Assembly: GCA_950295325.1 (NCBI GenBank)
Contig: OX485804.1
Location: forward strand, 22,444,001-22,508,000
Reading direction: 5' to 3'
DNA length: 64,000 nt
Origin: Polytrichum commune
Taxonomy: Eukaryota; Streptophyta; Polytrichopsida; Polytrichales; Polytrichaceae
Positions within the stretch are counted from its first letter, which is position 1. Each line of letters begins with the position of its first letter. A program made the translations under genes and the position numbers. Under the pieces are notes generated by a model, which searched no databases, was not told where the DNA came from, and saw nothing but the letters and a program-made list of their open reading frames with translations. Positions 1 to 64,000 of this stretch are shown here, piece after piece.

Positions 1-391
1 TGTTTGAATTGGATGAATCTTATATATGAGAATGTAATTAAGGGATATTTAAGATATATACAAACATTTGACGTGAAGATAATACCCTCATATTTATGGA
101 GTTGAAAAACTAACATCTTCTAGAATAAACTTTGTATCCCAAGGTTCACTTGCAAATTAAATACATCACTCCCAATCCACTTTAGCTTTTAAATTTGAGA
201 AAGATTTAAAAGGGTTTTCAATGCATATGATGTAGCTCATGATAACTTGACCATGCAATATCCATCATTGAAGCTAGGGGTCAAGCAGAAGACCATCATG
301 TGCACATGGTGTTTTGAAGAATCCTTGGCATTAAAATTCATGAAATTTCTCTATTTTTTTTATTGATAAAAAATGGAGGTTTCTACTACAA

Positions 392-600
392 AGATTATCC
401 AATTAGTGTATCTTAACAATCTGGAGTTACACAATGCTATGACTCTTTAATGAGAATGTAATATTTTACCAAGCAAAGTCATTTATGTCTATAATTTCCA
501 AACAACCTATTGAACTTGCATTAGTAAAAATTGAACTCCTAAGTAAGATGTAATTGCATTGCATAACTTTGAATAGTGACACACACTGATTTGGATAACT
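392..600. mobile_element. MITE-like inverted-repeat element (family I', copy 1)
   Basis: The left end reads GATTATCCAATTAGTG and the right end is an imperfect inverse (CACTGATTTGGATAAC). The interior matches the copy at 6070-6286, including GGAGTTAC, ATGCTATGAC and the CATTGAACTCCT-like segment. Non-coding. Confidence 0.55.
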
Positions 601-1194
601 AGTGTAGAATACATGGTTATTCTTGGCACTCTACAATGATTCACTCCCAAGCCACTTTATCGATGCTAAGGTAGACAAATGTTATTTAACTACTTTTCTC
701 TTAGTACCCACTTCTCTTAGGATACAAAATATACAATTGGTGGAAGATGAATGTTGTATTTAAATATATCTAGACATGTTCTCAAAATGTGAACCTTTTG
801 GGTATTTTAATTATATCATAGGGTCTTAAGATACACTTGTGATATATCTGAATATTATGGAAGATGTGTGAATCTTCAGTGATTAATTGAATGTTATGCT
901 ATTAAACTATGATACCAAAATATATGTTTTGATGTTGAATGTAAATAAATAAATGCCAAATACTAAAAATGTAAAATGTAAAATGCTATATTATTATCTT
1001 AATCAGCTATGCATTTTCTATTGGAGGATCTTACCATACAATCCTATTGTAGGATCGTATGATAGAATTCAACATGTCCAAGTTTTGGATTCGGACTTAA
1101 TCCATTTTTACATAAACATGTGCTATGATCAACAAATTCAAATCATGCACCTAACCATTTAACTCGTAAATGTTAGGGATCATATAAATAACTG

Positions 1195-1385
1195 ATGCTT
1201 TAATAAAGTGAAAATGGTCATGTTTATTGAGTGGTCATTTATATAGGTCTTCCTTATCATGTTAACTATTGAACCTAAAATTACTAGCATGTTTTGAGCA
1301 CATGCTCTAATCTCTTTTATACACATGTCCTTTTGGTGTCTATTCTCAACCACATATCCACTCAAACATATGTGTTCAAATTATA
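1195..1385 (+). repeat. Dispersed repeat family M, copy
   Basis: Contains the recurring series GTTAACTATTGAACCTAAAA, TTGAGCACAT, a cytosine/thymine-rich GTGTC-TTTTGGTGTC segment, then CCACTCAAACATATGTGT. The same order recurs at 16680, 33095, 38905, 39450, 41560 and 49160, and inverted at 22270 and 60790. Non-coding, no obvious termini. Confidence 0.5.
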
Positions 1386-1579
1386 TCAAACCTACCTTTG
1401 TTAAAATGTGCATTTCTTTGCTAAAGATAGGTGAAGGGAGGGGACAATGAGTTGTCAAAAAATACTAAAGCATGTGAGAGTATCCTTGGCATCGTGAATA
1501 CATATACATTATAAGTCGGCGTACTTCAAGGGAAAAAGTAACTTTTTAAATTAGAAGCGTTTTGGATGGAATGAGCTAA

Positions 1580-2330
1580 ATTGAGTCGATCGAAAGAGGG
1601 CCACCCATCATTCCAATTTCATGATCTAGGAGAAGAAAATAGAAAATTTCCATTGAAGGTTAGGGAAAGTACTTTTACAAATGACCCACTAGTGCACCAA
1701 ATGTTAACAAACTCCTCCTCAAAGGCCACCCAAATATCCACATTTCTAAGCTCAACGTGTTCCATAATTTGGCTAGTGTGGCCATACCCTTATGCATGAT
1801 ATCACTCCACACTATGTGGCAATTTGCCTAGCAATCATATCCTCACTCAAGAAAACAAGCCAACATCTAGCGTACCAAATGTGATACAAAGTCACTCTTC
1901 TAAGCATGTCCCAAGTGCATTTCTCCTTCTAAGAATTGAAGTTGTATCTACAATGAATTCAATGCCCCGGGTAGTGCCATTCGTAACCTCGTTCCAAGAG
2001 ATGTTGGGCATATTGCCGAAGCACTTCCCAACCTCACCGAAGAGTTTCCAAAATTTCCTATGAATTTGCACTCCATGAAACAATATTTCATATAATCGAT
2101 CAAATCAAACCTACGGTCGTTGTGTTTCCTCTCATGGCCCATGCATGCATGCTCCACATCTCCAACCGGGAGTCCACTACATTCATAGTTGCCATAAGAA
2201 TAAATGCATTTTCTTTGATGTTGGTGGAGTGCCACATGAGGTCATTTGCTTTCGTTCTCTCCTCGTGGACGAGGCGACCTTATTTGGTTGTAAAGTCACA
2301 TAAACCGCCGCCCTCAATAATGTAGGAGAT
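1580..2330 (-). pseudogene. LINE-like ORF remnant with possible zf-RVT segment
   Basis: On the minus strand, broken frames carry a pattern like the zinc-binding segment after plant LINE reverse transcriptases: a KKMHLFLWQL-like stretch (compare KxxxFLWRL), then a WRCGACMHG Cys-x2-Cys motif, then a Phe/Trp-rich piece (RKFWKLFGEVGKCFG). Downstream the frame continues through GTTRGIEFIVD toward about 1580 with several stops. The frame shifts at least once. It is clearly not functional. The LINE call rests on motif resemblance only. Confidence 0.4.
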
Positions 2331-2571
2331 TTCCCACTTCCACTCACTATTGTCCCATTCAAGGTCTTTCACTAGGCTAAATTGCCAACTAGTATTTATG
2401 TTCATGTTAAAGTAGGCATGGATATTGTGAGAAGCAATGTGGTCAAAACGTCATTGTAGATGTGTATTTCCATATTAAATGACACATTGTACATGTAACA
2501 TGAACATGTTTGTGACACAAGAGGTTGAGTTCACATTTGAAGTTAGGTTCTTGCATTTATATCATAACTTA

Positions 2572-2966
2572 GAGCATCAGCAATGCAACTAGGTAAAGCT
2601 CACTGCAAACCAAGACCTATCTTGCTTAAAATTGCTCAAAATTTAGAGGGAGTGCACCAAATCTTGCTTAAAAATGGACAGATCCTCCCACACTCCCTCT
2701 AAATGTCAAAAATTTGGAGGGAGTGTGAGAGGATCTTTCCATTTTAAAGCAAGATTTGGTGCACTCCCTCTAAATTTTGAAAATGTGGTGTTTTCAATGA
2801 GGGATTTCACCTACGTCAAATTTTTACAATTCTTTTTTCTTGAGAAATATCTCACGTTTATTTAGGTGTGCTTCTAATGATGGTAATTTCAGTTTCTAAT
2901 TTTAGGTCAATCAAAAGATAGGTTTTGGTTTGCAGTGAGCTTTACCTAGATCCACTACAGATGCCC
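2572..2966. mobile_element. Tourist-like MITE (family F) with TTA target duplication
   Basis: A 395-bp element flanked by TTA at 2569-2571 and 2967-2969. Its inverted termini of about 50 bp share AGGTAAAGCTCACTGCAAAC. GAGCATC-like ends plus a 3-bp TWA duplication fit PIF/Harbinger-derived Tourist MITEs. Confidence 0.75.
2636..2779. repeat. Near-perfect hairpin inside MITE F
   Basis: Arms of about 68 bp (2636-2704 and 2711-2779) are inverse copies with about four mismatches and a loop of only a few bases. Each arm carries TAGAGGGAGTGCACCAAATC or its variant. Transcription through it would give a long stem able to feed small-RNA processing. That role is inference. Confidence 0.8.
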
Positions 2967-4429
2967 TTAGGACTCAACAACTGAACTACAACTTCTTCAT
3001 GTCCAAACTTTATGTATGAACAATAATAGTTATTTGTGATGCCTCCCAAAGAGGGGCACAATTATGGGGTTGATCCATCTTTGAGAGAATTTTCTATTAG
3101 GAGCTTGTTACAAGCCTACCTCTTTACTATGACACTCGATGATATGATAACCTTTATATAATGACCTAAATTTTGTAAACTAAACTTTCTAGCTGAAATC
3201 TACCTCCATAATACAACAAGGACATTGTTAATACAACACTTTTGGACCCCCAAAATGTCATATCATAGAGGTAAGAAATGTGTTTATGGTGGGTCTTACA
3301 CAAGTATAAATACATAGTTAATATTAATTTCATGTAACTTTCACATATGAAATGTGGATGAAAGGAATTTTAATACAAAATGATGCTAAAACATGGGAAC
3401 CAATGGAAATAGGTTCTCTATCTCAAAAGTTAATCAAGAGACTTATTAGCTATTTGTCTCTTTTGCGATAGTTTTTCACTTCAAACCTTACCCACGGTGT
3501 ATCATATGTTTTACGAGCATTGTGAACCCAATATTTATCATATAGCTTTCATATGCATATTGAATGAAAGCTCTTGGAATCTCACTTCTTTTGGTGGTGG
3601 TTTTGTCAAGTTCCGATTTGTATTGACAAAGTTATGAGCATTTGAAGGTAGGTTAGGTTTGTGCACTTGATTTCTAGACAAAGATCTACTTTTGCAGATT
3701 ATGAGGTCAGTCTTGATCCAATCTTCTTCATCTACACATTTTTGGAAAGGTATTGAAATTGTGCTTCTTTTTATGGTAATTTTGCTCAAAGTTGAGTTGT
3801 ATTGGAATAATTTTGACTGTTTGAAGGTTGGTTTCTCAATTCTTAGCTACATTTTTTTTATAGTCAACCCATTAGAGTTTACTCTTGCAAATGTAATGAA
3901 ACCGCATGCCATATTGGAGAAGCTCAATAAGATACATGCTACTAACTTGAAGTGGCAACATCAACATATTATTGATTCCTTCTTCAAGTTCACGTATATT
4001 TCATGAGAGAAATTGCATACTTGTAAAGAAATTTGAAAGAATATTTCACGTGCATACGTGGCAAGATATCTAATGTGTCTTTTCATGAAGTATCTCATTA
4101 TTATGACAATGAGGTACAATTTGTTGTATTATTGAATATGTGACACCTTGATAATATAACAATTTTCTCATTTCCCAAATGTGTCATATTAAAGAGGTAG
4201 GATTGCAGCTTGTAAGTTTTATATGTCATAGCCTCACTATGAAAGTCATGTGAAATTCCTTGGACCTCCTCTTGCTATCCCAAAAACTTGAGAGAGTTTT
4301 GATCTTTAAGGGTTATCCCATGGGACATGCTACCTTCAAATTCTAGACATTGTCCATTTATGACCACACCAAGTCCACATACATGGACATCTATATATTG
4401 AATCACTTTTAGTCTCACTTGCATAATAG

Positions 4430-5085
4430 TGTCATTTGCCCTACTATCAGGCCTATGCCAACAACATGGCCATAAGTGTACCCCCCAGGGAAGTTGGCGT
4501 TAGTGTGCTTACCATTATGTTGGCATTAGGATGCGCCATAAGTTTATGAGGAGGTCTATTCTTAGGTTACGCAATGGTCAATAAGTTAACCACAAGTGTA
4601 AATACTAGACACTTGCATTAGTACGTTGAACATCATTTTCCTCTTGCATGCCAATATGTAAACACACTAGTATGAGTTTGTGCCATCCCGGCCTTTTGCA
4701 CTTGTGCAAACAACACATCACTTTAACGTAGTCCCCCCAAAATTTTGGAACAATGGGGCGACAACCTCACCATCACCACCACCACATCCTCCATTGTATA
4801 TAAATGAGAGTCATAAGGCTTCATATTATCTTGCATACTAATTCATATTCCTCTTGCATACTAATTTACAAACACATGGCACTTGGCCTTGGTATGCTCA
4901 AAACAATCTTCCTCCTGCATACTAGAACGTAAAACTATCATCTCAATCACTCCAATGTGGTAGGATATATATGATACCATGAACAATTATGTACTTTGAA
5001 AAGTTACTTTTGTTGACAATTAATGAACGTGACACTACTAAGCCTCTACGCATCTAGTTTAGATCGTTTGCCAATAGTGTGCATG
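4430..5085 (-). repeat. Dispersed repeat family J, partial diverged copy (reverse)
   Basis: Read on the minus strand it contains GTCATTAATTGTCAACAAAA-like and TAAACTAGATGCGTAGAGG segments and repeated CAAGAGGAATATGA units, in the order seen in the + strand copies at 20262 and 34725. Boundaries are uncertain. Confidence 0.4.
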
Positions 5086-5327
5086 ACATTGAATGCCATA
5101 AATGATGTAGTGAACACAAATGAAAGACCTCATGTGAAAGATTATCTCAATTTTGAACTTTTATAACTTTCACACATCTACTCCAATCATGAAACTTGAA
5201 ATGACAATTTGTGTAATTTGCAACCACTGACCACATGAGGTAATTCCCAAGCCAAGCTAATTGTTAGAAGTGTATGTGGAATGCCCACAATAAGGCCACG
5301 TACCTTATGTATTTGAATCTTCTTGAA

Positions 5328-5545
5328 ATGGAGGAAAATGTTTTGGGAATAATTGGTGAAGATCCTGTTGTTTCTAGGTCCAACCGGTTTCCTTCTTTTT
5401 TCTTTTCTTTTTTGACACAAATTGAAAATTCAATTGCAAAGAGAACAAGTCCAATGGGTTTCACATTGACAACTTTTGATTTTTCTTTATTACTTTGAGG
5501 TGCATACTATAGAGTCCTCTAAAATTCTCTCCGTTCATTTCTTAT
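5328..5545 (+). repeat. Dispersed repeat family L, copy 1
   Basis: Carries the L series: GGTCCAACCGGTTTCC, a T-rich stretch, then TTTGAGGTGCATACTATAGA and GTCCTCTAAAAT. L is a roughly 240-bp non-coding repeat marked by AACCGGTT motifs. Confidence 0.5.
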
Positions 5546-5691
5546 GATGCAAGCAGTTACTTATTGATTGTGGATAAAGGGAGATTACTATGTTTATGTA
5601 CAGAAAGTGCACTTTGGTTGACTTTGTAGTAGGCACTTAAGTACTTGTTTGTCCACCAACAACACTGGATTCGCAATAAATAAAGCCCCAT

Positions 5692-5852
5692 TACATTATT
5701 AAGAAGTGTGCATTCATTTTGTGGGCCCTGAGAATATAACCAAGGGATGTTAGGAGCTCAGTCTAAATTTGAGCCTCCTCGTGCAAGGTTTGAGCATCCC
5801 ATGGTTACATTCTCAGGCCCCACAAAATGAACGTACACTACTTAATAATGTA
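5692..5852. mobile_element. Foldback MITE (family O), copy 1
   Basis: A 161-bp palindrome with arms of about 58 bp. The left arm begins TACATTATTAAGAAGTGTGC and contains TTTTGTGGGCCCTGAGAA; the right arm is its close inverse. If the outer TA pairs are the target duplication, the element is 5694-5850 and Stowaway-like. A diverged copy lies at 20952-21099. Confidence 0.7.
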
Positions 5853-5879
5853 AAGTTGGTTACTCTTGGATGGCATTTG

Positions 5880-6069
5880 GCACAGTGTCTGGGGAGAGTT
5901 TTGGGGCATAACCAATCAAAATCTAACCCGTTACGTGTTGTGGTCTTCTAGTTTTTCTTATTAAATTCGAGGTGTATTCCATAGAGTCCTCTACAATGAT
6001 TGGTTATTTTCTTGAAGTCCTGAACTTCAACCGGTTGTTTCTCAAACTCAAGCATGTCATTTGTAGCTA
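5880..6069 (+). repeat. Dispersed repeat family L, copy 2 (interrupted)
   Basis: Matches L from GTGTCTGGGGAGAGTTTTGG through CTTCAACCGGTTGTTTCTC to TTTGTAGCTAC, where an I' element begins. L-like sequence (GGTTCTTCCCATTCATTGG) resumes at about 6293, after the insert. Confidence 0.55.
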
Positions 6070-6286
6070 CATTGATTATCCCAATTAGTGTGCGCTACTA
6101 TTCGGAGTTACGCTATGACTATTTAACGAGAATGTAAATAGTTTAGCAAGCAAAGCCATATATATATATTCTATGATGTTTGAACTTCCTATTGAACTCT
6201 TGCTAGTAAACATTGAACTCCTGAGTAAGTCGTTATTGCACTACATAAATTTGAATAGTTCCATGCACTAATTGGGATAATCAATG
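6070..6286. mobile_element. MITE-like element (family I', copy 2) inside repeat L
   Basis: A 217-bp element with a perfect 20-bp terminal inverted repeat, ATTGATTATCCCAATTAGTG, and weaker pairing beyond. Its interior matches 392-600. It splits an L copy. A truncated I' start follows L copy 3 at the same L position (about 7110), so an L plus I' chimera may have spread as a unit. Confidence 0.65.
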
Positions 6287-6894
6287 CAATGTTTGGTTCT
6301 TCCCATTCATTGGTTCTTCACAACGAGAAAGTATATTATAGGGTAATGCACCGGGCTATTATTGAAATTGTAATCCAAAACTTAGTTATGGTCTTGTATG
6401 AGCATGTGGATTCAAAAATTGAAAATGCCTTTGATTTCAAATGACAATCATTTTAACATGTATTTTGTATGTTTTTCTATATCATCAGTACCCTTTAGCA
6501 TCAACATTGTAAAGTGTATTGAAATTGATAATAGGGATAAACATGTGAAAATGAATGGCATTTGACATTTTTCAATAAAATTAAAAACCATGCAACTTTA
6601 TCAATCATTGCAAACAACATGCATGTTGCAATCCAAACCATTCTTGCATCTTATTGGATTTGCAATCGATTGGTCCCCCTTACCGTATTATTTGCTTAAA
6701 ATTTAAAAGTCAAACAAATTAGACGGTGTTATGACGAAATATGGTTTGGTGCCAAACTAGAGCCTTGTTCCTTAATGCCTTGGTTTGCAAGTTGGAACCA
6801 AGTTGTGATGCCCACAATGCATGAGTAAAATGGTGGAATCACAAATGCAACTATTTAACAATTGCCATGTCTCATGGGCAACCGGTGTCATGAA

Positions 6895-7135
6895 CGTGCT
6901 TCAAACCCATCTCCGGGGAGATTTTTGGGCATTATTCGTCGATATCCTAGTGTTTCCAAGTCCAATTGGTTACATAATGACATCTTTCGGTTTCTTGTTT
7001 TAATAAATTGGGGTGTATTCTATACATTCCTTTAAAATGATAGGTAACACGCATGAAGACTTGAACATCAACCGCTTATTTTTCAAACTCAATTGGTTCA
7101 TTTTTAACTACATTGAATAACTCAATTAGTAAGGG
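6895..7135 (+). repeat. Dispersed repeat family L, copy 3
   Basis: L series present: CTCCGGGGAGATTTTTGGGC, TTTCCAAGTCCAATTGGTTA, GGGGTGTATTCTATA and TCAAACTCAATTGGTTC. It ends in the first bases of an I' element. Confidence 0.55.
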
Positions 7136-7517
7136 AGGGTTGATACTGAGTGAAAAATTAGTGAAGGTGGTATTGAATTTCCTTACACAATGAAATTAGT
7201 GCCACCAAAAGTTCTAGGAAGTTATTTTCATCTTGGCTTTATTCACTCAACATACTATTTATTGCAACAATATTCATTGGAAAGTATCGACACTGTTCAC
7301 TAACATGTATGAGTTTGCATTTATTCTTTTAGTTTTTAAATAAATATACAAGCACCTTAGAGCACACACTAATTTTATTTAAATGTATAGTGAATGAGCA
7401 TGTATTCATGAATTTAGCATCACTTAGTAAAAATTTCAGCCCTCAATAATTTTGAGACTTGGCAAAATAGTGAATGTTTTTGGGAATTAGTACCACACAT
7501 ATTAAATGGGACAATCA

Positions 7518-7752
7518 AGGCCACTTCACACACGAGCCAAGAGCCGTGACCATGAAATTGTGAGAGCCCAAAAGAAAGTGTCCAAAGGCCGTCCCAACAC
7601 ACCTCCCAAAATCATGTAGTGTGGTCATAAATCCTCAAGAGTAGTGTGAAGTCATAAGTGACCGGGCCCTCAACCAAATGCTATTTCAATGAATTTCTAT
7701 TCATGCGGGTCCTCACACATGATAAAAATAGAATAAATGTACAGTTGTGAGC
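7518..7752 (-). mobile_element. Truncated family A element (reverse orientation)
   Basis: Starts with the A right terminus in reverse (GGCCACTTCACACACGAGCC) after TCA at 7515-7517. It runs through the A segments CCGTCCCAACACACCTCC and ACCGGGCCCTCAACCAAATG, then stops matching at about 7752. The other end is missing. Confidence 0.75.
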
Positions 7753-7794
7753 ATTTAAAGGGGGAAGGCTAAATCCATTTTATATATAAAAATT

Positions 7795-7895
7795 TTTGAT
7801 AAAGAAGAACTGAAAGATGAGAACATGTAAGTGGTTGGACTTGGAAACACTTGGATCTTCACCGATTATGCCCAAAAACCTCCGCAGACACTGTG
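7795..7895 (-). repeat. Dispersed repeat family L, partial copy (reverse)
   Basis: AACATGTAAGTGGTTGGACT, TTGGAAACACTTGGATCTTC and GCCCAAAAACCTCCGCAGAC are the reverse of the L 5' part. Followed by a short direct repeat, TTTATGAATGTTTGCA, at about 7904 and 7930. Confidence 0.5.
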
Positions 7896-7959
7896 CTTGT
7901 GGGCTTTATGAATGTTTGCACATCCCCCCTTTATGAATGTTTGCAAATCCAGACCCCCC

Positions 7960-9890
7960 ATAACTCAGAACTTAAAAAGTTAGGGGTAAGGGGCACGGGG
8001 TATTATATTAGGCGTAGGTATTATATTGGTTTCTTGTGTCTAAAGTGTCTACTCTCGAAAGGGGGGAGTAGATCTTCTCCTTCATAACTCTGTCCCGTGG
8101 GCTTGGGATTGAAGGTAGATCGAACAGACACTTAATTCACGTCGGTCTCCTTCAGAGACCGAAGTTGTTATTATTTTTATTACACATCCCCACTTCTTGA
8201 TTGAGCGGATGGCATTGAACTGTTGGATTGTCAAGATTTCAAACTTCAAGAATTTTAAGTTTTAAATTTAAATACTTTCAGCTTGAATGTAATAACTTTT
8301 GTTTCTGAGTGCGTTGCCAAGAATACCGCTTACTTAACCCCCACTTGTCAGACACAACACATGAGGGACTCAATAAGCCTAGGTGTGAAGGTTCTTGCAT
8401 GACATATAGACATGATGGCATCAATTTTTTTTATTGTCAAGTACCCATATCTTAGTGGCATCAGAAAATGTGAAGTTTTCATTATAGAAACCAAAATGGC
8501 AATAAAAGAAGACGATACCAAATCAATATTGGTTTTTCCATCTACCAAAGGGATAGTAGTAAGAATATGCCCTCTATAAATTGGTTGTTGACCAATTCAA
8601 TTTCAATTCACTAGACCGATTCGGGTTCTTTGACCCTGATCTAAGGACCAAATTGGTTTGAAATAATGAAACTTAGACTCTACATTAGTAATTACCGGTT
8701 TTACCCTCCCCTCATGTGGACGCTACACATGTTCAAAAATGTCGGTTTCGAAATGGATTTCAGTAAGCCAAGGTAAAGTAATAATGGCTTTGACACGTGT
8801 TTGACCTTGGGGAGCTTGGGACCTTCAAGGTTGGTCCCTCTTTTATTGGGCACAATCACATGTTTTAAACTCCGATCCAAGACTGTGGTTTTGTAAGGCT
8901 GAAAAGCTTTGTATTCAACTCGAGTTGAGAACGGCCATTTTATAGCCAAAAAAACAGAGACCAACAGAGACCAACAAAAACCTTGAAACCAAACTGCTTG
9001 AAGTTAGGCATGTGTTCATGCCAACATTCAACATTTAATTTTGACCCATCAAACTTTGTTTTGAAACTAGCGTTTTGAACGTATCTTGCTTCCCCGTGAA
9101 TAGGTGTTGTGAACATTCACCCCCAAGTTTTAATGTTGGTTAGATGAGAGATAAGATATTCGACCCATAGGAAAAATTCATGTAATTTGGTTGTAATGAA
9201 AAACATTATGAAAAACATGAATTGATTCTTATACCTATTTCTCTACATGGGAGATATTTTTTCTTTGATCATACCTAAACCACAACCATGCTAAATTGCT
9301 AAACTAGTCGGGATTGGATGAAACTAGCTAGGTTTTTGCTATCACTCAAACTAACGTAAGGAAAACAACCCATGGTATAATGTCTTAAGGAAGGGTGAGC
9401 TAGTGTCTATAAGGATTAATGTCACATTGAATTAAGGTTTCTAACAAACAAGCTATATCTTTTACTCCTTCATTCCTTCTTAAAAAGGCTTAATTCGCAC
9501 TCTCATAGTTCATTGGTGCTTTCTCAGTCATGTGTGATATTGTCCTATGTGCGTGGACTCTTATCACTCTAATTCATCTTCTAGGTTAGTCTCGAAGCTC
9601 AAAAGCTTGGCAAGTAGTAAATGACTCATAGTCATGACACTGTCCGGGGTAGTGCCTTCTAAGTATCTATATAGTCTTTAATTGTCATGTATATTGCTTG
9701 TGATAATGTAAAAGTTAAATTCTCTTAAACAACTTACAACTATCATGCAAATCTTCACAACTGTAATCACCACCTTCATCTTCGGTGGACCTAGCCACTT
9801 GTCTCAAGAATCAACCACATTGGTTAATACAATAACAACACGTCAATAAGGTAGGCTATAACCTTTGTTCATATGTTTTAACATTATTTA
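7960..9890. other. Intergenic DNA, no gene or clear element seen
   Basis: No recognisable coding sequence on either strand. Short frames of 60 to 90 codons lack domains. Confidence 0.4.
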
Positions 9891-9899
9891 TTTAATAAA

Positions 9900-11250
9900 A
9901 TAATCTCCACTAATAATGAACTTCCTTCAATGTGGTAAAGTCTTCTTTCTACCAAGGTAATGTCCATGACAACCTATAACATGCCCCAAAACAACCTTAT
10001 GCCTCATGCTCTAACAAGATGAAATAGGCTTACTAGGTTATATTCTTCTCTATGTGCCTACCCAATTAATGTAATGCCTTTCACTCTTACTCCGCTATCT
10101 CCCAACCTAGGACTTGGCTATGGCCTTTCAACTCGCACTGAAATTGACCATGCGCATCCTAGGCCTCTCTAAATTTCCTCACTTCCACTCATGATATTTG
10201 CCTTCTATCCCTATAGGGATTAGCTTCCTCTCGACCAATCATTGGTCCTACAATTATTTAATCTTTATAGGGTTATTGTCCGTTCTTGTACTCTATTGCA
10301 CTCAATCCTAGGAATCTCAAGTAGCTTCCTTTAATTCTCAAAGGCCATCACCCTTCATATGACAATCAGACTTAACATTCCCTCTAAGGCTATTGACATT
10401 TCAACGTCCCATACTAAGATTGAATCATCTATGAATCACTCTACTAATTATATATACGCCATCTTCTCCCACATATTTTAGCCTATTCTCATGCCATTAA
10501 CTTTTACTTTGTTTTTCTCTTAAAATGGGAGATACATCCCTTCACATTTGTCTCTCAAGTTTGAGTCATCCTTTAGGCCAATCGCCCAAATTTGTTTCTC
10601 AATTATACTAAGTCTTGTAAATTCTTTTTTCTCCCTCCTCTCATTTGGGTCAATCCCCTTTCTTGGACTCCAATGACTCCTTATCTTCTATGTATCATCA
10701 TGTTCACATTAACTCTCAAGGCTATCCTCTAACGATGTCCCACTCAAAATCGATTATGTCTCTCACAAGCTTCAATTTCTCTTTCTTGAGCACTAACATA
10801 CAACTCCCTCTCAAACTATTGCATTCGTGTCCATTCTCACAACTTCATTAAGGACATGCGGTCACAACCGGTGTGGTTCTTACTATCTTACACTCATCCT
10901 TCTTCTTCATTGGGCTATCGCAAGAGCTTTTGTTATTGTGCTCAACTTCGACTATCACAATCTTTGATTACTCTCTCTTAACCCTAACAATCCTCTCATC
11001 CATACTCAAGGTTATAGCTATTGCTCATACACATCCAAGATCTCATTCATTCATAAATACACACAAGCATTGATCAACATCCTACTTGAAACTATAACAA
11101 AGTGTTTGTCCATCAAATTCGTTCATTTACTCTTATTGTCGAAGTTTCCAAATAATCCCTCGGCTCTTTTAGACTAAGTCTATATCCTCAAGCACCTCAC
11201 TTGAGAATTGTGTGTCGTCTACTCACCTAGACTCAATGACTATGAGACTA
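9900..11250 (+). other. Strongly G-poor, pyrimidine-rich stretch
   Basis: The + strand is rich in C and T (many CTC, TCTTC and CATC runs) and clearly poor in G compared with its flanks. The skew is sustained over more than 1 kb. No protein family is recognisable in any frame. It could be part of a decayed LTR-element interior or an old repeat. Confidence 0.4.
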
Positions 11251-11830
11251 TGCAAGATAGTACCAATGGAAAAAAAACATGCTTCTTCCTTGGCCAACCT
11301 TCTCCTCATTGAATCAAAAGGAAGGAGAAGGTGGTTACAAGCAATAATCAACTATTCACAACACTAAGCCTTATGGTTCTACTATGGATAATATTCTAAC
11401 TACCAAACACTGGATGATAGCCATCAAATTTTGAAAATTGCTTGCTTCGGCTAGGCTATGGCTAAAAAGGTGGCTTATAGTCTAGAAATCCAAAAAACTT
11501 CTGGGACTGAAATTGTTTCAGGATAGTTTCAAAGCGGCTAATTCCCTGGAGTGGTGGAGTGGATAGCCTTTGTGAGGTAGAGATTGATGCAACTTGATGA
11601 TCCGATTGAAAGAAAGACACGAGGCTCCTATATACTACATTTTTCAAACAATGATGACTTGAAATGCAATGAAACCAAATTTAAATTATGGGCAATCAAA
11701 AAGGCAAATGGGACTCCAAATACATAAAGATGATATCAAACTAGTTAATTCTCTAGACTGATAGGATGCAGTCAGGATGGTTCCAGACCGTCTTATATCT
11801 ATGATGCAAACGTATCTCTAATGGGTCGGT

Positions 11831-12053
11831 TGCACTTTTTGTCTTGTTAGTGTGAATTACCATTTGGAGTTACGCAATGCTATAACATTTTACTAAGAGT
11901 GTTATTTTTTTAATCCAAATAACATAAGTGGTTAGTATGCACACTGAAGAATATGATATAACTTAGTTGGTAAAAAAAATGATAATGCTATTAAGAGTTA
12001 TAGCAACACATAACTATGAATGGTAACCCACACTAATAAGACATTTTATTGCA
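11831..12053. mobile_element. MITE-like element (family I, copy 2)
   Basis: The left half (GTTAGTGTGAATTACCATTT, then TTACGCAATGCTATAACA) is mirrored on the right by GTTATAGCAACACATAACTA and GGTAACCCACACTAATAAG. The same interior, including ATGATATAACTTAGTTGGTA, recurs at 35451-35639. Outer ends are degraded. Confidence 0.6.
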
Positions 12054-12077
12054 TGTTACACTCATACACAATACTAA

Positions 12078-13077
12078 TGGCCGCTTCACACTCTAGCCGT
12101 CCAAGTCAAGAGGCCATGGATTGAATGGGCAACCTTTGTTGAGAGTCCAAAGAAATGGGTTGAAAATAGCCAATAAAATACAGGCATTGGAGCCTTCAGT
12201 CGAGCATAATGTGAACCCTCCAAAGGCCAAGCCCAAAGTCCAAACCCATACCTAAGGATGAAGGAGCATCCCACTTTATTCCATGTCCAAAACAACCCCT
12301 CCAATCTAACGGCCAAGATCTTGTCAGGTTTTTTATTTTTATTACGAACAAGAATCGATAGTCTCCCAACCATAGTTTGGGTTTCCATTCCTATCCAACC
12401 CAAACTTCCTTCGAGACTCCGTCGCCTTGGTCAAAAAGTACTGCCATATAGACATGTTGGAGAGGGACGGCCTTTGGACTTTGGCCTCTAATGTGAAGAT
12501 TCCAGAGGCCGAATTCTTAATTTCTTGCAATATGATTGGTGGAAATCGACAACCTCTCGACCTTTGACCTCTAGTGTGGAGGGTCACGAGACCGAATTCT
12601 TGGTTTCTTGCAATCTGATTGGTGGAAATCGACAGCCTCTCGACCTTTGGCCTCTAGTGTGAAGGGTTGAGAGGCCGAATTCTTGGTTTCTTGCACTCTA
12701 ATTGGTGGAAATCGACAGCCTCGAGACCTTTGGCCTCTAGTGTGGAGGGTTGAGAGGCCGAATTCTTGGTTTCTTGCACTCTAATTGGTGGAAATCGACA
12801 ACCTCTCGACCTTTGGCCTCTAGTGTGAAGGGTTGAGAGGCCGAATTGTTGGTTTCTTGCACTCTAATTGGTGAAAATCGACAGTCTCTCGACCTTTGGC
12901 CTCTAGTGTGGAGGGTTGAGAGGCCGAATTCTTGGTTTCTTGCACTCTAATTGGTGGAAATCGACAGCCTCTCGACCTTTGGCCTCTAGTGTGGAGGGTT
13001 GAGAGGCCGAATTCTTGGTTTCTTGCAATCCGATTGGTGGAAATGGACGGCCTCTCGACCATAGTGTGAATCGGCCC
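12078..13077. mobile_element. Family B Harbinger-like element, 1000 bp, TAA target duplication
   Basis: TAA at 12075-12077 and again at 13078-13080 bound the element exactly. The left end is TGGCCGCTTCACACTCTAG and the right end inverts to GGGCCGATTCACACTATGG. Its 5' half matches the 510-bp copy at 19447-19956, but the 3' half is enlarged by an 83-bp tandem array. It encodes no transposase, so it would depend on one supplied in trans. Confidence 0.8.
12509..13065. repeat. 83-bp tandem repeat (minisatellite) inside family B element
   Basis: The motif CCGAATTCTTGGTTTCTTGC or a variant starts at 12509, 12592, 12675, 12758, 12841, 12924 and 13007, exactly 83 bp apart each time. This gives about 6.7 units. 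Each unit contains TTTGGCCTCTAGTGTGGAGG, a diverged version of the element's own right terminus (GGCCATAGTGTGAA-like). Unit differences are single bases. Confidence 0.95.
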
Positions 13078-13282
13078 TAAGTTAATAATTCCCTCTCTCC
13101 CAACAAACAATTCCGTTTTTTTCTGTTATTGTGCCATGTGGCGGGGTGAGTGCTGAGTCACTCCATTCCTATCAATCAAACATACTTAGGTCAACATGGT
13201 TGTGAAGGTGTGATTGATGATGGGCAGGCAGCAGCATTCTCCCAAATCATCCAAGGATATGCGGAACTATTAGGCATTGTTT

Positions 13283-13400
13283 GAACAAGGGCAGGGCAGG
13301 GCAGGGCAGGACGGCCCCATATTTTCAACGTGCTGGTGGCCATGGCAGCTGAAATATTATTACCGGTAACTTCTTTTTTGGTGCCCGCCCTGCCCTCATG
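13283..13400. repeat. GGGCA/GCCCT-rich inverted repeat
   Basis: GGGCAGGGCAGGGCAGGGCA at about 13287 faces GCCCGCCCTGCCC at about 13384 across an AT-rich centre. The outer flanks (GGCATTGTTTGAACAAGG and the inverse of GTTCAACGCATTCTG) pair weakly. It may be another MITE; boundaries are unclear. Confidence 0.45.
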
Positions 13401-13656
13401 CTCATTCCTTATCAGTTCAACGCATTCTGACACACACTCAGTCCTCTAAATGGTACATACATGCAGAAAAACTAATAAAAACAAAAAAACACACAACACT
13501 GCAGTGTTAAAAAAGAGTATTCGGCAAAGACGATGGAAAGAGTCCTTACCACTACTGTAGTGTATGACCCCTAAGCTCATACAATTATTGTAAGTTTGAA
13601 TGTATACACGACCCAAGGCTTGTGAAGGAAAAAGGTACAATTCACGTGTGCACGTA

Positions 13657-14159
13657 GGGCCACTTCACACATGAGACTGAGAGCCCGTGACCATCACTCT
13701 TCAGGCACTCTCATTGGTGGAAAAGGCGGAGCCGGTCCAAGTTCGCTACTTCACACTACGCTAGAGGGGCCAACGGAGTATGTGAATGCAAGATGGATGT
13801 AAAAGTCTACATGGACTCCTACATGGCATCAAATGGATCATGTTTCATGGTCACTTGGACTATGCTCAAAAACCATCTCTTCGAGGTAGGCCTAACACAA
13901 AACCGGGAGACCATGACACTCCGGACGCTCATGACCGTTGATTTACTCTATTTTATCATGTGTGAGGACTTGCTTGAATGAAAATTCCTTGAAAGAGCAT
14001 TTGGTTGAGGGCCCGGTCACATATGGCTTCACACTGCACTTGAGGGTCCGTGACCACACTACATGATTGTGGAGGTGTGTTGGGACGGCCTTTGGACACT
14101 TTCTTTTGGGCTCTCACGATTTCATGGTCACGGCTCTTGGCTCGTGTGTGAAGTGGCCC
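13657..14159 (+). mobile_element. Family A Harbinger-like MITE, full length (503 bp)
   Basis: Ends GGGCCACTTCACACATGAG and, inverted, GGGCCACTTCACACACGAG, with about 36 bp of imperfect terminal inverted repeat including GTGACCAT. Flanks are GTA (13654-13656) and TTA (14160-14162), one mismatch from a TNA duplication. A 62-codon frame at 13793-13981 is shared with two other copies but looks incidental. Confidence 0.85.
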
Positions 14160-14162
14160 TTA

Positions 14163-15570
14163 TTATACTCATGCTTGTGGAACTAATGAGCTTTTGATTC
14201 TTCATGTCACTAGAAAATCAACACCTTGGTTCAAAAAACAACTGCTTAGGGATAGAATAAATTACTAACATTTGATCGACTTTGGACAGTTTCTTGGCAT
14301 TCAATGATATTTTTCGTTGTGAGGCTCCGGGAGTGATTCCTGCTCGTGTTTCTTTGTTTTTGGTGAAGTCAATTTGTTCATACCAAGTTGGAGTTGCCGT
14401 TATAGGTCGGGCAGGAATCGGGCGAGTTTAAGTTAGATTCTCCCATTTTTTAATGTAACCGGAAAGTCTAGGAGGGTGTCTTTGAATATGAGTTCACATT
14501 TTTCATTTATATATAACTAAAAATCTCCTCATTTTTTATTACCACCTACATGCAAGTGTCTTATCTAGGCATGTTTGCTCCTCTCATCATTCTTGTACTC
14601 CACGTGTAGATTCAAACTCAAAAGATTCTTAAAAGTTTTTTGTGACCTCAAAATAGAAGCTAAAGGAGTGAAATTATTAATTTTCTTTAGGTCATTGACA
14701 TGGGTGTGGGAGATTCCTTCAAAAAGCAAGGAATTTGTCCCCACTTTTGATGACTTTGCGGTTGACTCTACTCCTATCTATAAGTGGACCCTAGTGATTG
14801 GGAGCATGGTAATTGAGTGCTATGAAGCATACCCATGTGAACATTATTCCGGCTTGAAGTGGCTGAAAATTTAGAGTTCTCATGGGATCCAACGTTGGTT
14901 AAGCCCTTGAGGACTAGAAGGCCCAAATGGGCCTCAACACATTCTTTTAAGATAATTATCAGTTTCATGCTGTTTTTTTGTTTGGAACACATGAGGTGCT
15001 TATCACTTGACTAGTTTTCCGTCAAGTAAAGAGATGATTTCACAATCAAGAATCAAACCGCCAACCACTCCGTTCGGTTTGGGTACCTCTCCACTATCAT
15101 CGGGAAGTTTAGGGTCATCTCATATCATTTACTAGCCTCATGTTGTCTTTGTTTAGGGATTGAATTGGCTTTGCCCATAGAGTAGAGTTCTTAGTTTGCT
15201 TTGATTTCTTGCTCATAAATTCACTTGTGCATGAATGTCTCATGTGAGTCATAGAGAGCCAAGCCAAAAATTTGCATCTCCATGTGAGTTGTTTCAGTTG
15301 GATTTGCTTAGCTAGAGATTCATGTTGGAAACTAATAGAGCTAGAAAGAACATAAATACAACTTTGATGTTGCCTCTGGCGTGAGCAATATTGTTGGTTC
15401 ATTTTTTAGTTGGTCTAATCTATACGTAATTTCAAAACGGGCATTACGAGAATTAGAGGGGCCCTGATGATTATTACCTTCTTTCAAAGGTGAACACCTT
15501 GAACATGCATGGACCAGGCACCCGACACCTATTTCCTCCAAGGGCAAGCCCCTAAGTTCCCACATGGTTG
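14163..15570. other. Intergenic DNA with a short dispersed repeat, no gene
   Basis: No recognisable coding region. A segment at about 14985-15120 (CTAGTTTTCCGTCAAGTAAA, then TACCTCTCCACTATCATC) recurs diverged at about 31975-32095 and, in part, near 61685-61735. Confidence 0.4.
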
Positions 15571-15629
15571 GTTGAAAACAATTGGTTCAGTTGGATACCC
15601 CCACTATGATTGGGTAGATAGTAGGTGGT

Positions 15630-15740
15630 AGGGTGCCCCTACAATCAAGTGCTCTTGAAGGTCACCCATCCAAGTACTATTCCAAACTTACGCAGTTTAA
15701 CCCCACATTTCTCATGGGGATTTGGGTTGAGGCCTTGAAT
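15630..15740 (-). pseudogene. 5S rRNA-like pseudogene
   Basis: The + strand GGTCACCCATCCAAGTACTA at 15660-15679 closely matches the reverse complement of the plant 5S rRNA stretch around its internal promoter. In the right order and spacing it is preceded by GGGTGC and CTCTTGAAG, and followed by CGCAGTTTAAC and TTCTCATGGGGAT. These correspond to the 5S end, the helix before it, TTAAGCG and ATCCCATCAGAA. Several insertions and substitutions break the fold, so it is not a working gene. It may be a lone pseudogene or the head of a 5S-derived SINE. Confidence 0.6.
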
Positions 15741-16007
15741 TTAAGCCACCATGTAGATGGAGCTATTGAGAATCTAAGTTAATCCTCACTCTTAATATAA
15801 GGCATCAATGGATGCAAATATAAACAATGAGAAGTCGAGAGCAAGACACACACAAGACAAACTCTTCATTGGAACTCTAAATGATGTGCATGGTTGTTTT
15901 AGGTTGATCGTCTGCTCTACCTCGATAAAGGCCTTCACAATGTTATAAGCACAAAAAGTAAATCATGAAAATATAAGGTCTTCAATGTTCTTTCACATCC
16001 CCCCCTG

Positions 16008-16021
16008 CCCCCCCCCCCCCC
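16008..16021 (+). repeat. Poly-C run (14 C)
   Basis: Fourteen consecutive C after CCCCCCTG. One of eight G or C homopolymers of 12 or more in this window. Confidence 0.9.
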
Positions 16022-16679
16022 AACACACACATAACTTTCTCAAAAACAACATGTGAGGTGTCCCTCATATATTCACCCTTTTTAATTTTCAATTTTTTTT
16101 TCTTCTTCTTATGGAATGCTTTTGCCAAGTCTTGTTTTCTCCCACACCACCACTACCTCATTGTTCATTGTATATGAATTTATGAGGGCTCTATGGTAAG
16201 GCTTGACATTGCTAAGAATGGAAACCACACTCCACAAAGACACATGTTACAATGAGATGAACTAATGTGCTCCACACATATTATCCACTCAACTAGGTTC
16301 AATTGTTAACTCGGCTATAAAAATGCATGTGATCACTTCAATAGAAACATATCTTCACCCTAGTCTTCTAACCTTTCAAAAAATGACCTCTAATTCCAAA
16401 ACTTGAGATGACAATCTAAGTGATTTGTAATTGATAATCGAATGAGGCAATTCCCAATTTGATCTAACTGCCCAATTGGAATGTAGAGTTGGAATGGGCA
16501 GCAATATGTATATGACCTTATTGTGGGCACTTCCAATTCCGCTTAAATTTCTGGCCATTGGAGCGGAGTAATTAAAATTGCTAGCTTTGGTTAGCAAAAC
16601 GAATCACATACTTTTTCGATTTAAGTTTCATAATTTGGAGTTGAGATGCAAATGTTATGAAATATCAACACATCGATGT

Positions 16680-16885
16680 TCTTTCTCTTTAAGTGATCAC
16701 ATAGGCCATCCCAATTGTGTTAATAATCCAGTCTAGTCTGATTAATATGAATTGAGCACCCAATCCAAGCTCATTTGTAACATGCCTCTTTTTGGTGTCC
16801 ATTCCACACTACTCAAACCTTGTTATATACCACTCAAACCTAAGTGTCCAATCAAGAAGAGTGACCACATAATTCCCCCACACAC
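16680..16885 (+). repeat. Dispersed repeat family M, copy
   Basis: Contains GATCACATAGGCCATCCCAA, TTGTGTTAATAATCCAGT, CCTCTTTTTGGTGTCCATTC and CTAAGTGTCCAATCAAGAAG in the family order. Confidence 0.55.
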
Positions 16886-17876
16886 CTTATTACGCTCTCA
16901 GGTAAGTCGTAGTATTATGCACCCTAATTATATGATCCGGTGTGGCATAAATTTGATGAACCATCCTAAATCGTGTTGGTGTTCATAAATTTGTCATGTA
17001 TCACATGAGACGTATGACACCCTCTCTAGTTGCCACCCCCAACAATTGCAAGACAATTAATGCAGGTTGATGATGAATATATAGGACCAAACTAAATCAT
17101 ATGTTTGGTATAGTGATTGGATCATGACATGATCACAAAGTTTCCGACTAAACAAAGTGGAGATGATTCAAATGTTATGAAATTAGATCAAAATTGCAAG
17201 ACTATGCACAAGGCAAACCATTTGGCCTTTCTTGTGTATCGTATGGGTACCTACACACCCAGATGCGAGGCACCGTATGTCAATTGAAGTACGCAGTTGT
17301 ATTGCTGGCAGTTCCAAGTCCACCAAAAAAAAATATTATGGGCGTTGAATCAATTATGGGATTGTCTCATCTAGGTAGCAATTGTGAATTGTGAAGTTTG
17401 TTGTTTTGAGTTTTAGAACCAGAGTTGTGATTTGCAAAATTAAAGAGGGACCCAAAAAAAGAAAAAGAAAAGAAAAATCAACAATGACATAATAGATCCT
17501 CCCAATTGTGTTAACTATTGAATTCGGAATGATGTATAAGGCAAACAACCTTAATTCGGTTCTTTATTTTAATCACACACCTTTATTTGAGTGGTATGTG
17601 GTTCGGTGCAGCTCCAAGAACGGATATAAAGAAAGACACGTGTTTAGAAATCAAGAGGAAAGTGGTTGTGGACTCAATTTGGATTTGTTGACCGTTTCTT
17701 ACTAATTACATGTTTCATATCCCAAGAGAAAGTGGGATAGTCGGGAAAATCTATCCATTTAAGACCCATCTACCTTATCCATTTTAACACACATGGTCCA
17801 ATCTCATCACAAAGCATGTCTTGCGGTGTCCATTTCTTGAATACAAGCCTTGCCACAAACCACGTAGGACCACTTT

Positions 17877-18581
17877 GGGCCACTTCATCAGACACAAGCT
17901 CATGACCGTGACCATGTGATTGGGAGGGCCTTTGACTATGACACGGTCTGCTGGAATTTGCGTTAGCCCTAACTCTAGGAGGTGGGCCTAATGCAAATAT
18001 TGACAAAGAATGAAACATTACTCACATTCTGCCATGTAAGAATCCATGTAGACTTGTCACTTCTTGTGGCCCTTAGACCTTCGCCTTCTAATGTGAAGTG
18101 AACTTGGACGGTCCCGACCTTTTCAGCCAATGAGAGATCTTAGAGCTAGCTAGTTCTCATGGGTCGCAATCCTAAGTTCCAAACCCCTTGAGGTCAATCC
18201 ATGTGATCTCTGCCATTGAGAACATAGAAGCTAGGACTTCCACTTCACACGCGGCCTCAAGTCCTATGTCCCAAGTGTGACACGGATGCCTACACGACAC
18301 CAACTTTTTGGAGACGAGGCTCGAGACTTGTGTCGAGAGTCGACTTCACCAAAGAGGTCGACCCAACGCTCAACACCACCCCTGCAAAATGTTTGTACAC
18401 AAAATCATCAAGACCCCAACTTTGATGATAATCAACCATATTTTAGTGATTCCTCGAGGCTCAAAAGTCGTGTCGGGACTTGGGACCCCCCATCCATGTG
18501 AACCGACCCTTAGAATGGAACGCAATGCAATGCAAAGCAACGGTCACGGGCCTCGAGTCTCGAACATGTGTGAGGTGGCGC
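17877..18581 (-). mobile_element. Family A element (reverse, degraded) split by a family C element
   Basis: GGGCCACTTCATCAGACACA at 17877 and the right part GGTCACGGGCCTCGAGTCTC to about 18581 are the two ends of one A element in reverse. The A body runs to CAGCCAATGAGAGA at about 18137, is broken by the C insertion at TTA, and resumes with AATGGAACG. The 3-bp flanks no longer match. Confidence 0.75.
18144..18509. mobile_element. Family C Harbinger-like MITE nested in family A, TTA duplication
   Basis: TTA at 18141-18143 and 18510-18512 flank a 366-bp element. The right end inverts to GGGTCGGTTCACATGGATGG and the left end keeps GTTCTCATGGGTCG. It aligns along its length with 19394-20259 minus that copy's insert. 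Inside, GAGGCTCGAGACTTGTGTCG and ATGATAATCAACCATATTTT are shared. Confidence 0.75.
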
Positions 18582-19393
18582 ACGATCAAGCATAGAAGGC
18601 GCTTGGTTAAGAAGGAGTATGATAAGCATAGAAGGAAGAGTCATGGTACGTTCGGCCCACATAGGGTTTGTTAGTGCCTCTCCTCCGTACGCCGACAAAC
18701 ACACGCATGCATATACTTAAGTTACTTCCAACGGAGACTGGTGTTCACACATGCACTGGCCATGCAGCAGTACCTTACCTGCAGGCAAGCCCATGTTACT
18801 GCACCACTCATTCATTCCCCAGGGGAACAATAATAAGAAGCTGTGCTGATTGACCCAATCAGGAGGCAACAGGAGCACCGCTCGATGAAAGAAAACACAA
18901 CGACCAAACGATTTCATATCTTTTTACACAATATTGTAAACATATATAGGAGCCTGTATAATACAGGCTACATGGAATTCTCGGATGCCATGCCTCTCGC
19001 CTCTCAATCATCCCATACTATAACGCCCTGAAATAGTAGTATGCAGCCTGGATGGTTTTTCTATTCTTTTCTGTTCTGTCCTGTTCTGTTTGAATTCTGA
19101 AAAGTGGAGTTGACCCTGGAGTTAAATTTGAGTACCAGGGATTAGTTCCGAGTGGAGTTATCTGAGATGAATCTATAGATAGGGAGTCCAGGTTTTTATG
19201 TTGGGTGGATGCATGAAAGGTACGCTTATATGTGAGAATTCCCCACAGCCCATAAGACATGAGGCTCTACCTCCTTACTTATCAAAGGATATGTGTTACA
19301 TAGTATGTGGATATGCGTGCACTTGTTTTCTAGCAAGAGGATGGTATTCAACTTGGATCTCCTTGAGCAAGGCTACACCGATTATGGTATTTA

Positions 19394-20259
19394 GGGCCAG
19401 TTCACATGGGGTCTTACATTACTTGAGGTCCATCCGTGCAATCTAAGGGATGCTTCACGTTATGGTCGTCCAAGTCGAGTGGTCGTGGGATCGAATGGCC
19501 AAACTTTGTTGAGGGTCCAAAGAAATGGGCTGAAAATACATAGCCAATAAAAATTTATATATACAGGAAGTGGAGCCTTCGGCCGGGCATAGTGTGAAGC
19601 TTCCAAAGGCCAAGCCCAAAGTTCAAAGGAAGAAGGAGCACCCCACTTTATTCCCTGCCCAAAACAACCCCTCCAATCTAATGACCAAGGTCTTGCTAGT
19701 TTTTTCTTTTTTTATGAAAAAAAACCGACGGCCTCCCAACCGTAGTTTGGGTTTCCATTCTTGTCCGACTCAAACCTCCTCTGAGAGTCCATCACCTTGG
19801 TCAAAAAGTACTGCCATGTAGGCAGTTTGGAGAGCGACGGGCTTTGGACTTTGGCCTCTAGTGTGAAGGGTCGAGAGGCCGAATTCTTGGTTTCTTGCAA
19901 TCTGATAGGTGGAAATCAATGGCCTCTTGACCTTTGGCCATAGTGTGAAGCGGCCCTTAGTTGTTGAGAGCTTGGAAGCTAGGACTTACCACTTCACACG
20001 GGGTCCCAAGTTCCAAGTATGACATGATGTCTACATGGCAACATTTTTGGAGGTGAGGCTTGGGACTTGTGTTGAGAGTTGGGTTGAGCAAAAAAGTCCC
20101 GTGGACATTTTTGCTTTAAATAATCAAGATCAGACTTTAATGATAATTAACCACATTTTTATGGTTTCTTGAGGCTCAATTGTTGGGACTTGGCCTCCAT
20201 GTTAGGACTCGCTACCATGAGTGGGACTTGGGACTTGGGGACTTCATGTGAACCGGTCC
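19394..20259. mobile_element. Family C element, copy 2, interrupted by a family B element
   Basis: Starts GGGCCAGTTCACATGGGGTC after TTA (19391-19393) and ends ATGTGAACCGGTCC. The body matches 18144-18509, but a 510-bp B element lies between CGTGCAATC and GTTGAGAGC. Without the insert the element is 356 bp. The right flank ATA differs from TTA by one base. Confidence 0.75.
19447..19956. mobile_element. Family B element (510 bp) nested in family C; single 83-bp unit
   Basis: Right end inverts to GGGCCGCTTCACACTATGGC; left end GGGATGCTTCACGTTATGG. Flanks TAA (19444-19446) and TTA (19957-19959) are both TWA but not identical. It aligns with the 5' half of 12078-13077 and has only one 83-bp unit next to its right end. 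It therefore shows the element before array expansion. Confidence 0.75.
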
Positions 20260-20261
20260 AT

Positions 20262-20812
20262 AGTGTTACATACACTATTTGCGAAAGGCATAAACTAGAT
20301 CCCTAGAGATCTCAAAGTGTTGCGTTCGCTAATTGTCAATATGATACTATTCATCAACATAAGGTGGAAAATTATTTACACTATGACATTAGGCATAGCA
20401 CATTGGGATGCTTGAGTATATAGTTTGTGTTTTAGTATCCAAGGGGAATGCATTATTGAGCACACTAACTGCAAGTGTCATGTGTTCACATTTTAGTATG
20501 TAAGAGGAAGATATCGTTGAGCATACTAATGTGAGGTGTCATTTGTGTGCACTTTATTCAACTTGTACACCATTGTGGACCATGTGGATACACCTCATAA
20601 CATTATTGAACAAAATCATGCCAAGTTATAAGCACACTTGAACACCAAGTGTCATGAGGTGACACTAATGATGAACTTGTTAATCATTGGTGTACACCTA
20701 GCATATGCCTCAAAATAGGTTCAACGACACTATTACACATGTGCACTAAATACCATAAACATTGTAGTGGACACAAGTCATAATCTCTTCAAGAAGAGGA
20801 GGATCAAACAAT
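20262..20812 (+). repeat. Dispersed repeat family J, copy 1
   Basis: Shares with 34725 and 52190 the order AACTAGAT-CCTAGAG, GATACTATTCATCAACATAA, GCACATTGGGATGCTTGAG, AAGGGGAATG, AAGTGTCATGTGTTCACATT, CAACTTGTACACCATTGTG, GACACTA-ATACCATAA. It starts directly at the right end of the C element. Non-coding. Confidence 0.6.
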
Positions 20813-20951
20813 CAAGTGTTGTTGTCCATGATGCCACGACATGAACTTGAGCAAGGTGTATATCTTAAATTGGAAAAGGGGAATATGAAACCCCTCATGA
20901 ACAACATTTAGTGTATGAAAAAATTTGATTACATGCAATAAATATGGGGTT

Positions 20952-21099
20952 GCACAACATTACTCAACGATTTGGGCCCTTGTAATATAACATTGGGATG
21001 TTGGGAGCTTAGTCATAGTTTGAGTCTCCCTAATCATCCCACTATTATATTCAAGGGGCCCACAAAATAAGCGTTGAGTGCTGAGTAATGTTCTGTGAC
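20952..21099. mobile_element. Foldback MITE (family O), copy 2
   Basis: Arms GCACAACATTACTCAACG and TTGAGTGCTGAGTAATGTTC are inverse, and both contain the TTTGGGCCC/GGGGCCCACAAA segment of the copy at 5692-5852. It differs from copy 1 by many substitutions. Confidence 0.6.
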
Positions 21100-22265
21100 C
21101 TCAAATCAAACTTGTATCATAAAATGTGATGTCAAAACATGATCTAGAGGTGATTCATGAGTCGAAATAAGTTGGCTTGGAGATGATGTCCCTCGAAGAT
21201 GATATTTGGAGATAGGACATTCATATCGTTGGAACAAAGAACATTGTCACCACCAAATTGTAATCACAAGCAATGTCTTTAAAAATGAATCATAGTATAA
21301 AGCATATTTGGAAATTCACTTGAACCTTGATCAATTGGTCAAAACTAATAGTTGCATTTAGTAAAATATTCATGTCAACAACATTGATACTTACTATATA
21401 TTACATTATCTAGCAACAAAACATAAAATGAAAGGGTGAGATCCAAGGAAGACTATATTAAAGTAAGATGTGCATATGAGATAGGTTGTTCAACCTAGGC
21501 CCTTGTTTATGTAGAATCACATTGTGCACACACATAAAAACTAGAAAAAACCTCAAATAAAGAGTCATGTTACGAGGCTTGTAAATGCAATTGAAAAAAA
21601 AAAAGTTGTTGGAGCTTGTTTTGGTCCTCGAAGCCTCTTGGTATGACTTGACTCCTATAGAGGTTGAGATTGGGATGTGTATGTGACCTTTCCTCGATTA
21701 TCTAACTATAAAGCTATTTGTGTTGTGACTAGGTTGTGGTTGAGGTTGAGTGTGATCTTGCTCTTTAGAAGCCAGTGGTTGTGCATAATGATGCACGTAA
21801 GACTTTATTAGTACACGATCATAAAAGTGGCACACATATTTTGAGGTTGGGGGTGAGCATGTGGCCCTTCCTCAGTCCATATCATCATCCAAATATCGAG
21901 GTTTTGGCATTGGCATAATATTGTTTAGACATTTTTATGCTAACTATTTTGCCTCAACGAGTAGCCTAGGCAAGCTAAACCCAACCTTTGGGATAAGCAG
22001 AAACTCATATAAATTACATCCAACCTTAACGTACATGCAATTAACTTGCACTAAATGTTTACTGTAATGGCTTTTGATGCATTCTATAGGGTGAACACAT
22101 CATATTAGTAGGATTTAGGGTCCTACCCGACATGTCTATTGACTCAAAATTGATACAAAATGTCCACTCCCACAGTTATAAAATGGATGGGTTGGGTTGG
22201 GCTTATGATTCCCAATCGATGCGATGTGGTTGGGGTGGTGTGCAAACAACCATGACCACGTAAGG
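21100..22265. other. Intergenic DNA, no gene seen
   Basis: AT-rich, without recognisable coding sequence or clear element ends. Confidence 0.4.
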
Positions 22266-22269
22266 TAGA

Positions 22270-22400
22270 CAACCCTTGTTTGGTTACCTCTCTTATTAGA
22301 ACACTTATATTTGAGTGGCATGTGGTTTGGCATGGCTCCAAGAACAAATTCCACAAAGACATATCTTCAATAGAGATTGGACTAGTTGCTCAAAATATGA
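22270..22400 (-). repeat. Dispersed repeat family M, copy (reverse)
   Basis: TTATATTTGAGTGGCATGTG, GGCTCCAAGAACAAATTCC and GAGATTGGACTAGTTGCTC are the reverse of the M order seen at 49160-49330. Confidence 0.55.
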
Positions 22401-22432
22401 TGATAACCCATTCTACACTGAACATAATATGT

Positions 22433-22449
22433 GGGGGGGGGGGGGGGGG
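22433..22449 (+). repeat. Poly-G run (17 G)
   Basis: Seventeen consecutive G, followed by AGGGGAG. Length in the assembly may be inexact because of slippage. Confidence 0.9.
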
Positions 22450-22604
22450 AGGGGAGCCTCCGAAATCATAAAGAAAGTGGCTGTAACGGCCTCGATTTCG
22501 GTTTTGTGCATCACCTTATGCATTTCACATCCTGGGAGAAGTGGACTACTTAGTTGGGGGAAAAGTAACCATTTTAAGACTCATCTACTTAAGGAGATAA
22601 CTAC

Positions 22605-22835
22605 AGAGCAGTGTGGGGGAGAGTTTCGGGCATAATCTGCTGAGATCCTAGTGTTTCCCAAGTGCAACCGGTTACATGGTGATATGTGACGGTTTCCCTT
22701 CATTAAAATGGGGTAGATTCCATGAGTTCCTCCAAACCGGTCGGTGAGTCGCCTGAAGCCGTGAGCCATCAACCGGTCATTTCACAAACCCAGCCGGTTC
22801 ATCTGCAAGTAGCAGCCGGTTCTCCCCGTTCCTGG
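22605..22835 (+). repeat. Dispersed repeat family L, copy at the CSLA promoter edge
   Basis: L series in order: GTGTGGGGGAGAGTTTCGGG, GCAACCGGTTACATGGTGA, GGGGTAGATTCCATGAGTTC, CATCAACCGGTCATTTCAC, CAGCCGGTTCTCCCCGTTCC. It is the most GC-rich copy and retains four CCGG-containing motifs. It ends about 1.5 kb before the CSLA ATG. Confidence 0.6.
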
Positions 22836-23401
22836 CTACAGAGGAGGGGATGGCGTTGTTACTACAATGTGGTCTGGAACTAGCTAGGGGCTACAGGGGG
22901 TGTCCACATACTGGAAATGGCACACATGTGGCCTAATGAAAGGGGCATCACATGATCAATATTAGGAAGTAGCATAGAGGAGGCACACTAGCCATGCTGC
23001 AGGCAGGCACAAGGGAGCCCAAAAGGAGGCGGAGGTTAATATTAACTGCAAAGTGGCCAATTTGGGGAATGGGGAAACTGAGAGTTTATGATGTTTTGTG
23101 GGAGGGGGGGCTTATAAGGGCAAAGTGTCAGGACAAAGTGCAATCCACGTTGGCAGCGGACTCACTCAGCAGATCAGCAGCAGGAGTAGCGTAGTAGCTT
23201 GCTGGGCCACCCTCCTCATCTCATCACAAACTTGTTGCTGCTGGCGGGGTGCCCAGGAAAGCGGGATCTGGCTCTTAAGCTTGGCTTTGTACTTTAGTGG
23301 TTTTGCAGATTCCAGCCTCTCCGCATTCTCTCTGCTGTAGTGTCAACGGTCCACCCCACCCAGCGGCCGGGAAGAGCACGAAGGGGAGGAGCACTTGGAA
23401 T

Positions 23402-23486
23402 GGAAAGGGAAAGGAAAGGAAAAGAAAAGGCAAGGAACAGGAACAGGAGAAAGGGAGGGGAGGGGAGGGGAAGGGAAGGGAGGGAT
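23402..23486 (+). repeat. Polypurine tract with G-quadruplex potential upstream of CSLA
   Basis: About 85 bases are almost only A and G. The 3' part (23449-23486) is uninterrupted purine with seven successive G-runs of 3 to 4 separated by one or two A. That pattern satisfies the usual G4 motif, and a mirror-like GA tract can also form triplex DNA. It lies about 0.5 kb upstream of the TATA-like site. Confidence 0.8.
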
Positions 23487-23853
23487 GATGTTATAATTGC
23501 GGATGGACTGATCCTGGGAGCTCATCCGGCCGATCGAACGATGAACGACTGGACGAACGAGCACAGAAATAATGAAGGTGGGCATTATTAGGAGGCGTCG
23601 GTGGGCCACCCTTTCTCGGCCCAGCTCGCCAGCCAGGCTTCCTCAGGCGTCGATCGCCTTTCAACCTTTCCTTTCATCACCAATTAGCTCCTCAGTGCGT
23701 CGGTTGTATGATATGATATGAGCTGCCTTGCCATCTGACAGGAGCCACCAATCACCCCGCCTCCCGTCCCCTCCCTCCCCCCCTTGCAGGACCGAGCCTA
23801 CATTGGGAGATCCCTCTGCGATCCCAACACACACTTTTACTCTCTCTGCAGCT

Positions 23854-23881
23854 AGCAGAGCAGAGCAGAGCAGAGCAGAGA
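23854..23881 (+). repeat. (AGCAG)n pentanucleotide microsatellite
   Basis: Five consecutive AGCAG units plus a partial unit, just upstream of the TATA-like sequence and after a short CT run. GA/CT-rich microsatellites are common near plant transcription starts. Confidence 0.85.
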
Positions 23882-24112
23882 GGCAGAGGAGCAGCTTGGC
23901 CCTGCATTGCCTTTTATACCTGTTTGCAGTAGTACTTCTACTGATCTTCGTAGCAGAGTTGCAACTAGTTTGTAGTCACAGCTAGATCTGTGGGGGTTGG
24001 TTCAGGTACTGCACGCTGGTGGAATTGAAGTGGGGTTGGTTGGTTGGTTGTTTGGATTCTGTGGAGTCAGGAGCGGTGGCAGAGAGTTTGGGTTAGGGGG
24101 AGGGTGAGGATC

Positions 24113-24193
24113 ATGAGTTGCAGCAGGCAAAGTGTCCAGGGGGAAGTTGGAGAAGAAGGCAAAGCTATCATGCGTGCTTGCTGTTGTAATTAG
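24113..24193 (+). promoter_or_regulatory. Candidate upstream ORF in CSLA leader (26 codons)
   Basis: An ATG at 24113 opens a 26-codon frame ending in TAG at 24191-24193, about 175 nt before the CSLA start. A second, 5-codon frame starts at 24246 and stops at 24263. If the leader is transcribed and unspliced here, both would be met by scanning ribosomes first. There is no sign of a conserved peptide, so any regulatory role is inference. Confidence 0.35.
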
Positions 24194-24368
24194 CGAGCAG
24201 GCGGCTAGTTCAGTCTGCTAGTTTGGTACTACTGGTCTTTTAGTGATGCAGGTTGGGTTGTGAGCGGGGTCGTGGGTTGGTGAGGTTTGTGAGGTTTGTA
24301 AGGTATCAGGTTTAGCTATTGGTGGTGGTGGTGGGGGGCACAATAGATACAGAGAGAGATAAGAGATC

Positions 24369-27300
24369 ATGGCAGACGCAGTGAGTGATGCTCTTGTGAG
24401 TGCCCCGGGGTGGAGCTTGCCGATTCTGGTGAATCGAGTGATTAAGATATGGCTGGATGTGAGGGCACCCATTGTGGCCCCGCTCCTGCAATTCGCCATC
24501 AACGTGTGCCTGGTGATGGTGACAATGCTGTTCGTGGAGCGGATGTTCATGTGCGGGGTAATGGTGTTCGTCAAGTTGCTTAGGAGGACGCCCGAGACAC
24601 AGTACAAGTGGGAGCCTATCAATGACTCAGATGTGGAATTTGGCAATGCCGCCTACCCCATGGTGCTAGTGCAGATCCCCATGTACAATGAGCGAGAGGT
24701 AACAGACTGGGGAAAATCCTCAGTGCTCTGTCCCTACAAGTTTGTGGCACGGAGTCTGTAGATTCGGAGTCCACAAGTCGTTGCTGTTGTTTGGGTGAGT
24801 TTTGGTTGGTCTATCATGAAATCTTGTTGTTTACAAGTGGTTGATTGGTTGGCTGACCAGGTTTACCAACTGTCAATTCAAGCGGCCTGCGGATTGTCAT
24901 GGCCGGCTGACCGCATCATCATCCAAGTGTTGGATGACTCCACAGATCCTACCATCAAGGTCTGCTTCCCCACTTCTCCATCCGATCGAGCTCAGTAGGA
25001 CAGGACAGGATGCATTTTGCTAAACAAATACTTCACCGTAACAGAAATCTGAATGGCTCATAGCATTCAAACAGTCCATCAAACTCTACATTCATCGTGT
25101 CTCCTCCTAGCCCAGAGATTTTTTCTAGTATGGCAAATTCCGCGAGGTTCTTCTGTTACTTGCGTCACAACCCACTTTTTTATTCTTTGTCTCTTGCATC
25201 AAACTCATGCGACTCAATATTTAACCGCTTACACTTTGCTCTGTCACCATTATTGATTCCTGCAGGATCTGGTGCAAATGGAGGTCAAGCGTTGGTCCAG
25301 CAAAGGCATCAACATCAGGTACGAAGTGCGTAACAACAGGAAGGGATACAAGGCCGGCGCTCTGAAACAAGGCATGCGGCATGCCTATGTACAGTCTTGT
25401 GACTATGTGGCCATCTTCGATGCTGACTTCCAGCCCGAGCCAGAGTTCTTGTGGCGCACCGTCCCCTTCCTCGTGCACAACCAAGAGCTCGCACTTGTTC
25501 AGGCCCGATGGAAATTCGGTAAGTCCCAAATCCCACCCCTGTTTTTATGTACATAATTTGACTCTGGTTTGTAAGTTCGAGTGACTGACGCAAGCTTCTC
25601 CTCCGGTCTCACTGACTAACAGAGTCGATGAAACGTCCATCAATCATGATAAAATTTTAATTCGCTTTATAGAAAACCATTATGTCCAATAAATTCTACC
25701 AAATAATCCCATGACTTCGGAAATAAAATTGGCACCGACATGCGGCACAGTAACTTTCCATATTTACTGATTCCAATTTTGGACCAGTTGACCTATTCAT
25801 ATAATGCTTGTATTATCCATTGGCTGTAAATTCAAATTTCAAACTGACTAGATTCCAGTGGGACTACAGTAGTTTATTCTTGGGGTTTGTTCAATATTAG
25901 CCTGAAATTTATTTTACTTTCGGTGCAGGATTTATTAGTGTAGTAGCCCAGTCTGTTGAAGCAATCCAGTTTGTGTTTGTCGTATTGGGAGGCACTTTAG
26001 CTGACTGATTAAGTTCGGCAGTCAGAGAGCATCCATCTCGTTAGCTCCAGTACTTTCTGTCGGCTATCGTCAGGGACAGTATCATCGTCATGAATAGTTG
26101 ACATCAATAATTCATGCTTTCGACGATTCATCAAGCAACAGCAGTAACATAAACGACAGAAAATCTTACAATTAAATCTGAAAAGTTCGTCTGCCACACT
26201 ATGCCAACACTATGTCTGTCCCCGTTACTGCCATTTTGTTGCTGGAGTGCCATCTACAAAATTAATGAGACGGAAAACCGAAGCTCTCTGGCTGAATCAT
26301 TCATGATCTCCGAAATTTATATCAGGGGTTCCAGCTAGGTTGAATGTTATTTCTTACATCAGTAAATGGAATCTAAGTTTTTCTTTGCTGGTGCGCAGTG
26401 AATGCAAACGAGTGCTTGATGACTAAGATGCAAGAGGTATCTTTGAACTATCATTTCTCTGTGGAGCAACGGGTGGGATCTGCAACATACGGCTTTTTTG
26501 GATTCAATGGTAAGCCAAACCAGAGCTGAGCATTATTACCTTTTGAATTGCCTGTATCAACAATAGCCGCGGAACCGAAAGAAGTAACTGCAGTGTAGAA
26601 ACAAAAACCTCGATTGAAGTGCTGAAATCTTAATGCTTGGCGATAATGCAGGCACAGCAGGAGTATGGCGCATTCGTGCTATGGAGGAAGCAGGTGGTTG
26701 GAACGATCGAACCACTGTTGAGGACATGGATTTGGCTGTCCGGGCTAGTCTGTGTGGCTGGAAGTTTGTGTATCTCCATGACCTAGAGTGCAAGAATGAG
26801 CTCCCAAGTACATTTAAGGCATTCCGATTCCAACAACATCGTTGGTCTTGCGGTCCAGCCAACCTTTTCCGCAAAGTGCTTCCTCAAATTCTCAAGAGCC
26901 AGGTAATTCGTGGCTTCTGTTTGGTCGCAATCAATTTCCATCTATACTTTCATCTCTTTCACGAATGTCTCGACCATCACTAATTCGAATTTCTACCGTG
27001 CCAGACAAATTTTGTCTCAAGAGGTGAAACTGATTAGGGTTTTGGGTTTCTGGCTATGTGCAGAAAGTGAAGTTGTGGAAGAGATTGCACATGATCTACG
27101 CCTTCTTCTTTGTCCGCAAGATTGTTGCCCACATTGTGACTTTCACATTCTACTGCGTCGTGATTCCGGCGTCAGTGTTAGTTCCCGAAGTTGACTTGCC
27201 ATTCTGGGGAGCTGTATACGTTCCATCGACTATCACACTTTTGAACGCCATTACCACACCCAAGTGAGTATTTCTAACACGCAACCTTCCATCATTCTGT

Positions 27301-28054
27301 AGGAAGTCTGAATGATCAAAATTTCAGAAACACCCTTGGTGGATTCTCTTTCCTCCATAGCCTAGTCTGCTGGTGAATGTCTAACCGGCTCCAACAAAAA
27401 ACTAGGAAGCAACCTTCCATCCATTTTATTCATGGAGGACACAATTGCTCATCACTGTGTGTGGCTTGGTCACTGTGGCAGGTCATTGCACTTGTTGGTG
27501 TTCTGGATCCTTTTCGAGAATGTTATGTCCCTGCACCGAACGAAGGCCACCATCATCGGGTTGTTGGACATGGGAAATGTGAATGAATGGATCGTGACTG
27601 AGAAACTAGGAAATCTGATGAAATATAGGTCTGCTAAGTATGGAAAGAAGTACACCTTGCAACGCATGGCAAGCAATTTGTTGGCGAGGGGATGGAAAAT
27701 GGGCGAGAGGTGAGCAAATCTTCCTCCCTACAACCTTCGGTGCAGTTATGATAATATCGTGAATTGTCTATCCCTGGAGAACTCGCTAGAAATTCTTGGT
27801 GATGAATTCTTGGCGGTGAATTATGATCCTATGCTTGCATTCCGTTTGACCAAGAACTGAGTGCATTTTGTTTGTGGAATTCCAGGGTGAACATCCTGGA
27901 GTTGTGGACAGGAGGATTCTTGATGTTCTGCGCATGGTACGACTTCTACTTCCAGGGAAGGAACCACTTCTTTGTTTACTTGTTCATGCAATCCTGTGCA
28001 TTCCTGATCATGGGTGTAGGTTATGTTGGAACATTTGTCCCGACTTACTCATAG
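24369..28054 (+). CDS. CSLA: Cellulose synthase-like A, beta-1,4-mannan (glucomannan) synthase, 8 coding exons
   Basis: Exons are 24369-24698, 24861-24959, 25266-25518, 26399-26509, 26652-26902, 27064-27263, 27482-27709 and 27886-28054. All seven introns are GT-AG and phases join exactly: 1641 nt, 546 residues plus TAG. CSLA enzymes are Golgi GT2 glycosyltransferases that polymerise GDP-mannose (and GDP-glucose) into the backbone of mannan or glucomannan, a wall hemicellulose. Visible features: an N-terminal membrane segment at about residues 35-56; LDDSTDPT with D135/D136; the DAD metal-binding motif at 195-197; TVED with the likely catalytic base D289; QQHRW (the QxxRW motif) at 325-329; and hydrophobic C-terminal segments from about 359 to the end. 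The protein ends GTFVPTYS, a normal family C-terminus, and 546 residues is a usual CSLA length. The ATG is the first in this frame and gives a family-like N-terminus. All key residues are present, so the gene appears functional. The family call is firm; substrate preference is inferred from family. CSLC is unlikely because length and motifs fit CSLA. Confidence 0.96.
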
Positions 28055-30217
28055 TTGTAGTTCATTGCAGTCGCGTAGTTGTCTCGAGAATCAGGTGCAA
28101 TTTTCCAGGATCGAGTTTTTTTTGAGGTGTATTGCCTCATTATGGTAAGATATAAATTAAGTGGTTTCTTTCCACTTCATTCATGTAACATAAGCTGAAA
28201 TAAGCTTAGACACTGGGTTGTATAGAATATTAATTTCCGCTCACTTGCGTACCCATGGCTTGTCCTCACAATGGCAGCTACAATTGCCCAGCTGCCGATT
28301 TATTCCGATGGTTGTTTTCAACAAATATTTGTTCAATGGAGCTGTAGTTGTGGGTATGAGGGTAGGCTTGGGGTTCCATGTCTGGAAACACGGATTCATT
28401 TCATTGTCTACATTCGTTTGCTTAAACGCCAGGTTTGTTTGTGCCTGTGCCATGAAAGAATTTATGACGTCATGCCAATTGTGTTTTATTGACTTTCTTT
28501 CCGAAAGATTTTTCAGACATGGATAAAGTGCTCATCCTTGGAGAATGTCGTCTTTAATACAGTTGTGAAATTAATACATGTCAACCATATAACTCAGTCG
28601 CATCATCGTTGCGTACATCATCCAACAATTTAATACCAATTACTGGAAAGACCATCTAAAAAAAATCCTATTTCAGATTCAAGAAAAGGAAGAACTTCCT
28701 GGTCCCCAACGTCTAGTAGCCATTGCCATCTGGAAAGTTGTCAGACAGCCAAAGTCGATGATGGGCAAGCCTGAAAGAAAGGCCCACTTTCTTTAGAATA
28801 AGGCTCTTAATATGTGTTTGCAGATTAAGAAGGGCTGAAGAAATCTGTGCCATTTATTTGATGCACTCCCTCCACTCCGAAAGATGTGATATTCGTTACC
28901 CCAAATAACGTGGTATTCCAATTGATGTGCACACAAATATGGAATTCAGGCTGTGAAAATGACCAAGAGTGAGCCGCTGTTGATATCAGTGTGTATGTTT
29001 GACAAATTTCAATTGACCTGAAACTCCACATCTAAAGTTTCACTTGATATTTTCAAAACAAAAATGAATGTCGATTAACAACTGCATATTCGTCTAAAAT
29101 GTCACAAAAATGCCACATGCTGAGTAGTGCGTGGTATTTCAATTTCTAATGTGTCAATAGACGTGTGGTTATTTTTCTTCACAAGTCACACTACATGTCA
29201 AATTCTAAATTGTGCATGACAATTGATGTGCATTTTCTTTCTGTGGAAGTTTATTTGGTGTCAAATGTCAAAAACTGGCAGAAACGTTGTCAAAATTACA
29301 CACTGGTTGCAATGGTGATGGATTGATGTGAGATTGGTAGGTGAGTGTGTGCACGTACCATGAGGAGTTGGGCACATAAAGGGTGCATGTGGGAGCTTCC
29401 TGCAATGGTACAGGCAAAGATAAGAATGTCGCATCGTTTCTTGCTTCCATGGTGACTAGAAAGGTGATGTGTATATTAGAAATAATTCCTGCAGAAGTAA
29501 AATCTAATAGAAAACTCCCACATATAGAAGGTAATTCCTTTGACACCCATGGTTTGTTTCTTATCCATTGTTTAGGCTCAATTTTATGAAAATCTGCAAG
29601 AGAATTGATCTCATTCTTTAGAAGACGAGCTTGTGTTCCTGAGGGGTGTTTATATATCTTCTCAATCCGTTAGATCAAGGGCATGGATGGTTGGAGGAAC
29701 CATCATTGTGATTGGGGTCATACTTCGAATGCTTACATTAAATAACCTGCAGAATGTCCACAATCATCTACTGTATCATGGAAATATGTAACTTATACAG
29801 TAATATTTGAGTTGGGTTCCCAGCATGATTCCAAATTTGACATCTCAAGTTCAGGTTCAGACCCTTCAAGATGATCTTCACCTGCATATAGGAGATGTTG
29901 GAGGGCAGATGCAAGTGATGATAATGTTTCTAGAGATGCCAATCTCTTCCTCGTCCTATGCGCTCAGGAGCTTGCAGAAGTAGGTAATGGATAGGCACAA
30001 TTACATCTAAGCTATGCATAGTGCTATCTAATGGACCTGTAGCTCCTACATTAACTAAGTACAATGTTCTATCTCTTACAAACAATTATTGACGTTGCTT
30101 TTGAAGCCTGCAAATCTACGGAAAACTTGGAGAGTTTAGAGTTGGGAGTGGTAGCTTCAGTGATAAGGATGGTTTGTACATGGTGCCAGCTACACTTCCA
30201 TGCAGGCTCAGCACCAC
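28055..30217 (+). other. CSLA 3' region and intergenic DNA; no firm gene
   Basis: The CSLA 3' UTR must begin here. No canonical AATAAA is obvious in the first 100 bases, though AT-rich plant-type signals occur at about 28145-28160 and 28560. A short CTCCCTCC motif at about 28867 recalls a Stowaway terminus, but no partner end was found. Frames at 29607-29966 are open for 57 and then about 50 codons on either side of two in-frame stops, with no recognisable domain. Confidence 0.4.
28271..28796 (+). CDS. Speculative two-exon small ORF downstream of CSLA
   Basis: An ATG at 28271 gives 54 codons up to a CAG|GTTTGT donor at 28432/28433. A TTTCAG acceptor ends at 28676, and the following 39 codons (28677-28793) stop at TAG 28794-28796. 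Both junctions are phase 0, giving a 93-residue basic-tailed protein. The second exon is rich in charged residues (starts IQEKEELPGPQ). I recognise no domain. It may equally be CSLA 3' UTR or chance. Transcript evidence would decide. Confidence 0.15.
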
Positions 30218-30220
30218 TTA

Positions 30221-30719
30221 CGGCCACTTCACACATGAGGCTGAGGGCCCGTGACCATTGCACTTCAAGCACTCTCATTGGTGGAAAAGGCGGGGCCGGT
30301 CCAAGTTAGCTTCACACTACGCTTGAGGGACTAATGGAGTAAGGGAATGCAAGATGGATGTAAAGTCTAGATGGATTTCTACATGGCATCAAATGGATCA
30401 TGTTTCATGGTCACTTGGACTACTTTCAAAAATCATTTTTTGGAGGTAGGCCTGACACAAATCTAGGAGAACATGGCACTCCGAAATCTCACCACCGTTG
30501 ATTTAGTATATTTCATCATGTGTGGGGACCCCATATTGAATAGAAATTTATTGAAATAACATTTGGCTGAGGATCCGGTCACATATGACTTCACACTACA
30601 CTTGAGGGCCCATGCCCACACTATGATTTTGGAAGTGTCTTGGGATGGCCTTTGGACACTTTGTTTTGGGCTCTCACAATTTCATGGTTATGGCTCTTGG
30701 CTTGTGTTTGAAGTGGCCC
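30221..30719 (+). mobile_element. Family A Harbinger-like MITE, full length, TTA duplication
   Basis: TTA at 30218-30220 and 30720-30722 flank 499 bp. Ends are CGGCCACTTCACACATGAGG and, inverted, GGGCCACTTCAAACACAAG. The 62-codon frame of other copies is broken here by an early TAG. It is the closest full element downstream of CSLA. Confidence 0.9.
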
Positions 30720-30722
30720 TTA

Positions 30723-33090
30723 GCAACGGTGGTGGGAAAGCTAACTAAATCCTTGCTAGATTAGCCAAAAACTCTAGTGGTAGTGTCAAGTGAACACAAA
30801 CCCTTGGATGATGCTTCGATTGTTTTAAAAACTCTTAGATGGAGTTTTGATAGATTCCATGAGGAACCACTATGACAAGCTCTAGGTCAAAATCCTAAAC
30901 TACCTTGTGGATGTCATTTAGGAATGCCAAAGGTTTGAACTCTCATTTTGTAGACCACTGTCCAATGGACTTTCAAACCTTATTTCGTTTGTAATGAATT
31001 CTTTGTTGTTTAGTACCACTTTCCCCTTGATATTAAGATGTATCTTACTTAGAACATGGCCACATACTCACACAATTGAGAGCTTGAAGGTTTGAACTTA
31101 CGATGTAACCTTGTTAAATTTTTTGGGAGTTTGTCAAGTATCGCACTCTCAAAATATGTAAGTTTTTCAACTTGAGCTCTACTATAAAGGGGGCTTAAGG
31201 TAGATGAGGATAATTCAATTAGCTTCTGTAATTGTACACCTATTTTTGACTCCTGATCGGTAGTATACTTGCCCTAATTCAATGGATGGGTAATACATGT
31301 TGATTTCTCTGCCTTTTTAATAATATTTGGGTTGGGTTGCCTTTGTAGGAATCAAACCACACCCCTCATCCTTCATAATTAGGAGTGCTACTCACTAAGC
31401 CCTAAACATGCTTGATTTTTGTGAGTGAGTTGGGCAATTAGGAGGCCACAACTTGGACAAATTAGGAGGTGGCATGTGGTTGAGGTGCTAACCAACTTGT
31501 TTGTGGGTATTTTATAATGACAAGTGAGTTTGGCAACATTTTGTCTTACATGTGACCAGTTTAGAGACATGTCACAATCAATATTGGCATAAAACTTGGT
31601 TCTCATTGGTAAATGACCCATGTAGAATTTGCTAGTGATGATGTCCACTTACACAACATTGAATGATGGACAAATTCACCTCTATAACACCATATTGGGA
31701 AGCAAATCATCTTGTATTCTGAAACCTAGATCAACACCTCTCTCAACTCTAATTTCAACGATTTCAAATTCTCTGGTCACGATACACAATCGCTAACCTG
31801 CTCAAGCTTCTAATGCTTGAATCCATTGGTTGGATGATTCCACAAAGGTGGTGGTGTCCACAATAGCCTCGTCTAACTTACCTTGCATGTGGAGCTCATG
31901 AAGTGAAAGCTGAAGTGTAAAAGTGGACCTGAATGAACTTTGGTTTTCTTTTTGAAACCTAGGAAGTGTGTGGCTACATGGCTAGTTTCTTTATCAAGTA
32001 GAGAGAAAATTTTAGGATCGGAAATTAAACCGCTAAAAACTCCATTTGGTGTGGGTACCACTCCACTATCATCCGGTAGTATAGGGTCTTCTTGTTCCGG
32101 ACTTGAATAAGCTTTGAATGAGAGTGAATCAGAGATTTCCCAGGGCCAGATTCCAATGAAAAGGCTTAGTTCTTTGTAGCCCTCAACCTCTCTTTATTTT
32201 TCTACAGTGATATAAAAGGGGCCTTATAAGTTGACTTGGTTCTCCAAATCAAGGTCCAATTATCCGTTATAAACCTAGGCAAAAGCCTGCTGGGCAAGCA
32301 AGCATAAAGGTGTGACGATTGAAAAGCCCTAAAGAATGGGAGATCCTTCAACTCATCAGCCAATGATGATGTCTTCCTTCTGGGCCTCGAAATTCACTGA
32401 CTCACATCGGATCACAAAAGATAGATTAGATATTTAATCATGTGTTTTATAGGTGTACCAAAGTTTGCATCAAAGTGATTTTGTGAAGTTCAACAACTAT
32501 GACCTGTAAGCAGAGCAACTGACAAACACCTACTTAACTTGCATTGGTCTACATGAGTCTATAATACTCCAGTAACAGCCACCCCCCACATGGAATGAGG
32601 CTCAAACCTCGATGAGGCTGTGGACATATAAGAGGCCCACAGTGGGTGCTTACAAATCCAGACATTTCTGACCGTTGGATTGGCTTGGAAATTGTTTATT
32701 TGCTTCGCCACTGTGAATCGTGAAGGTTGTCGTTCCAAGTACAAAATTAGTGAAGAAATGCAAAAGTTACAAGCGTTCAAAGTGAAGATTCTCTTTCTTT
32801 GTGAACGGTCAAGTAGGCCTTCCTGAATACGTTCATTATTAAACCTAGAATGGTCAACTCCTAAAAGTCGAGGCAGAAGTCTTTGCCCAGGCAATCATCA
32901 CTACCCAACAATAAAAGCGGACACGTTCATGTTATAATCTTTTGATTTTGGCCACATGGACGGCTGAAAACTTACGTGAAAAATGTTAACTACACAAAGA
33001 TCTCATCCGTACGGTCAGGTCTATTACAAAACATGCTAGTTTTTCAATGAGTTTTTGCACTGGATTGAACTATTTTCAACACTGTAAAGA
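30723..33090. other. Intergenic DNA, no gene seen
   Basis: No recognisable coding sequence. The minus-strand frame at 32559-32894 (111 codons) shows no domain. A short repeat at about 31975-32095 matches 14985-15120 (see that entry). Confidence 0.4.
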
Positions 33091-33094
33091 AAAA

Positions 33095-33235
33095 ATTGCT
33101 TTGGACTTTAGATGCCAATGTGTTTTGATCTCATTGTAACTCATGTCCTCGTGGTGTTCGTTCCCAACTACAGGCCTTGGCATATACCACTCACTCAAAT
33201 ATAGGTGTCCACTCAAGAAGAATGACCAAGTATGG
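33095..33235 (+). repeat. Dispersed repeat family M, copy
   Basis: Contains TCATGTCCTCGTGGTGTTCG, CCACTCACTCAAATATAGG and GTGTCCACTCAAGAAGAATG in family order. Confidence 0.5.
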
Positions 33236-33599
33236 CCCATGTAACTTATACAACCCTAACAAGGAAGATGGGTTGGGCTACACAACAACTTATAAGCACA
33301 CAAACTGGAAGTACATGCACACAGCAAGCTTACACCCTCTGTCAGCCCACATGAAGCACTTGGAACAACTTTGGTGGCAGATCACGACATGGAGAATGTG
33401 TGCAGATCAAATTCCACTTGCTTTTTGTATTTTTGTGCAGCAGATGCAGATGCTGGCCCGCTTCTGATCTCTGATGAGTGAGCAGTTTGGAGGAGCTGCT
33501 GCATTTTAATGCATTATACTTGAGTTCATTAGATGTACATGTATGTAACCGGCCCACTTCTGCAAAAAAAAACCAACAACAATGGAGCCATAATCTAAG

Positions 33600-34720
33600 C
33601 AACTTGGAAGCCTTTAAGATAGTTTAAGTGGGTGTGATATTCATTTTAGTACTGCTTGTCCTCCATCTTCTGATGAGCGACTCTATGTCATGGAGTAGCA
33701 AATCCCTGATGAAGCATCAGCAACAATCAGATTGATCGAATAGCAGACCTTTCATTATCTAGTCATAGTTGCAAACAATGTGTGTGTGTTGATTTCGTAA
33801 CTGAGTACGTAGGCTCTCCGAATCCTGTTGGTTGTGGAGTGTAATGTAGTTAATATACGATGTGAGAACATAGTCCAATCTCTATTGAACACGTGTCTTT
33901 CTCTTGTCCGTTTTAAGAACCACACCTAGTCACGAGTCACCCAAAGACCTATGAATACAACAACATAGACAACATAGATAATATTAACGTTTGTGATGTT
34001 GGTTCAGATGTATTTATGGGAGTAAGCACTAAGTGTCAACATGTGATCGTACCACTGGTTCTTTTCTACTCGATGGTTTTATGATGTATAGAGAGAATGA
34101 ATTCTACACATATATAATTAAGTTTTGTAACCATCTAGTTGGAGAGAATCGAATGTAAGACAACCCAATTTCTGTAGTGAAATGATATGCAATTAGTCAA
34201 GGAGCATCAATGAAAGGTATTGACCACAATTCTTATATTGCAAAAAGGTGGAAAGTTTTCTTAGTAAGCAGGTAGCTAATTCTAGTGTTGTTTCATATAT
34301 ATATATATATATATATCATAGGCAATGGAAATCAAATGATGACAACAAACCAAATTTAGGCACATTTGGACAAAAACTTTGTCCATACTAATAATTCAAA
34401 TTAGAGGATCATTTTGCATTGTTCATAGATGCACATTGCAAAACAAATTATGAGAATAGAAATATACTAGAATGTCAATCCCACTTATACACATGCTTTG
34501 AGAAGCCATGTGGTCAAACATCACCGTGGATGCGTATTTGTATTAAAACACAATGAACATTTAGCAAAAACATGTTCATTCAAAACCAAAAGAAAAAAAA
34601 GAAAAAAACATAGTCCAATGATTTAGTGTCACATACATTATGAATCTATTCGTGTATGAATCTAATCATATGTAGCTAGCTCTATTGGCGGGTCCTATGA
34701 TAAAAGTGCCATTAATCATC
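33600..34720. other. Intergenic DNA with (AT)n at about 34297-34317
   Basis: No gene seen. An (AT)10-like microsatellite lies in the middle. Confidence 0.5.
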
Positions 34721-34724
34721 TTCA

Positions 34725-35262
34725 AATGTATTTAATGTCACGTACACTATATCTGAAGGGCCTAAACTAGATGCCTAGAGGCCTCATAGAGTCACGTCCA
34801 CTAATTGTCAAAATGATACTATTCGTCAACATGAGAAACTTATACATGAAAATTTATTTTCATTACGACATTTCCTATAGCACATTGGGATACTTGAGAT
34901 AACATTTTTGTGTTTTAGGGTGCAAGGGGAAGATGTTCTTGAGCATACGATTGGCAAGTGTCATGAATTTACATTTTAATAAGCAAGCGGAAGAGTTTAT
35001 TAAGCATACTAACACCAAAGTGTTATTTCTGTACACCTTTAGTCAACTTGTAGAACATTGTGTAACATAGGCATACACCTCTTAACACCATAGAATGTAG
35101 TCAGGCCAAGAGATTAGTAAGCCCACTTGAATACCGAGTGTCATGAAGTGACACTAATTGTGAAGTTGTTGCTCATTAATGTAGCCTAGCATACGCCTCA
35201 AAATAGGGTAGGTGTCACTATTACACATGTGACACAAAATACCATACCCAATGTAGTATGAG
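34725..35262 (+). repeat. Dispersed repeat family J, copy 2
   Basis: Uninterrupted copy: GTATTTAATGTCACGTACAC at the left, TAAACTAGATGCCTAGAGGC, GCACATTGGGATACTTGAGA, and at the right ATGTGACACAAAATACCAT, which is roughly the inverse of the left end. This suggests a MITE-like structure of about 540 bp. Confidence 0.6.
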
Positions 35263-35450
35263 CATCATGAGTACCTCGTGCAAATTTTGAGGTAGTCCAA
35301 ATCTGACCCATTGAGCTGCAAAATCTGCGTCACAAAGTAGATTGGATGGAGAGATATTTAAAGTTGGCATTCATAGGAGAAATAAAGTAGAATCCTAGGT
35401 GACAACAATGATTTGATCTTAGTATTATCTTATCCTACCATATTCAAGCT

Positions 35451-35639
35451 CCATCAAATTAGTGTGGGTCACCATTTGAAGTTACGCATTGCTATAACAT
35501 TTTATTGAGAGTATCATTTTCTACCCAAATAGCATAAGTAGTTAGTATAAATACCAAAGAATATGATATAACTTAGTTGGTAAAAAACAATAATGTCGGT
35601 TAAAAGTTATAGCAACACTAATAGGACAATTTAGTGTAC
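35451..35639. mobile_element. MITE-like element (family I, copy 3)
   Basis: Left TTAGTGTGGGTCACCATTTG with TTACGCATTGCTATAACA; right GTTATAGCAACACTAATAGG ending ATTTAGTGTA. Same interior as 11831-12053. The left outer end is degraded. Confidence 0.55.
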
Positions 35640-35649
35640 TCACTGGATT

Positions 35650-37470
35650 CATATATTGTTTCCTTTTTAGCCTTTAAAGACCGAGAAGAACTTTTTTTGT
35701 TTGGGCAGCCACCTCTGCCCAAGCATACATCACAATCTTTCGATATTAGACATTTTCGTCGACGCTCTTGTGTGGACAATTGTAACTACGAAGATGTCAT
35801 TTGTATGGTCAAATCCACCATAAGAAGTACAAATTTGCATTCATAAGTTGATAAATTTACATTGAATTCAAGGAGATTTCGCTTCGGCCTTTAGGGGTTA
35901 ACACATGTTGCTAGGAGTTTTCAAGTAAGGTTGATATTGACATCAACAAATCAAACTTCATAGTCAATACATGTGTTGAATGCAAAACATGTTATTTAGG
36001 AATAATAAACCATAAGCAAATGATGGCAACCCCAATTAACAAACACATACTTTGAGAAGCGTTGTGATCGGAAATTCACTGTCGATCATATTTTTTTTAT
36101 GAAAAACACTATATGCTTGTAACAAATACAATTCTACGACAAGAAATGTGGTCCACACTGAAAGATGGATTTGTCACTTCTATAAATCATAGGCCTTACC
36201 TATCTATCTATATGATAACATTTTGTCCAAAATGTGTGCATAAATCTAAATCACTTACTTAAAAACCAACTGATACTATGACCAAAGTTGTGAGCGTCAC
36301 TTGAGCATTCAATTTGAAACAAGTCACAAATATTGCACTCTTGCAATGAAGGCCCCAGGGGACAATGATCGAGCATCCCTTAGGCCCTCCTCCATATGGA
36401 TGTCATGCGCTTGGCATGGCGCCTCGTCCCATGACACTAGCATGAACCCTAGTCATGGCGGGGCAAGGGTCACAACGATGGTTTCATGTACGGGACCAAG
36501 TGTGGGGTGATAATTTGGGCTCGGGCAACGTGGCTATAAGATACTATGCATCAATTTGGAGCACCACATACTTACAAGAATGGAGGAAGAATATGTTTGT
36601 GAGCTCAACTTGTCCATGATTGAGGTGGGGGCGGGCTCCCGCACTCAATTGCAAAAAGAAAAGATGAGACTCACATCGAACGCCCTTCTTTGGAAATACG
36701 TGTGTGGGGAGGAAAGGTGGTGAACCGATTGCAAGCGACGCCGGTACCTTACGTCTCGTTCTCAAAAAGCCCTTATGATGAGCCCTAACTAATTAAAAAG
36801 ATGGAACAACAATAGTCCGAAGCAAGGCCGAGAGACGGCTCTCGGTCGCACATCCAAAGTAAGGAGAACAAGAAGAAGAAAGACAACGCCGCTTTCTTAG
36901 GTACATCGACCTAATGTGGTCACTCTTCTTAATCGGACACCCATACTTGATTGACATATGGCAAGGCTTGAAGTTAAGAACAACCTCTCATGATGCCAAA
37001 GACACATATGGAAAGCGGGCACTTAGACAACTTAGGGAAACTACATGGGTCCATGTAGCTAGGGTTCGCTTGACCTTTTGAATGGAAAAAGTTCGAAAAC
37101 ATGTAGGGTTAACATCGTATCCCTTATCAATTACCAAATACATAAAGAAATAACCGAATAACACCCGCATCCTGCACAAGTATGAAAAGATAGTCGTTCA
37201 AGTGCCATTGGGCTCCTTTTACTATGATGAGTGTGGGGTAAAAGTTATTGCTATTGGGGCCGTTAAGTTATTGAGGCGCATGAGCCTGCATGGCCTCCCG
37301 GGGGCGGAGCAAGACCAACACCACGAGAGTATTGAAGTTCTTACCACGTGTTTCCTGCACTCTTATTCTTCTTATTCTTATTCTTCTTCTTCAGCCCCCA
37401 GTTAATAAAGACCTTGAGTCGCCGGGCCACACCCGAACCACCAAAATATCTTGCCCCTGAATCTAGAATC
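35650..37470. other. Intergenic DNA, less AT-rich from about 36.3 kb; no gene identified
   Basis: From 36300 to 37440 the composition is less AT-rich, with short frames on both strands (for example 36301-36510, 37202-37405). None shows a known domain. A CTTATT/CTTCTT microsatellite lies at about 37362-37394. This could be a decayed gene or element, but nothing supports a specific call. Confidence 0.35.
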
Positions 37471-37473
37471 CAA

Positions 37474-38290
37474 TGGCCACTTCACACACGAGACTGAGAG
37501 CCCGTGACCATTCCACTTCAAGCACTCTCATTGGTGGGAAAGGCGGAGCCGGTCCAAGTTCGCTTCTTCACACTAAGGTAGCGGGGCACATTCCCGCTCG
37601 GGTCTTTAAACCGCTCACTAGACCTATCCAAACAAGAGGTACATTATAGCTTCCAACCTCAAATTTCTATGTAATCATGGTGTACATTTTTGGGGTGAGT
37701 GGTTTTGGGTACCCCTATGAGTTCTCCTTCCAAAATATATAACTATTTCAATATTAATCCAAAATTAATTATTCCAATTGGTCCAATTTCCAATGTACTT
37801 TGCACATCTTCCAAGATTGATTCCCCCTTAATAACTCCCCAATGAACATGCCAATCTGAAATTCGAGCGGGAATGTGCCCCGCTACCTTACGCTTGAGGG
37901 ACCGACGAAGTATGTGAATGCAAGATGGGTGTGAAGTCTACATGGATTCCTACATGGCATCGAATGGATCATGTTTCACGGTCACTCGGACTATTTTCCA
38001 AAAACCATCTCTTGGAGGTAAGCCTAACACAAAACCGGGAGGCCATGGCACTCCGAGCGCTCACAACCGTTGCTTTATTCTATTTTATCATGCGTGAGGC
38101 CATGCGTGAATAGAATTCATTGAAATAGCATTTCGTTGAGGGCCCGGTCACATATGACTTCACACTGCACTTGAGCGTCCGTGACCACACTAGATGATCG
38201 TGGAGGTGTGTTGGGACAGCCTCTGGACACTCTCTTTTGGGCTCTCACGGTTTCATGGTCACGGCTCTTGTCTCGTGTGCGAAGTGGCCC
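37474..38290 (+). mobile_element. Family A MITE split by a Stowaway-like element
   Basis: Left end TGGCCACTTCACACACGAG, right end CTCGTGTGCGAAGTGGCCC. Without the 313-bp insert it is about 500 bp. The 3-bp flanks (CAA and GGA) no longer match. The 62-codon frame (37925-38113) is open here. Confidence 0.85.
37576..37888. mobile_element. Stowaway-like MITE (family E) nested in family A, TA duplication
   Basis: The terminal inverted repeat is perfect for 25 bp, beginning AGGTAGCGGGGCACATTCCC. TA lies at 37574-37575 and 37889-37890. Removing the element and one TA restores the A sequence CACACTACGCTTGAGG exactly. A 2-bp TA duplication fits Tc1/mariner-type MITEs. Confidence 0.9.
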
Positions 38291-38354
38291 GGAGTTCTAC
38301 CCACTCCCACACACACATGAGGTTATAAATTGCCAGATAAAATACCAAGTTCGG

Positions 38355-38600
38355 TCCCGTGTCCAGGGGGAGATTTTTGGGCATAAATCGGTCGAAATTC
38401 TAGTACTGTTTCCAAGTCCAACCAGTTTCATGAGGACATGTATCTCTCGGTTTTTTGTTTACTAATTTGGGGGTATGTATGTTCTCGAGATTCATCTTCA
38501 ATGATGGGTGAGTCTCCTGAAATACTGAACTTCAACCAGTTATTTCACTTGTAAACTCAACTGGTTCACATGTAACTAGCGGTCAGTTCTCCCCATCCAT
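38355..38600 (+). repeat. Dispersed repeat family L, copy
   Basis: Full series from GTGTCCAGGGGGAGATTTTT through CCAAGTCCAACCAGTTTCAT and CTTCAACCAGTTATTTCAC to GGTCAGTTCTCCCCATCC. The AACCGGTT motifs have become AACCAGTT, a change expected from cytosine deamination. Confidence 0.6.
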
Positions 38601-38631
38601 TGGTCCGGCCTCTGTCCGAAACAATGCACAG

Positions 38632-38699
38632 GAAGAAGAAGAGGATGAGGAGGATGAGGATGAGGATGAGGATGTGTTTTTGTTTGTTTGTTTGTTTTC
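38632..38699 (+). repeat. Compound GAAGAG/GAGGAT and (GTTT)n microsatellite
   Basis: GAA and GAGGAT units run into GTTTGTTTGTTTGTTT. Confidence 0.85.
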
Positions 38700-38904
38700 C
38701 ATGCATGTGTTTGTGGACTGCAGGAAGCACAACTATTTTTTGGTTTTGAAACTTCCAAGTGGCCCACTTCTCATAGAATACGAAACACATGATTAGTATG
38801 AGATGGTTAGCAAATCCAAATCGAGGCCGAAACCGGTTTCCTCATGATTTTGGGAGCAAGTACGAGTATCTTAGTCAATGTCAAAGTAAAGACTCTAGTG
38901 CTCA

Positions 38905-39075
38905 TTGAAAGGTCATATAGGTTCTCTCCCTCATTTAAGTTGCATTATTGAGCCTAGAATGATTTATCATATTCTGAGTAGGTAGTCCAATAGCTTTCAA
39001 GCATGTGTCTTTTTTATGTGTCGATTCTTGGAGGCACACCTTACCACGAACCATTCAAATATAGGTGCCTTAATA
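38905..39075 (+). repeat. Dispersed repeat family M, copy
   Basis: GGTCATATAGGTTCTCTCCC, TAGTCCAATAGCTTTCAAGC, TCGATTCTTGGAGGCACACC and CATTCAAATATAGGTGCC in order. Confidence 0.55.
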
Positions 39076-39449
39076 TGGCAGTAATTGAATATGGGTTGTC
39101 CACCTTACTTCGAGGTGTGATGCTTCCGTCTATTTTGTCATTGATGCAATTCGGGTGAATTGTAAGGTATGTAGCCCTAGTGAGGCTAAGTTGAGATGAA
39201 ACGTTCATAAGCTTCTAGGAATAGATTTTTACCAGAACCCCTAACATGGTTGTCACGAATCCTAGTGAGCCATATGGGCACTTCTAACTCCACAAATATT
39301 TATGAATGTTGGGTCCGCTCCAAAGTTGTCCATCTAGTATCACAAAGACGATCATAATCTCAAGTCTCGGAATCGGAGTTCAGAAGTAAAACTACATACA
39401 AGGTCATAGCAAATCTTTCTAAATTCTTCTTAAATGATAATCTATTAGG

Positions 39450-39620
39450 TCCCTTCCGATTGTGTTGACTATTGACCCTAAAATAATGTCAATAGTTTGA
39501 GCTCATAGTCCAATCATCGTCGTAACACATATTTTCCTCATGAGAAACAAGTCTTGCCATGAGATATGTATGCCTTATGTGGTCTCTCTCTTCTTAATCT
39601 CACACCTACATTTGAGAGGC
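39450..39620 (+). repeat. Dispersed repeat family M, copy
   Basis: TGTGTTGACTATTGACCCTA, GAGCTCATAGTCCAATCATC and ACACCTACATTTGAGAGGC in order. A second M-like copy 375 bp after the previous one. Confidence 0.5.
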
Positions 39621-40928
39621 ATATGGAAGGCTTTTAGTTACGCACAAACACCAAAATGAAATATATGTTAACAATGACTAGATTGTGTGCTTAAAATATA
39701 GACACCCTTTTGAATTCAATAACTAACCCAATTGGAAGGTCCTATGTGATCCTTTAAAGAGAAAAGTAATCTTCTCTTTGACCTCTCATAACTCTTGCAT
39801 GTCAACTCCAAATTTTAAGCTAAAGGTGAAAGTCCTTGTGATTGGTGATTGCTATCAACATGTGGCAATCATCAATCCAATCTAACGGTCGAAAGTGTTT
39901 GTGCAGTTGGAAGTGCCCATGGTAAGGTCAAATTCCTTATAGGTGTTTGTTTCAAGAAGTCTAAGCTCATACGTGCAATTAGGTTGCCTTCACAAGTAGG
40001 TTGTCTCTTTACTCATGCAAATAACCTTGGGTCAAAACCATATCACAAAAACTTGTAACTTCATTCATACATATGTATAATAATCTTAGTAAAATAATCC
40101 AGTGATTCTCCAAAAAACAATTGTTTGGTGGCTTTTTCCCTAATTCTCAGTGAACTACACACCAAGAAAATGAAGGATTTTGATTTAGAAAAGTAACACG
40201 ATAACTCGTGCATCCCTTATATTTGAGTGGTGGTATCGTTAGGTGTGAATCTAAGAATGGACACCAAAAATACACTTGCTGAAAAGATATTGCCAATGTC
40301 TTCAAGATCTATTCGCAAATCTAGACACAATAGTCAATATAAATGGGGGCGGACCTATATGGTCATTTTAATAACTTAGACAATCTTCACTTTGAAAATT
40401 ACAACCTCGGAAAGCGGCTATGGGCACTTCGATTTGCTAATCATCTTGCACTAATTGCACATTTCATATCCTACAAGAAGTTGGAGCAAAGAGAAAATTG
40501 CCAAATGAAGACTTGCTTACCATTCAAAATTGTCCATCTAAATTTGTCCATGAAAACTGTCCATTTAAATACTTTTGCACTTGTATTTTTAACCAACAAC
40601 TTATGCTTGTGTACTTACCTTCTGTGGCAAACTACATGCATAAGTGAATGTCAACCAATTTGGTTCTTCATTTCTTGTTATTAGTTTAGTATATCACACA
40701 AATGATATAGTAAAGATTTTTTAAATAAAAATTGTCTTTCAGAGAGAGAGAGAATAAGATATTTTCCAAAAATATATAAATAATAAAATAATAAAATAAA
40801 ATAAAAGCATGTAACACATCCATGGACATTTAAAACAAAAATTGAGCATGTCCTCAACCCTAAACAATAGCTTGTGAAAATTCAACACTTGGTCTCAACC
40901 ACACTTTGCACAAAGATTGTGTGGACAA

Positions 40929-41215
40929 CTACACTAAATAGTCCTATTAGTGTGGGTGGAACATTAGCACAAAAATAATTATTGTGGGGTTGACTAAGTT
41001 CTAGTCCAAGTGGAATGAATGTGGGTCCAAGACCCTAGGTAGTCTTCATCAAGGTTTTTTAGCAACACATTGAATATTAGTTATAGGACAAAAGTAGCAC
41101 AAAATCAATCACCCACAAAATAATTAATGTGGCCCACATTAATTCTCATTATAAGAATTAGTGTGGGCTCTAGAAAATTGTTGTAGCCCATAGTAATAGC
41201 ACTATTTGGTGTAAT
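40929..41215. mobile_element. MITE-like element (family H, copy 1)
   Basis: Left CTACACTAAATAGTCCTATT, right the inverse of ATTACACCAAATAGTGCTAT. GTGTGGGC/GCCCACA segments recur inside. Similar elements lie at 48093-48391 and 51604-51951. Confidence 0.6.
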
Positions 41216-41272
41216 TTTGCGTTTACCTTCCCTTGTAGTCACACTTACTGCCCTTGATTATCATTTTGGAAT

Positions 41273-41284
41273 CCCCCCCCCCCC
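41273..41284 (+). repeat. Poly-C run (12 C)
   Basis: Twelve consecutive C in otherwise AT-rich sequence. Confidence 0.9.
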
Positions 41285-41559
41285 AAGTGTTGTATTCACA
41301 TTGGTCATGATCATTCTCAATGCACTGTGGAAATTAGATTTTGGCACTCAAAGTCTTGAATCCAACATCACTTTTATGGTATGTAAGGTCAATAGGTTTC
41401 AAAAGAAAATTTTAAGCTTTGTACTCACTTCTCCTAGGATACAAAACACATGAGTAGTGTGAGATGGTCAACAAATCTAAATCCGTGTTGGTAGCCATTT
41501 TTCTCATGATTTCTAAAGCTCATATCCAATCAATCTCTTATTCAGGATTATTTTTCTTA

Positions 41560-41740
41560 TTAAATGATCATTTAGGTTCCCTGGATTATGTTGATTATTG
41601 AACTTAAGATGGCTAACAAATCTTGAGCACATAGTCCAATCCCTTTAAAGCACGTATTTTTTGGTGTATGTTCTTAGATCCACACCTAACAACACACCAC
41701 TCATGTATAGGTGTTCACTAAAGATGAGTAACCAAATTTA
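41560..41740 (+). repeat. Dispersed repeat family M, copy
   Basis: AAATGATCATTTAGGTTCCC, TTGAGCACATAGTCCAATCC and CATGTATAGGTGTTCACTAA in order. Confidence 0.55.
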
Positions 41741-41917
41741 AGTGCTTATCTTAAGGTTTACATCGCAAAACCAACGGGGCACCAACATTAAACATATGAC
41801 CACCCTAATGAAGAGGTAAGGGGTTCAATTCAAGATGCAAATATAGGACCTCAAAGAATCTTTCAGATTTGAGAATTTGAAGAATTGCAGGTCCTTAAAG
41901 ACGGAGGACGCTAAACA

Positions 41918-42055
41918 CCCCCCCCCCCCCCCCCACGAACTTCTAGGGATTCCATATTCGGGCGGGGGCAGCCCTCCCACGAAATTTCTGGCCCCGCCCG
42001 GATTTTTTCCAAACCCGCCCGAAAATAGCTGCCCGCCCCGCCCGAAAACGAAAAA
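41918..42055 (+). repeat. C17 run followed by a GC-rich CCCGCCCG island
   Basis: Seventeen C (41918-41934) are followed by about 120 bp dense in GGGCGGGG and CCCGCCCG motifs that pair as inverted repeats. The island is isolated in AT-rich DNA. No coding function is visible. Confidence 0.75.
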
Positions 42056-42059
42056 AACA

Positions 42060-43320
42060 TTGCTCTTCCATTCTTGAAGGCCGCTTGACTACAAATCCCA
42101 TATTGAGTGCACTTCACCTTCAAGGTCTCAAATCCAATATATATGTGCACTTCCACCTAGTAAATAAGGCATTAAATGGGATTTCATTCCGGAAGTGAAA
42201 CCATCAACTAAGAATGTAATTAACTTGGAAGTCAAAAAATTAGAAAATCCTCATCAACATTGAGGTTATAATTTTTATGACTTACCATTTGAAATTGTCT
42301 TCGTCATTCTTAAATGACACTTAAATTTAGTGTGCTAATGTGGTATGTATATTTTATGATATTTTAGATAATTCTGGCTACTTTCAAGAATATTCATATG
42401 TAATTTTGGCTTCAAGAATTCATAGTGATTAGTTATATTACAACCCTCTTGATTTTTATCTTCCTACACGGGAAAAAATTGCACCGCCTTATACTTCTAC
42501 AAATTTGATGCAATATCTCTTAAGTGATTGGTTATGGGCTCCTTATACTCAACGCTCTTGAAGTGATTGGTTATGGGCTCCTCTACTCTACGACATTGTG
42601 GGATAAGTAGTTAGGATGAATCAAAAGAACTTATATTAACAATAGTTTAATAGGCACATAGCATTTATTCAATTTAGCTAGCTTGTTCTCTGTCTATTTC
42701 ATAGGTTACGTTACATATGTTACTATATGTTACTATACGTTACATAGGTTTGATTTGAGAATATGGCAAAGGGTGCTAAACCCATCACTTCAAGAGCGTT
42801 GAGTATAAGTATTATAATTAGGTTGAAAATAAAAATGAACATGAAAATAAAAATACCTAATATGACTCAGCAAATGAAGAGGACTCCAACACACCAAATT
42901 GTGCCTTTTAAAATTTCATGTAGAAAATTTCTAAACGTTCAAAGTTTCTTTTAGTTTATTATCCAGAATTGTTGGAGGAGCCTGGTGTTAAGGTGGTGGG
43001 CATTTTGTCATCCAGATGCATGTATTGTACAAGATTTTAGGATGTTGGGTTTTAGCACCCTCCATGTTAATAGTCTACAATTCACATGGCTCTTAACATA
43101 ATTTCAATGTTAAATTACATTGCAAAATACCAATATATTGGTGTCAAATTAGAACGAACAATGGTATCCAATTGAAATGAACACGTGGCAATTATTCATC
43201 AATATAAATCAATTTGAAATAATACCATGTCTCTTAAATATATCAATAGTATTCTACAATGAGATTTATTGTGCTGAAGGAAGTTGTGTCCACCAATGAG
43301 CAATCTCTTTCTACAATGAC
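42060..43320. other. AT-rich intergenic DNA, no gene seen
   Basis: No recognisable coding sequence. A short direct duplication, GTGATTGGTTATGGGCTCCT, lies at about 42523 and 42556. Confidence 0.45.
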
Positions 43321-43325
43321 CATAA

Positions 43326-43720
43326 GAGCATGTTCATCAGTTCACCATACAATGCATGGGAACATAAAAGTGGCAGGTTTAGCCTGCAAGATGAACCCAC
43401 ACGTCAGGCCTAACTACAATTATTTTGTTGTCAGGTCCAAACGTCCTCTTGGACCAAAACAACTTGGCTATATTGTCTCCCAACTTGCAACTATCAACAC
43501 TACAAATTCTTTGACCAAATAGAATCTTAGCTCCAACAAGCTCTATGTAAAGTCCTATGTATTGTAAGATATTGGTTTTCATCATGGGATGTACAGTTAA
43601 GGAAGCTCATATAGGGTGAACGTGTGGGACACATAATGAGACTACTCCCCTCTAAAACAATGTTATCCAATGTAGCACCCCTTTGTGTTGGCGCTTGGTG
43701 TACTATGTGTGATCATGCTC
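43326..43720. mobile_element. Candidate Tourist-like MITE (family G), TAA duplication
   Basis: TAA at 43323-43325 and 43721-43723. Ends GAGCATG and CATGCTC are inverse, with weaker pairing inward. Element length is 395 bp, equal to MITE F, but the interior differs. Confidence 0.5.
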
Positions 43721-43785
43721 TAAGATGTTACAAAATTTGTTCCTCCGTCCTTTAAATCTATCATGCTTTAAGTAGGTCTCGGTCA

Positions 43786-43936
43786 ATGTCCAGGGAGATT
43801 TTCGGGCACAATTGGTCAAAATTCTAGTGTTTTCTTGTCCAGATGGTTACATGTTGTGATCTTTCGGATTTTCTTTATTAATTTGAGGTATATTCTCGTT
43901 AAATGACATGTAATTTTCTTAAAGTCTTGAACTTCA
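43786..43936 (+). repeat. Dispersed repeat family L, copy cut by family A
   Basis: L runs from AATGTCCAGGGAGATTTTCG to GTCTTGAACTTCA. The A element follows, and L-like AATTGGTTCG resumes after it. Confidence 0.6.
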
Positions 43937-44414
43937 TGGCCACTTCACACATGAGACTGAGAGCCCGTGACCATTACACTTCAAACACTCTCATTGGTGG
44001 AAAAGGGGGAGCCAATCCACGTTCACTTCACAGTACACTTGAGTGACTAATGGAGTATGTGACTGCAAGATGTATGTAAAGTCTACATGGGTTCCTACAT
44101 GACACCAAACGGATCATGTTGCTTGGTCACTTGGATTATTTTTAAAAACCACCTCTTGAAGGTAAGTCTAACATAAAACTTGGAGACCATGGCACTCCAC
44201 ATGCTCACAACTGTTGATTTATTCTCTTTTTCCATGCGTGAGGACTCGCATGAATAGGGTTGAGGGCGCGGTCACATGTGGCTTCACACTACACTTGAGG
44301 GCCCATGGCCACACTACATGATTTTGGAGGTGTGTTGGGATAGCCTTTGGACACTTTCTTTTGGGCTCCCACAATTTCATGGTCACGGCTCTTGGCTCGT
44401 GTGTGAAGTGGCCC
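43937..44414 (+). mobile_element. Family A Harbinger-like MITE, TCA duplication, inside repeat L
   Basis: TCA at 43934-43936 and 44415-44417 bound 478 bp. Ends TGGCCACTTCACACATGAG and, inverted, GGGCCACTTCACACACGAG. The interior has lost about 25 bp relative to other copies. The insertion lies between GAACTTCA and AATTGGTTCG of L. Confidence 0.9.
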
Positions 44415-44727
44415 TCAATTGGTTCGTTGGTCTCGGTGCATATATTATATATTCTTCAGGCCAGCAATATCATGCTTTGTGATAACCCATCTTGACAAGT
44501 GTCTCTTTTCTGAAGAGGAAGCAAAACAAAGTGGCTAAGTAGCATGTTCTTCAGGCTTTTGTTCATGTATTTATACACCCTGTGTAGAATAACCCATGGG
44601 TTTTTTGGATGCCCTAAGATGAAAGGTTTCATGGTCTCTCCACCCATTTCTTCAAAAATGAAGATGGTTGGGAATGACACCTTAAGATAGTATATATAGA
44701 GTTGGAAGTTGTGCTCATGCTTTGGTT

Positions 44728-44741
44728 GGGGGGGGGGGGGG
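44728..44741 (+). repeat. Poly-G run (14 G)
   Basis: Fourteen consecutive G, then AGGGG. Confidence 0.9.
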
Positions 44742-44759
44742 AGGGGTTCATGAGTTAAA

Positions 44760-46840
44760 ATAATATTTCAAAATAATCATCATATATAAGTTAATTAATA
44801 TTAGTATGTAATATGAGTTCCAATCTACACGTAGCACAACATGTGACAACAATCAAGAAGAAATACGACAAAGATCAAATACAATACATTTAGAATGAAA
44901 AATGAAGACTAGCATATGCTTATGTATTCATTTTTTTAGTGTCAAATCTCACTCATAGCAACGCAAAAAAAATAGTTAGTTGAAAGTGACCAATACCATT
45001 ATCAAATGACCCCCAAAAAAACCCCAAAAAAATTCTAGTAGAAGAAAACTTGTCCACTACATCCATCCTTGCCAACTTGTCCTCTTGCAACTGACGCCGA
45101 CTGAAAATGCATAAATAAATCGTTTTTGTTGTTTACCATAGGCTTTTGGCTACTAATCATCCAAGAAATAGCCAACAAAAGCCTCCAATTAACAACCAAA
45201 ACAACATGTTGTTGCATTTCTTCGTCACCGATCACAATGATGACAAGTCGCAGACGATAATTGAGATGGACCAAGTTATCTTCTAGTGTTTACGCCGTAA
45301 CATCCGACATGCAAGCCATGGGAGCCATCATGATCACCAACACCTCTCTATGTCTTTTGCTTTCACCCACCCTCTCTCAAGCGGTTTCTTTTGCGAGCTA
45401 GGTCAAAAAGCACTCGCTATTGAACGGCATGTATTGATACAACCCTACACCCACCCCTACTACTACTAACTAATGACAAATGATCACCTAATTCGTTCTC
45501 ATTATACGCGTGGAGTCAAAGATGGAAAGATCTAGATCTCGTGTATTTGTGGAGATCAATATAAGTTAGCCCCCCCCCCCCCCTCTCTCTTGGGGGTTGT
45601 GCGAGTGATTCTAAAGTAATGTTAGAAACACCTGTTCAGAGTATTTTTGGACTCGGCCAAGGGAATATTTGGCCCCCGTTTAGGGTTTGTGATTGGCGAT
45701 TTGGAATGTATTGGGAGTGGCCCTCGGTGACTCCTCCTTGAGGGGGGAAAAGGTACACATGGTGCAACACAAGATAAACATGGCCTCCGTTGAATATGCT
45801 TGCAACAACCAAAAAGTTTGGGACAAAGGGGGCACTCCCATGTCCACGTGTCAACCTCCCAATGGTCCCAACCCTATTTTTGGCATTTTGCGTGGCTGCA
45901 CTAGAAGCAAAATGCAAGCATCTTTAGTGTCCATAATGGGGAATATTCGGATTCTATGCGGATGATATATAGTGGTTGTTGGAGAAATGATAGACTATGT
46001 TTGTATGGATGTCAATGGAGAGAGGGAATTATGATCGCATACTAATGTGCCTCGTCCATCCAACATAAAAGCTCAACCCTTGTAGATTCGCGGCCAATTC
46101 ATCTCAAACGACTTGGACTGGACTGGACTGGACTGATTCGGCATTTTTGGAGTTGGTTTCAGTGCGAGGTCAACTAAAAAGTACAAAACCGTTCACGTTG
46201 CATACACTGTTTCAAGATTCTTTTTGTGTTGGATGAGTGAGAGGTGCACTCGTACGCAATAATTCTTCGTTACATTCAACTCAAGAAGTTACACTATACA
46301 TATAAGTTTAAACGTCTAGTGAAACTAGAAGGTTGAACATTGCTAACTTGGTGGTCACGAAGCAGAAATAATCTACCCCATGCTATGGTTATTGCAAGAT
46401 CACCTAACGGATGAATTACAACACACATAAGGAAGGGAATGATCGCAATACAAGTGTATCTCTCATCCATCCAACATCAAAAGTTGACCCCCTACGTGTT
46501 TGTAGCCGATATATCTCAAATGACTTGAACTCGACTAATTCGGAGTCTTTAGTCTAAACATAATGTTTAATAATATATAAATAGAAATCATGTACATGCT
46601 AAATACTATTTGAGGGTTTTAAGTTGGATAATTGAAAAGTACACTTCGTATGTGATATTTTCCCCTCTCTCCATGCATCTTATACTTGAAGAATATCTTG
46701 GGGAAAATGACAATGGCAACATACAATACGAATGAAAGTGCCAGCCCACAAATGACTTTAAGAACCACATGGAGTACAACAACTCCATAAAACCGACCAA
46801 GCCTTCGGTTGAATGCCTTGGCATTTGACCCATGTTTGTG
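44760..46840. other. Intergenic DNA with C14 run and duplicated segments; no gene
   Basis: A C14 run lies at 45570-45583. A segment containing TCCATCCAACAT and CATCTCAAACGACTTGGACT (about 46020-46145) recurs diverged at about 46430-46560. An inverse of its middle part lies at about 46227-46262, so the block may be a degraded foldback element. GGACT repeats four times at about 46118-46136. Open frames at 45636-45965 on both strands show no domain. Confidence 0.4.
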
Positions 46841-46852
46841 AGTGCGTGTGTT

Positions 46853-46868
46853 GGGGGGGGGGGGGGGG
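46853..46868 (+). repeat. Poly-G run (16 G)
   Basis: Sixteen consecutive G after a GTGTGTT stretch. Confidence 0.9.
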
Positions 46869-47067
46869 ATAGGGCCCACCTACAAAATCCAACCTCTCAC
46901 AAACCACACGTTAATTTTCTTATATGTGAAAATTAGTAACCAATTGGTGGATTCAAGTGCCAAAAATATGTTAAGAATGTTTGCATTCACCAACTTTCAT
47001 AATTTCAAGTTATTTGTCCAAGAAACAACCACATTATTACTTACCTCAATCAGTGTAGTCTAAATTG

Positions 47068-47068
<1 letters not shown>

Positions 47069-47146
<78 letters not shown>

Positions 47147-47147
47147 A
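47069..47147 (+). repeat. Compound microsatellite (CT)n(TA)n(TG)n(TATG)n
   Basis: CT, then TA, then TG, then TATG repeats in unbroken succession over about 80 bp. The frame starting at 47105 reads through it as Cys-Val repeats and is not a gene. Confidence 0.95.
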
Positions 47148-48092
47148 TTTTTGGCATAAATATATTCTTTAGTCTTTATAATGTGATCGCAAATAATTCA
47201 CATTTGACATATTCTTTAAGAAAGAAGTTTGAGCCACTTGCTTGTTTGGTTGGAAGTGTTATGGGTGTCCTTCTCTCATGCCGGTCACTTGGAAAAGTTA
47301 GAAAACAACATGAGATCAAATATAGAGCACCTTTCAATACTTTTGAGATAATTGTTTAAAATTTGATGGTGAAAACAAACCCTTGATAAAATTTGAGAGT
47401 TGAGTGTATCCAAAATACATAGGGGTCCGATTATTTCTCATAGTTTCTTAAATTTCAAAATAATAAAGGGTATTCTTTTTAATTAAAGAAATGGGAGGGA
47501 AACCATACCTACATGTGACAGTTGGTTCCTATTATGAGGGTATAGTCGGATGAAAATTGCAATGCTCTAGTTTCCTCATATGTTTGTATAATTTGATTGT
47601 GTCTTTTGTTGGGAGGTCTATTTTGGACTTTGTATGGGGCTTTTAGAGTTGGAATTTTCTTTTAACAAACATACCCCTCAATAAATTCAATGCACATTAT
47701 ATTTTCTAATTAACTGTATGTTACCATTAAATTAAGAAACCAACCAAAAAAACCACACACACACACACACATGAAGGGGTCCAAATTATACTATTTGTCA
47801 CCAAACTACCCCCATTTAATTACCCATTGACCACAAGTGTACACATGAAAACATGCTGAGTGACTGACCCGGTATCTTTCTCTAAGCCTTGCTACTATTT
47901 GTTGTTTGAAGTTTATAATAATTCAAACTCAAAAATTTAGTGAACATTGCTTGGGATTCCATGAATTTTATACACATACGACATGGCAAAGGTTCGTTAT
48001 TTTTCACAATAGACGTGATATTGCATGTAGCATATTGTCATTTTTTGTTCAATTATGTCAAGATTGAATTTTGCTCAAACTAAACCACTATT

Positions 48093-48391
48093 CTACACTC
48101 ATATGTGCCTTTTAGTGTGAATATAATTAGCGTGGACCACATTAATTTTCTAAGCCAAGCGGAATCACCGTGGGTCTGAGACCGTGGGTCTTCCCCTAGG
48201 TTTTCATGAAGACTTTCAAACCAACACCATACATAAAATAAAATATCTTCTTACATTAAAAGTAGTACAAAAAAGCACCCATATTAATTTTCTAGAGAAA
48301 CAATTACTATAACCCACACTAATTTTCTATTAAGAATCTAGCGTGGGTTGAAAATTAATGTGGCCCACAATTATAGGACTATTTAGTGCAA
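48093..48391. mobile_element. MITE-like element (family H, copy 2)
   Basis: The right end inverts to TTGCACTAAATAGTCCTATA; the left end CTACACTCATATGTGCC is degraded. Internal TTAATTTTCTA and GGCCCACA segments match the other H copies. Confidence 0.5.
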
Positions 48392-49159
48392 CATCCGAAT
48401 GAGAAAGCAAACAAGCATGGTTGGCTAAGTAAAGTTTATGATAAGCTTAAATATTTACGTATATAGAGATGGGAGGGGTTTGAGTTACATGTCAAAGGAT
48501 AGCCCACTACCTAGATGCAACTTGTTCCACTAAGGTATACGGGTGTTATTTGGTTCTTTTTCTTTAGTGGATACATCTATACTTGGTTGATGTGCGGTTA
48601 GATGAGGATTAAAGAACAAACACCGTAAAGACAAATGCTTAAAAGAGGTTGGACTATTCCAACTTTTATTGATTGCTCCGCACTCAAAGTTCACACAAAT
48701 TGGGTGCACTAGATATGCGGTTAAGGTGTCAACAAATATGCACTTCCAATGACCATGAACAACTCATAAAATCTAATTGTCAATCTAGTTTTTCTTGATG
48801 TTTCATCTATAGTTGCTAATGCAACACAAATTTGGGAATGCAAAGATGATCAACATAAGATTCCAAACAAGAAAAGAAAACTTATTGAATGACACCCAAA
48901 TATCTCAAGTGAATGATGCCCACAAATAAGATTCAGGATTGCCAAATCGAGCTTCCATTATAAATTGACTAAGGTAGATAGGTCTTTATATTGTCATTTT
49001 TCTTTTTTACTAGCCCACTTCTCCTAGGATATGAAACACACGATTAACACATGATGATTAGCAACGCCAAATTGAGGCCCTTGCCACTTTCCCCATAAGT
49101 TTGTGGATGTCAATGAATATCTTATTCATTATCAAGATGAAAATTCTCGTCCTCGTTAA

Positions 49160-49330
49160 ATGGTCATATATATCTCCCCAATTATGTAAACTATTGAACT
49201 TCAAATGGTTATAATTTTTTGAGCATGCAATCCAATCTTCTTCAAACACGTATTTTTATTGGGTGTCCGTTCTTGGAGCCACACTAAATCACATGCCCTC
49301 AAATATATATAAGTGTCCAATAAAGCTCAG
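49160..49330 (+). repeat. Dispersed repeat family M, copy
   Basis: CTCCCCAATTATGTAAACTA, GAGCATGCAATCCAATCTTC, GGTGTCCGTTCTTGGAGCC and ATATAAGTGTCCAATAAAGC in order. Confidence 0.55.
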
Positions 49331-50489
49331 CAACCAAACTAAGGTAGCAACACCTTAAGCCAAGGAGTTAAGGTATTTGGCATACATGTAGTATCTATTT
49401 GAACCGCCAAAAACTATTCCCATGTAGAAAGGGAGAAAAAAAGGCCGGGTACACTGCAAGTGATTTTCCCCCAATATCAAAATAAATCGAATTCTTTGGA
49501 TGTGAAAGTTGCGTTGTCACCCCAAAACCGTTAAGGGAGCCTTGGTATTGACATGATGAACATTCCCATAATCAATATGTACGTATTGGGCAAGATTTCA
49601 GTGTGTGTTGGCTTTGGGTGGGGTGTTGGTATTATCACCCTCTACATTACTTTGTGGGTTTCACGAGGTGCATCTACTTATAGAGTTGTTAACAAACTTG
49701 GGTCAAGTTAGGTGTAAGGTCGAGGCATCTATAGTTGACTAGGTCCATTCAACCACACATTACTGTCATGTAATGCCGACATGGATGCATGCCATCTATA
49801 TTTTTTAGGCGAATAAAAGTGAAGGTCTACGTGGTGGCAACTTGCGAATGATTACTCCCAGTAGAGTTGTGGCAACTGTCGTAGCCAATCATTAACCATT
49901 TAGGTGAGTGGTCATGGGTTAACTTACAGATCAACTGCATCTTACCCTAAACTACGCTGCTTTGAAATTCATAACAATTTTCACATTTTCCTTAGAATTT
50001 ACTTCTCGATGCAAAAAGAAAGAAAGAAAAAACAATTCCCCACTATTACTCCTCCTCAACGGATGCAAGCTCTCTTTATTTTATTGGTGCTCATTTCCAT
50101 GGAGCCATTTAAAAGGCCGCCACTTCCCTCTTGCATATGGGCACGCACGCACGCAAATGTAGAAAGGAAAAGGAGTGAAAAGGGTAGGCCCCATGCATCT
50201 AATTTCATTTCTCAAAGCTGGCAGCACGACAAAGGCCTTGAAGGAGTTAAAACGAGCCCCCTTCAATAATGGGGCCGAATCATTGCCAGTCCCGCTCCCA
50301 TTGCGTGTGTGTTTCTTTCATTATTGCCCCTTCCCTTCCTTTCCTCCTCCAAGCTGGTACGACGATCCATGTATTGGCCCCTCAAACCGCCGTGGGTTTT
50401 AATTCCTCAATTTGGAGTTGCTTGGTGACAATCATGGGAGCCATGCAATGGAGGAGCCCCACCGCTCGCTACTTATGCTTTAGACAATA

Positions 50490-51005
50490 ACTTGTCAAAG
50501 TCCCCTCCAAGACTTTGGCCAAATTACCAACATTTCTAGAGGACTTTGGAGAATATACCTCAAATCAATGAAGAAGAAACCAAAAAGATGTCAACATGGA
50601 ACCGGTCGGAATTCAAAACACGAGGATCTCGACCCGATGATGCCCGAAAACCTCCCCCCGGACACCGGAGTGATGCAAACTTCATCCAACTATGAGCACA
50701 TTCATCTCAAACTCGACCCACCGCTAGTTACACTTGAGAAGTAACCGGTCAACGTCCCTCCAAGACTTTGGCCAAATTGCTAACATTTTTTAACTAGAGG
50801 AGTCTTGAGAGTATACCTCAAATCAATGAAGAAGAAACCAAAAAGATGTCAACATGGAACCGGTCGGAATTCAAAACAAAACACGAGGATCTCGACCGAT
50901 CATGCTCAAAAACCTCCCCCCCCCCCCCCCCGACACCGGAGTGATGCAAACCTCATCCAACTATGAGCACATTCATCTCAATTTCGACGACTATTAAGCT
51001 CTTTC
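50490..51005 (-). repeat. Tandem pair of family L repeats (reverse)
   Basis: Two L-derived units of about 255-270 bp lie head to tail. CCTCCAAGACTTTGGCCAAA occurs at 50504 and about 253 bp later, and GTGATGCAAAC recurs at 50672 and 50941. Identity between the units is high, including GAAGAAGAAACCAAAAAGAT. The second unit carries a C16 run (50916-50931) where the first has only CCCCCC. Confidence 0.85.
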
Positions 51006-51603
51006 GGGCAATTGGGTAAATTCCATCCATGACAAACACGATTGGCTTTCATTTCCTTTTCTTTTTATCTTTTTTTGGGCAACGAATTCTTTCTTTAAAA
51101 AAAGGGAACAATTGTGGAGGGTGGCCATTGGAGTGGGAAACCTTGGGTCACGGCGTTCATTGCGGCCTTGCCTTGCCCAATGATGCTTGGGGTGGGGAAT
51201 CTACCTTACTACACTTGTATGATCGATCTACGTGGTGACCAAGGGGTCCCGACTCCCAAAGGGGCTATCAAAGGGGTGTTTATATAAGCACCGTAGTCGT
51301 GTAGTGTGGAGACCGATGATTCAATGATTGCGTGATTGATGAGCCCAGAGCCCAGAGCCTTCCATGTGGATTGATCCCAACTATTGACAAAGCAAGGGAC
51401 CTAGTGTGGATGGTACCTACTTACTATTGGGCCGGGCTATTTGTCAACAACTCCTCCTTATTGGGTCGGCACATGTACGGGGGAAGAAATTGTTAAATAA
51501 ACCCGTGCACCAATAGGAAGGAAGAGAGGATTTTTAGGACACCGGTTTTGACATTAGGAGGACATCAATGGTCAAGCATGATATGCACGACACCAACTAG
51601 AAA

Positions 51604-51951
51604 CTATACCAAAAAGTCTTATTATTGTGGGCCGCAGTAGTTTTCTACAGCCCATGCTAATTTTCTTCATGAGAATCGATGCATGCCACGTAAATTAGAA
51701 CGAAAATTTTTCCAGAAGAAAATTAGTGTGAGCCACAAAAAGGATTGCGTTTCTAGAAAATTAATGTGGGTGATTATTTTATTTTGTGCTACTTTTGTTC
51801 TATAACCTATGTCCAATGTGTTGGTTGGAAGTGTTCATGAAGATTTGGGGGGAAACTCGGGGTCTTGGACCCACATTAATTCCACCTTGAGTAGAAAATT
51901 AGTGTGGCCCATGCTAATATTCCACCTCACTAATAGGACTATCTAGTGTAA
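51604..51951. mobile_element. MITE-like element (family H, copy 3)
   Basis: The right end inverts to ATTACACTAGATAGTCCTAT; the left is CTATACCAAAAAGTCTTAT. Contains GTGTGGCCC and TTGGACCCACATTAATTCC segments shared with 40929-41215 in inverse order. Confidence 0.55.
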
Positions 51952-52189
51952 TGTTTAGGTAACTCTAGACATTTTGGCCAATTCCGGACAAACTCGGTGG
52001 TTGATATCATCCTCTGAATCCCCTGAGTATTGTGACTTCTTTCCACAACTTTGTTGTTGTGTGTCATATGTGGCTTCTATTTGGGCTTTTATTTTTTCAT
52101 CCTTCATTTATGACCATATAGTTGTGTGTGTTGCATTATGTTCTTGTTTGTTATCACACAACACATGCATAATTCCAGACTTATCCAAA

Positions 52190-53060
52190 GTTTTGAAATA
52201 CCCTAATGGTAGTTTAGATGCCTAAGAGGTCTCAAAGTGTTATGCTTATTAATTGCCATTATGCCCAGGGGTGGATTCTTCAAGCCACATATAAACTGAC
52301 ATGAGTGCAATAAGGGGTATTATTCAAGGGGTTAGCGTTCATAGTATACATAAGGGAGAGGTATTGGTTTTCTCCAGTGTGAGAAAACAATTTAAAAGGG
52401 CTATTAAGAATCTGGAAGGGGGCCCTAAGGTTTAGAGAAAAAAACGACAATAGATGTGTTAGTTTCATCCAAGCTACGTTTTCATCCATTATTGGCATAT
52501 GGCGATGATTCCCAATGACATGTATATGCAATAACATCCTATATATTTCATGCTTTATATTTCTTTTGGTGTAGTGGAGGCATTTTTTACATCAAACTAA
52601 AAAGATAGTACAAATACACGATTCCATTCTCTAGCCTACCATTAGTATGTATATATTTTTTTTCACTATAATTGCATGGTCACCCACCCACATCACTTAG
52701 GTTTCCAATGAAGAATCCACCCACCAAGCCAATATGATACTATTCATCATTATAAGTAACTTATTGAGTGAATAAGTATCTACATTATGACATTTAGCAT
52801 AGCACATTGGGATGCTTGAGATGATAGTTTTGTGTTTTAGTATGCACGGGGAAGATATTATTGAGCACACTAACGGCAAGTGACATGTGTTCACATTTTA
52901 GTATGTAAGAGGAAGATGTCATTAAGAATACTAATCGCAAGTGTCATTTGTGCACACTTTAGTCAACTTGTAGACCATTGTGTGACATAAGTATACACCT
53001 CATGACACTATTGAACATACAATTACACATGTGACACTAAATGCCATAAATGGCGTAGTA
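52190..53060 (+). repeat. Dispersed repeat family J, copy 3, interrupted by a hAT-like MITE
   Basis: J runs from TAGTTTAGATGCCTAAGAGG to TTAATTGCCATTATG at 52263 and resumes with CCAATATGATACTATTCATC. Without the insert it matches J copies 1 and 2 through ACACTAAATGCCATAAA. Confidence 0.65.
52264..52728. mobile_element. hAT-like MITE (family K) inside repeat J, 8-bp duplication
   Basis: CCATTATG (52256-52263) and CCAATATG (52729-52736) flank 465 bp. Left CCCAGGGGTGGATTCTTCA and right TGAAGAATCCACCCACC are inverse over the inner 13 bp. An 8-bp duplication and a CAGGGGTGG-type end are characteristic of hAT elements. J copies 1 and 2 show the empty site. Confidence 0.75.
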
Positions 53061-53426
53061 GGAAGTGGGGGTCTTTTTGACAAGGGCCCTTGACCCAAAA
53101 AAAAAACTTTTGTGACGTGCCAGTAGTATGAGTGTGGGGCACAAAAGACACTTTTCATTTGACAAGGGCGATCATTAAAACACAATTCCATTTACATGAG
53201 ACATCAGTTGACGGGGTCATGTCATAATGACGGCTTGTGTCCAATGGGGAGTGTGTTCTAGGCCCAACAATCTCAGCAATGTGTCCATGGGCATGCAAAC
53301 AAGAATAAATAATATTTAGTGATTTTCTTCCATCAATGGGAGGTGTGGTATGTCCTTATTATGCAAAAGGTCCATGTAGATCTTATCATCTTGAAGATTT
53401 AATGTCATAAAGACACCCTCTTCCTA

Positions 53427-53802
53427 CTACACTAAATATTGTATTTAGTGTCATATTGTATTTCATTTCAATGTAGTAACTATTGTAATGGCACTTCTTA
53501 TGAATAAGTCTGCAAGTATTGTCATCCCAACTTACTTTGATTGTAACAAAGGTTGGCTTATTTTGCATCCCAACATTTAATGTAAGTAATAAGTTATCAT
53601 GGATGATTGAAGTTTGATGACAAATTACCTAGTATGTGACAAAAATTGCAACATTGTAAATCTATAATGCCCAAAAAAATTCTATGAGGAATGACAATTG
53701 TTAGGGTTACATTTAGTATCGGTGACACTACACAAGCGGTTTACATTTATTATTGAGCAAGACAAATAGAATTGGTGACACTAAGTACAATATTGAGTGT
53801 AG
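53427..53802. mobile_element. Stowaway-like MITE (family I, copy 4)
   Basis: Left CTACACTAAATATTGTATTT preceded by TA. The right end inverts to CTACACTCAATATTGTACTT and is followed by TG, one base from TA. Ends match the element at 60557-60782. Confidence 0.65.
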
Positions 53803-53825
53803 TGATGTGTAATTGGTTGACATAA

Positions 53826-55312
53826 GTGGCATCATTAAGTGTAAGCACGGAAGTGTTCTTGGCCATGCTTCTAGTCATATACCTTGGCCAAGTAATTTTT
53901 GCCAAACGTATAAAGCTCAACCCTGCCAAGGTAGAGGTTGTTCAAAAGGTTTTATGTACATGCCAATGTGGAATGCCTATAGTTTTTCTTCAGCCTTGCA
54001 AACCACTACAGACATTTAATCAAAGGTTTTGTTACATAAGCATAACAATGAGCACATACCTTTTGCTGGGTGGGCCACATAGTTGTAGGAGTAAAAGCAT
54101 AACATCTTGCAAATTTTTACACTCCATGCTACAATGTTAGCTTGATGATGTAGGAAGTCCCTTATTATGTTGAGTAATGTTATGAGCATGTCTCATGTAT
54201 ATCAAACTTCTTTGGATTCAGGAAGCTTATAGACGGACTTGCATTGAACAAGCTACACTAGAAGCATTGGAATTTGGCCCTTTGTTCTAGTCCCACTTTA
54301 TTCATCATCTTAATCCCTCCTTCCTTGTACAACTAGATGCCTCACGTGAAGCTCATATGATGCCATTATAGTCGTTCTCAAATTTTGTTGACCATTCTAA
54401 ACTCAATGGTCGTCTATGCCTTTGACATGCTTTTCAAAGCAAAGAAAAATATGCTATGATTAATAAAGAAGGATTGGCCTTCATGTTTGTTGTGGAGCAT
54501 TTTGGGCACTCCATTCATGGTTCTCATTTTGTGGTTAGAATTGACCGTATTCCATTGAAGGCCTTAAAAACATCATGTGACCCTAATAGTCATCTTGTCC
54601 AATGGGCTTTCATCCCCATTGAGCTATATTTTTGAGATGCTATACAAACTTATCACAAATGTTGATGCATTAACTTGCACAAAAATCATAAATCTTGAAC
54701 TATACTCCAAATATGATACCCTTTAGTCATTATGCATTCAATGTGATTAATGGGCATAAATTTGTTATTGATTCCACAAATTTCTTAAGAAAATCGGTAG
54801 AAATATAGCCCCTTTTGTCCAAAGATTGTGAAGGAAGTGTGCAACTACTCTTTGGTGGAATCACAATGCAACACTCTTGTCCAATTGAATAACTAGTTGA
54901 CATCGGTCCAATGTTTTGTAAGATGTTGATGGATGTTGTAGCATTATAAATGAACATCAAACACATTACAACTAGCCTATATCACCCATGATGCAATGAT
55001 CTAACAAAGTGTGTTAACAAAGGTCTGTGCTTCTTGCATAAGAAAAATGGCTTGTATGAAAATTAATGGCACAAGATGCTACACTAGATCTTGTTTGCTT
55101 ACTAGGCAAGCATGCACTCCAACACCACTTACTCCTCATTTGAGCTATGCTTTGGTAGGAAACCTCCCTTGCCGATCTACATGGTTCAATTGTGAGGCAA
55201 AGTGGCAACACCAATTTCGTTTGAGCAACACTTGACCTCGTTTGACAAGATGCGGCATCACATCATGAAGAATGCTCATGAATTCAAATGGCACAAGCAA
55301 TACAAAGCTTGA
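53826..55312 (+). pseudogene. Decayed Ty3/gypsy LTR-retrotransposon pol (RT end, RNase H, integrase C-term)
   Basis: Segments in pol order lie on the + strand, broken by stops and frameshifts. At 53826-53945 a YLGQ...LNPAKVEVVQK stretch matches the Ty3/gypsy RT end (YLGHxxxxxGIxxDPxKVxxI). At 53998-54036 ANHYRHLIKGFVT matches YYRRFIxxF. At 54315-54356 PSFLVQLDASREA matches the RNase H start. At 54435-54611 KEKYAMINKEGLAF through HFVVRIDRIPLKAL to SHLVQWAF matches the later RNase H. At 55133-55192 SSFELCFGRKPPLPIYMVQL matches the integrase C-terminal region. No LTRs were identified. Not functional. Confidence 0.75.
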
Positions 55313-55330
55313 TGACCACCCAACGACCAC

Positions 55331-57845
55331 AAGTTGTTTCCACCCAAATGACTATCACCAAGCTTAATTTTTGCTAGGAAGAGATTGGGCGCATTATTGA
55401 AGAACATTGTAATCAATCTCTTCTCAATCCATTAAACCATACGCCATTATTCTAGATGAGGTGCATGGGGTTAAGGTTCAGTTACACCTGCAGGTGGGTA
55501 AAAACGTAGACAAACATCGAATAGCCCCATGGTTTAAATTTTTTCAAATCCAAATGGACCCTTGATTTGAAGTCAAATTTCAATTTAGTTTAGTGGGACC
55601 CAATTGAATTGGATTGACAACATACTTAGGATAGGCATGGTCTTACGACACCTCAAGGTGGGTGTTATGAACCAAGATCCATATTCCAGTGCAATGTCTG
55701 AACGAGCGATTGACCCTAAGAAACTTATGGTGGTGGGCATGCTCTCAACCTGGTGGATTATGCTACACTAAATGCACAAAATGTATTTAGAATTCAGTGG
55801 GAAGGCTTCTCAAATCTTTAGTAAGAGTCAAGTAACTCCACTCCCAATTTCTTGGGTAGTGAACACCTCTTAACAACATATCTTAAAACATATCTTAAAA
55901 CTTTAGATTAATATCATTGGAATGATGTCACTCGACTTGACCAAGCATGATAATTTTGTACAGATGAATTCATGCTATAACCAAGATGGTCCACAATATT
56001 TTCACATAGGTAGTCAACAATACAAATCATCCTATTCTATACCTATGGTATCATTGTGGCCAATCATTTTTGCTAGTGGGTGTAATAAGGTGAGACTCAG
56101 AGAGGCTCAGACAGGCTTTTGGGAATGAATATGGAGTACCGAGCCGCATATGTAGCAGGTTGTCCACCATGATTTGGCAACTTGAGATACTATTTGATTG
56201 AGCTCAAGAAATTAAAACACCATCACAAATCAATGAAGAGGGAGGGAGAACAGGCTGCTAGTGACATAAACTGGTTGAAGTTCAGGACTTCAGGAAAATT
56301 ACGGATGATTTAAGAGGAACTATTTAGTTTAGAATATAAGCGTATCTCAAATTGATACACCCTAAACTCCACAATATCAACTTCCATAATGTCACTAACT
56401 CTTGAATATCCTGAAACCCTAAGGAGTAGATTTTCTCAATTCAAACCTCACTCCTTATTGTCACATTTCTTTCCCTTATATCACGGGTTATGTTGTTAAT
56501 GCATACCACCAAAGAAGTCAACCCACACCCTCGCATTGTGCCACGCGTCTTGCATTGCTCCATGTGTTTGCACTTTTCAAATTGGATCGATATTTTGAGG
56601 GGTTTGGTGGTCACTGGTGTGTTGGGGGTTTTGGTGATGCGAAGGAGGGTTTAAGGTTTTGTAGTTTAGAGGTAGTTGGTGAGGAAGCTTGGATTGATCA
56701 AGTTTAGGAAGAATTTGTCGCTCAATACTCCTCCCAAAATACTTGCAAGATTCCAACAACATGTGTTAAATTCTTTTTACAACTGTAGGAGTCAAATGTG
56801 ATTTTAAATATGCAAAACAATTGATCGTGGGGAGTTCGGTGAAGAGAAGTTGTGTTCTACCATGGAGCTGGTGGCACAAAGTGCTCAATTGCCAGGGACT
56901 CCGATGTACGAAGTTGGCAAGCGTGGGAAGCAAAACCTCAATATATCATTGATTGATTCGTCAAAGAGCTTTGAGATAGTGGGAGCAAGAACTTGGCAAT
57001 TTGTGAAACTATGAATTTCAATCTCCACACAAACCTCCTACACATTCAAGGGGTTGCACACCATTTTTCCACTTCAAGGGTTTAGCATTCAAGCAAGTCT
57101 AGATTCTAACACCAACAAAGATTTGAAGTTATTCCTCAAATACAAAACACCTAGGTGTAGAATCCTTGTTAAAGAAACTTGAAAATCAGCTTTGGTTCAA
57201 CGTCCATCATGGAAAATGACTTATATTCTAGTGTGATATTCTAGTGATATTCTAGTGATGGGATTCATGAGGTGAGAGTTTGAGGTGGCAACTGTGTTGG
57301 GCATGATTTTAGGGTTTAGCATATGTTCATGAAGAGATAATCATCATTATCATTATCCACAATGATCTAAACTTGCTTCTTCAAATTTGCCACATTCCCT
57401 ACCATGTGGAATGTGGCAAGTTGTGTTGATTGCGTCCTTACGGCATTCTCTATCTTGTATTCTCATCTCATTTGAGAGGATCAATTCCAATACATCGCCA
57501 AGTGATCTGCATCACCTGATATCATTCGTCGCGCAAACGAGACAAATTTTCCGTACACATTGGATTCCATCCACGCTCACTGCAATCAAACCGTTGGCCA
57601 ATCACCTCTCATTCATGACGCATGTACATCTTGTTTCTTCAAATCTTGAGAGTGAAACCTTTAAGCACCTAACATGACCAATAGTGAGCGCCGATTACAA
57701 CAATACAACGCTGCATTTTGTGTTATTCCATGATGTCACATGCTACACTAATTTTCTGTCATCACACATCCATATCAGCACCACAAAAACTCCATAATAT
57801 CACGTGCACTTTGGTTCCAGAGGTGTGACACTACGGAGTTTATAG
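55331..57845. other. Intergenic DNA, no gene identified
   Basis: May contain the 3' part of the Ty3/gypsy relic, but no LTR or tract was recognised. A partial reverse L copy lies at about 56255-56340 (ACTGGTTGAAGTTCAGGACT). A duplicated TATTCTAGTG sits at about 57230-57257. Confidence 0.4.
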
Positions 57846-57849
57846 TGTA

Positions 57850-57960
57850 AAGGAAATCCGAAAGAAGTGAACATGTAACCGGTTGGACTTGGAAACACTA
57901 GGGTTTCGACTGGTTATGCCCCAAAACCTCCCCGGACATTGTCACATATCCAGCTGTAGC
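57850..57960 (-). repeat. Dispersed repeat family L, partial copy (reverse)
   Basis: ACATGTAACCGGTTGGACTT, GGAAACACTAGGGTTTCGAC and CAAAACCTCCCCGGACATTG are the reverse of the L 5' third. Confidence 0.6.
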
Positions 57961-58320
57961 ATGGATTTGTGAGCTCCATGTGTCCATGTCGAGTTTCGGG
58001 TTCACAATATTTTTATCTCTTGACGGTGCTCCTCTGTTCACTCCTCAATTGCGATGATGAATAATTGGAGATGAAATGGCCACTGCTAATAATAAGTTAA
58101 TGCCTTGCTAAGTCAGGTGGTCAAACAACAGAGGAAAATGCTCTATATATGTAAACTATGTGATAGCGGTGACTTCGTCCTCGCCGAATTTGAGAAATCT
58201 AGAACAGGATGAAGAATCCAAGGTCTTGGGAATCTGGATGAATTTTCCATTGAAATGTGCATGGCATCCGTTTGCTTTCTATATATGTACAAATCACTTT
58301 GCTAATAATCAGAACCCTCA

Positions 58321-59195
58321 GGGCCACTTCACACACGAGACTGAGGGCCGGTTTACACTACGGTGGAGAAGGCCTCCGGTCGGTCAAGAATGCTTGGCCA
58401 AGACATGGTTATATGAGGCAAATGGTGGATGTGCCAAAGAAGAATTAGAGGCAATAAAATATTGTTATTGAGTTGGGCTTCTCCGGCCTCTTGAGGCCGG
58501 ACAAGAAACTCCTCCTCCGGAGAAGCCCAACTCCAAAAAGTGTTGCCATGTAGGCGGCCATGTCATTTTATCATCCATGAGAAAAGTTCACCACCATTGT
58601 TTTCTTCACCTAGTGTAAACACCCACAGTCAAGAGTTGCATTTTCGACCAATCACAATTGAGAAACGCCCTTCTTTTCATGACCGGTGGACTTCTCCACC
58701 GTAGTGTAAACCGGCCCTGAGAGCCCGTGACCCTTACACTTCAAGCACTCTCATTGGTGGAAAGGCGGGGCCGGTCCAAGTTCGCTTCACACTATGATTG
58801 AGGGACCAACGGAGTATGTGAATGCGAGATGGATGTAAAGTCTACACGGATTCCTATATGGCATCAAATGAATCATGTTTCATGGTTACTTGGATTATTT
58901 TTCAAAAACTATCTCTTGGAGGTAGGTCTAATCCAAAACCGGGAGACCATGGCACTCCGAACGTTCACAACCGTTGATTTATTTTATTTTATCATGTGTG
59001 AGGACGTGCATGAATAGAATTTCATTGAAATGGCATTTGGTTGAGGGCCCCGTCACATATGGCTTCACACTACACTTGAGGACCTGTGACCACACTACAT
59101 GGTCTTGGAGGTGTGTTGGGACAACCTTTGGACACTTTCTTTTGGGCTCTCACAATTTCATGGTCACGGCTCTTGGCTCATGTGTGTAGTGGCCC
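58321..59195 (+). mobile_element. Family A MITE, TCA duplication, split by family D
   Basis: TCA at 58318-58320 and 59196-59198. Ends GGGCCACTTCACACACGAG and, inverted, GGGCCACTACACACATGAG. Without the 373-bp D insert and its duplication it is about 499 bp. The 62-codon frame (58829-59017) is open. Confidence 0.9.
58345..58717. mobile_element. Family D Harbinger-like MITE nested in family A, TGA duplication
   Basis: The terminal inverted repeat is perfect for 27 bp, starting GGGCCGGTTTACACTACGGT. TGA at 58342-58344 and 58718-58720. Removing one TGA and the element restores the A junction GAGACTGAGAGCCCGTGAC. A strong internal hairpin (58470-58532) pairs GTTGGGCTTCTCCGG with its inverse. Confidence 0.93.
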
Positions 59196-59224
59196 TCAGT
59201 TCACCTCCGTCAATGAACATGAGA

Positions 59225-59440
59225 ACCAACTGCTAGTTACATATGAACCAATTGAGTTTGAAAAATAACCAACTAAGGTTAAGAACTTCAGGAAAATTCT
59301 TGCTCCTTTTTAGAGGAATATATAGATTATACCTCAAATTAATAAAGAAAAACTAGAAGATCACAACATGTAACCGGTTAGACTTGGAAACAATAGGATC
59401 TTGATATACTCAACAATCTCCCCGGACGCTCACATGTGTA
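59225..59440 (-). repeat. Dispersed repeat family L, copy (reverse)
   Basis: GCTAGTTACATATGAACCAA, AACTTCAGGAAAATTCTTGC, ACATGTAACCGGTTAGACTT and AATCTCCCCGGACGC are L in reverse, nearly full length. Confidence 0.6.
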
Positions 59441-59483
59441 ACTAACGGTTTAGCCACACCAGAAGTTGATTGTCCATGGTATT

Positions 59484-59896
59484 CCCGGGGAGGGCACTCC
59501 ATTGTCAAGTTGAAAACCATGTGCAACGGAAGTTTGCTACCCCTATATTATATGCCATAGATAATTTTAAAAATTATGATATTTTTTCTATATATAAATA
59601 TCCATTGATAATATCTTTTGTATATATTTTTTGAAATTTTTAGTCATCTCCATTTTTTCTAGTAATTTTTTTAGATCAATTCTGCGTCATTCTAGTTAGA
59701 AACGGTATGTTTTCTAGAAAAAACAAATTATCAATTTTGGTTATCAATTTTTACTATGTAATAGATACCATGTATATGTACTCATGAATTTTTTTGGATA
59801 AAAGTTTGACCCATTTTGTTGATGCTTTTTAGAAAAAGTAGATTTTTTTTCCGTTGCACATGGTTTTCAACTTGACAATGGAGTGCCCTTCCCAGG
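59484..59896. mobile_element. hAT-like MITE (family P) with perfect 8-bp duplication
   Basis: ATGGTATT at 59476-59483 and 59897-59904. Terminal inverted repeats of 48 bp differ at two positions. They begin CCCGGGGAGGGCACTCC and CCTGGGAAGGGCACTCC and share ATTGTCAAGTTGAAAACCAT. The centre is very AT-rich and non-coding. The near-identical ends suggest a fairly recent insertion. Confidence 0.9.
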
Positions 59897-60556
59897 ATGG
59901 TATTAAGAGCCTGACATCAATTGAAAAAATCGTGTTAACATCACATTGATATCACACACACCAATACTATTACATTCCTATGTCCGTACCTATTGGTAAC
60001 GTTTACATTGATTTCATTGGCTCCTTTTCGGACATAAGAAATATCACCTCATTTTGAGCTAAAAGATGAGACTTAATGATACGAGTTGATGATATCTCAA
60101 CATTAAGTGATATCTTACTACTTTGTTTCTCATGAAATAACACATCACATGCCACATAAGATATGATGGCAACATTAGGTGTGGATGCATTGTATTGTTT
60201 GTTGGTTTTTGACATTATGTTACTATTGACTTGCAACTTGATGTGGCTAGACCCTGAGAGTGGCTTTGCACTAGGGTCCAAGACCAAAGAAACTTAAAAT
60301 TCGAGCAATTTTATTGGTCAAGGGTATATTTTGGATTTAAGTAGTTTATGTCAGAGTCTAGGTCCATGGTATGAAACAATGAAGTTCGTTGATGTAGCAT
60401 CCCTCTACCATCAAATATCAGTGGTCCTCACTCAAGAAAACACTCCTCCTAGATTGAGAAACCAATCTTGAGTCCAAAAACAAGGTCCATGTAGAGATGT
60501 TTTGGACCCCAAATTTTTTTGGATGGGACCCTGATGTGAATGCATACTTGAGAGTA

Positions 60557-60782
60557 CTACACTAAATATGATATTTAGTGTTACTTACTATTTGGAATTA
60601 CCCAACAATATAGTTTTTTTATTGTATATCTCATTCTTTTCTTCAACAAAGGTTGAATTGGTTGTTTGGACAATATAGAACATTAACATTTTTAGTTAGC
60701 TAAAAATTACATTAATAATAAAATAATATAGGAATATGTAACTTAGAATGGTAAGTGACACTAAACACCATATTTAGTGTAG
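60557..60782. mobile_element. Stowaway-like MITE (family I, copy 1), TA duplication
   Basis: TA at 60555-60556 and 60783-60784. Inverted ends of about 45 bp begin CTACACTAAATATGATATTT and CTACACTAAATATGGTGTTT. The interior is AT-rich. Confidence 0.8.
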
Positions 60783-60789
60783 TATGTCA

Positions 60790-60960
60790 CAAGCCTTGTA
60801 ATTAAGTATGGACACTAATAAGACATGTATTACAAAGAGGTTGGACTATGTGCTCAAAAAGTTTGAAACATATTAAGTTCAACAATTAACATAATTGGAA
60901 GGGCCCATAGGATCATTTAAGGAGAAAGAAAATATTTACTTGGGATAGTTACAACTTTTG
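60790..60960 (-). repeat. Dispersed repeat family M, copy (reverse)
   Basis: GGTTGGACTATGTGCTCAAA, TTCAACAATTAACATAATTG and GGATCATTTAAGGAG are the reverse of M. Confidence 0.5.
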
Positions 60961-61339
60961 CTCGTCAAATTCAATTTTTGAAACTTGGAAAGAAAACCAA
61001 TACATGGTTCGTAACCAAATTGTACAATTCCTCAACATATCTATCAACCGAAATTGCATGTGGGGTTGGAAGTGACCACAATAGGGCCACATTACCAAGG
61101 AATCCTACCTTGTGAGCAGTGACATGTGAGTAGTGAGGATTTAATTGTTGTGAAATGGTAGGTGTGAGGGCCCTATGACTGTGGATAATGAACTTGCATA
61201 AAGTCTTCCAAAATGACATGACATGCAAAATCTTTATTAAACATGCTATATCAAAAACCTTGAATTGAAGTATGCCAATCATGTGAAAGGGCTTCTATTA
61301 ACAATTAGAATTCAAAGATGTTGCTCCTTGAGTTTATGC

Positions 61340-62236
61340 ACAAGTCTAAGTGCGAAATATTGGTGATGCCTCACAATCCATATCATCACTAGAGGCAATG
61401 TCCTCTCTACTTACTTTTACCTCTAAGTCTACATGCATTAGAACTTTGGGATCATACTTTACCCAACTTATACTAGATGATGGAGACATAGCATTGGCCA
61501 TTCCCAAAGCTTCACATTCTATGTACCATGGGAGTATGTTGGATCTTGGAGGAGAAGCGACAAACTCCATCATCATGCACATGCATTGAATTTGTTAGTC
61601 ATGTCTATATTTTAAATAATTACAATAAACTCATTGCAAACAATTGAATGCCAACTAGAATACAAACTTAAGCACTTAGTTGGCGTTGCTTCCGGATAGG
61701 TTGCACCGCTACTTCACTGTCATCCGGATGTCATCCATTTGAACTTCAAAGGATCATGGTTGCTCCTTTGACATGGTATTGTTTATTGAGTCTTCATGCA
61801 GGTCTAACATTGTCTTAAAAATGGCGGAGTTGGTCTCCAAAGCCATAATATGTTGTCCGAGAGCATGGCACCTGGTGGTGGATCACACATAGCATATTTA
61901 GATGCAAAGTTATATGCCATATATAATATCATTTACACCCAATGTATGAGAGCATGTGCGTGTAGATGCATTGGCATCAAATACCACATCTATGGGATTT
62001 GTTAATGACTCAATTGACATATGCATCAACATTGTGTCCTTCTCCTGAGCTCCATGCCATGGAAGTGATCTATTTATGAGTTGGGAACTTTTTGTGATGT
62101 AGTTGAACAAGATGTCATCTTCGAAAGGTTGCAACCCAATGTTAGTCACCTCTTGCTTCATATGGAAAGCAAACCAAGATGGAACTTCACTTTGGAGTTG
62201 TATACTAGGAGCAAGATACAGAAACGCCGAGTCCAA
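61340..62236 (-). pseudogene. Unidentified decayed coding sequence (minus strand)
   Basis: A 108-codon frame (62236-61910) and a 78-codon frame (61582-61346) are linked by a further open stretch at about 61870-61740 with coiled-coil-like content (HIMALETNSAIFKTMLDLHE). Composition looks protein-like, but stops and shifts separate the parts. No domain is recognised. It may be a second protein of the transposon relic just downstream, or part of another element. Confidence 0.3.
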
Positions 62237-62949
62237 AGAAAAAACACCGAATTACATATGAATATATGCAAATCTATTATTGCTTGTACATTTTGCTTTA
62301 ACCACCATAAATTACATTGCTACTTTGCGCTAGTCATTAACATCCTACCTTTTTTTTTTGGATTGGATGGACATGCCAAGCAAAGCTCATTCACACCCTA
62401 CCATTCCTTGGGTATCTTGGATTCATAACTTGCAACATAAGTCCACACATCATTTTTTATTTCGGTGGTGTCATGACCAAATATCAAAACATTAGCATCA
62501 TTGTGTAGGTAAGCATCACCAAAGTCAAATATGGCCTCCACATTGCACACGTCGTGTCTGTTTCACTCTAGAATAGAGTGGGTCACACTTGACAAATGCG
62601 GAATGGGAAAATCTTCTGAAAAAATGGCAATGCTCAAATCCAATCCCCAGTGATTGCAAACCTCGGATGATACCCTTGTGTTGCAACTATTTGCCACATA
62701 GGCAACAAAATGACATGTTAGAACTTCATAAGCATAAACTCAAAATGCATCAAACGAAATGCATGGTTACTACTGTACGTTATTCACGAAATTCTCAAAC
62801 TTCAACAAGAATGGATGACCTTTCTCCATTATTGTTAACATGATTGTATTCTTGATCATAATATGCATGCTAGTAATAGGGACTGAGGAGGTGCCAATCC
62901 CATCATTTTGTGTGGGTCTCTGTTGGGCTAGTGTTAAAAGGTTGAGATC

Positions 62950-63830
62950 TTTGTGCAAGTTGGGAAGGCACAAGTGGGATTGAGATACTTAACACGTGAG
63001 GGTGGTGATGTAGGGGCAACAACAACTAGTTGCAAAACCAAATTGGGACATGGTCCAGCTTGGAAGGTTTTTTCTACTTGCCTTTTTGAGTTGTATGGTT
63101 CCATGAATAGTATAATGGTGCTACAATACCACTATGAGTTCCAATATGTGCATGACAATAGATTTCTAGGGTAACTAAAGTTGAGGTGTTTGTGTTCAAG
63201 ATGTCCATGGACCTTGCTAGAAGTGCAGTCGATCTTGTAATGCGCATGTAGTGCAATCGAGACATGGAGAATTCTTGGATCATGTTTGACCATGTTAAGC
63301 ACCTCTGCGATTGGACTATGATGGCGTGTCATGTCTACGACAACATACACTACAACGTACTAATCATAACATGTTGTGATATGCAATCAGAGAATGTCCA
63401 TCCTCAAACCTTGTTATGGGATAACCCTAATGCAATCATGCTCGATAATGATGTCCCCAAGGTTAACTTTAAGGGCTTCATGGTAGGCAATGCACAAGCA
63501 AATTGGAATGTTGTGAAGACGGTTTAAGATGATGGTGATCCAACCATTCCTCTAGAGGGGCACAAGCGTACATGTCTTTTCCATTGGTCCAAAAATATGG
63601 ATAAAAATACACAAAAACATATATGACCCTCATTCCATCATCAACACAAGGAGCTTTGCATGGAATACATGGACGCCAAAAGTATGGAGGAGGTAGATGC
63701 CAAATACCATGTACTACGAGCTAGGTAGTTGTCATCTAGAGCAACCATAGATGATGGCATGTATAACTCATCGGAGTGGTTGGGATTTTGGTATTACCGA
63801 TATAGACAATGGGGAGGTCACATGCTTATC
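62950..63830 (+). pseudogene. Decayed transposase-like ORF, possibly MULE-type DDE domain
   Basis: Collinear + strand pieces: FQYVHDNRFLG, stop, LKLRCLCSRCPWTLLEVQ (about 63140-63238); after a frameshift, 88 codons from 63264 with ACHVYDN, CCDMQSENVHPQTLLW and FKGFMVGNAQANWNVVKTV; then past a stop RTCLFHWSKNMDKNTQKH, HKELCMEYMDAKSMEEVDAK and LGFWYYRYRQWGGHM. I recall related repetitive plant ORFs with GFMADSAQANWNAV, where Asp is present and here is Gly. The order E-x-W, Asp, then C-x2-H resembles MULE transposases. Several stops and the lost Asp make it non-functional. The family call is from memory. Confidence 0.45.
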
Positions 63831-64000
63831 ATAAGTGTCCTTAGTCTCCTAATTGTTCATCCTCTTCCAAAATTTATGTTCTTGTCTTAGTTCACTAGAC
63901 TCTTCTTATATTGTCTTCCCATCATCTATTGCAAGATCTTAATTTGGAGCAACGTGTCAAGATGCCTACTTGCAACCTCAAATAAACAATTACTACCAAG

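Follow-up and report, generated by a model that had tools for sequence, protein, structure and literature searches.

Four transposon families with near-identical ends in Polytrichum commune and their probable PIF/Harbinger-type partners

A 64-kb stretch of the Polytrichum commune genome (C2:22444001-22508000, hereafter the window) carries a clan of four transposon families, A to D, that end almost identically in GGGCC-NN-TTYACA. The locus raises the question of what kind of elements these are and whether one transposase or several have moved them. Altogether, our analysis of the window and of 407.8 Mb of genome sequence makes it very probable that the four families are non-autonomous, Tourist-like members of PIF/Harbinger (PHIS) that were deleted, family by family, from longer elements each of them probably being moved mainly by a transposase of its own lineage. 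The common ends, the 3-bp duplication, the longer transposase-bearing elements with the same ends and, for family D, the deletion relationship can all be read from the DNA itself.

Ends, nesting and interiors in the window

Allowing at most one mismatch, the terminus GGGCCNNTTYACAY occurs 22 times in the window, against 1.1 expected, and none of 100 shuffles reached that number. Three of the 22 matches (14009, 38140 and 59045) are TIR-like motifs internal to family A. Of the elements bounded by GGGCC-NN-TTYACA, ten are complete and two are damaged, in agreement with the original count of at least ten copies in 64 kb. Family A elements lie on the plus strand at 13657..14159 (flanks GTA/TTA, one base off), 30221..30719 (target duplication TTA), 37474..38290 (flanks CAA/GGA, with no recognisable duplication; split by a foreign insert at 37576-37888 that has a TA duplication), 43937..44414 (TCA) and 58321..59195 (TCA). 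The last of these holds the 373-bp family D element at 58345..58717 on the same strand, duplicated at TGA. On the minus strand, a partial A copy at 7518..7752 retains one end, with TCA adjoining, and a degenerate copy of approximate limits at 17877..18581 has flanks TTT/ACG and no duplication. Nested in this degenerate copy is a family C element (18143..18509, plus strand, TTA), whose altered left end is read here as a 4-bp duplication. Family B, also on the plus strand, is represented by a 1000-bp element at 12078..13077 (TAA at 12075-12077 and 13078-13080), the right part of which is a 7-fold tandem array of an 83-bp unit, and by an element at 19447..19956 (flanks TAA/TTA). The latter corrects one of the elements first described, the family C copy at 19394..20259 (plus strand, flanks TTA/ATA), which stands as an element but is interrupted by this second, family B insertion. 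Thus D, C and a foreign element have entered A copies, and B has entered a C copy.

The window contains no ORF of at least 150 aa starting from ATG, GTG or TTG, and no Rfam match at gathering scores. Elsewhere in the window, a CslA-like glycosyltransferase gene lies at about 24.3-28.6 kb, where Pfam glycosyltransferase family 2 models match two of the three exon-like frames that were scanned; from this gene the window is taken to be plant DNA.

Interiors were compared after trimming 20 bp from each end, each pair being set against 60 shuffles. The pairs C-D (z 15.9), A-D (8.1), C1-D (6.4), D-B2 (6.3) and A-B (4.9) stand out, whereas the other eight cross-family pairs do not rise above chance (z -0.3 to 2.1) and neither does any pair that includes control element E or F (z at most 2.4). 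The families had been described as having different interiors; this holds for most pairs, but some have a short block in common. In family D the block lies at 58523..58566 (plus strand) and is the reverse complement of family C 20019-20061. Its core, TGCCATGTA (TACATGGCA), is found seven times inside A, B, C and D elements and nowhere else in the window, and the motif CTTCACAC is found 27 times within the elements, which with their ends total 5.66 kb, but once in the remaining 58.3 kb. Because they have this interior block and motif in common, the families look like relatives, connected mainly through D, rather than mere look-alikes at their tips. The block common to all four, the concentration of the motif in elements and ends that are near-identical outside two or three bases are also what one would expect if a single transposase moved all four families and these differed only as substrates, a model that we weigh below against the transposases themselves.

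The target duplication

Among the two-ended window elements (n=11), six have perfect 3-bp flanks (TTA and TCA twice each, TAA and TGA once each), three are one base off and two have none, so that all four of the clean duplications originally proposed are seen among the six. The TGA duplication of family D is further backed by its empty site, since the other complete A copies have a single TGA there: three of the four read GAGACTGAGAG and one reads GAGGCTGAGGG, and the host A copy, minus D and one TGA, reads like the remaining A copies.

To these we added end pairs from 22 genome stretches, a non-random sample, since every stretch is from C1 and was picked at or near a listed terminus hit that starts with G. 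Window and stretches together gave 41 innermost end pairs, or 40 after one C/B cross-pair was dropped. Identical 3-bp flanks were found in 22 of the 40 (TTA 9, TAA 8, TCA 4, TGA 1), against 1,603 of 80,701 (2.0%) in a shifted control, and the 18 non-matching pairs include false pairs formed through the TIR-like motif inside family A. Across the whole genome there are 16,746 exact copies of the terminus (8378+8368) and 145 of the reversed-pattern control (75+70). The flanks of these 16,746 ends are not random: 12,457 (6232+6225; 74.4%) are TWA, 1,979 (976+1003; 11.8%) are TSA and 2,310 (13.8%) are other. TWA thus makes up 86% of TNA ends (12,457/14,436), and 17 of the 22 perfect pairs, with TSA in the other five. 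The 3-bp TWA target of PIF/Harbinger elements is therefore found here, with a remainder that includes TSA.

Mutation of TWA must account for a portion of the 1,979 TSA ends. However, a count by eye among 100 listed TSA places gave 17 neighbouring plus/minus pairs less than 4 kb apart, and because all 17 are concordant (TCA..TCA or TGA..TGA) we consider TSA duplications to be real. Fifteen of these pairs span less than 1.3 kb and one spans 2.0 kb; one (C1:16364491/16368001) is not a single element. TCA and TGA are thus true minority targets, as had been suggested, but the accompanying idea that they broaden the target of the superfamily is not new, because a TNA target with a C/G frame (C/TNA/G) was published in 2015 for NuwaII, of the PHIS superfamily (PMC4482050).

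The NuwaII authors were undecided between a 3-bp and a 5-bp duplication (PMC4482050). For the clan, a 5-bp CTNAG duplication fits just 7 of the 22 perfect pairs, and the other 15 match across 3 bp but not in the 5-bp frame, which favours 3 bp. The C/TNA/G sequence is found here as a preference only: C precedes TNA at 8,250 (4110+4140) of the 14,436 TNA ends (57%), C being 20% of window bases, and the 22 perfect pairs have C on the left in 10 and G on the right in 17. This preference raises the possibility that NuwaII, and not PIF/Harbinger narrowly defined, is the group in which the clan should be placed, as do ends that start with GG and the pairing of DDE and Myb/SANT ORFs (PMC4482050), the Myb matches in the clan lying below cut-off. 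We consider this assignment rather unlikely; the predominance of TWA among TNA ends is closer to PIF/Harbinger, and the left-hand C is confined to those ten pairs.

Four left ends in the window begin with T, C, T and T. In the 22 perfect pairs, G comes first at 17 of the left ends and at all 22 right ends, and the simplest reading is that a non-G first base reflects mutation rather than a special variable base.

Longer elements and their transposases

Searching the genome with the PF13359 profile gave at least 150 matches (150 of 990 candidates scored). One of the elements with D ends is complete, 3732 bp long and flanked by TTA on both sides (L036:335-4066). Its transposase matches PF13359 at E 1.3e-32 and has one in-frame stop, and two pieces of an opposite-strand ORF match PF13837 (E 1.2e-5 and 0.013). 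The window D element corresponds to positions 1-118 (96.6%) and 3492-3732 (94.2%) of this element and is, by sequence, an internal-deletion derivative of an element like it. A 1304-bp element with D ends and TAA on both sides (L026:3822-5125) encodes an N-terminal segment of PIF-type transposase, a match that is weak alone (E 8.6e-4); its coding DNA has at least 40 genome matches (40 of 235 candidates scored), of which two that lie next to PF13359 hits were examined. Another copy (L035) has an open 478-aa transposase frame and one clan end, the second not being found within the stretch examined. This transposase matches PF13359 at 1.5e-29 versus PF04827 at 6.6e-6, with the same order at two further loci (L045 and L046), and has no match in the PDB. 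The same stretch holds a 694-aa ORF that, by impression, resembles a retroelement gag.

With 89 of 1990 candidates scored, the D transposase itself has at least 91 genome matches. As read from the genome match, a D-type frame at C7:32001607-32003040 (92%) is free of stops, and as read from the match listing, a D end pair with TAA surrounds a transposase match of 86% at C1:3763562-3767073. We scanned the 950-970 bp of DNA upstream of eight D-transposase paralogues with a TNA-GG script and judged the ends by eye; four have an exact clan end, two a near variant (GGGGCGGTTTACACC and GGCCCTCTTTACACTAG) and two none.

Two other long elements have clan ends, TAA on both sides and an open transposase frame: C2:67883788-67887213 (3426 bp, 529 aa) and C1:50377932-50381310 (3379 bp, 496 aa). 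PF13359 matches single-locus parts of their transposases at 6.8e-29 and 1e-28, respectively, and PF13837 their opposite-strand ORFs at 5.9e-5 and 3.7e-5. Against a Pfam cut-off of 27 bits, PF13837 scores 26.1, 23.8 and 24.5 bits in the three long elements (positions ~35-88), and its positions 2-37 match in two of the three at 16.3 and 14.1 bits; Myb models had no match in one of four opposite-strand pieces from the 3426-bp and 3379-bp elements. The 3426-bp element has given rise by deletion to a 533-bp MITE, of which L012 has a copy (86.7% and 95.6%). The window B element at 19447..19956 can be aligned with the 3379-bp element as far as its right end (~69%, E 2.7e-26). In the case of family A, both ends of C1:1350440-1353358 are A-like, with 80.8% over 52 bases and 67.6% over the terminal 245, and TTA flanks both sides. 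The sequence examined, all but 450 internal bases between L048 and L020, contains a fossil transposase whose best match is the D transposase (E 2.8e-27). D is thus traced directly to a transposase-bearing element, and B and A by likeness. No transposase-bearing partner for family C was found among the genome loci examined, and we include C in the clan because of its ends, its duplications and the common block. The full-length element with the same ends and a Harbinger transposase that had been anticipated thus exists, in the form of 3.4-3.7-kb elements carrying a PIF-type DDE transposase.

Several other candidates were set aside. The 3.5-kb A-type end pair at C1:16364491-16368017 was considered as an autonomous A, but an end of another A copy lies inside it, and 1.5 kb examined within contains no transposase. 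The ends around the L030 transposase differ (GGGCCTTGCCAGAC), and the L029 transposase has a single clan-like end nearby that is exact, at L029:6070 with flank TCC, with no matching second end or duplication found. Two further elements with clan ends (L010, 1621 bp; L011, 2651 bp) yielded no transposase.

To place the clan transposases we built a midpoint-rooted tree of nine rows, with a long-branch warning for L029 and the Pong rows. The D, B and 533-bp types form one clade (support 99/99) and are 48-58% mutually identical, as compared with 38-42% to the L030 transposase with its other ends, 26-28% to L029 and 17-22% to Pong-type transposases. The D, D, D and E columns are invariant across all nine. 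In NCBIfam we found a weak IS5 match, far under its cut-off, which agrees with the kinship of Harbinger and IS5. Our assignment to PIF/Harbinger, which upholds the Tourist-like identity originally proposed, is made because DDE_Tnp_4-type transposases lie within elements with the same ends (D, B-like and 533-bp types, and a fossil for A), and not from the ends alone. The families are also what Tourist-like MITEs are, short and non-coding with inverted repeats, D with its 373 bp coming from the 3732-bp type.

Each of the three clan transposases sits in an element with its own end variant, and these distinct-end elements match different MITE families. The suggestion that one transposase may mobilise all four therefore fares poorly: transposases 48-58% identical sit in elements whose end variants differ, so that a set of related transposases, each specific to its family, is likelier than one for all. 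We regard the single-transposase model as unlikely, though some cross-mobilisation between families may occur.

GGCCAGTCACAATGG is the terminal repeat of mPing, and the resemblance of family C, which reads GGGCCAGTTCACATGGGG, together with at least 151 PF04827 matches in the genome (150 of 780 candidates scored), could suggest that these are Ping/Pong-type elements. This is very improbable, as the clan transposases are of PF13359 type rather than mainly PF04827, share 17-22% with the four Pong-type loci examined, and the sole complete Pong-type element examined (L032:2343-6656) has the ends GGGCATCTGCAG. Membership in CACTA, or in some other superfamily that duplicates 3 bp, has only that length in its favour and can be given almost no weight: the ends begin with GGGCC and not CACTA/G, and the transposases inside are PF13359.

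Model and comparison with known systems

We favor a model in which internal deletion of related longer elements gave rise to each family separately, the longer elements encoding a DDE transposase and, on the opposite strand, a Myb/SANT-like protein. The Myb-like protein and the transposase would bind the GGGCC..TTYACA ends, element and target would be cut with a 3-nt stagger at C/TNA/G-like sites, and gap repair would leave the TNA duplication. For its mobility each family would depend mainly on the transposase of its own lineage, all of these lineages belonging to a single clade. By analogy with mPing, a staggered cut at the 3-bp duplication followed by precise repair is likely (PMC4561436). 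The more than 16,000 exact ends and the open frames suggest that activity may have been fairly recent, though not necessarily present-day. We also put forward, tentatively and at somewhat less than even confidence, that the lineages of this clade of PIF-type transposases have drifted apart, each acquiring a two-base end variant and a MITE swarm of its own, with a relaxed TNA target.

These are new families of a known PIF/Harbinger kind, abundant but ordinary mobile DNA, and knowledge of the superfamily is unchanged, its TNA broadening having been published for NuwaII (PMC4482050). Literature searches of partial coverage turned up no description of this clan; a search with the terminus gave no transposon title among the matches listed, and there was no match for Harbinger with TNA or for three-base target wording. 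What the locus offers is a case in which sequence, and not the appearance of the ends, connects MITE families with longer elements that carry a transposase; the ends alone would have led to Ping/Pong, which is the wrong branch. Through the open frames of the long elements it becomes possible to test how closely related transposases discriminate near-identical ends and how strict TNA is. If the drifted-end clade is real, it is a natural series for mapping the transposase and Myb residues that read the ends and the tolerance for the middle base.

The clan resembles mPing, Ping and Pong in its outer bases, as judged from the mPing primers, which give GGCCAGTCACAATGG (PMC4561436), but its partners are PIF-type and not Pong-type. 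In yeast, a central C or G in the mPing duplication had a small effect on transposition, and TCA-flanked mPing inserted into TCA in 1 of 46 cases (PMC4561436); the TSA share of the clan, 5 of 22 pairs, is higher (p 0.012 against the 1 of 46). With NuwaII it has in common the C/TNA/G preference, a TIR starting with GG, and DDE and, putatively, Myb/SANT ORFs, and it differs in being dominated by TWA and in fitting 3 bp better than 5 (PMC4482050). Relative to PIF/Harbinger as described for MtPH-E of Medicago, with its TIR GGGCCTGTTTG.., the clan has ends with TTYACA instead of GTTTG and TCA and TGA as a regular minority (PMC2213677). It is like PIF/Harbinger and Tourist in its mostly TTA or TAA 3-bp duplications, its G-rich TIR, its DDE gene with a second ORF and its internally deleted copies (PMC2213677).

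First base of the clan's left ends

Within the clan (families A to D, four short PIF/Harbinger families), the left ends at 12078, 30221, 37474 and 43937 begin with T, C, T and T, respectively, rather than G, and the other four bases, GGCC, are intact at each. Among the 22 sampled end pairs with identical 3-bp flanks (of 40 from the window and 22 fetched stretches), 17 of the left ends and all 22 right ends start with G. The odd first bases, confined to left ends among these pairs, are likely the result of mutation.

Internal array and other repeats of the window

In the family B copy at 12078-13077, the right-hand portion is expanded into seven 83-bp units (12479-13060; 91% matches), most of which carry an end-like GTGTGRAG motif; the array is absent from the second family B copy in the window. 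A family A copy hosts a 313-bp element (37576-37888) with terminal inverted repeat AGGTAGCGGGGCACATTCCCGCTCG and a TA duplication. A 415-bp element (59483-59897) has 49-bp inverted repeats that are 96% identical and is bordered on either side by TGGTAT. Two dispersed repeats are also present: one in three diverged copies (20364-20743, 34846-35231 and 52768-53033), all lacking clan ends, and another around AACATGTAACCGGTTGGACTTGGAAACA at 50571, 50829, 57848 and 59343, and in reverse at 22655 and 43816.

Transposase-bearing stretches elsewhere in the genome

In one fetched stretch, L019, clan ends at 6758 and 8775 enclose Tc1-like transposase remains (7274-8305; PF01498 and PF13358, both below cut-off). 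The flanks of these two ends differ, so the stretch between them, with the transposase remains, may not be a single element. A second stretch, L032, holds a complete Pong-type element of 4314 bp (2343-6656) with a TTA duplication and ends GGGCATCTGCAG. At least five places in the genome, counting L032 itself, have the same transposase score and a 489-aa frame like that of L032 (PF04827 search, 150 of 780 candidates scored), so this Pong-type element may represent a recent burst.
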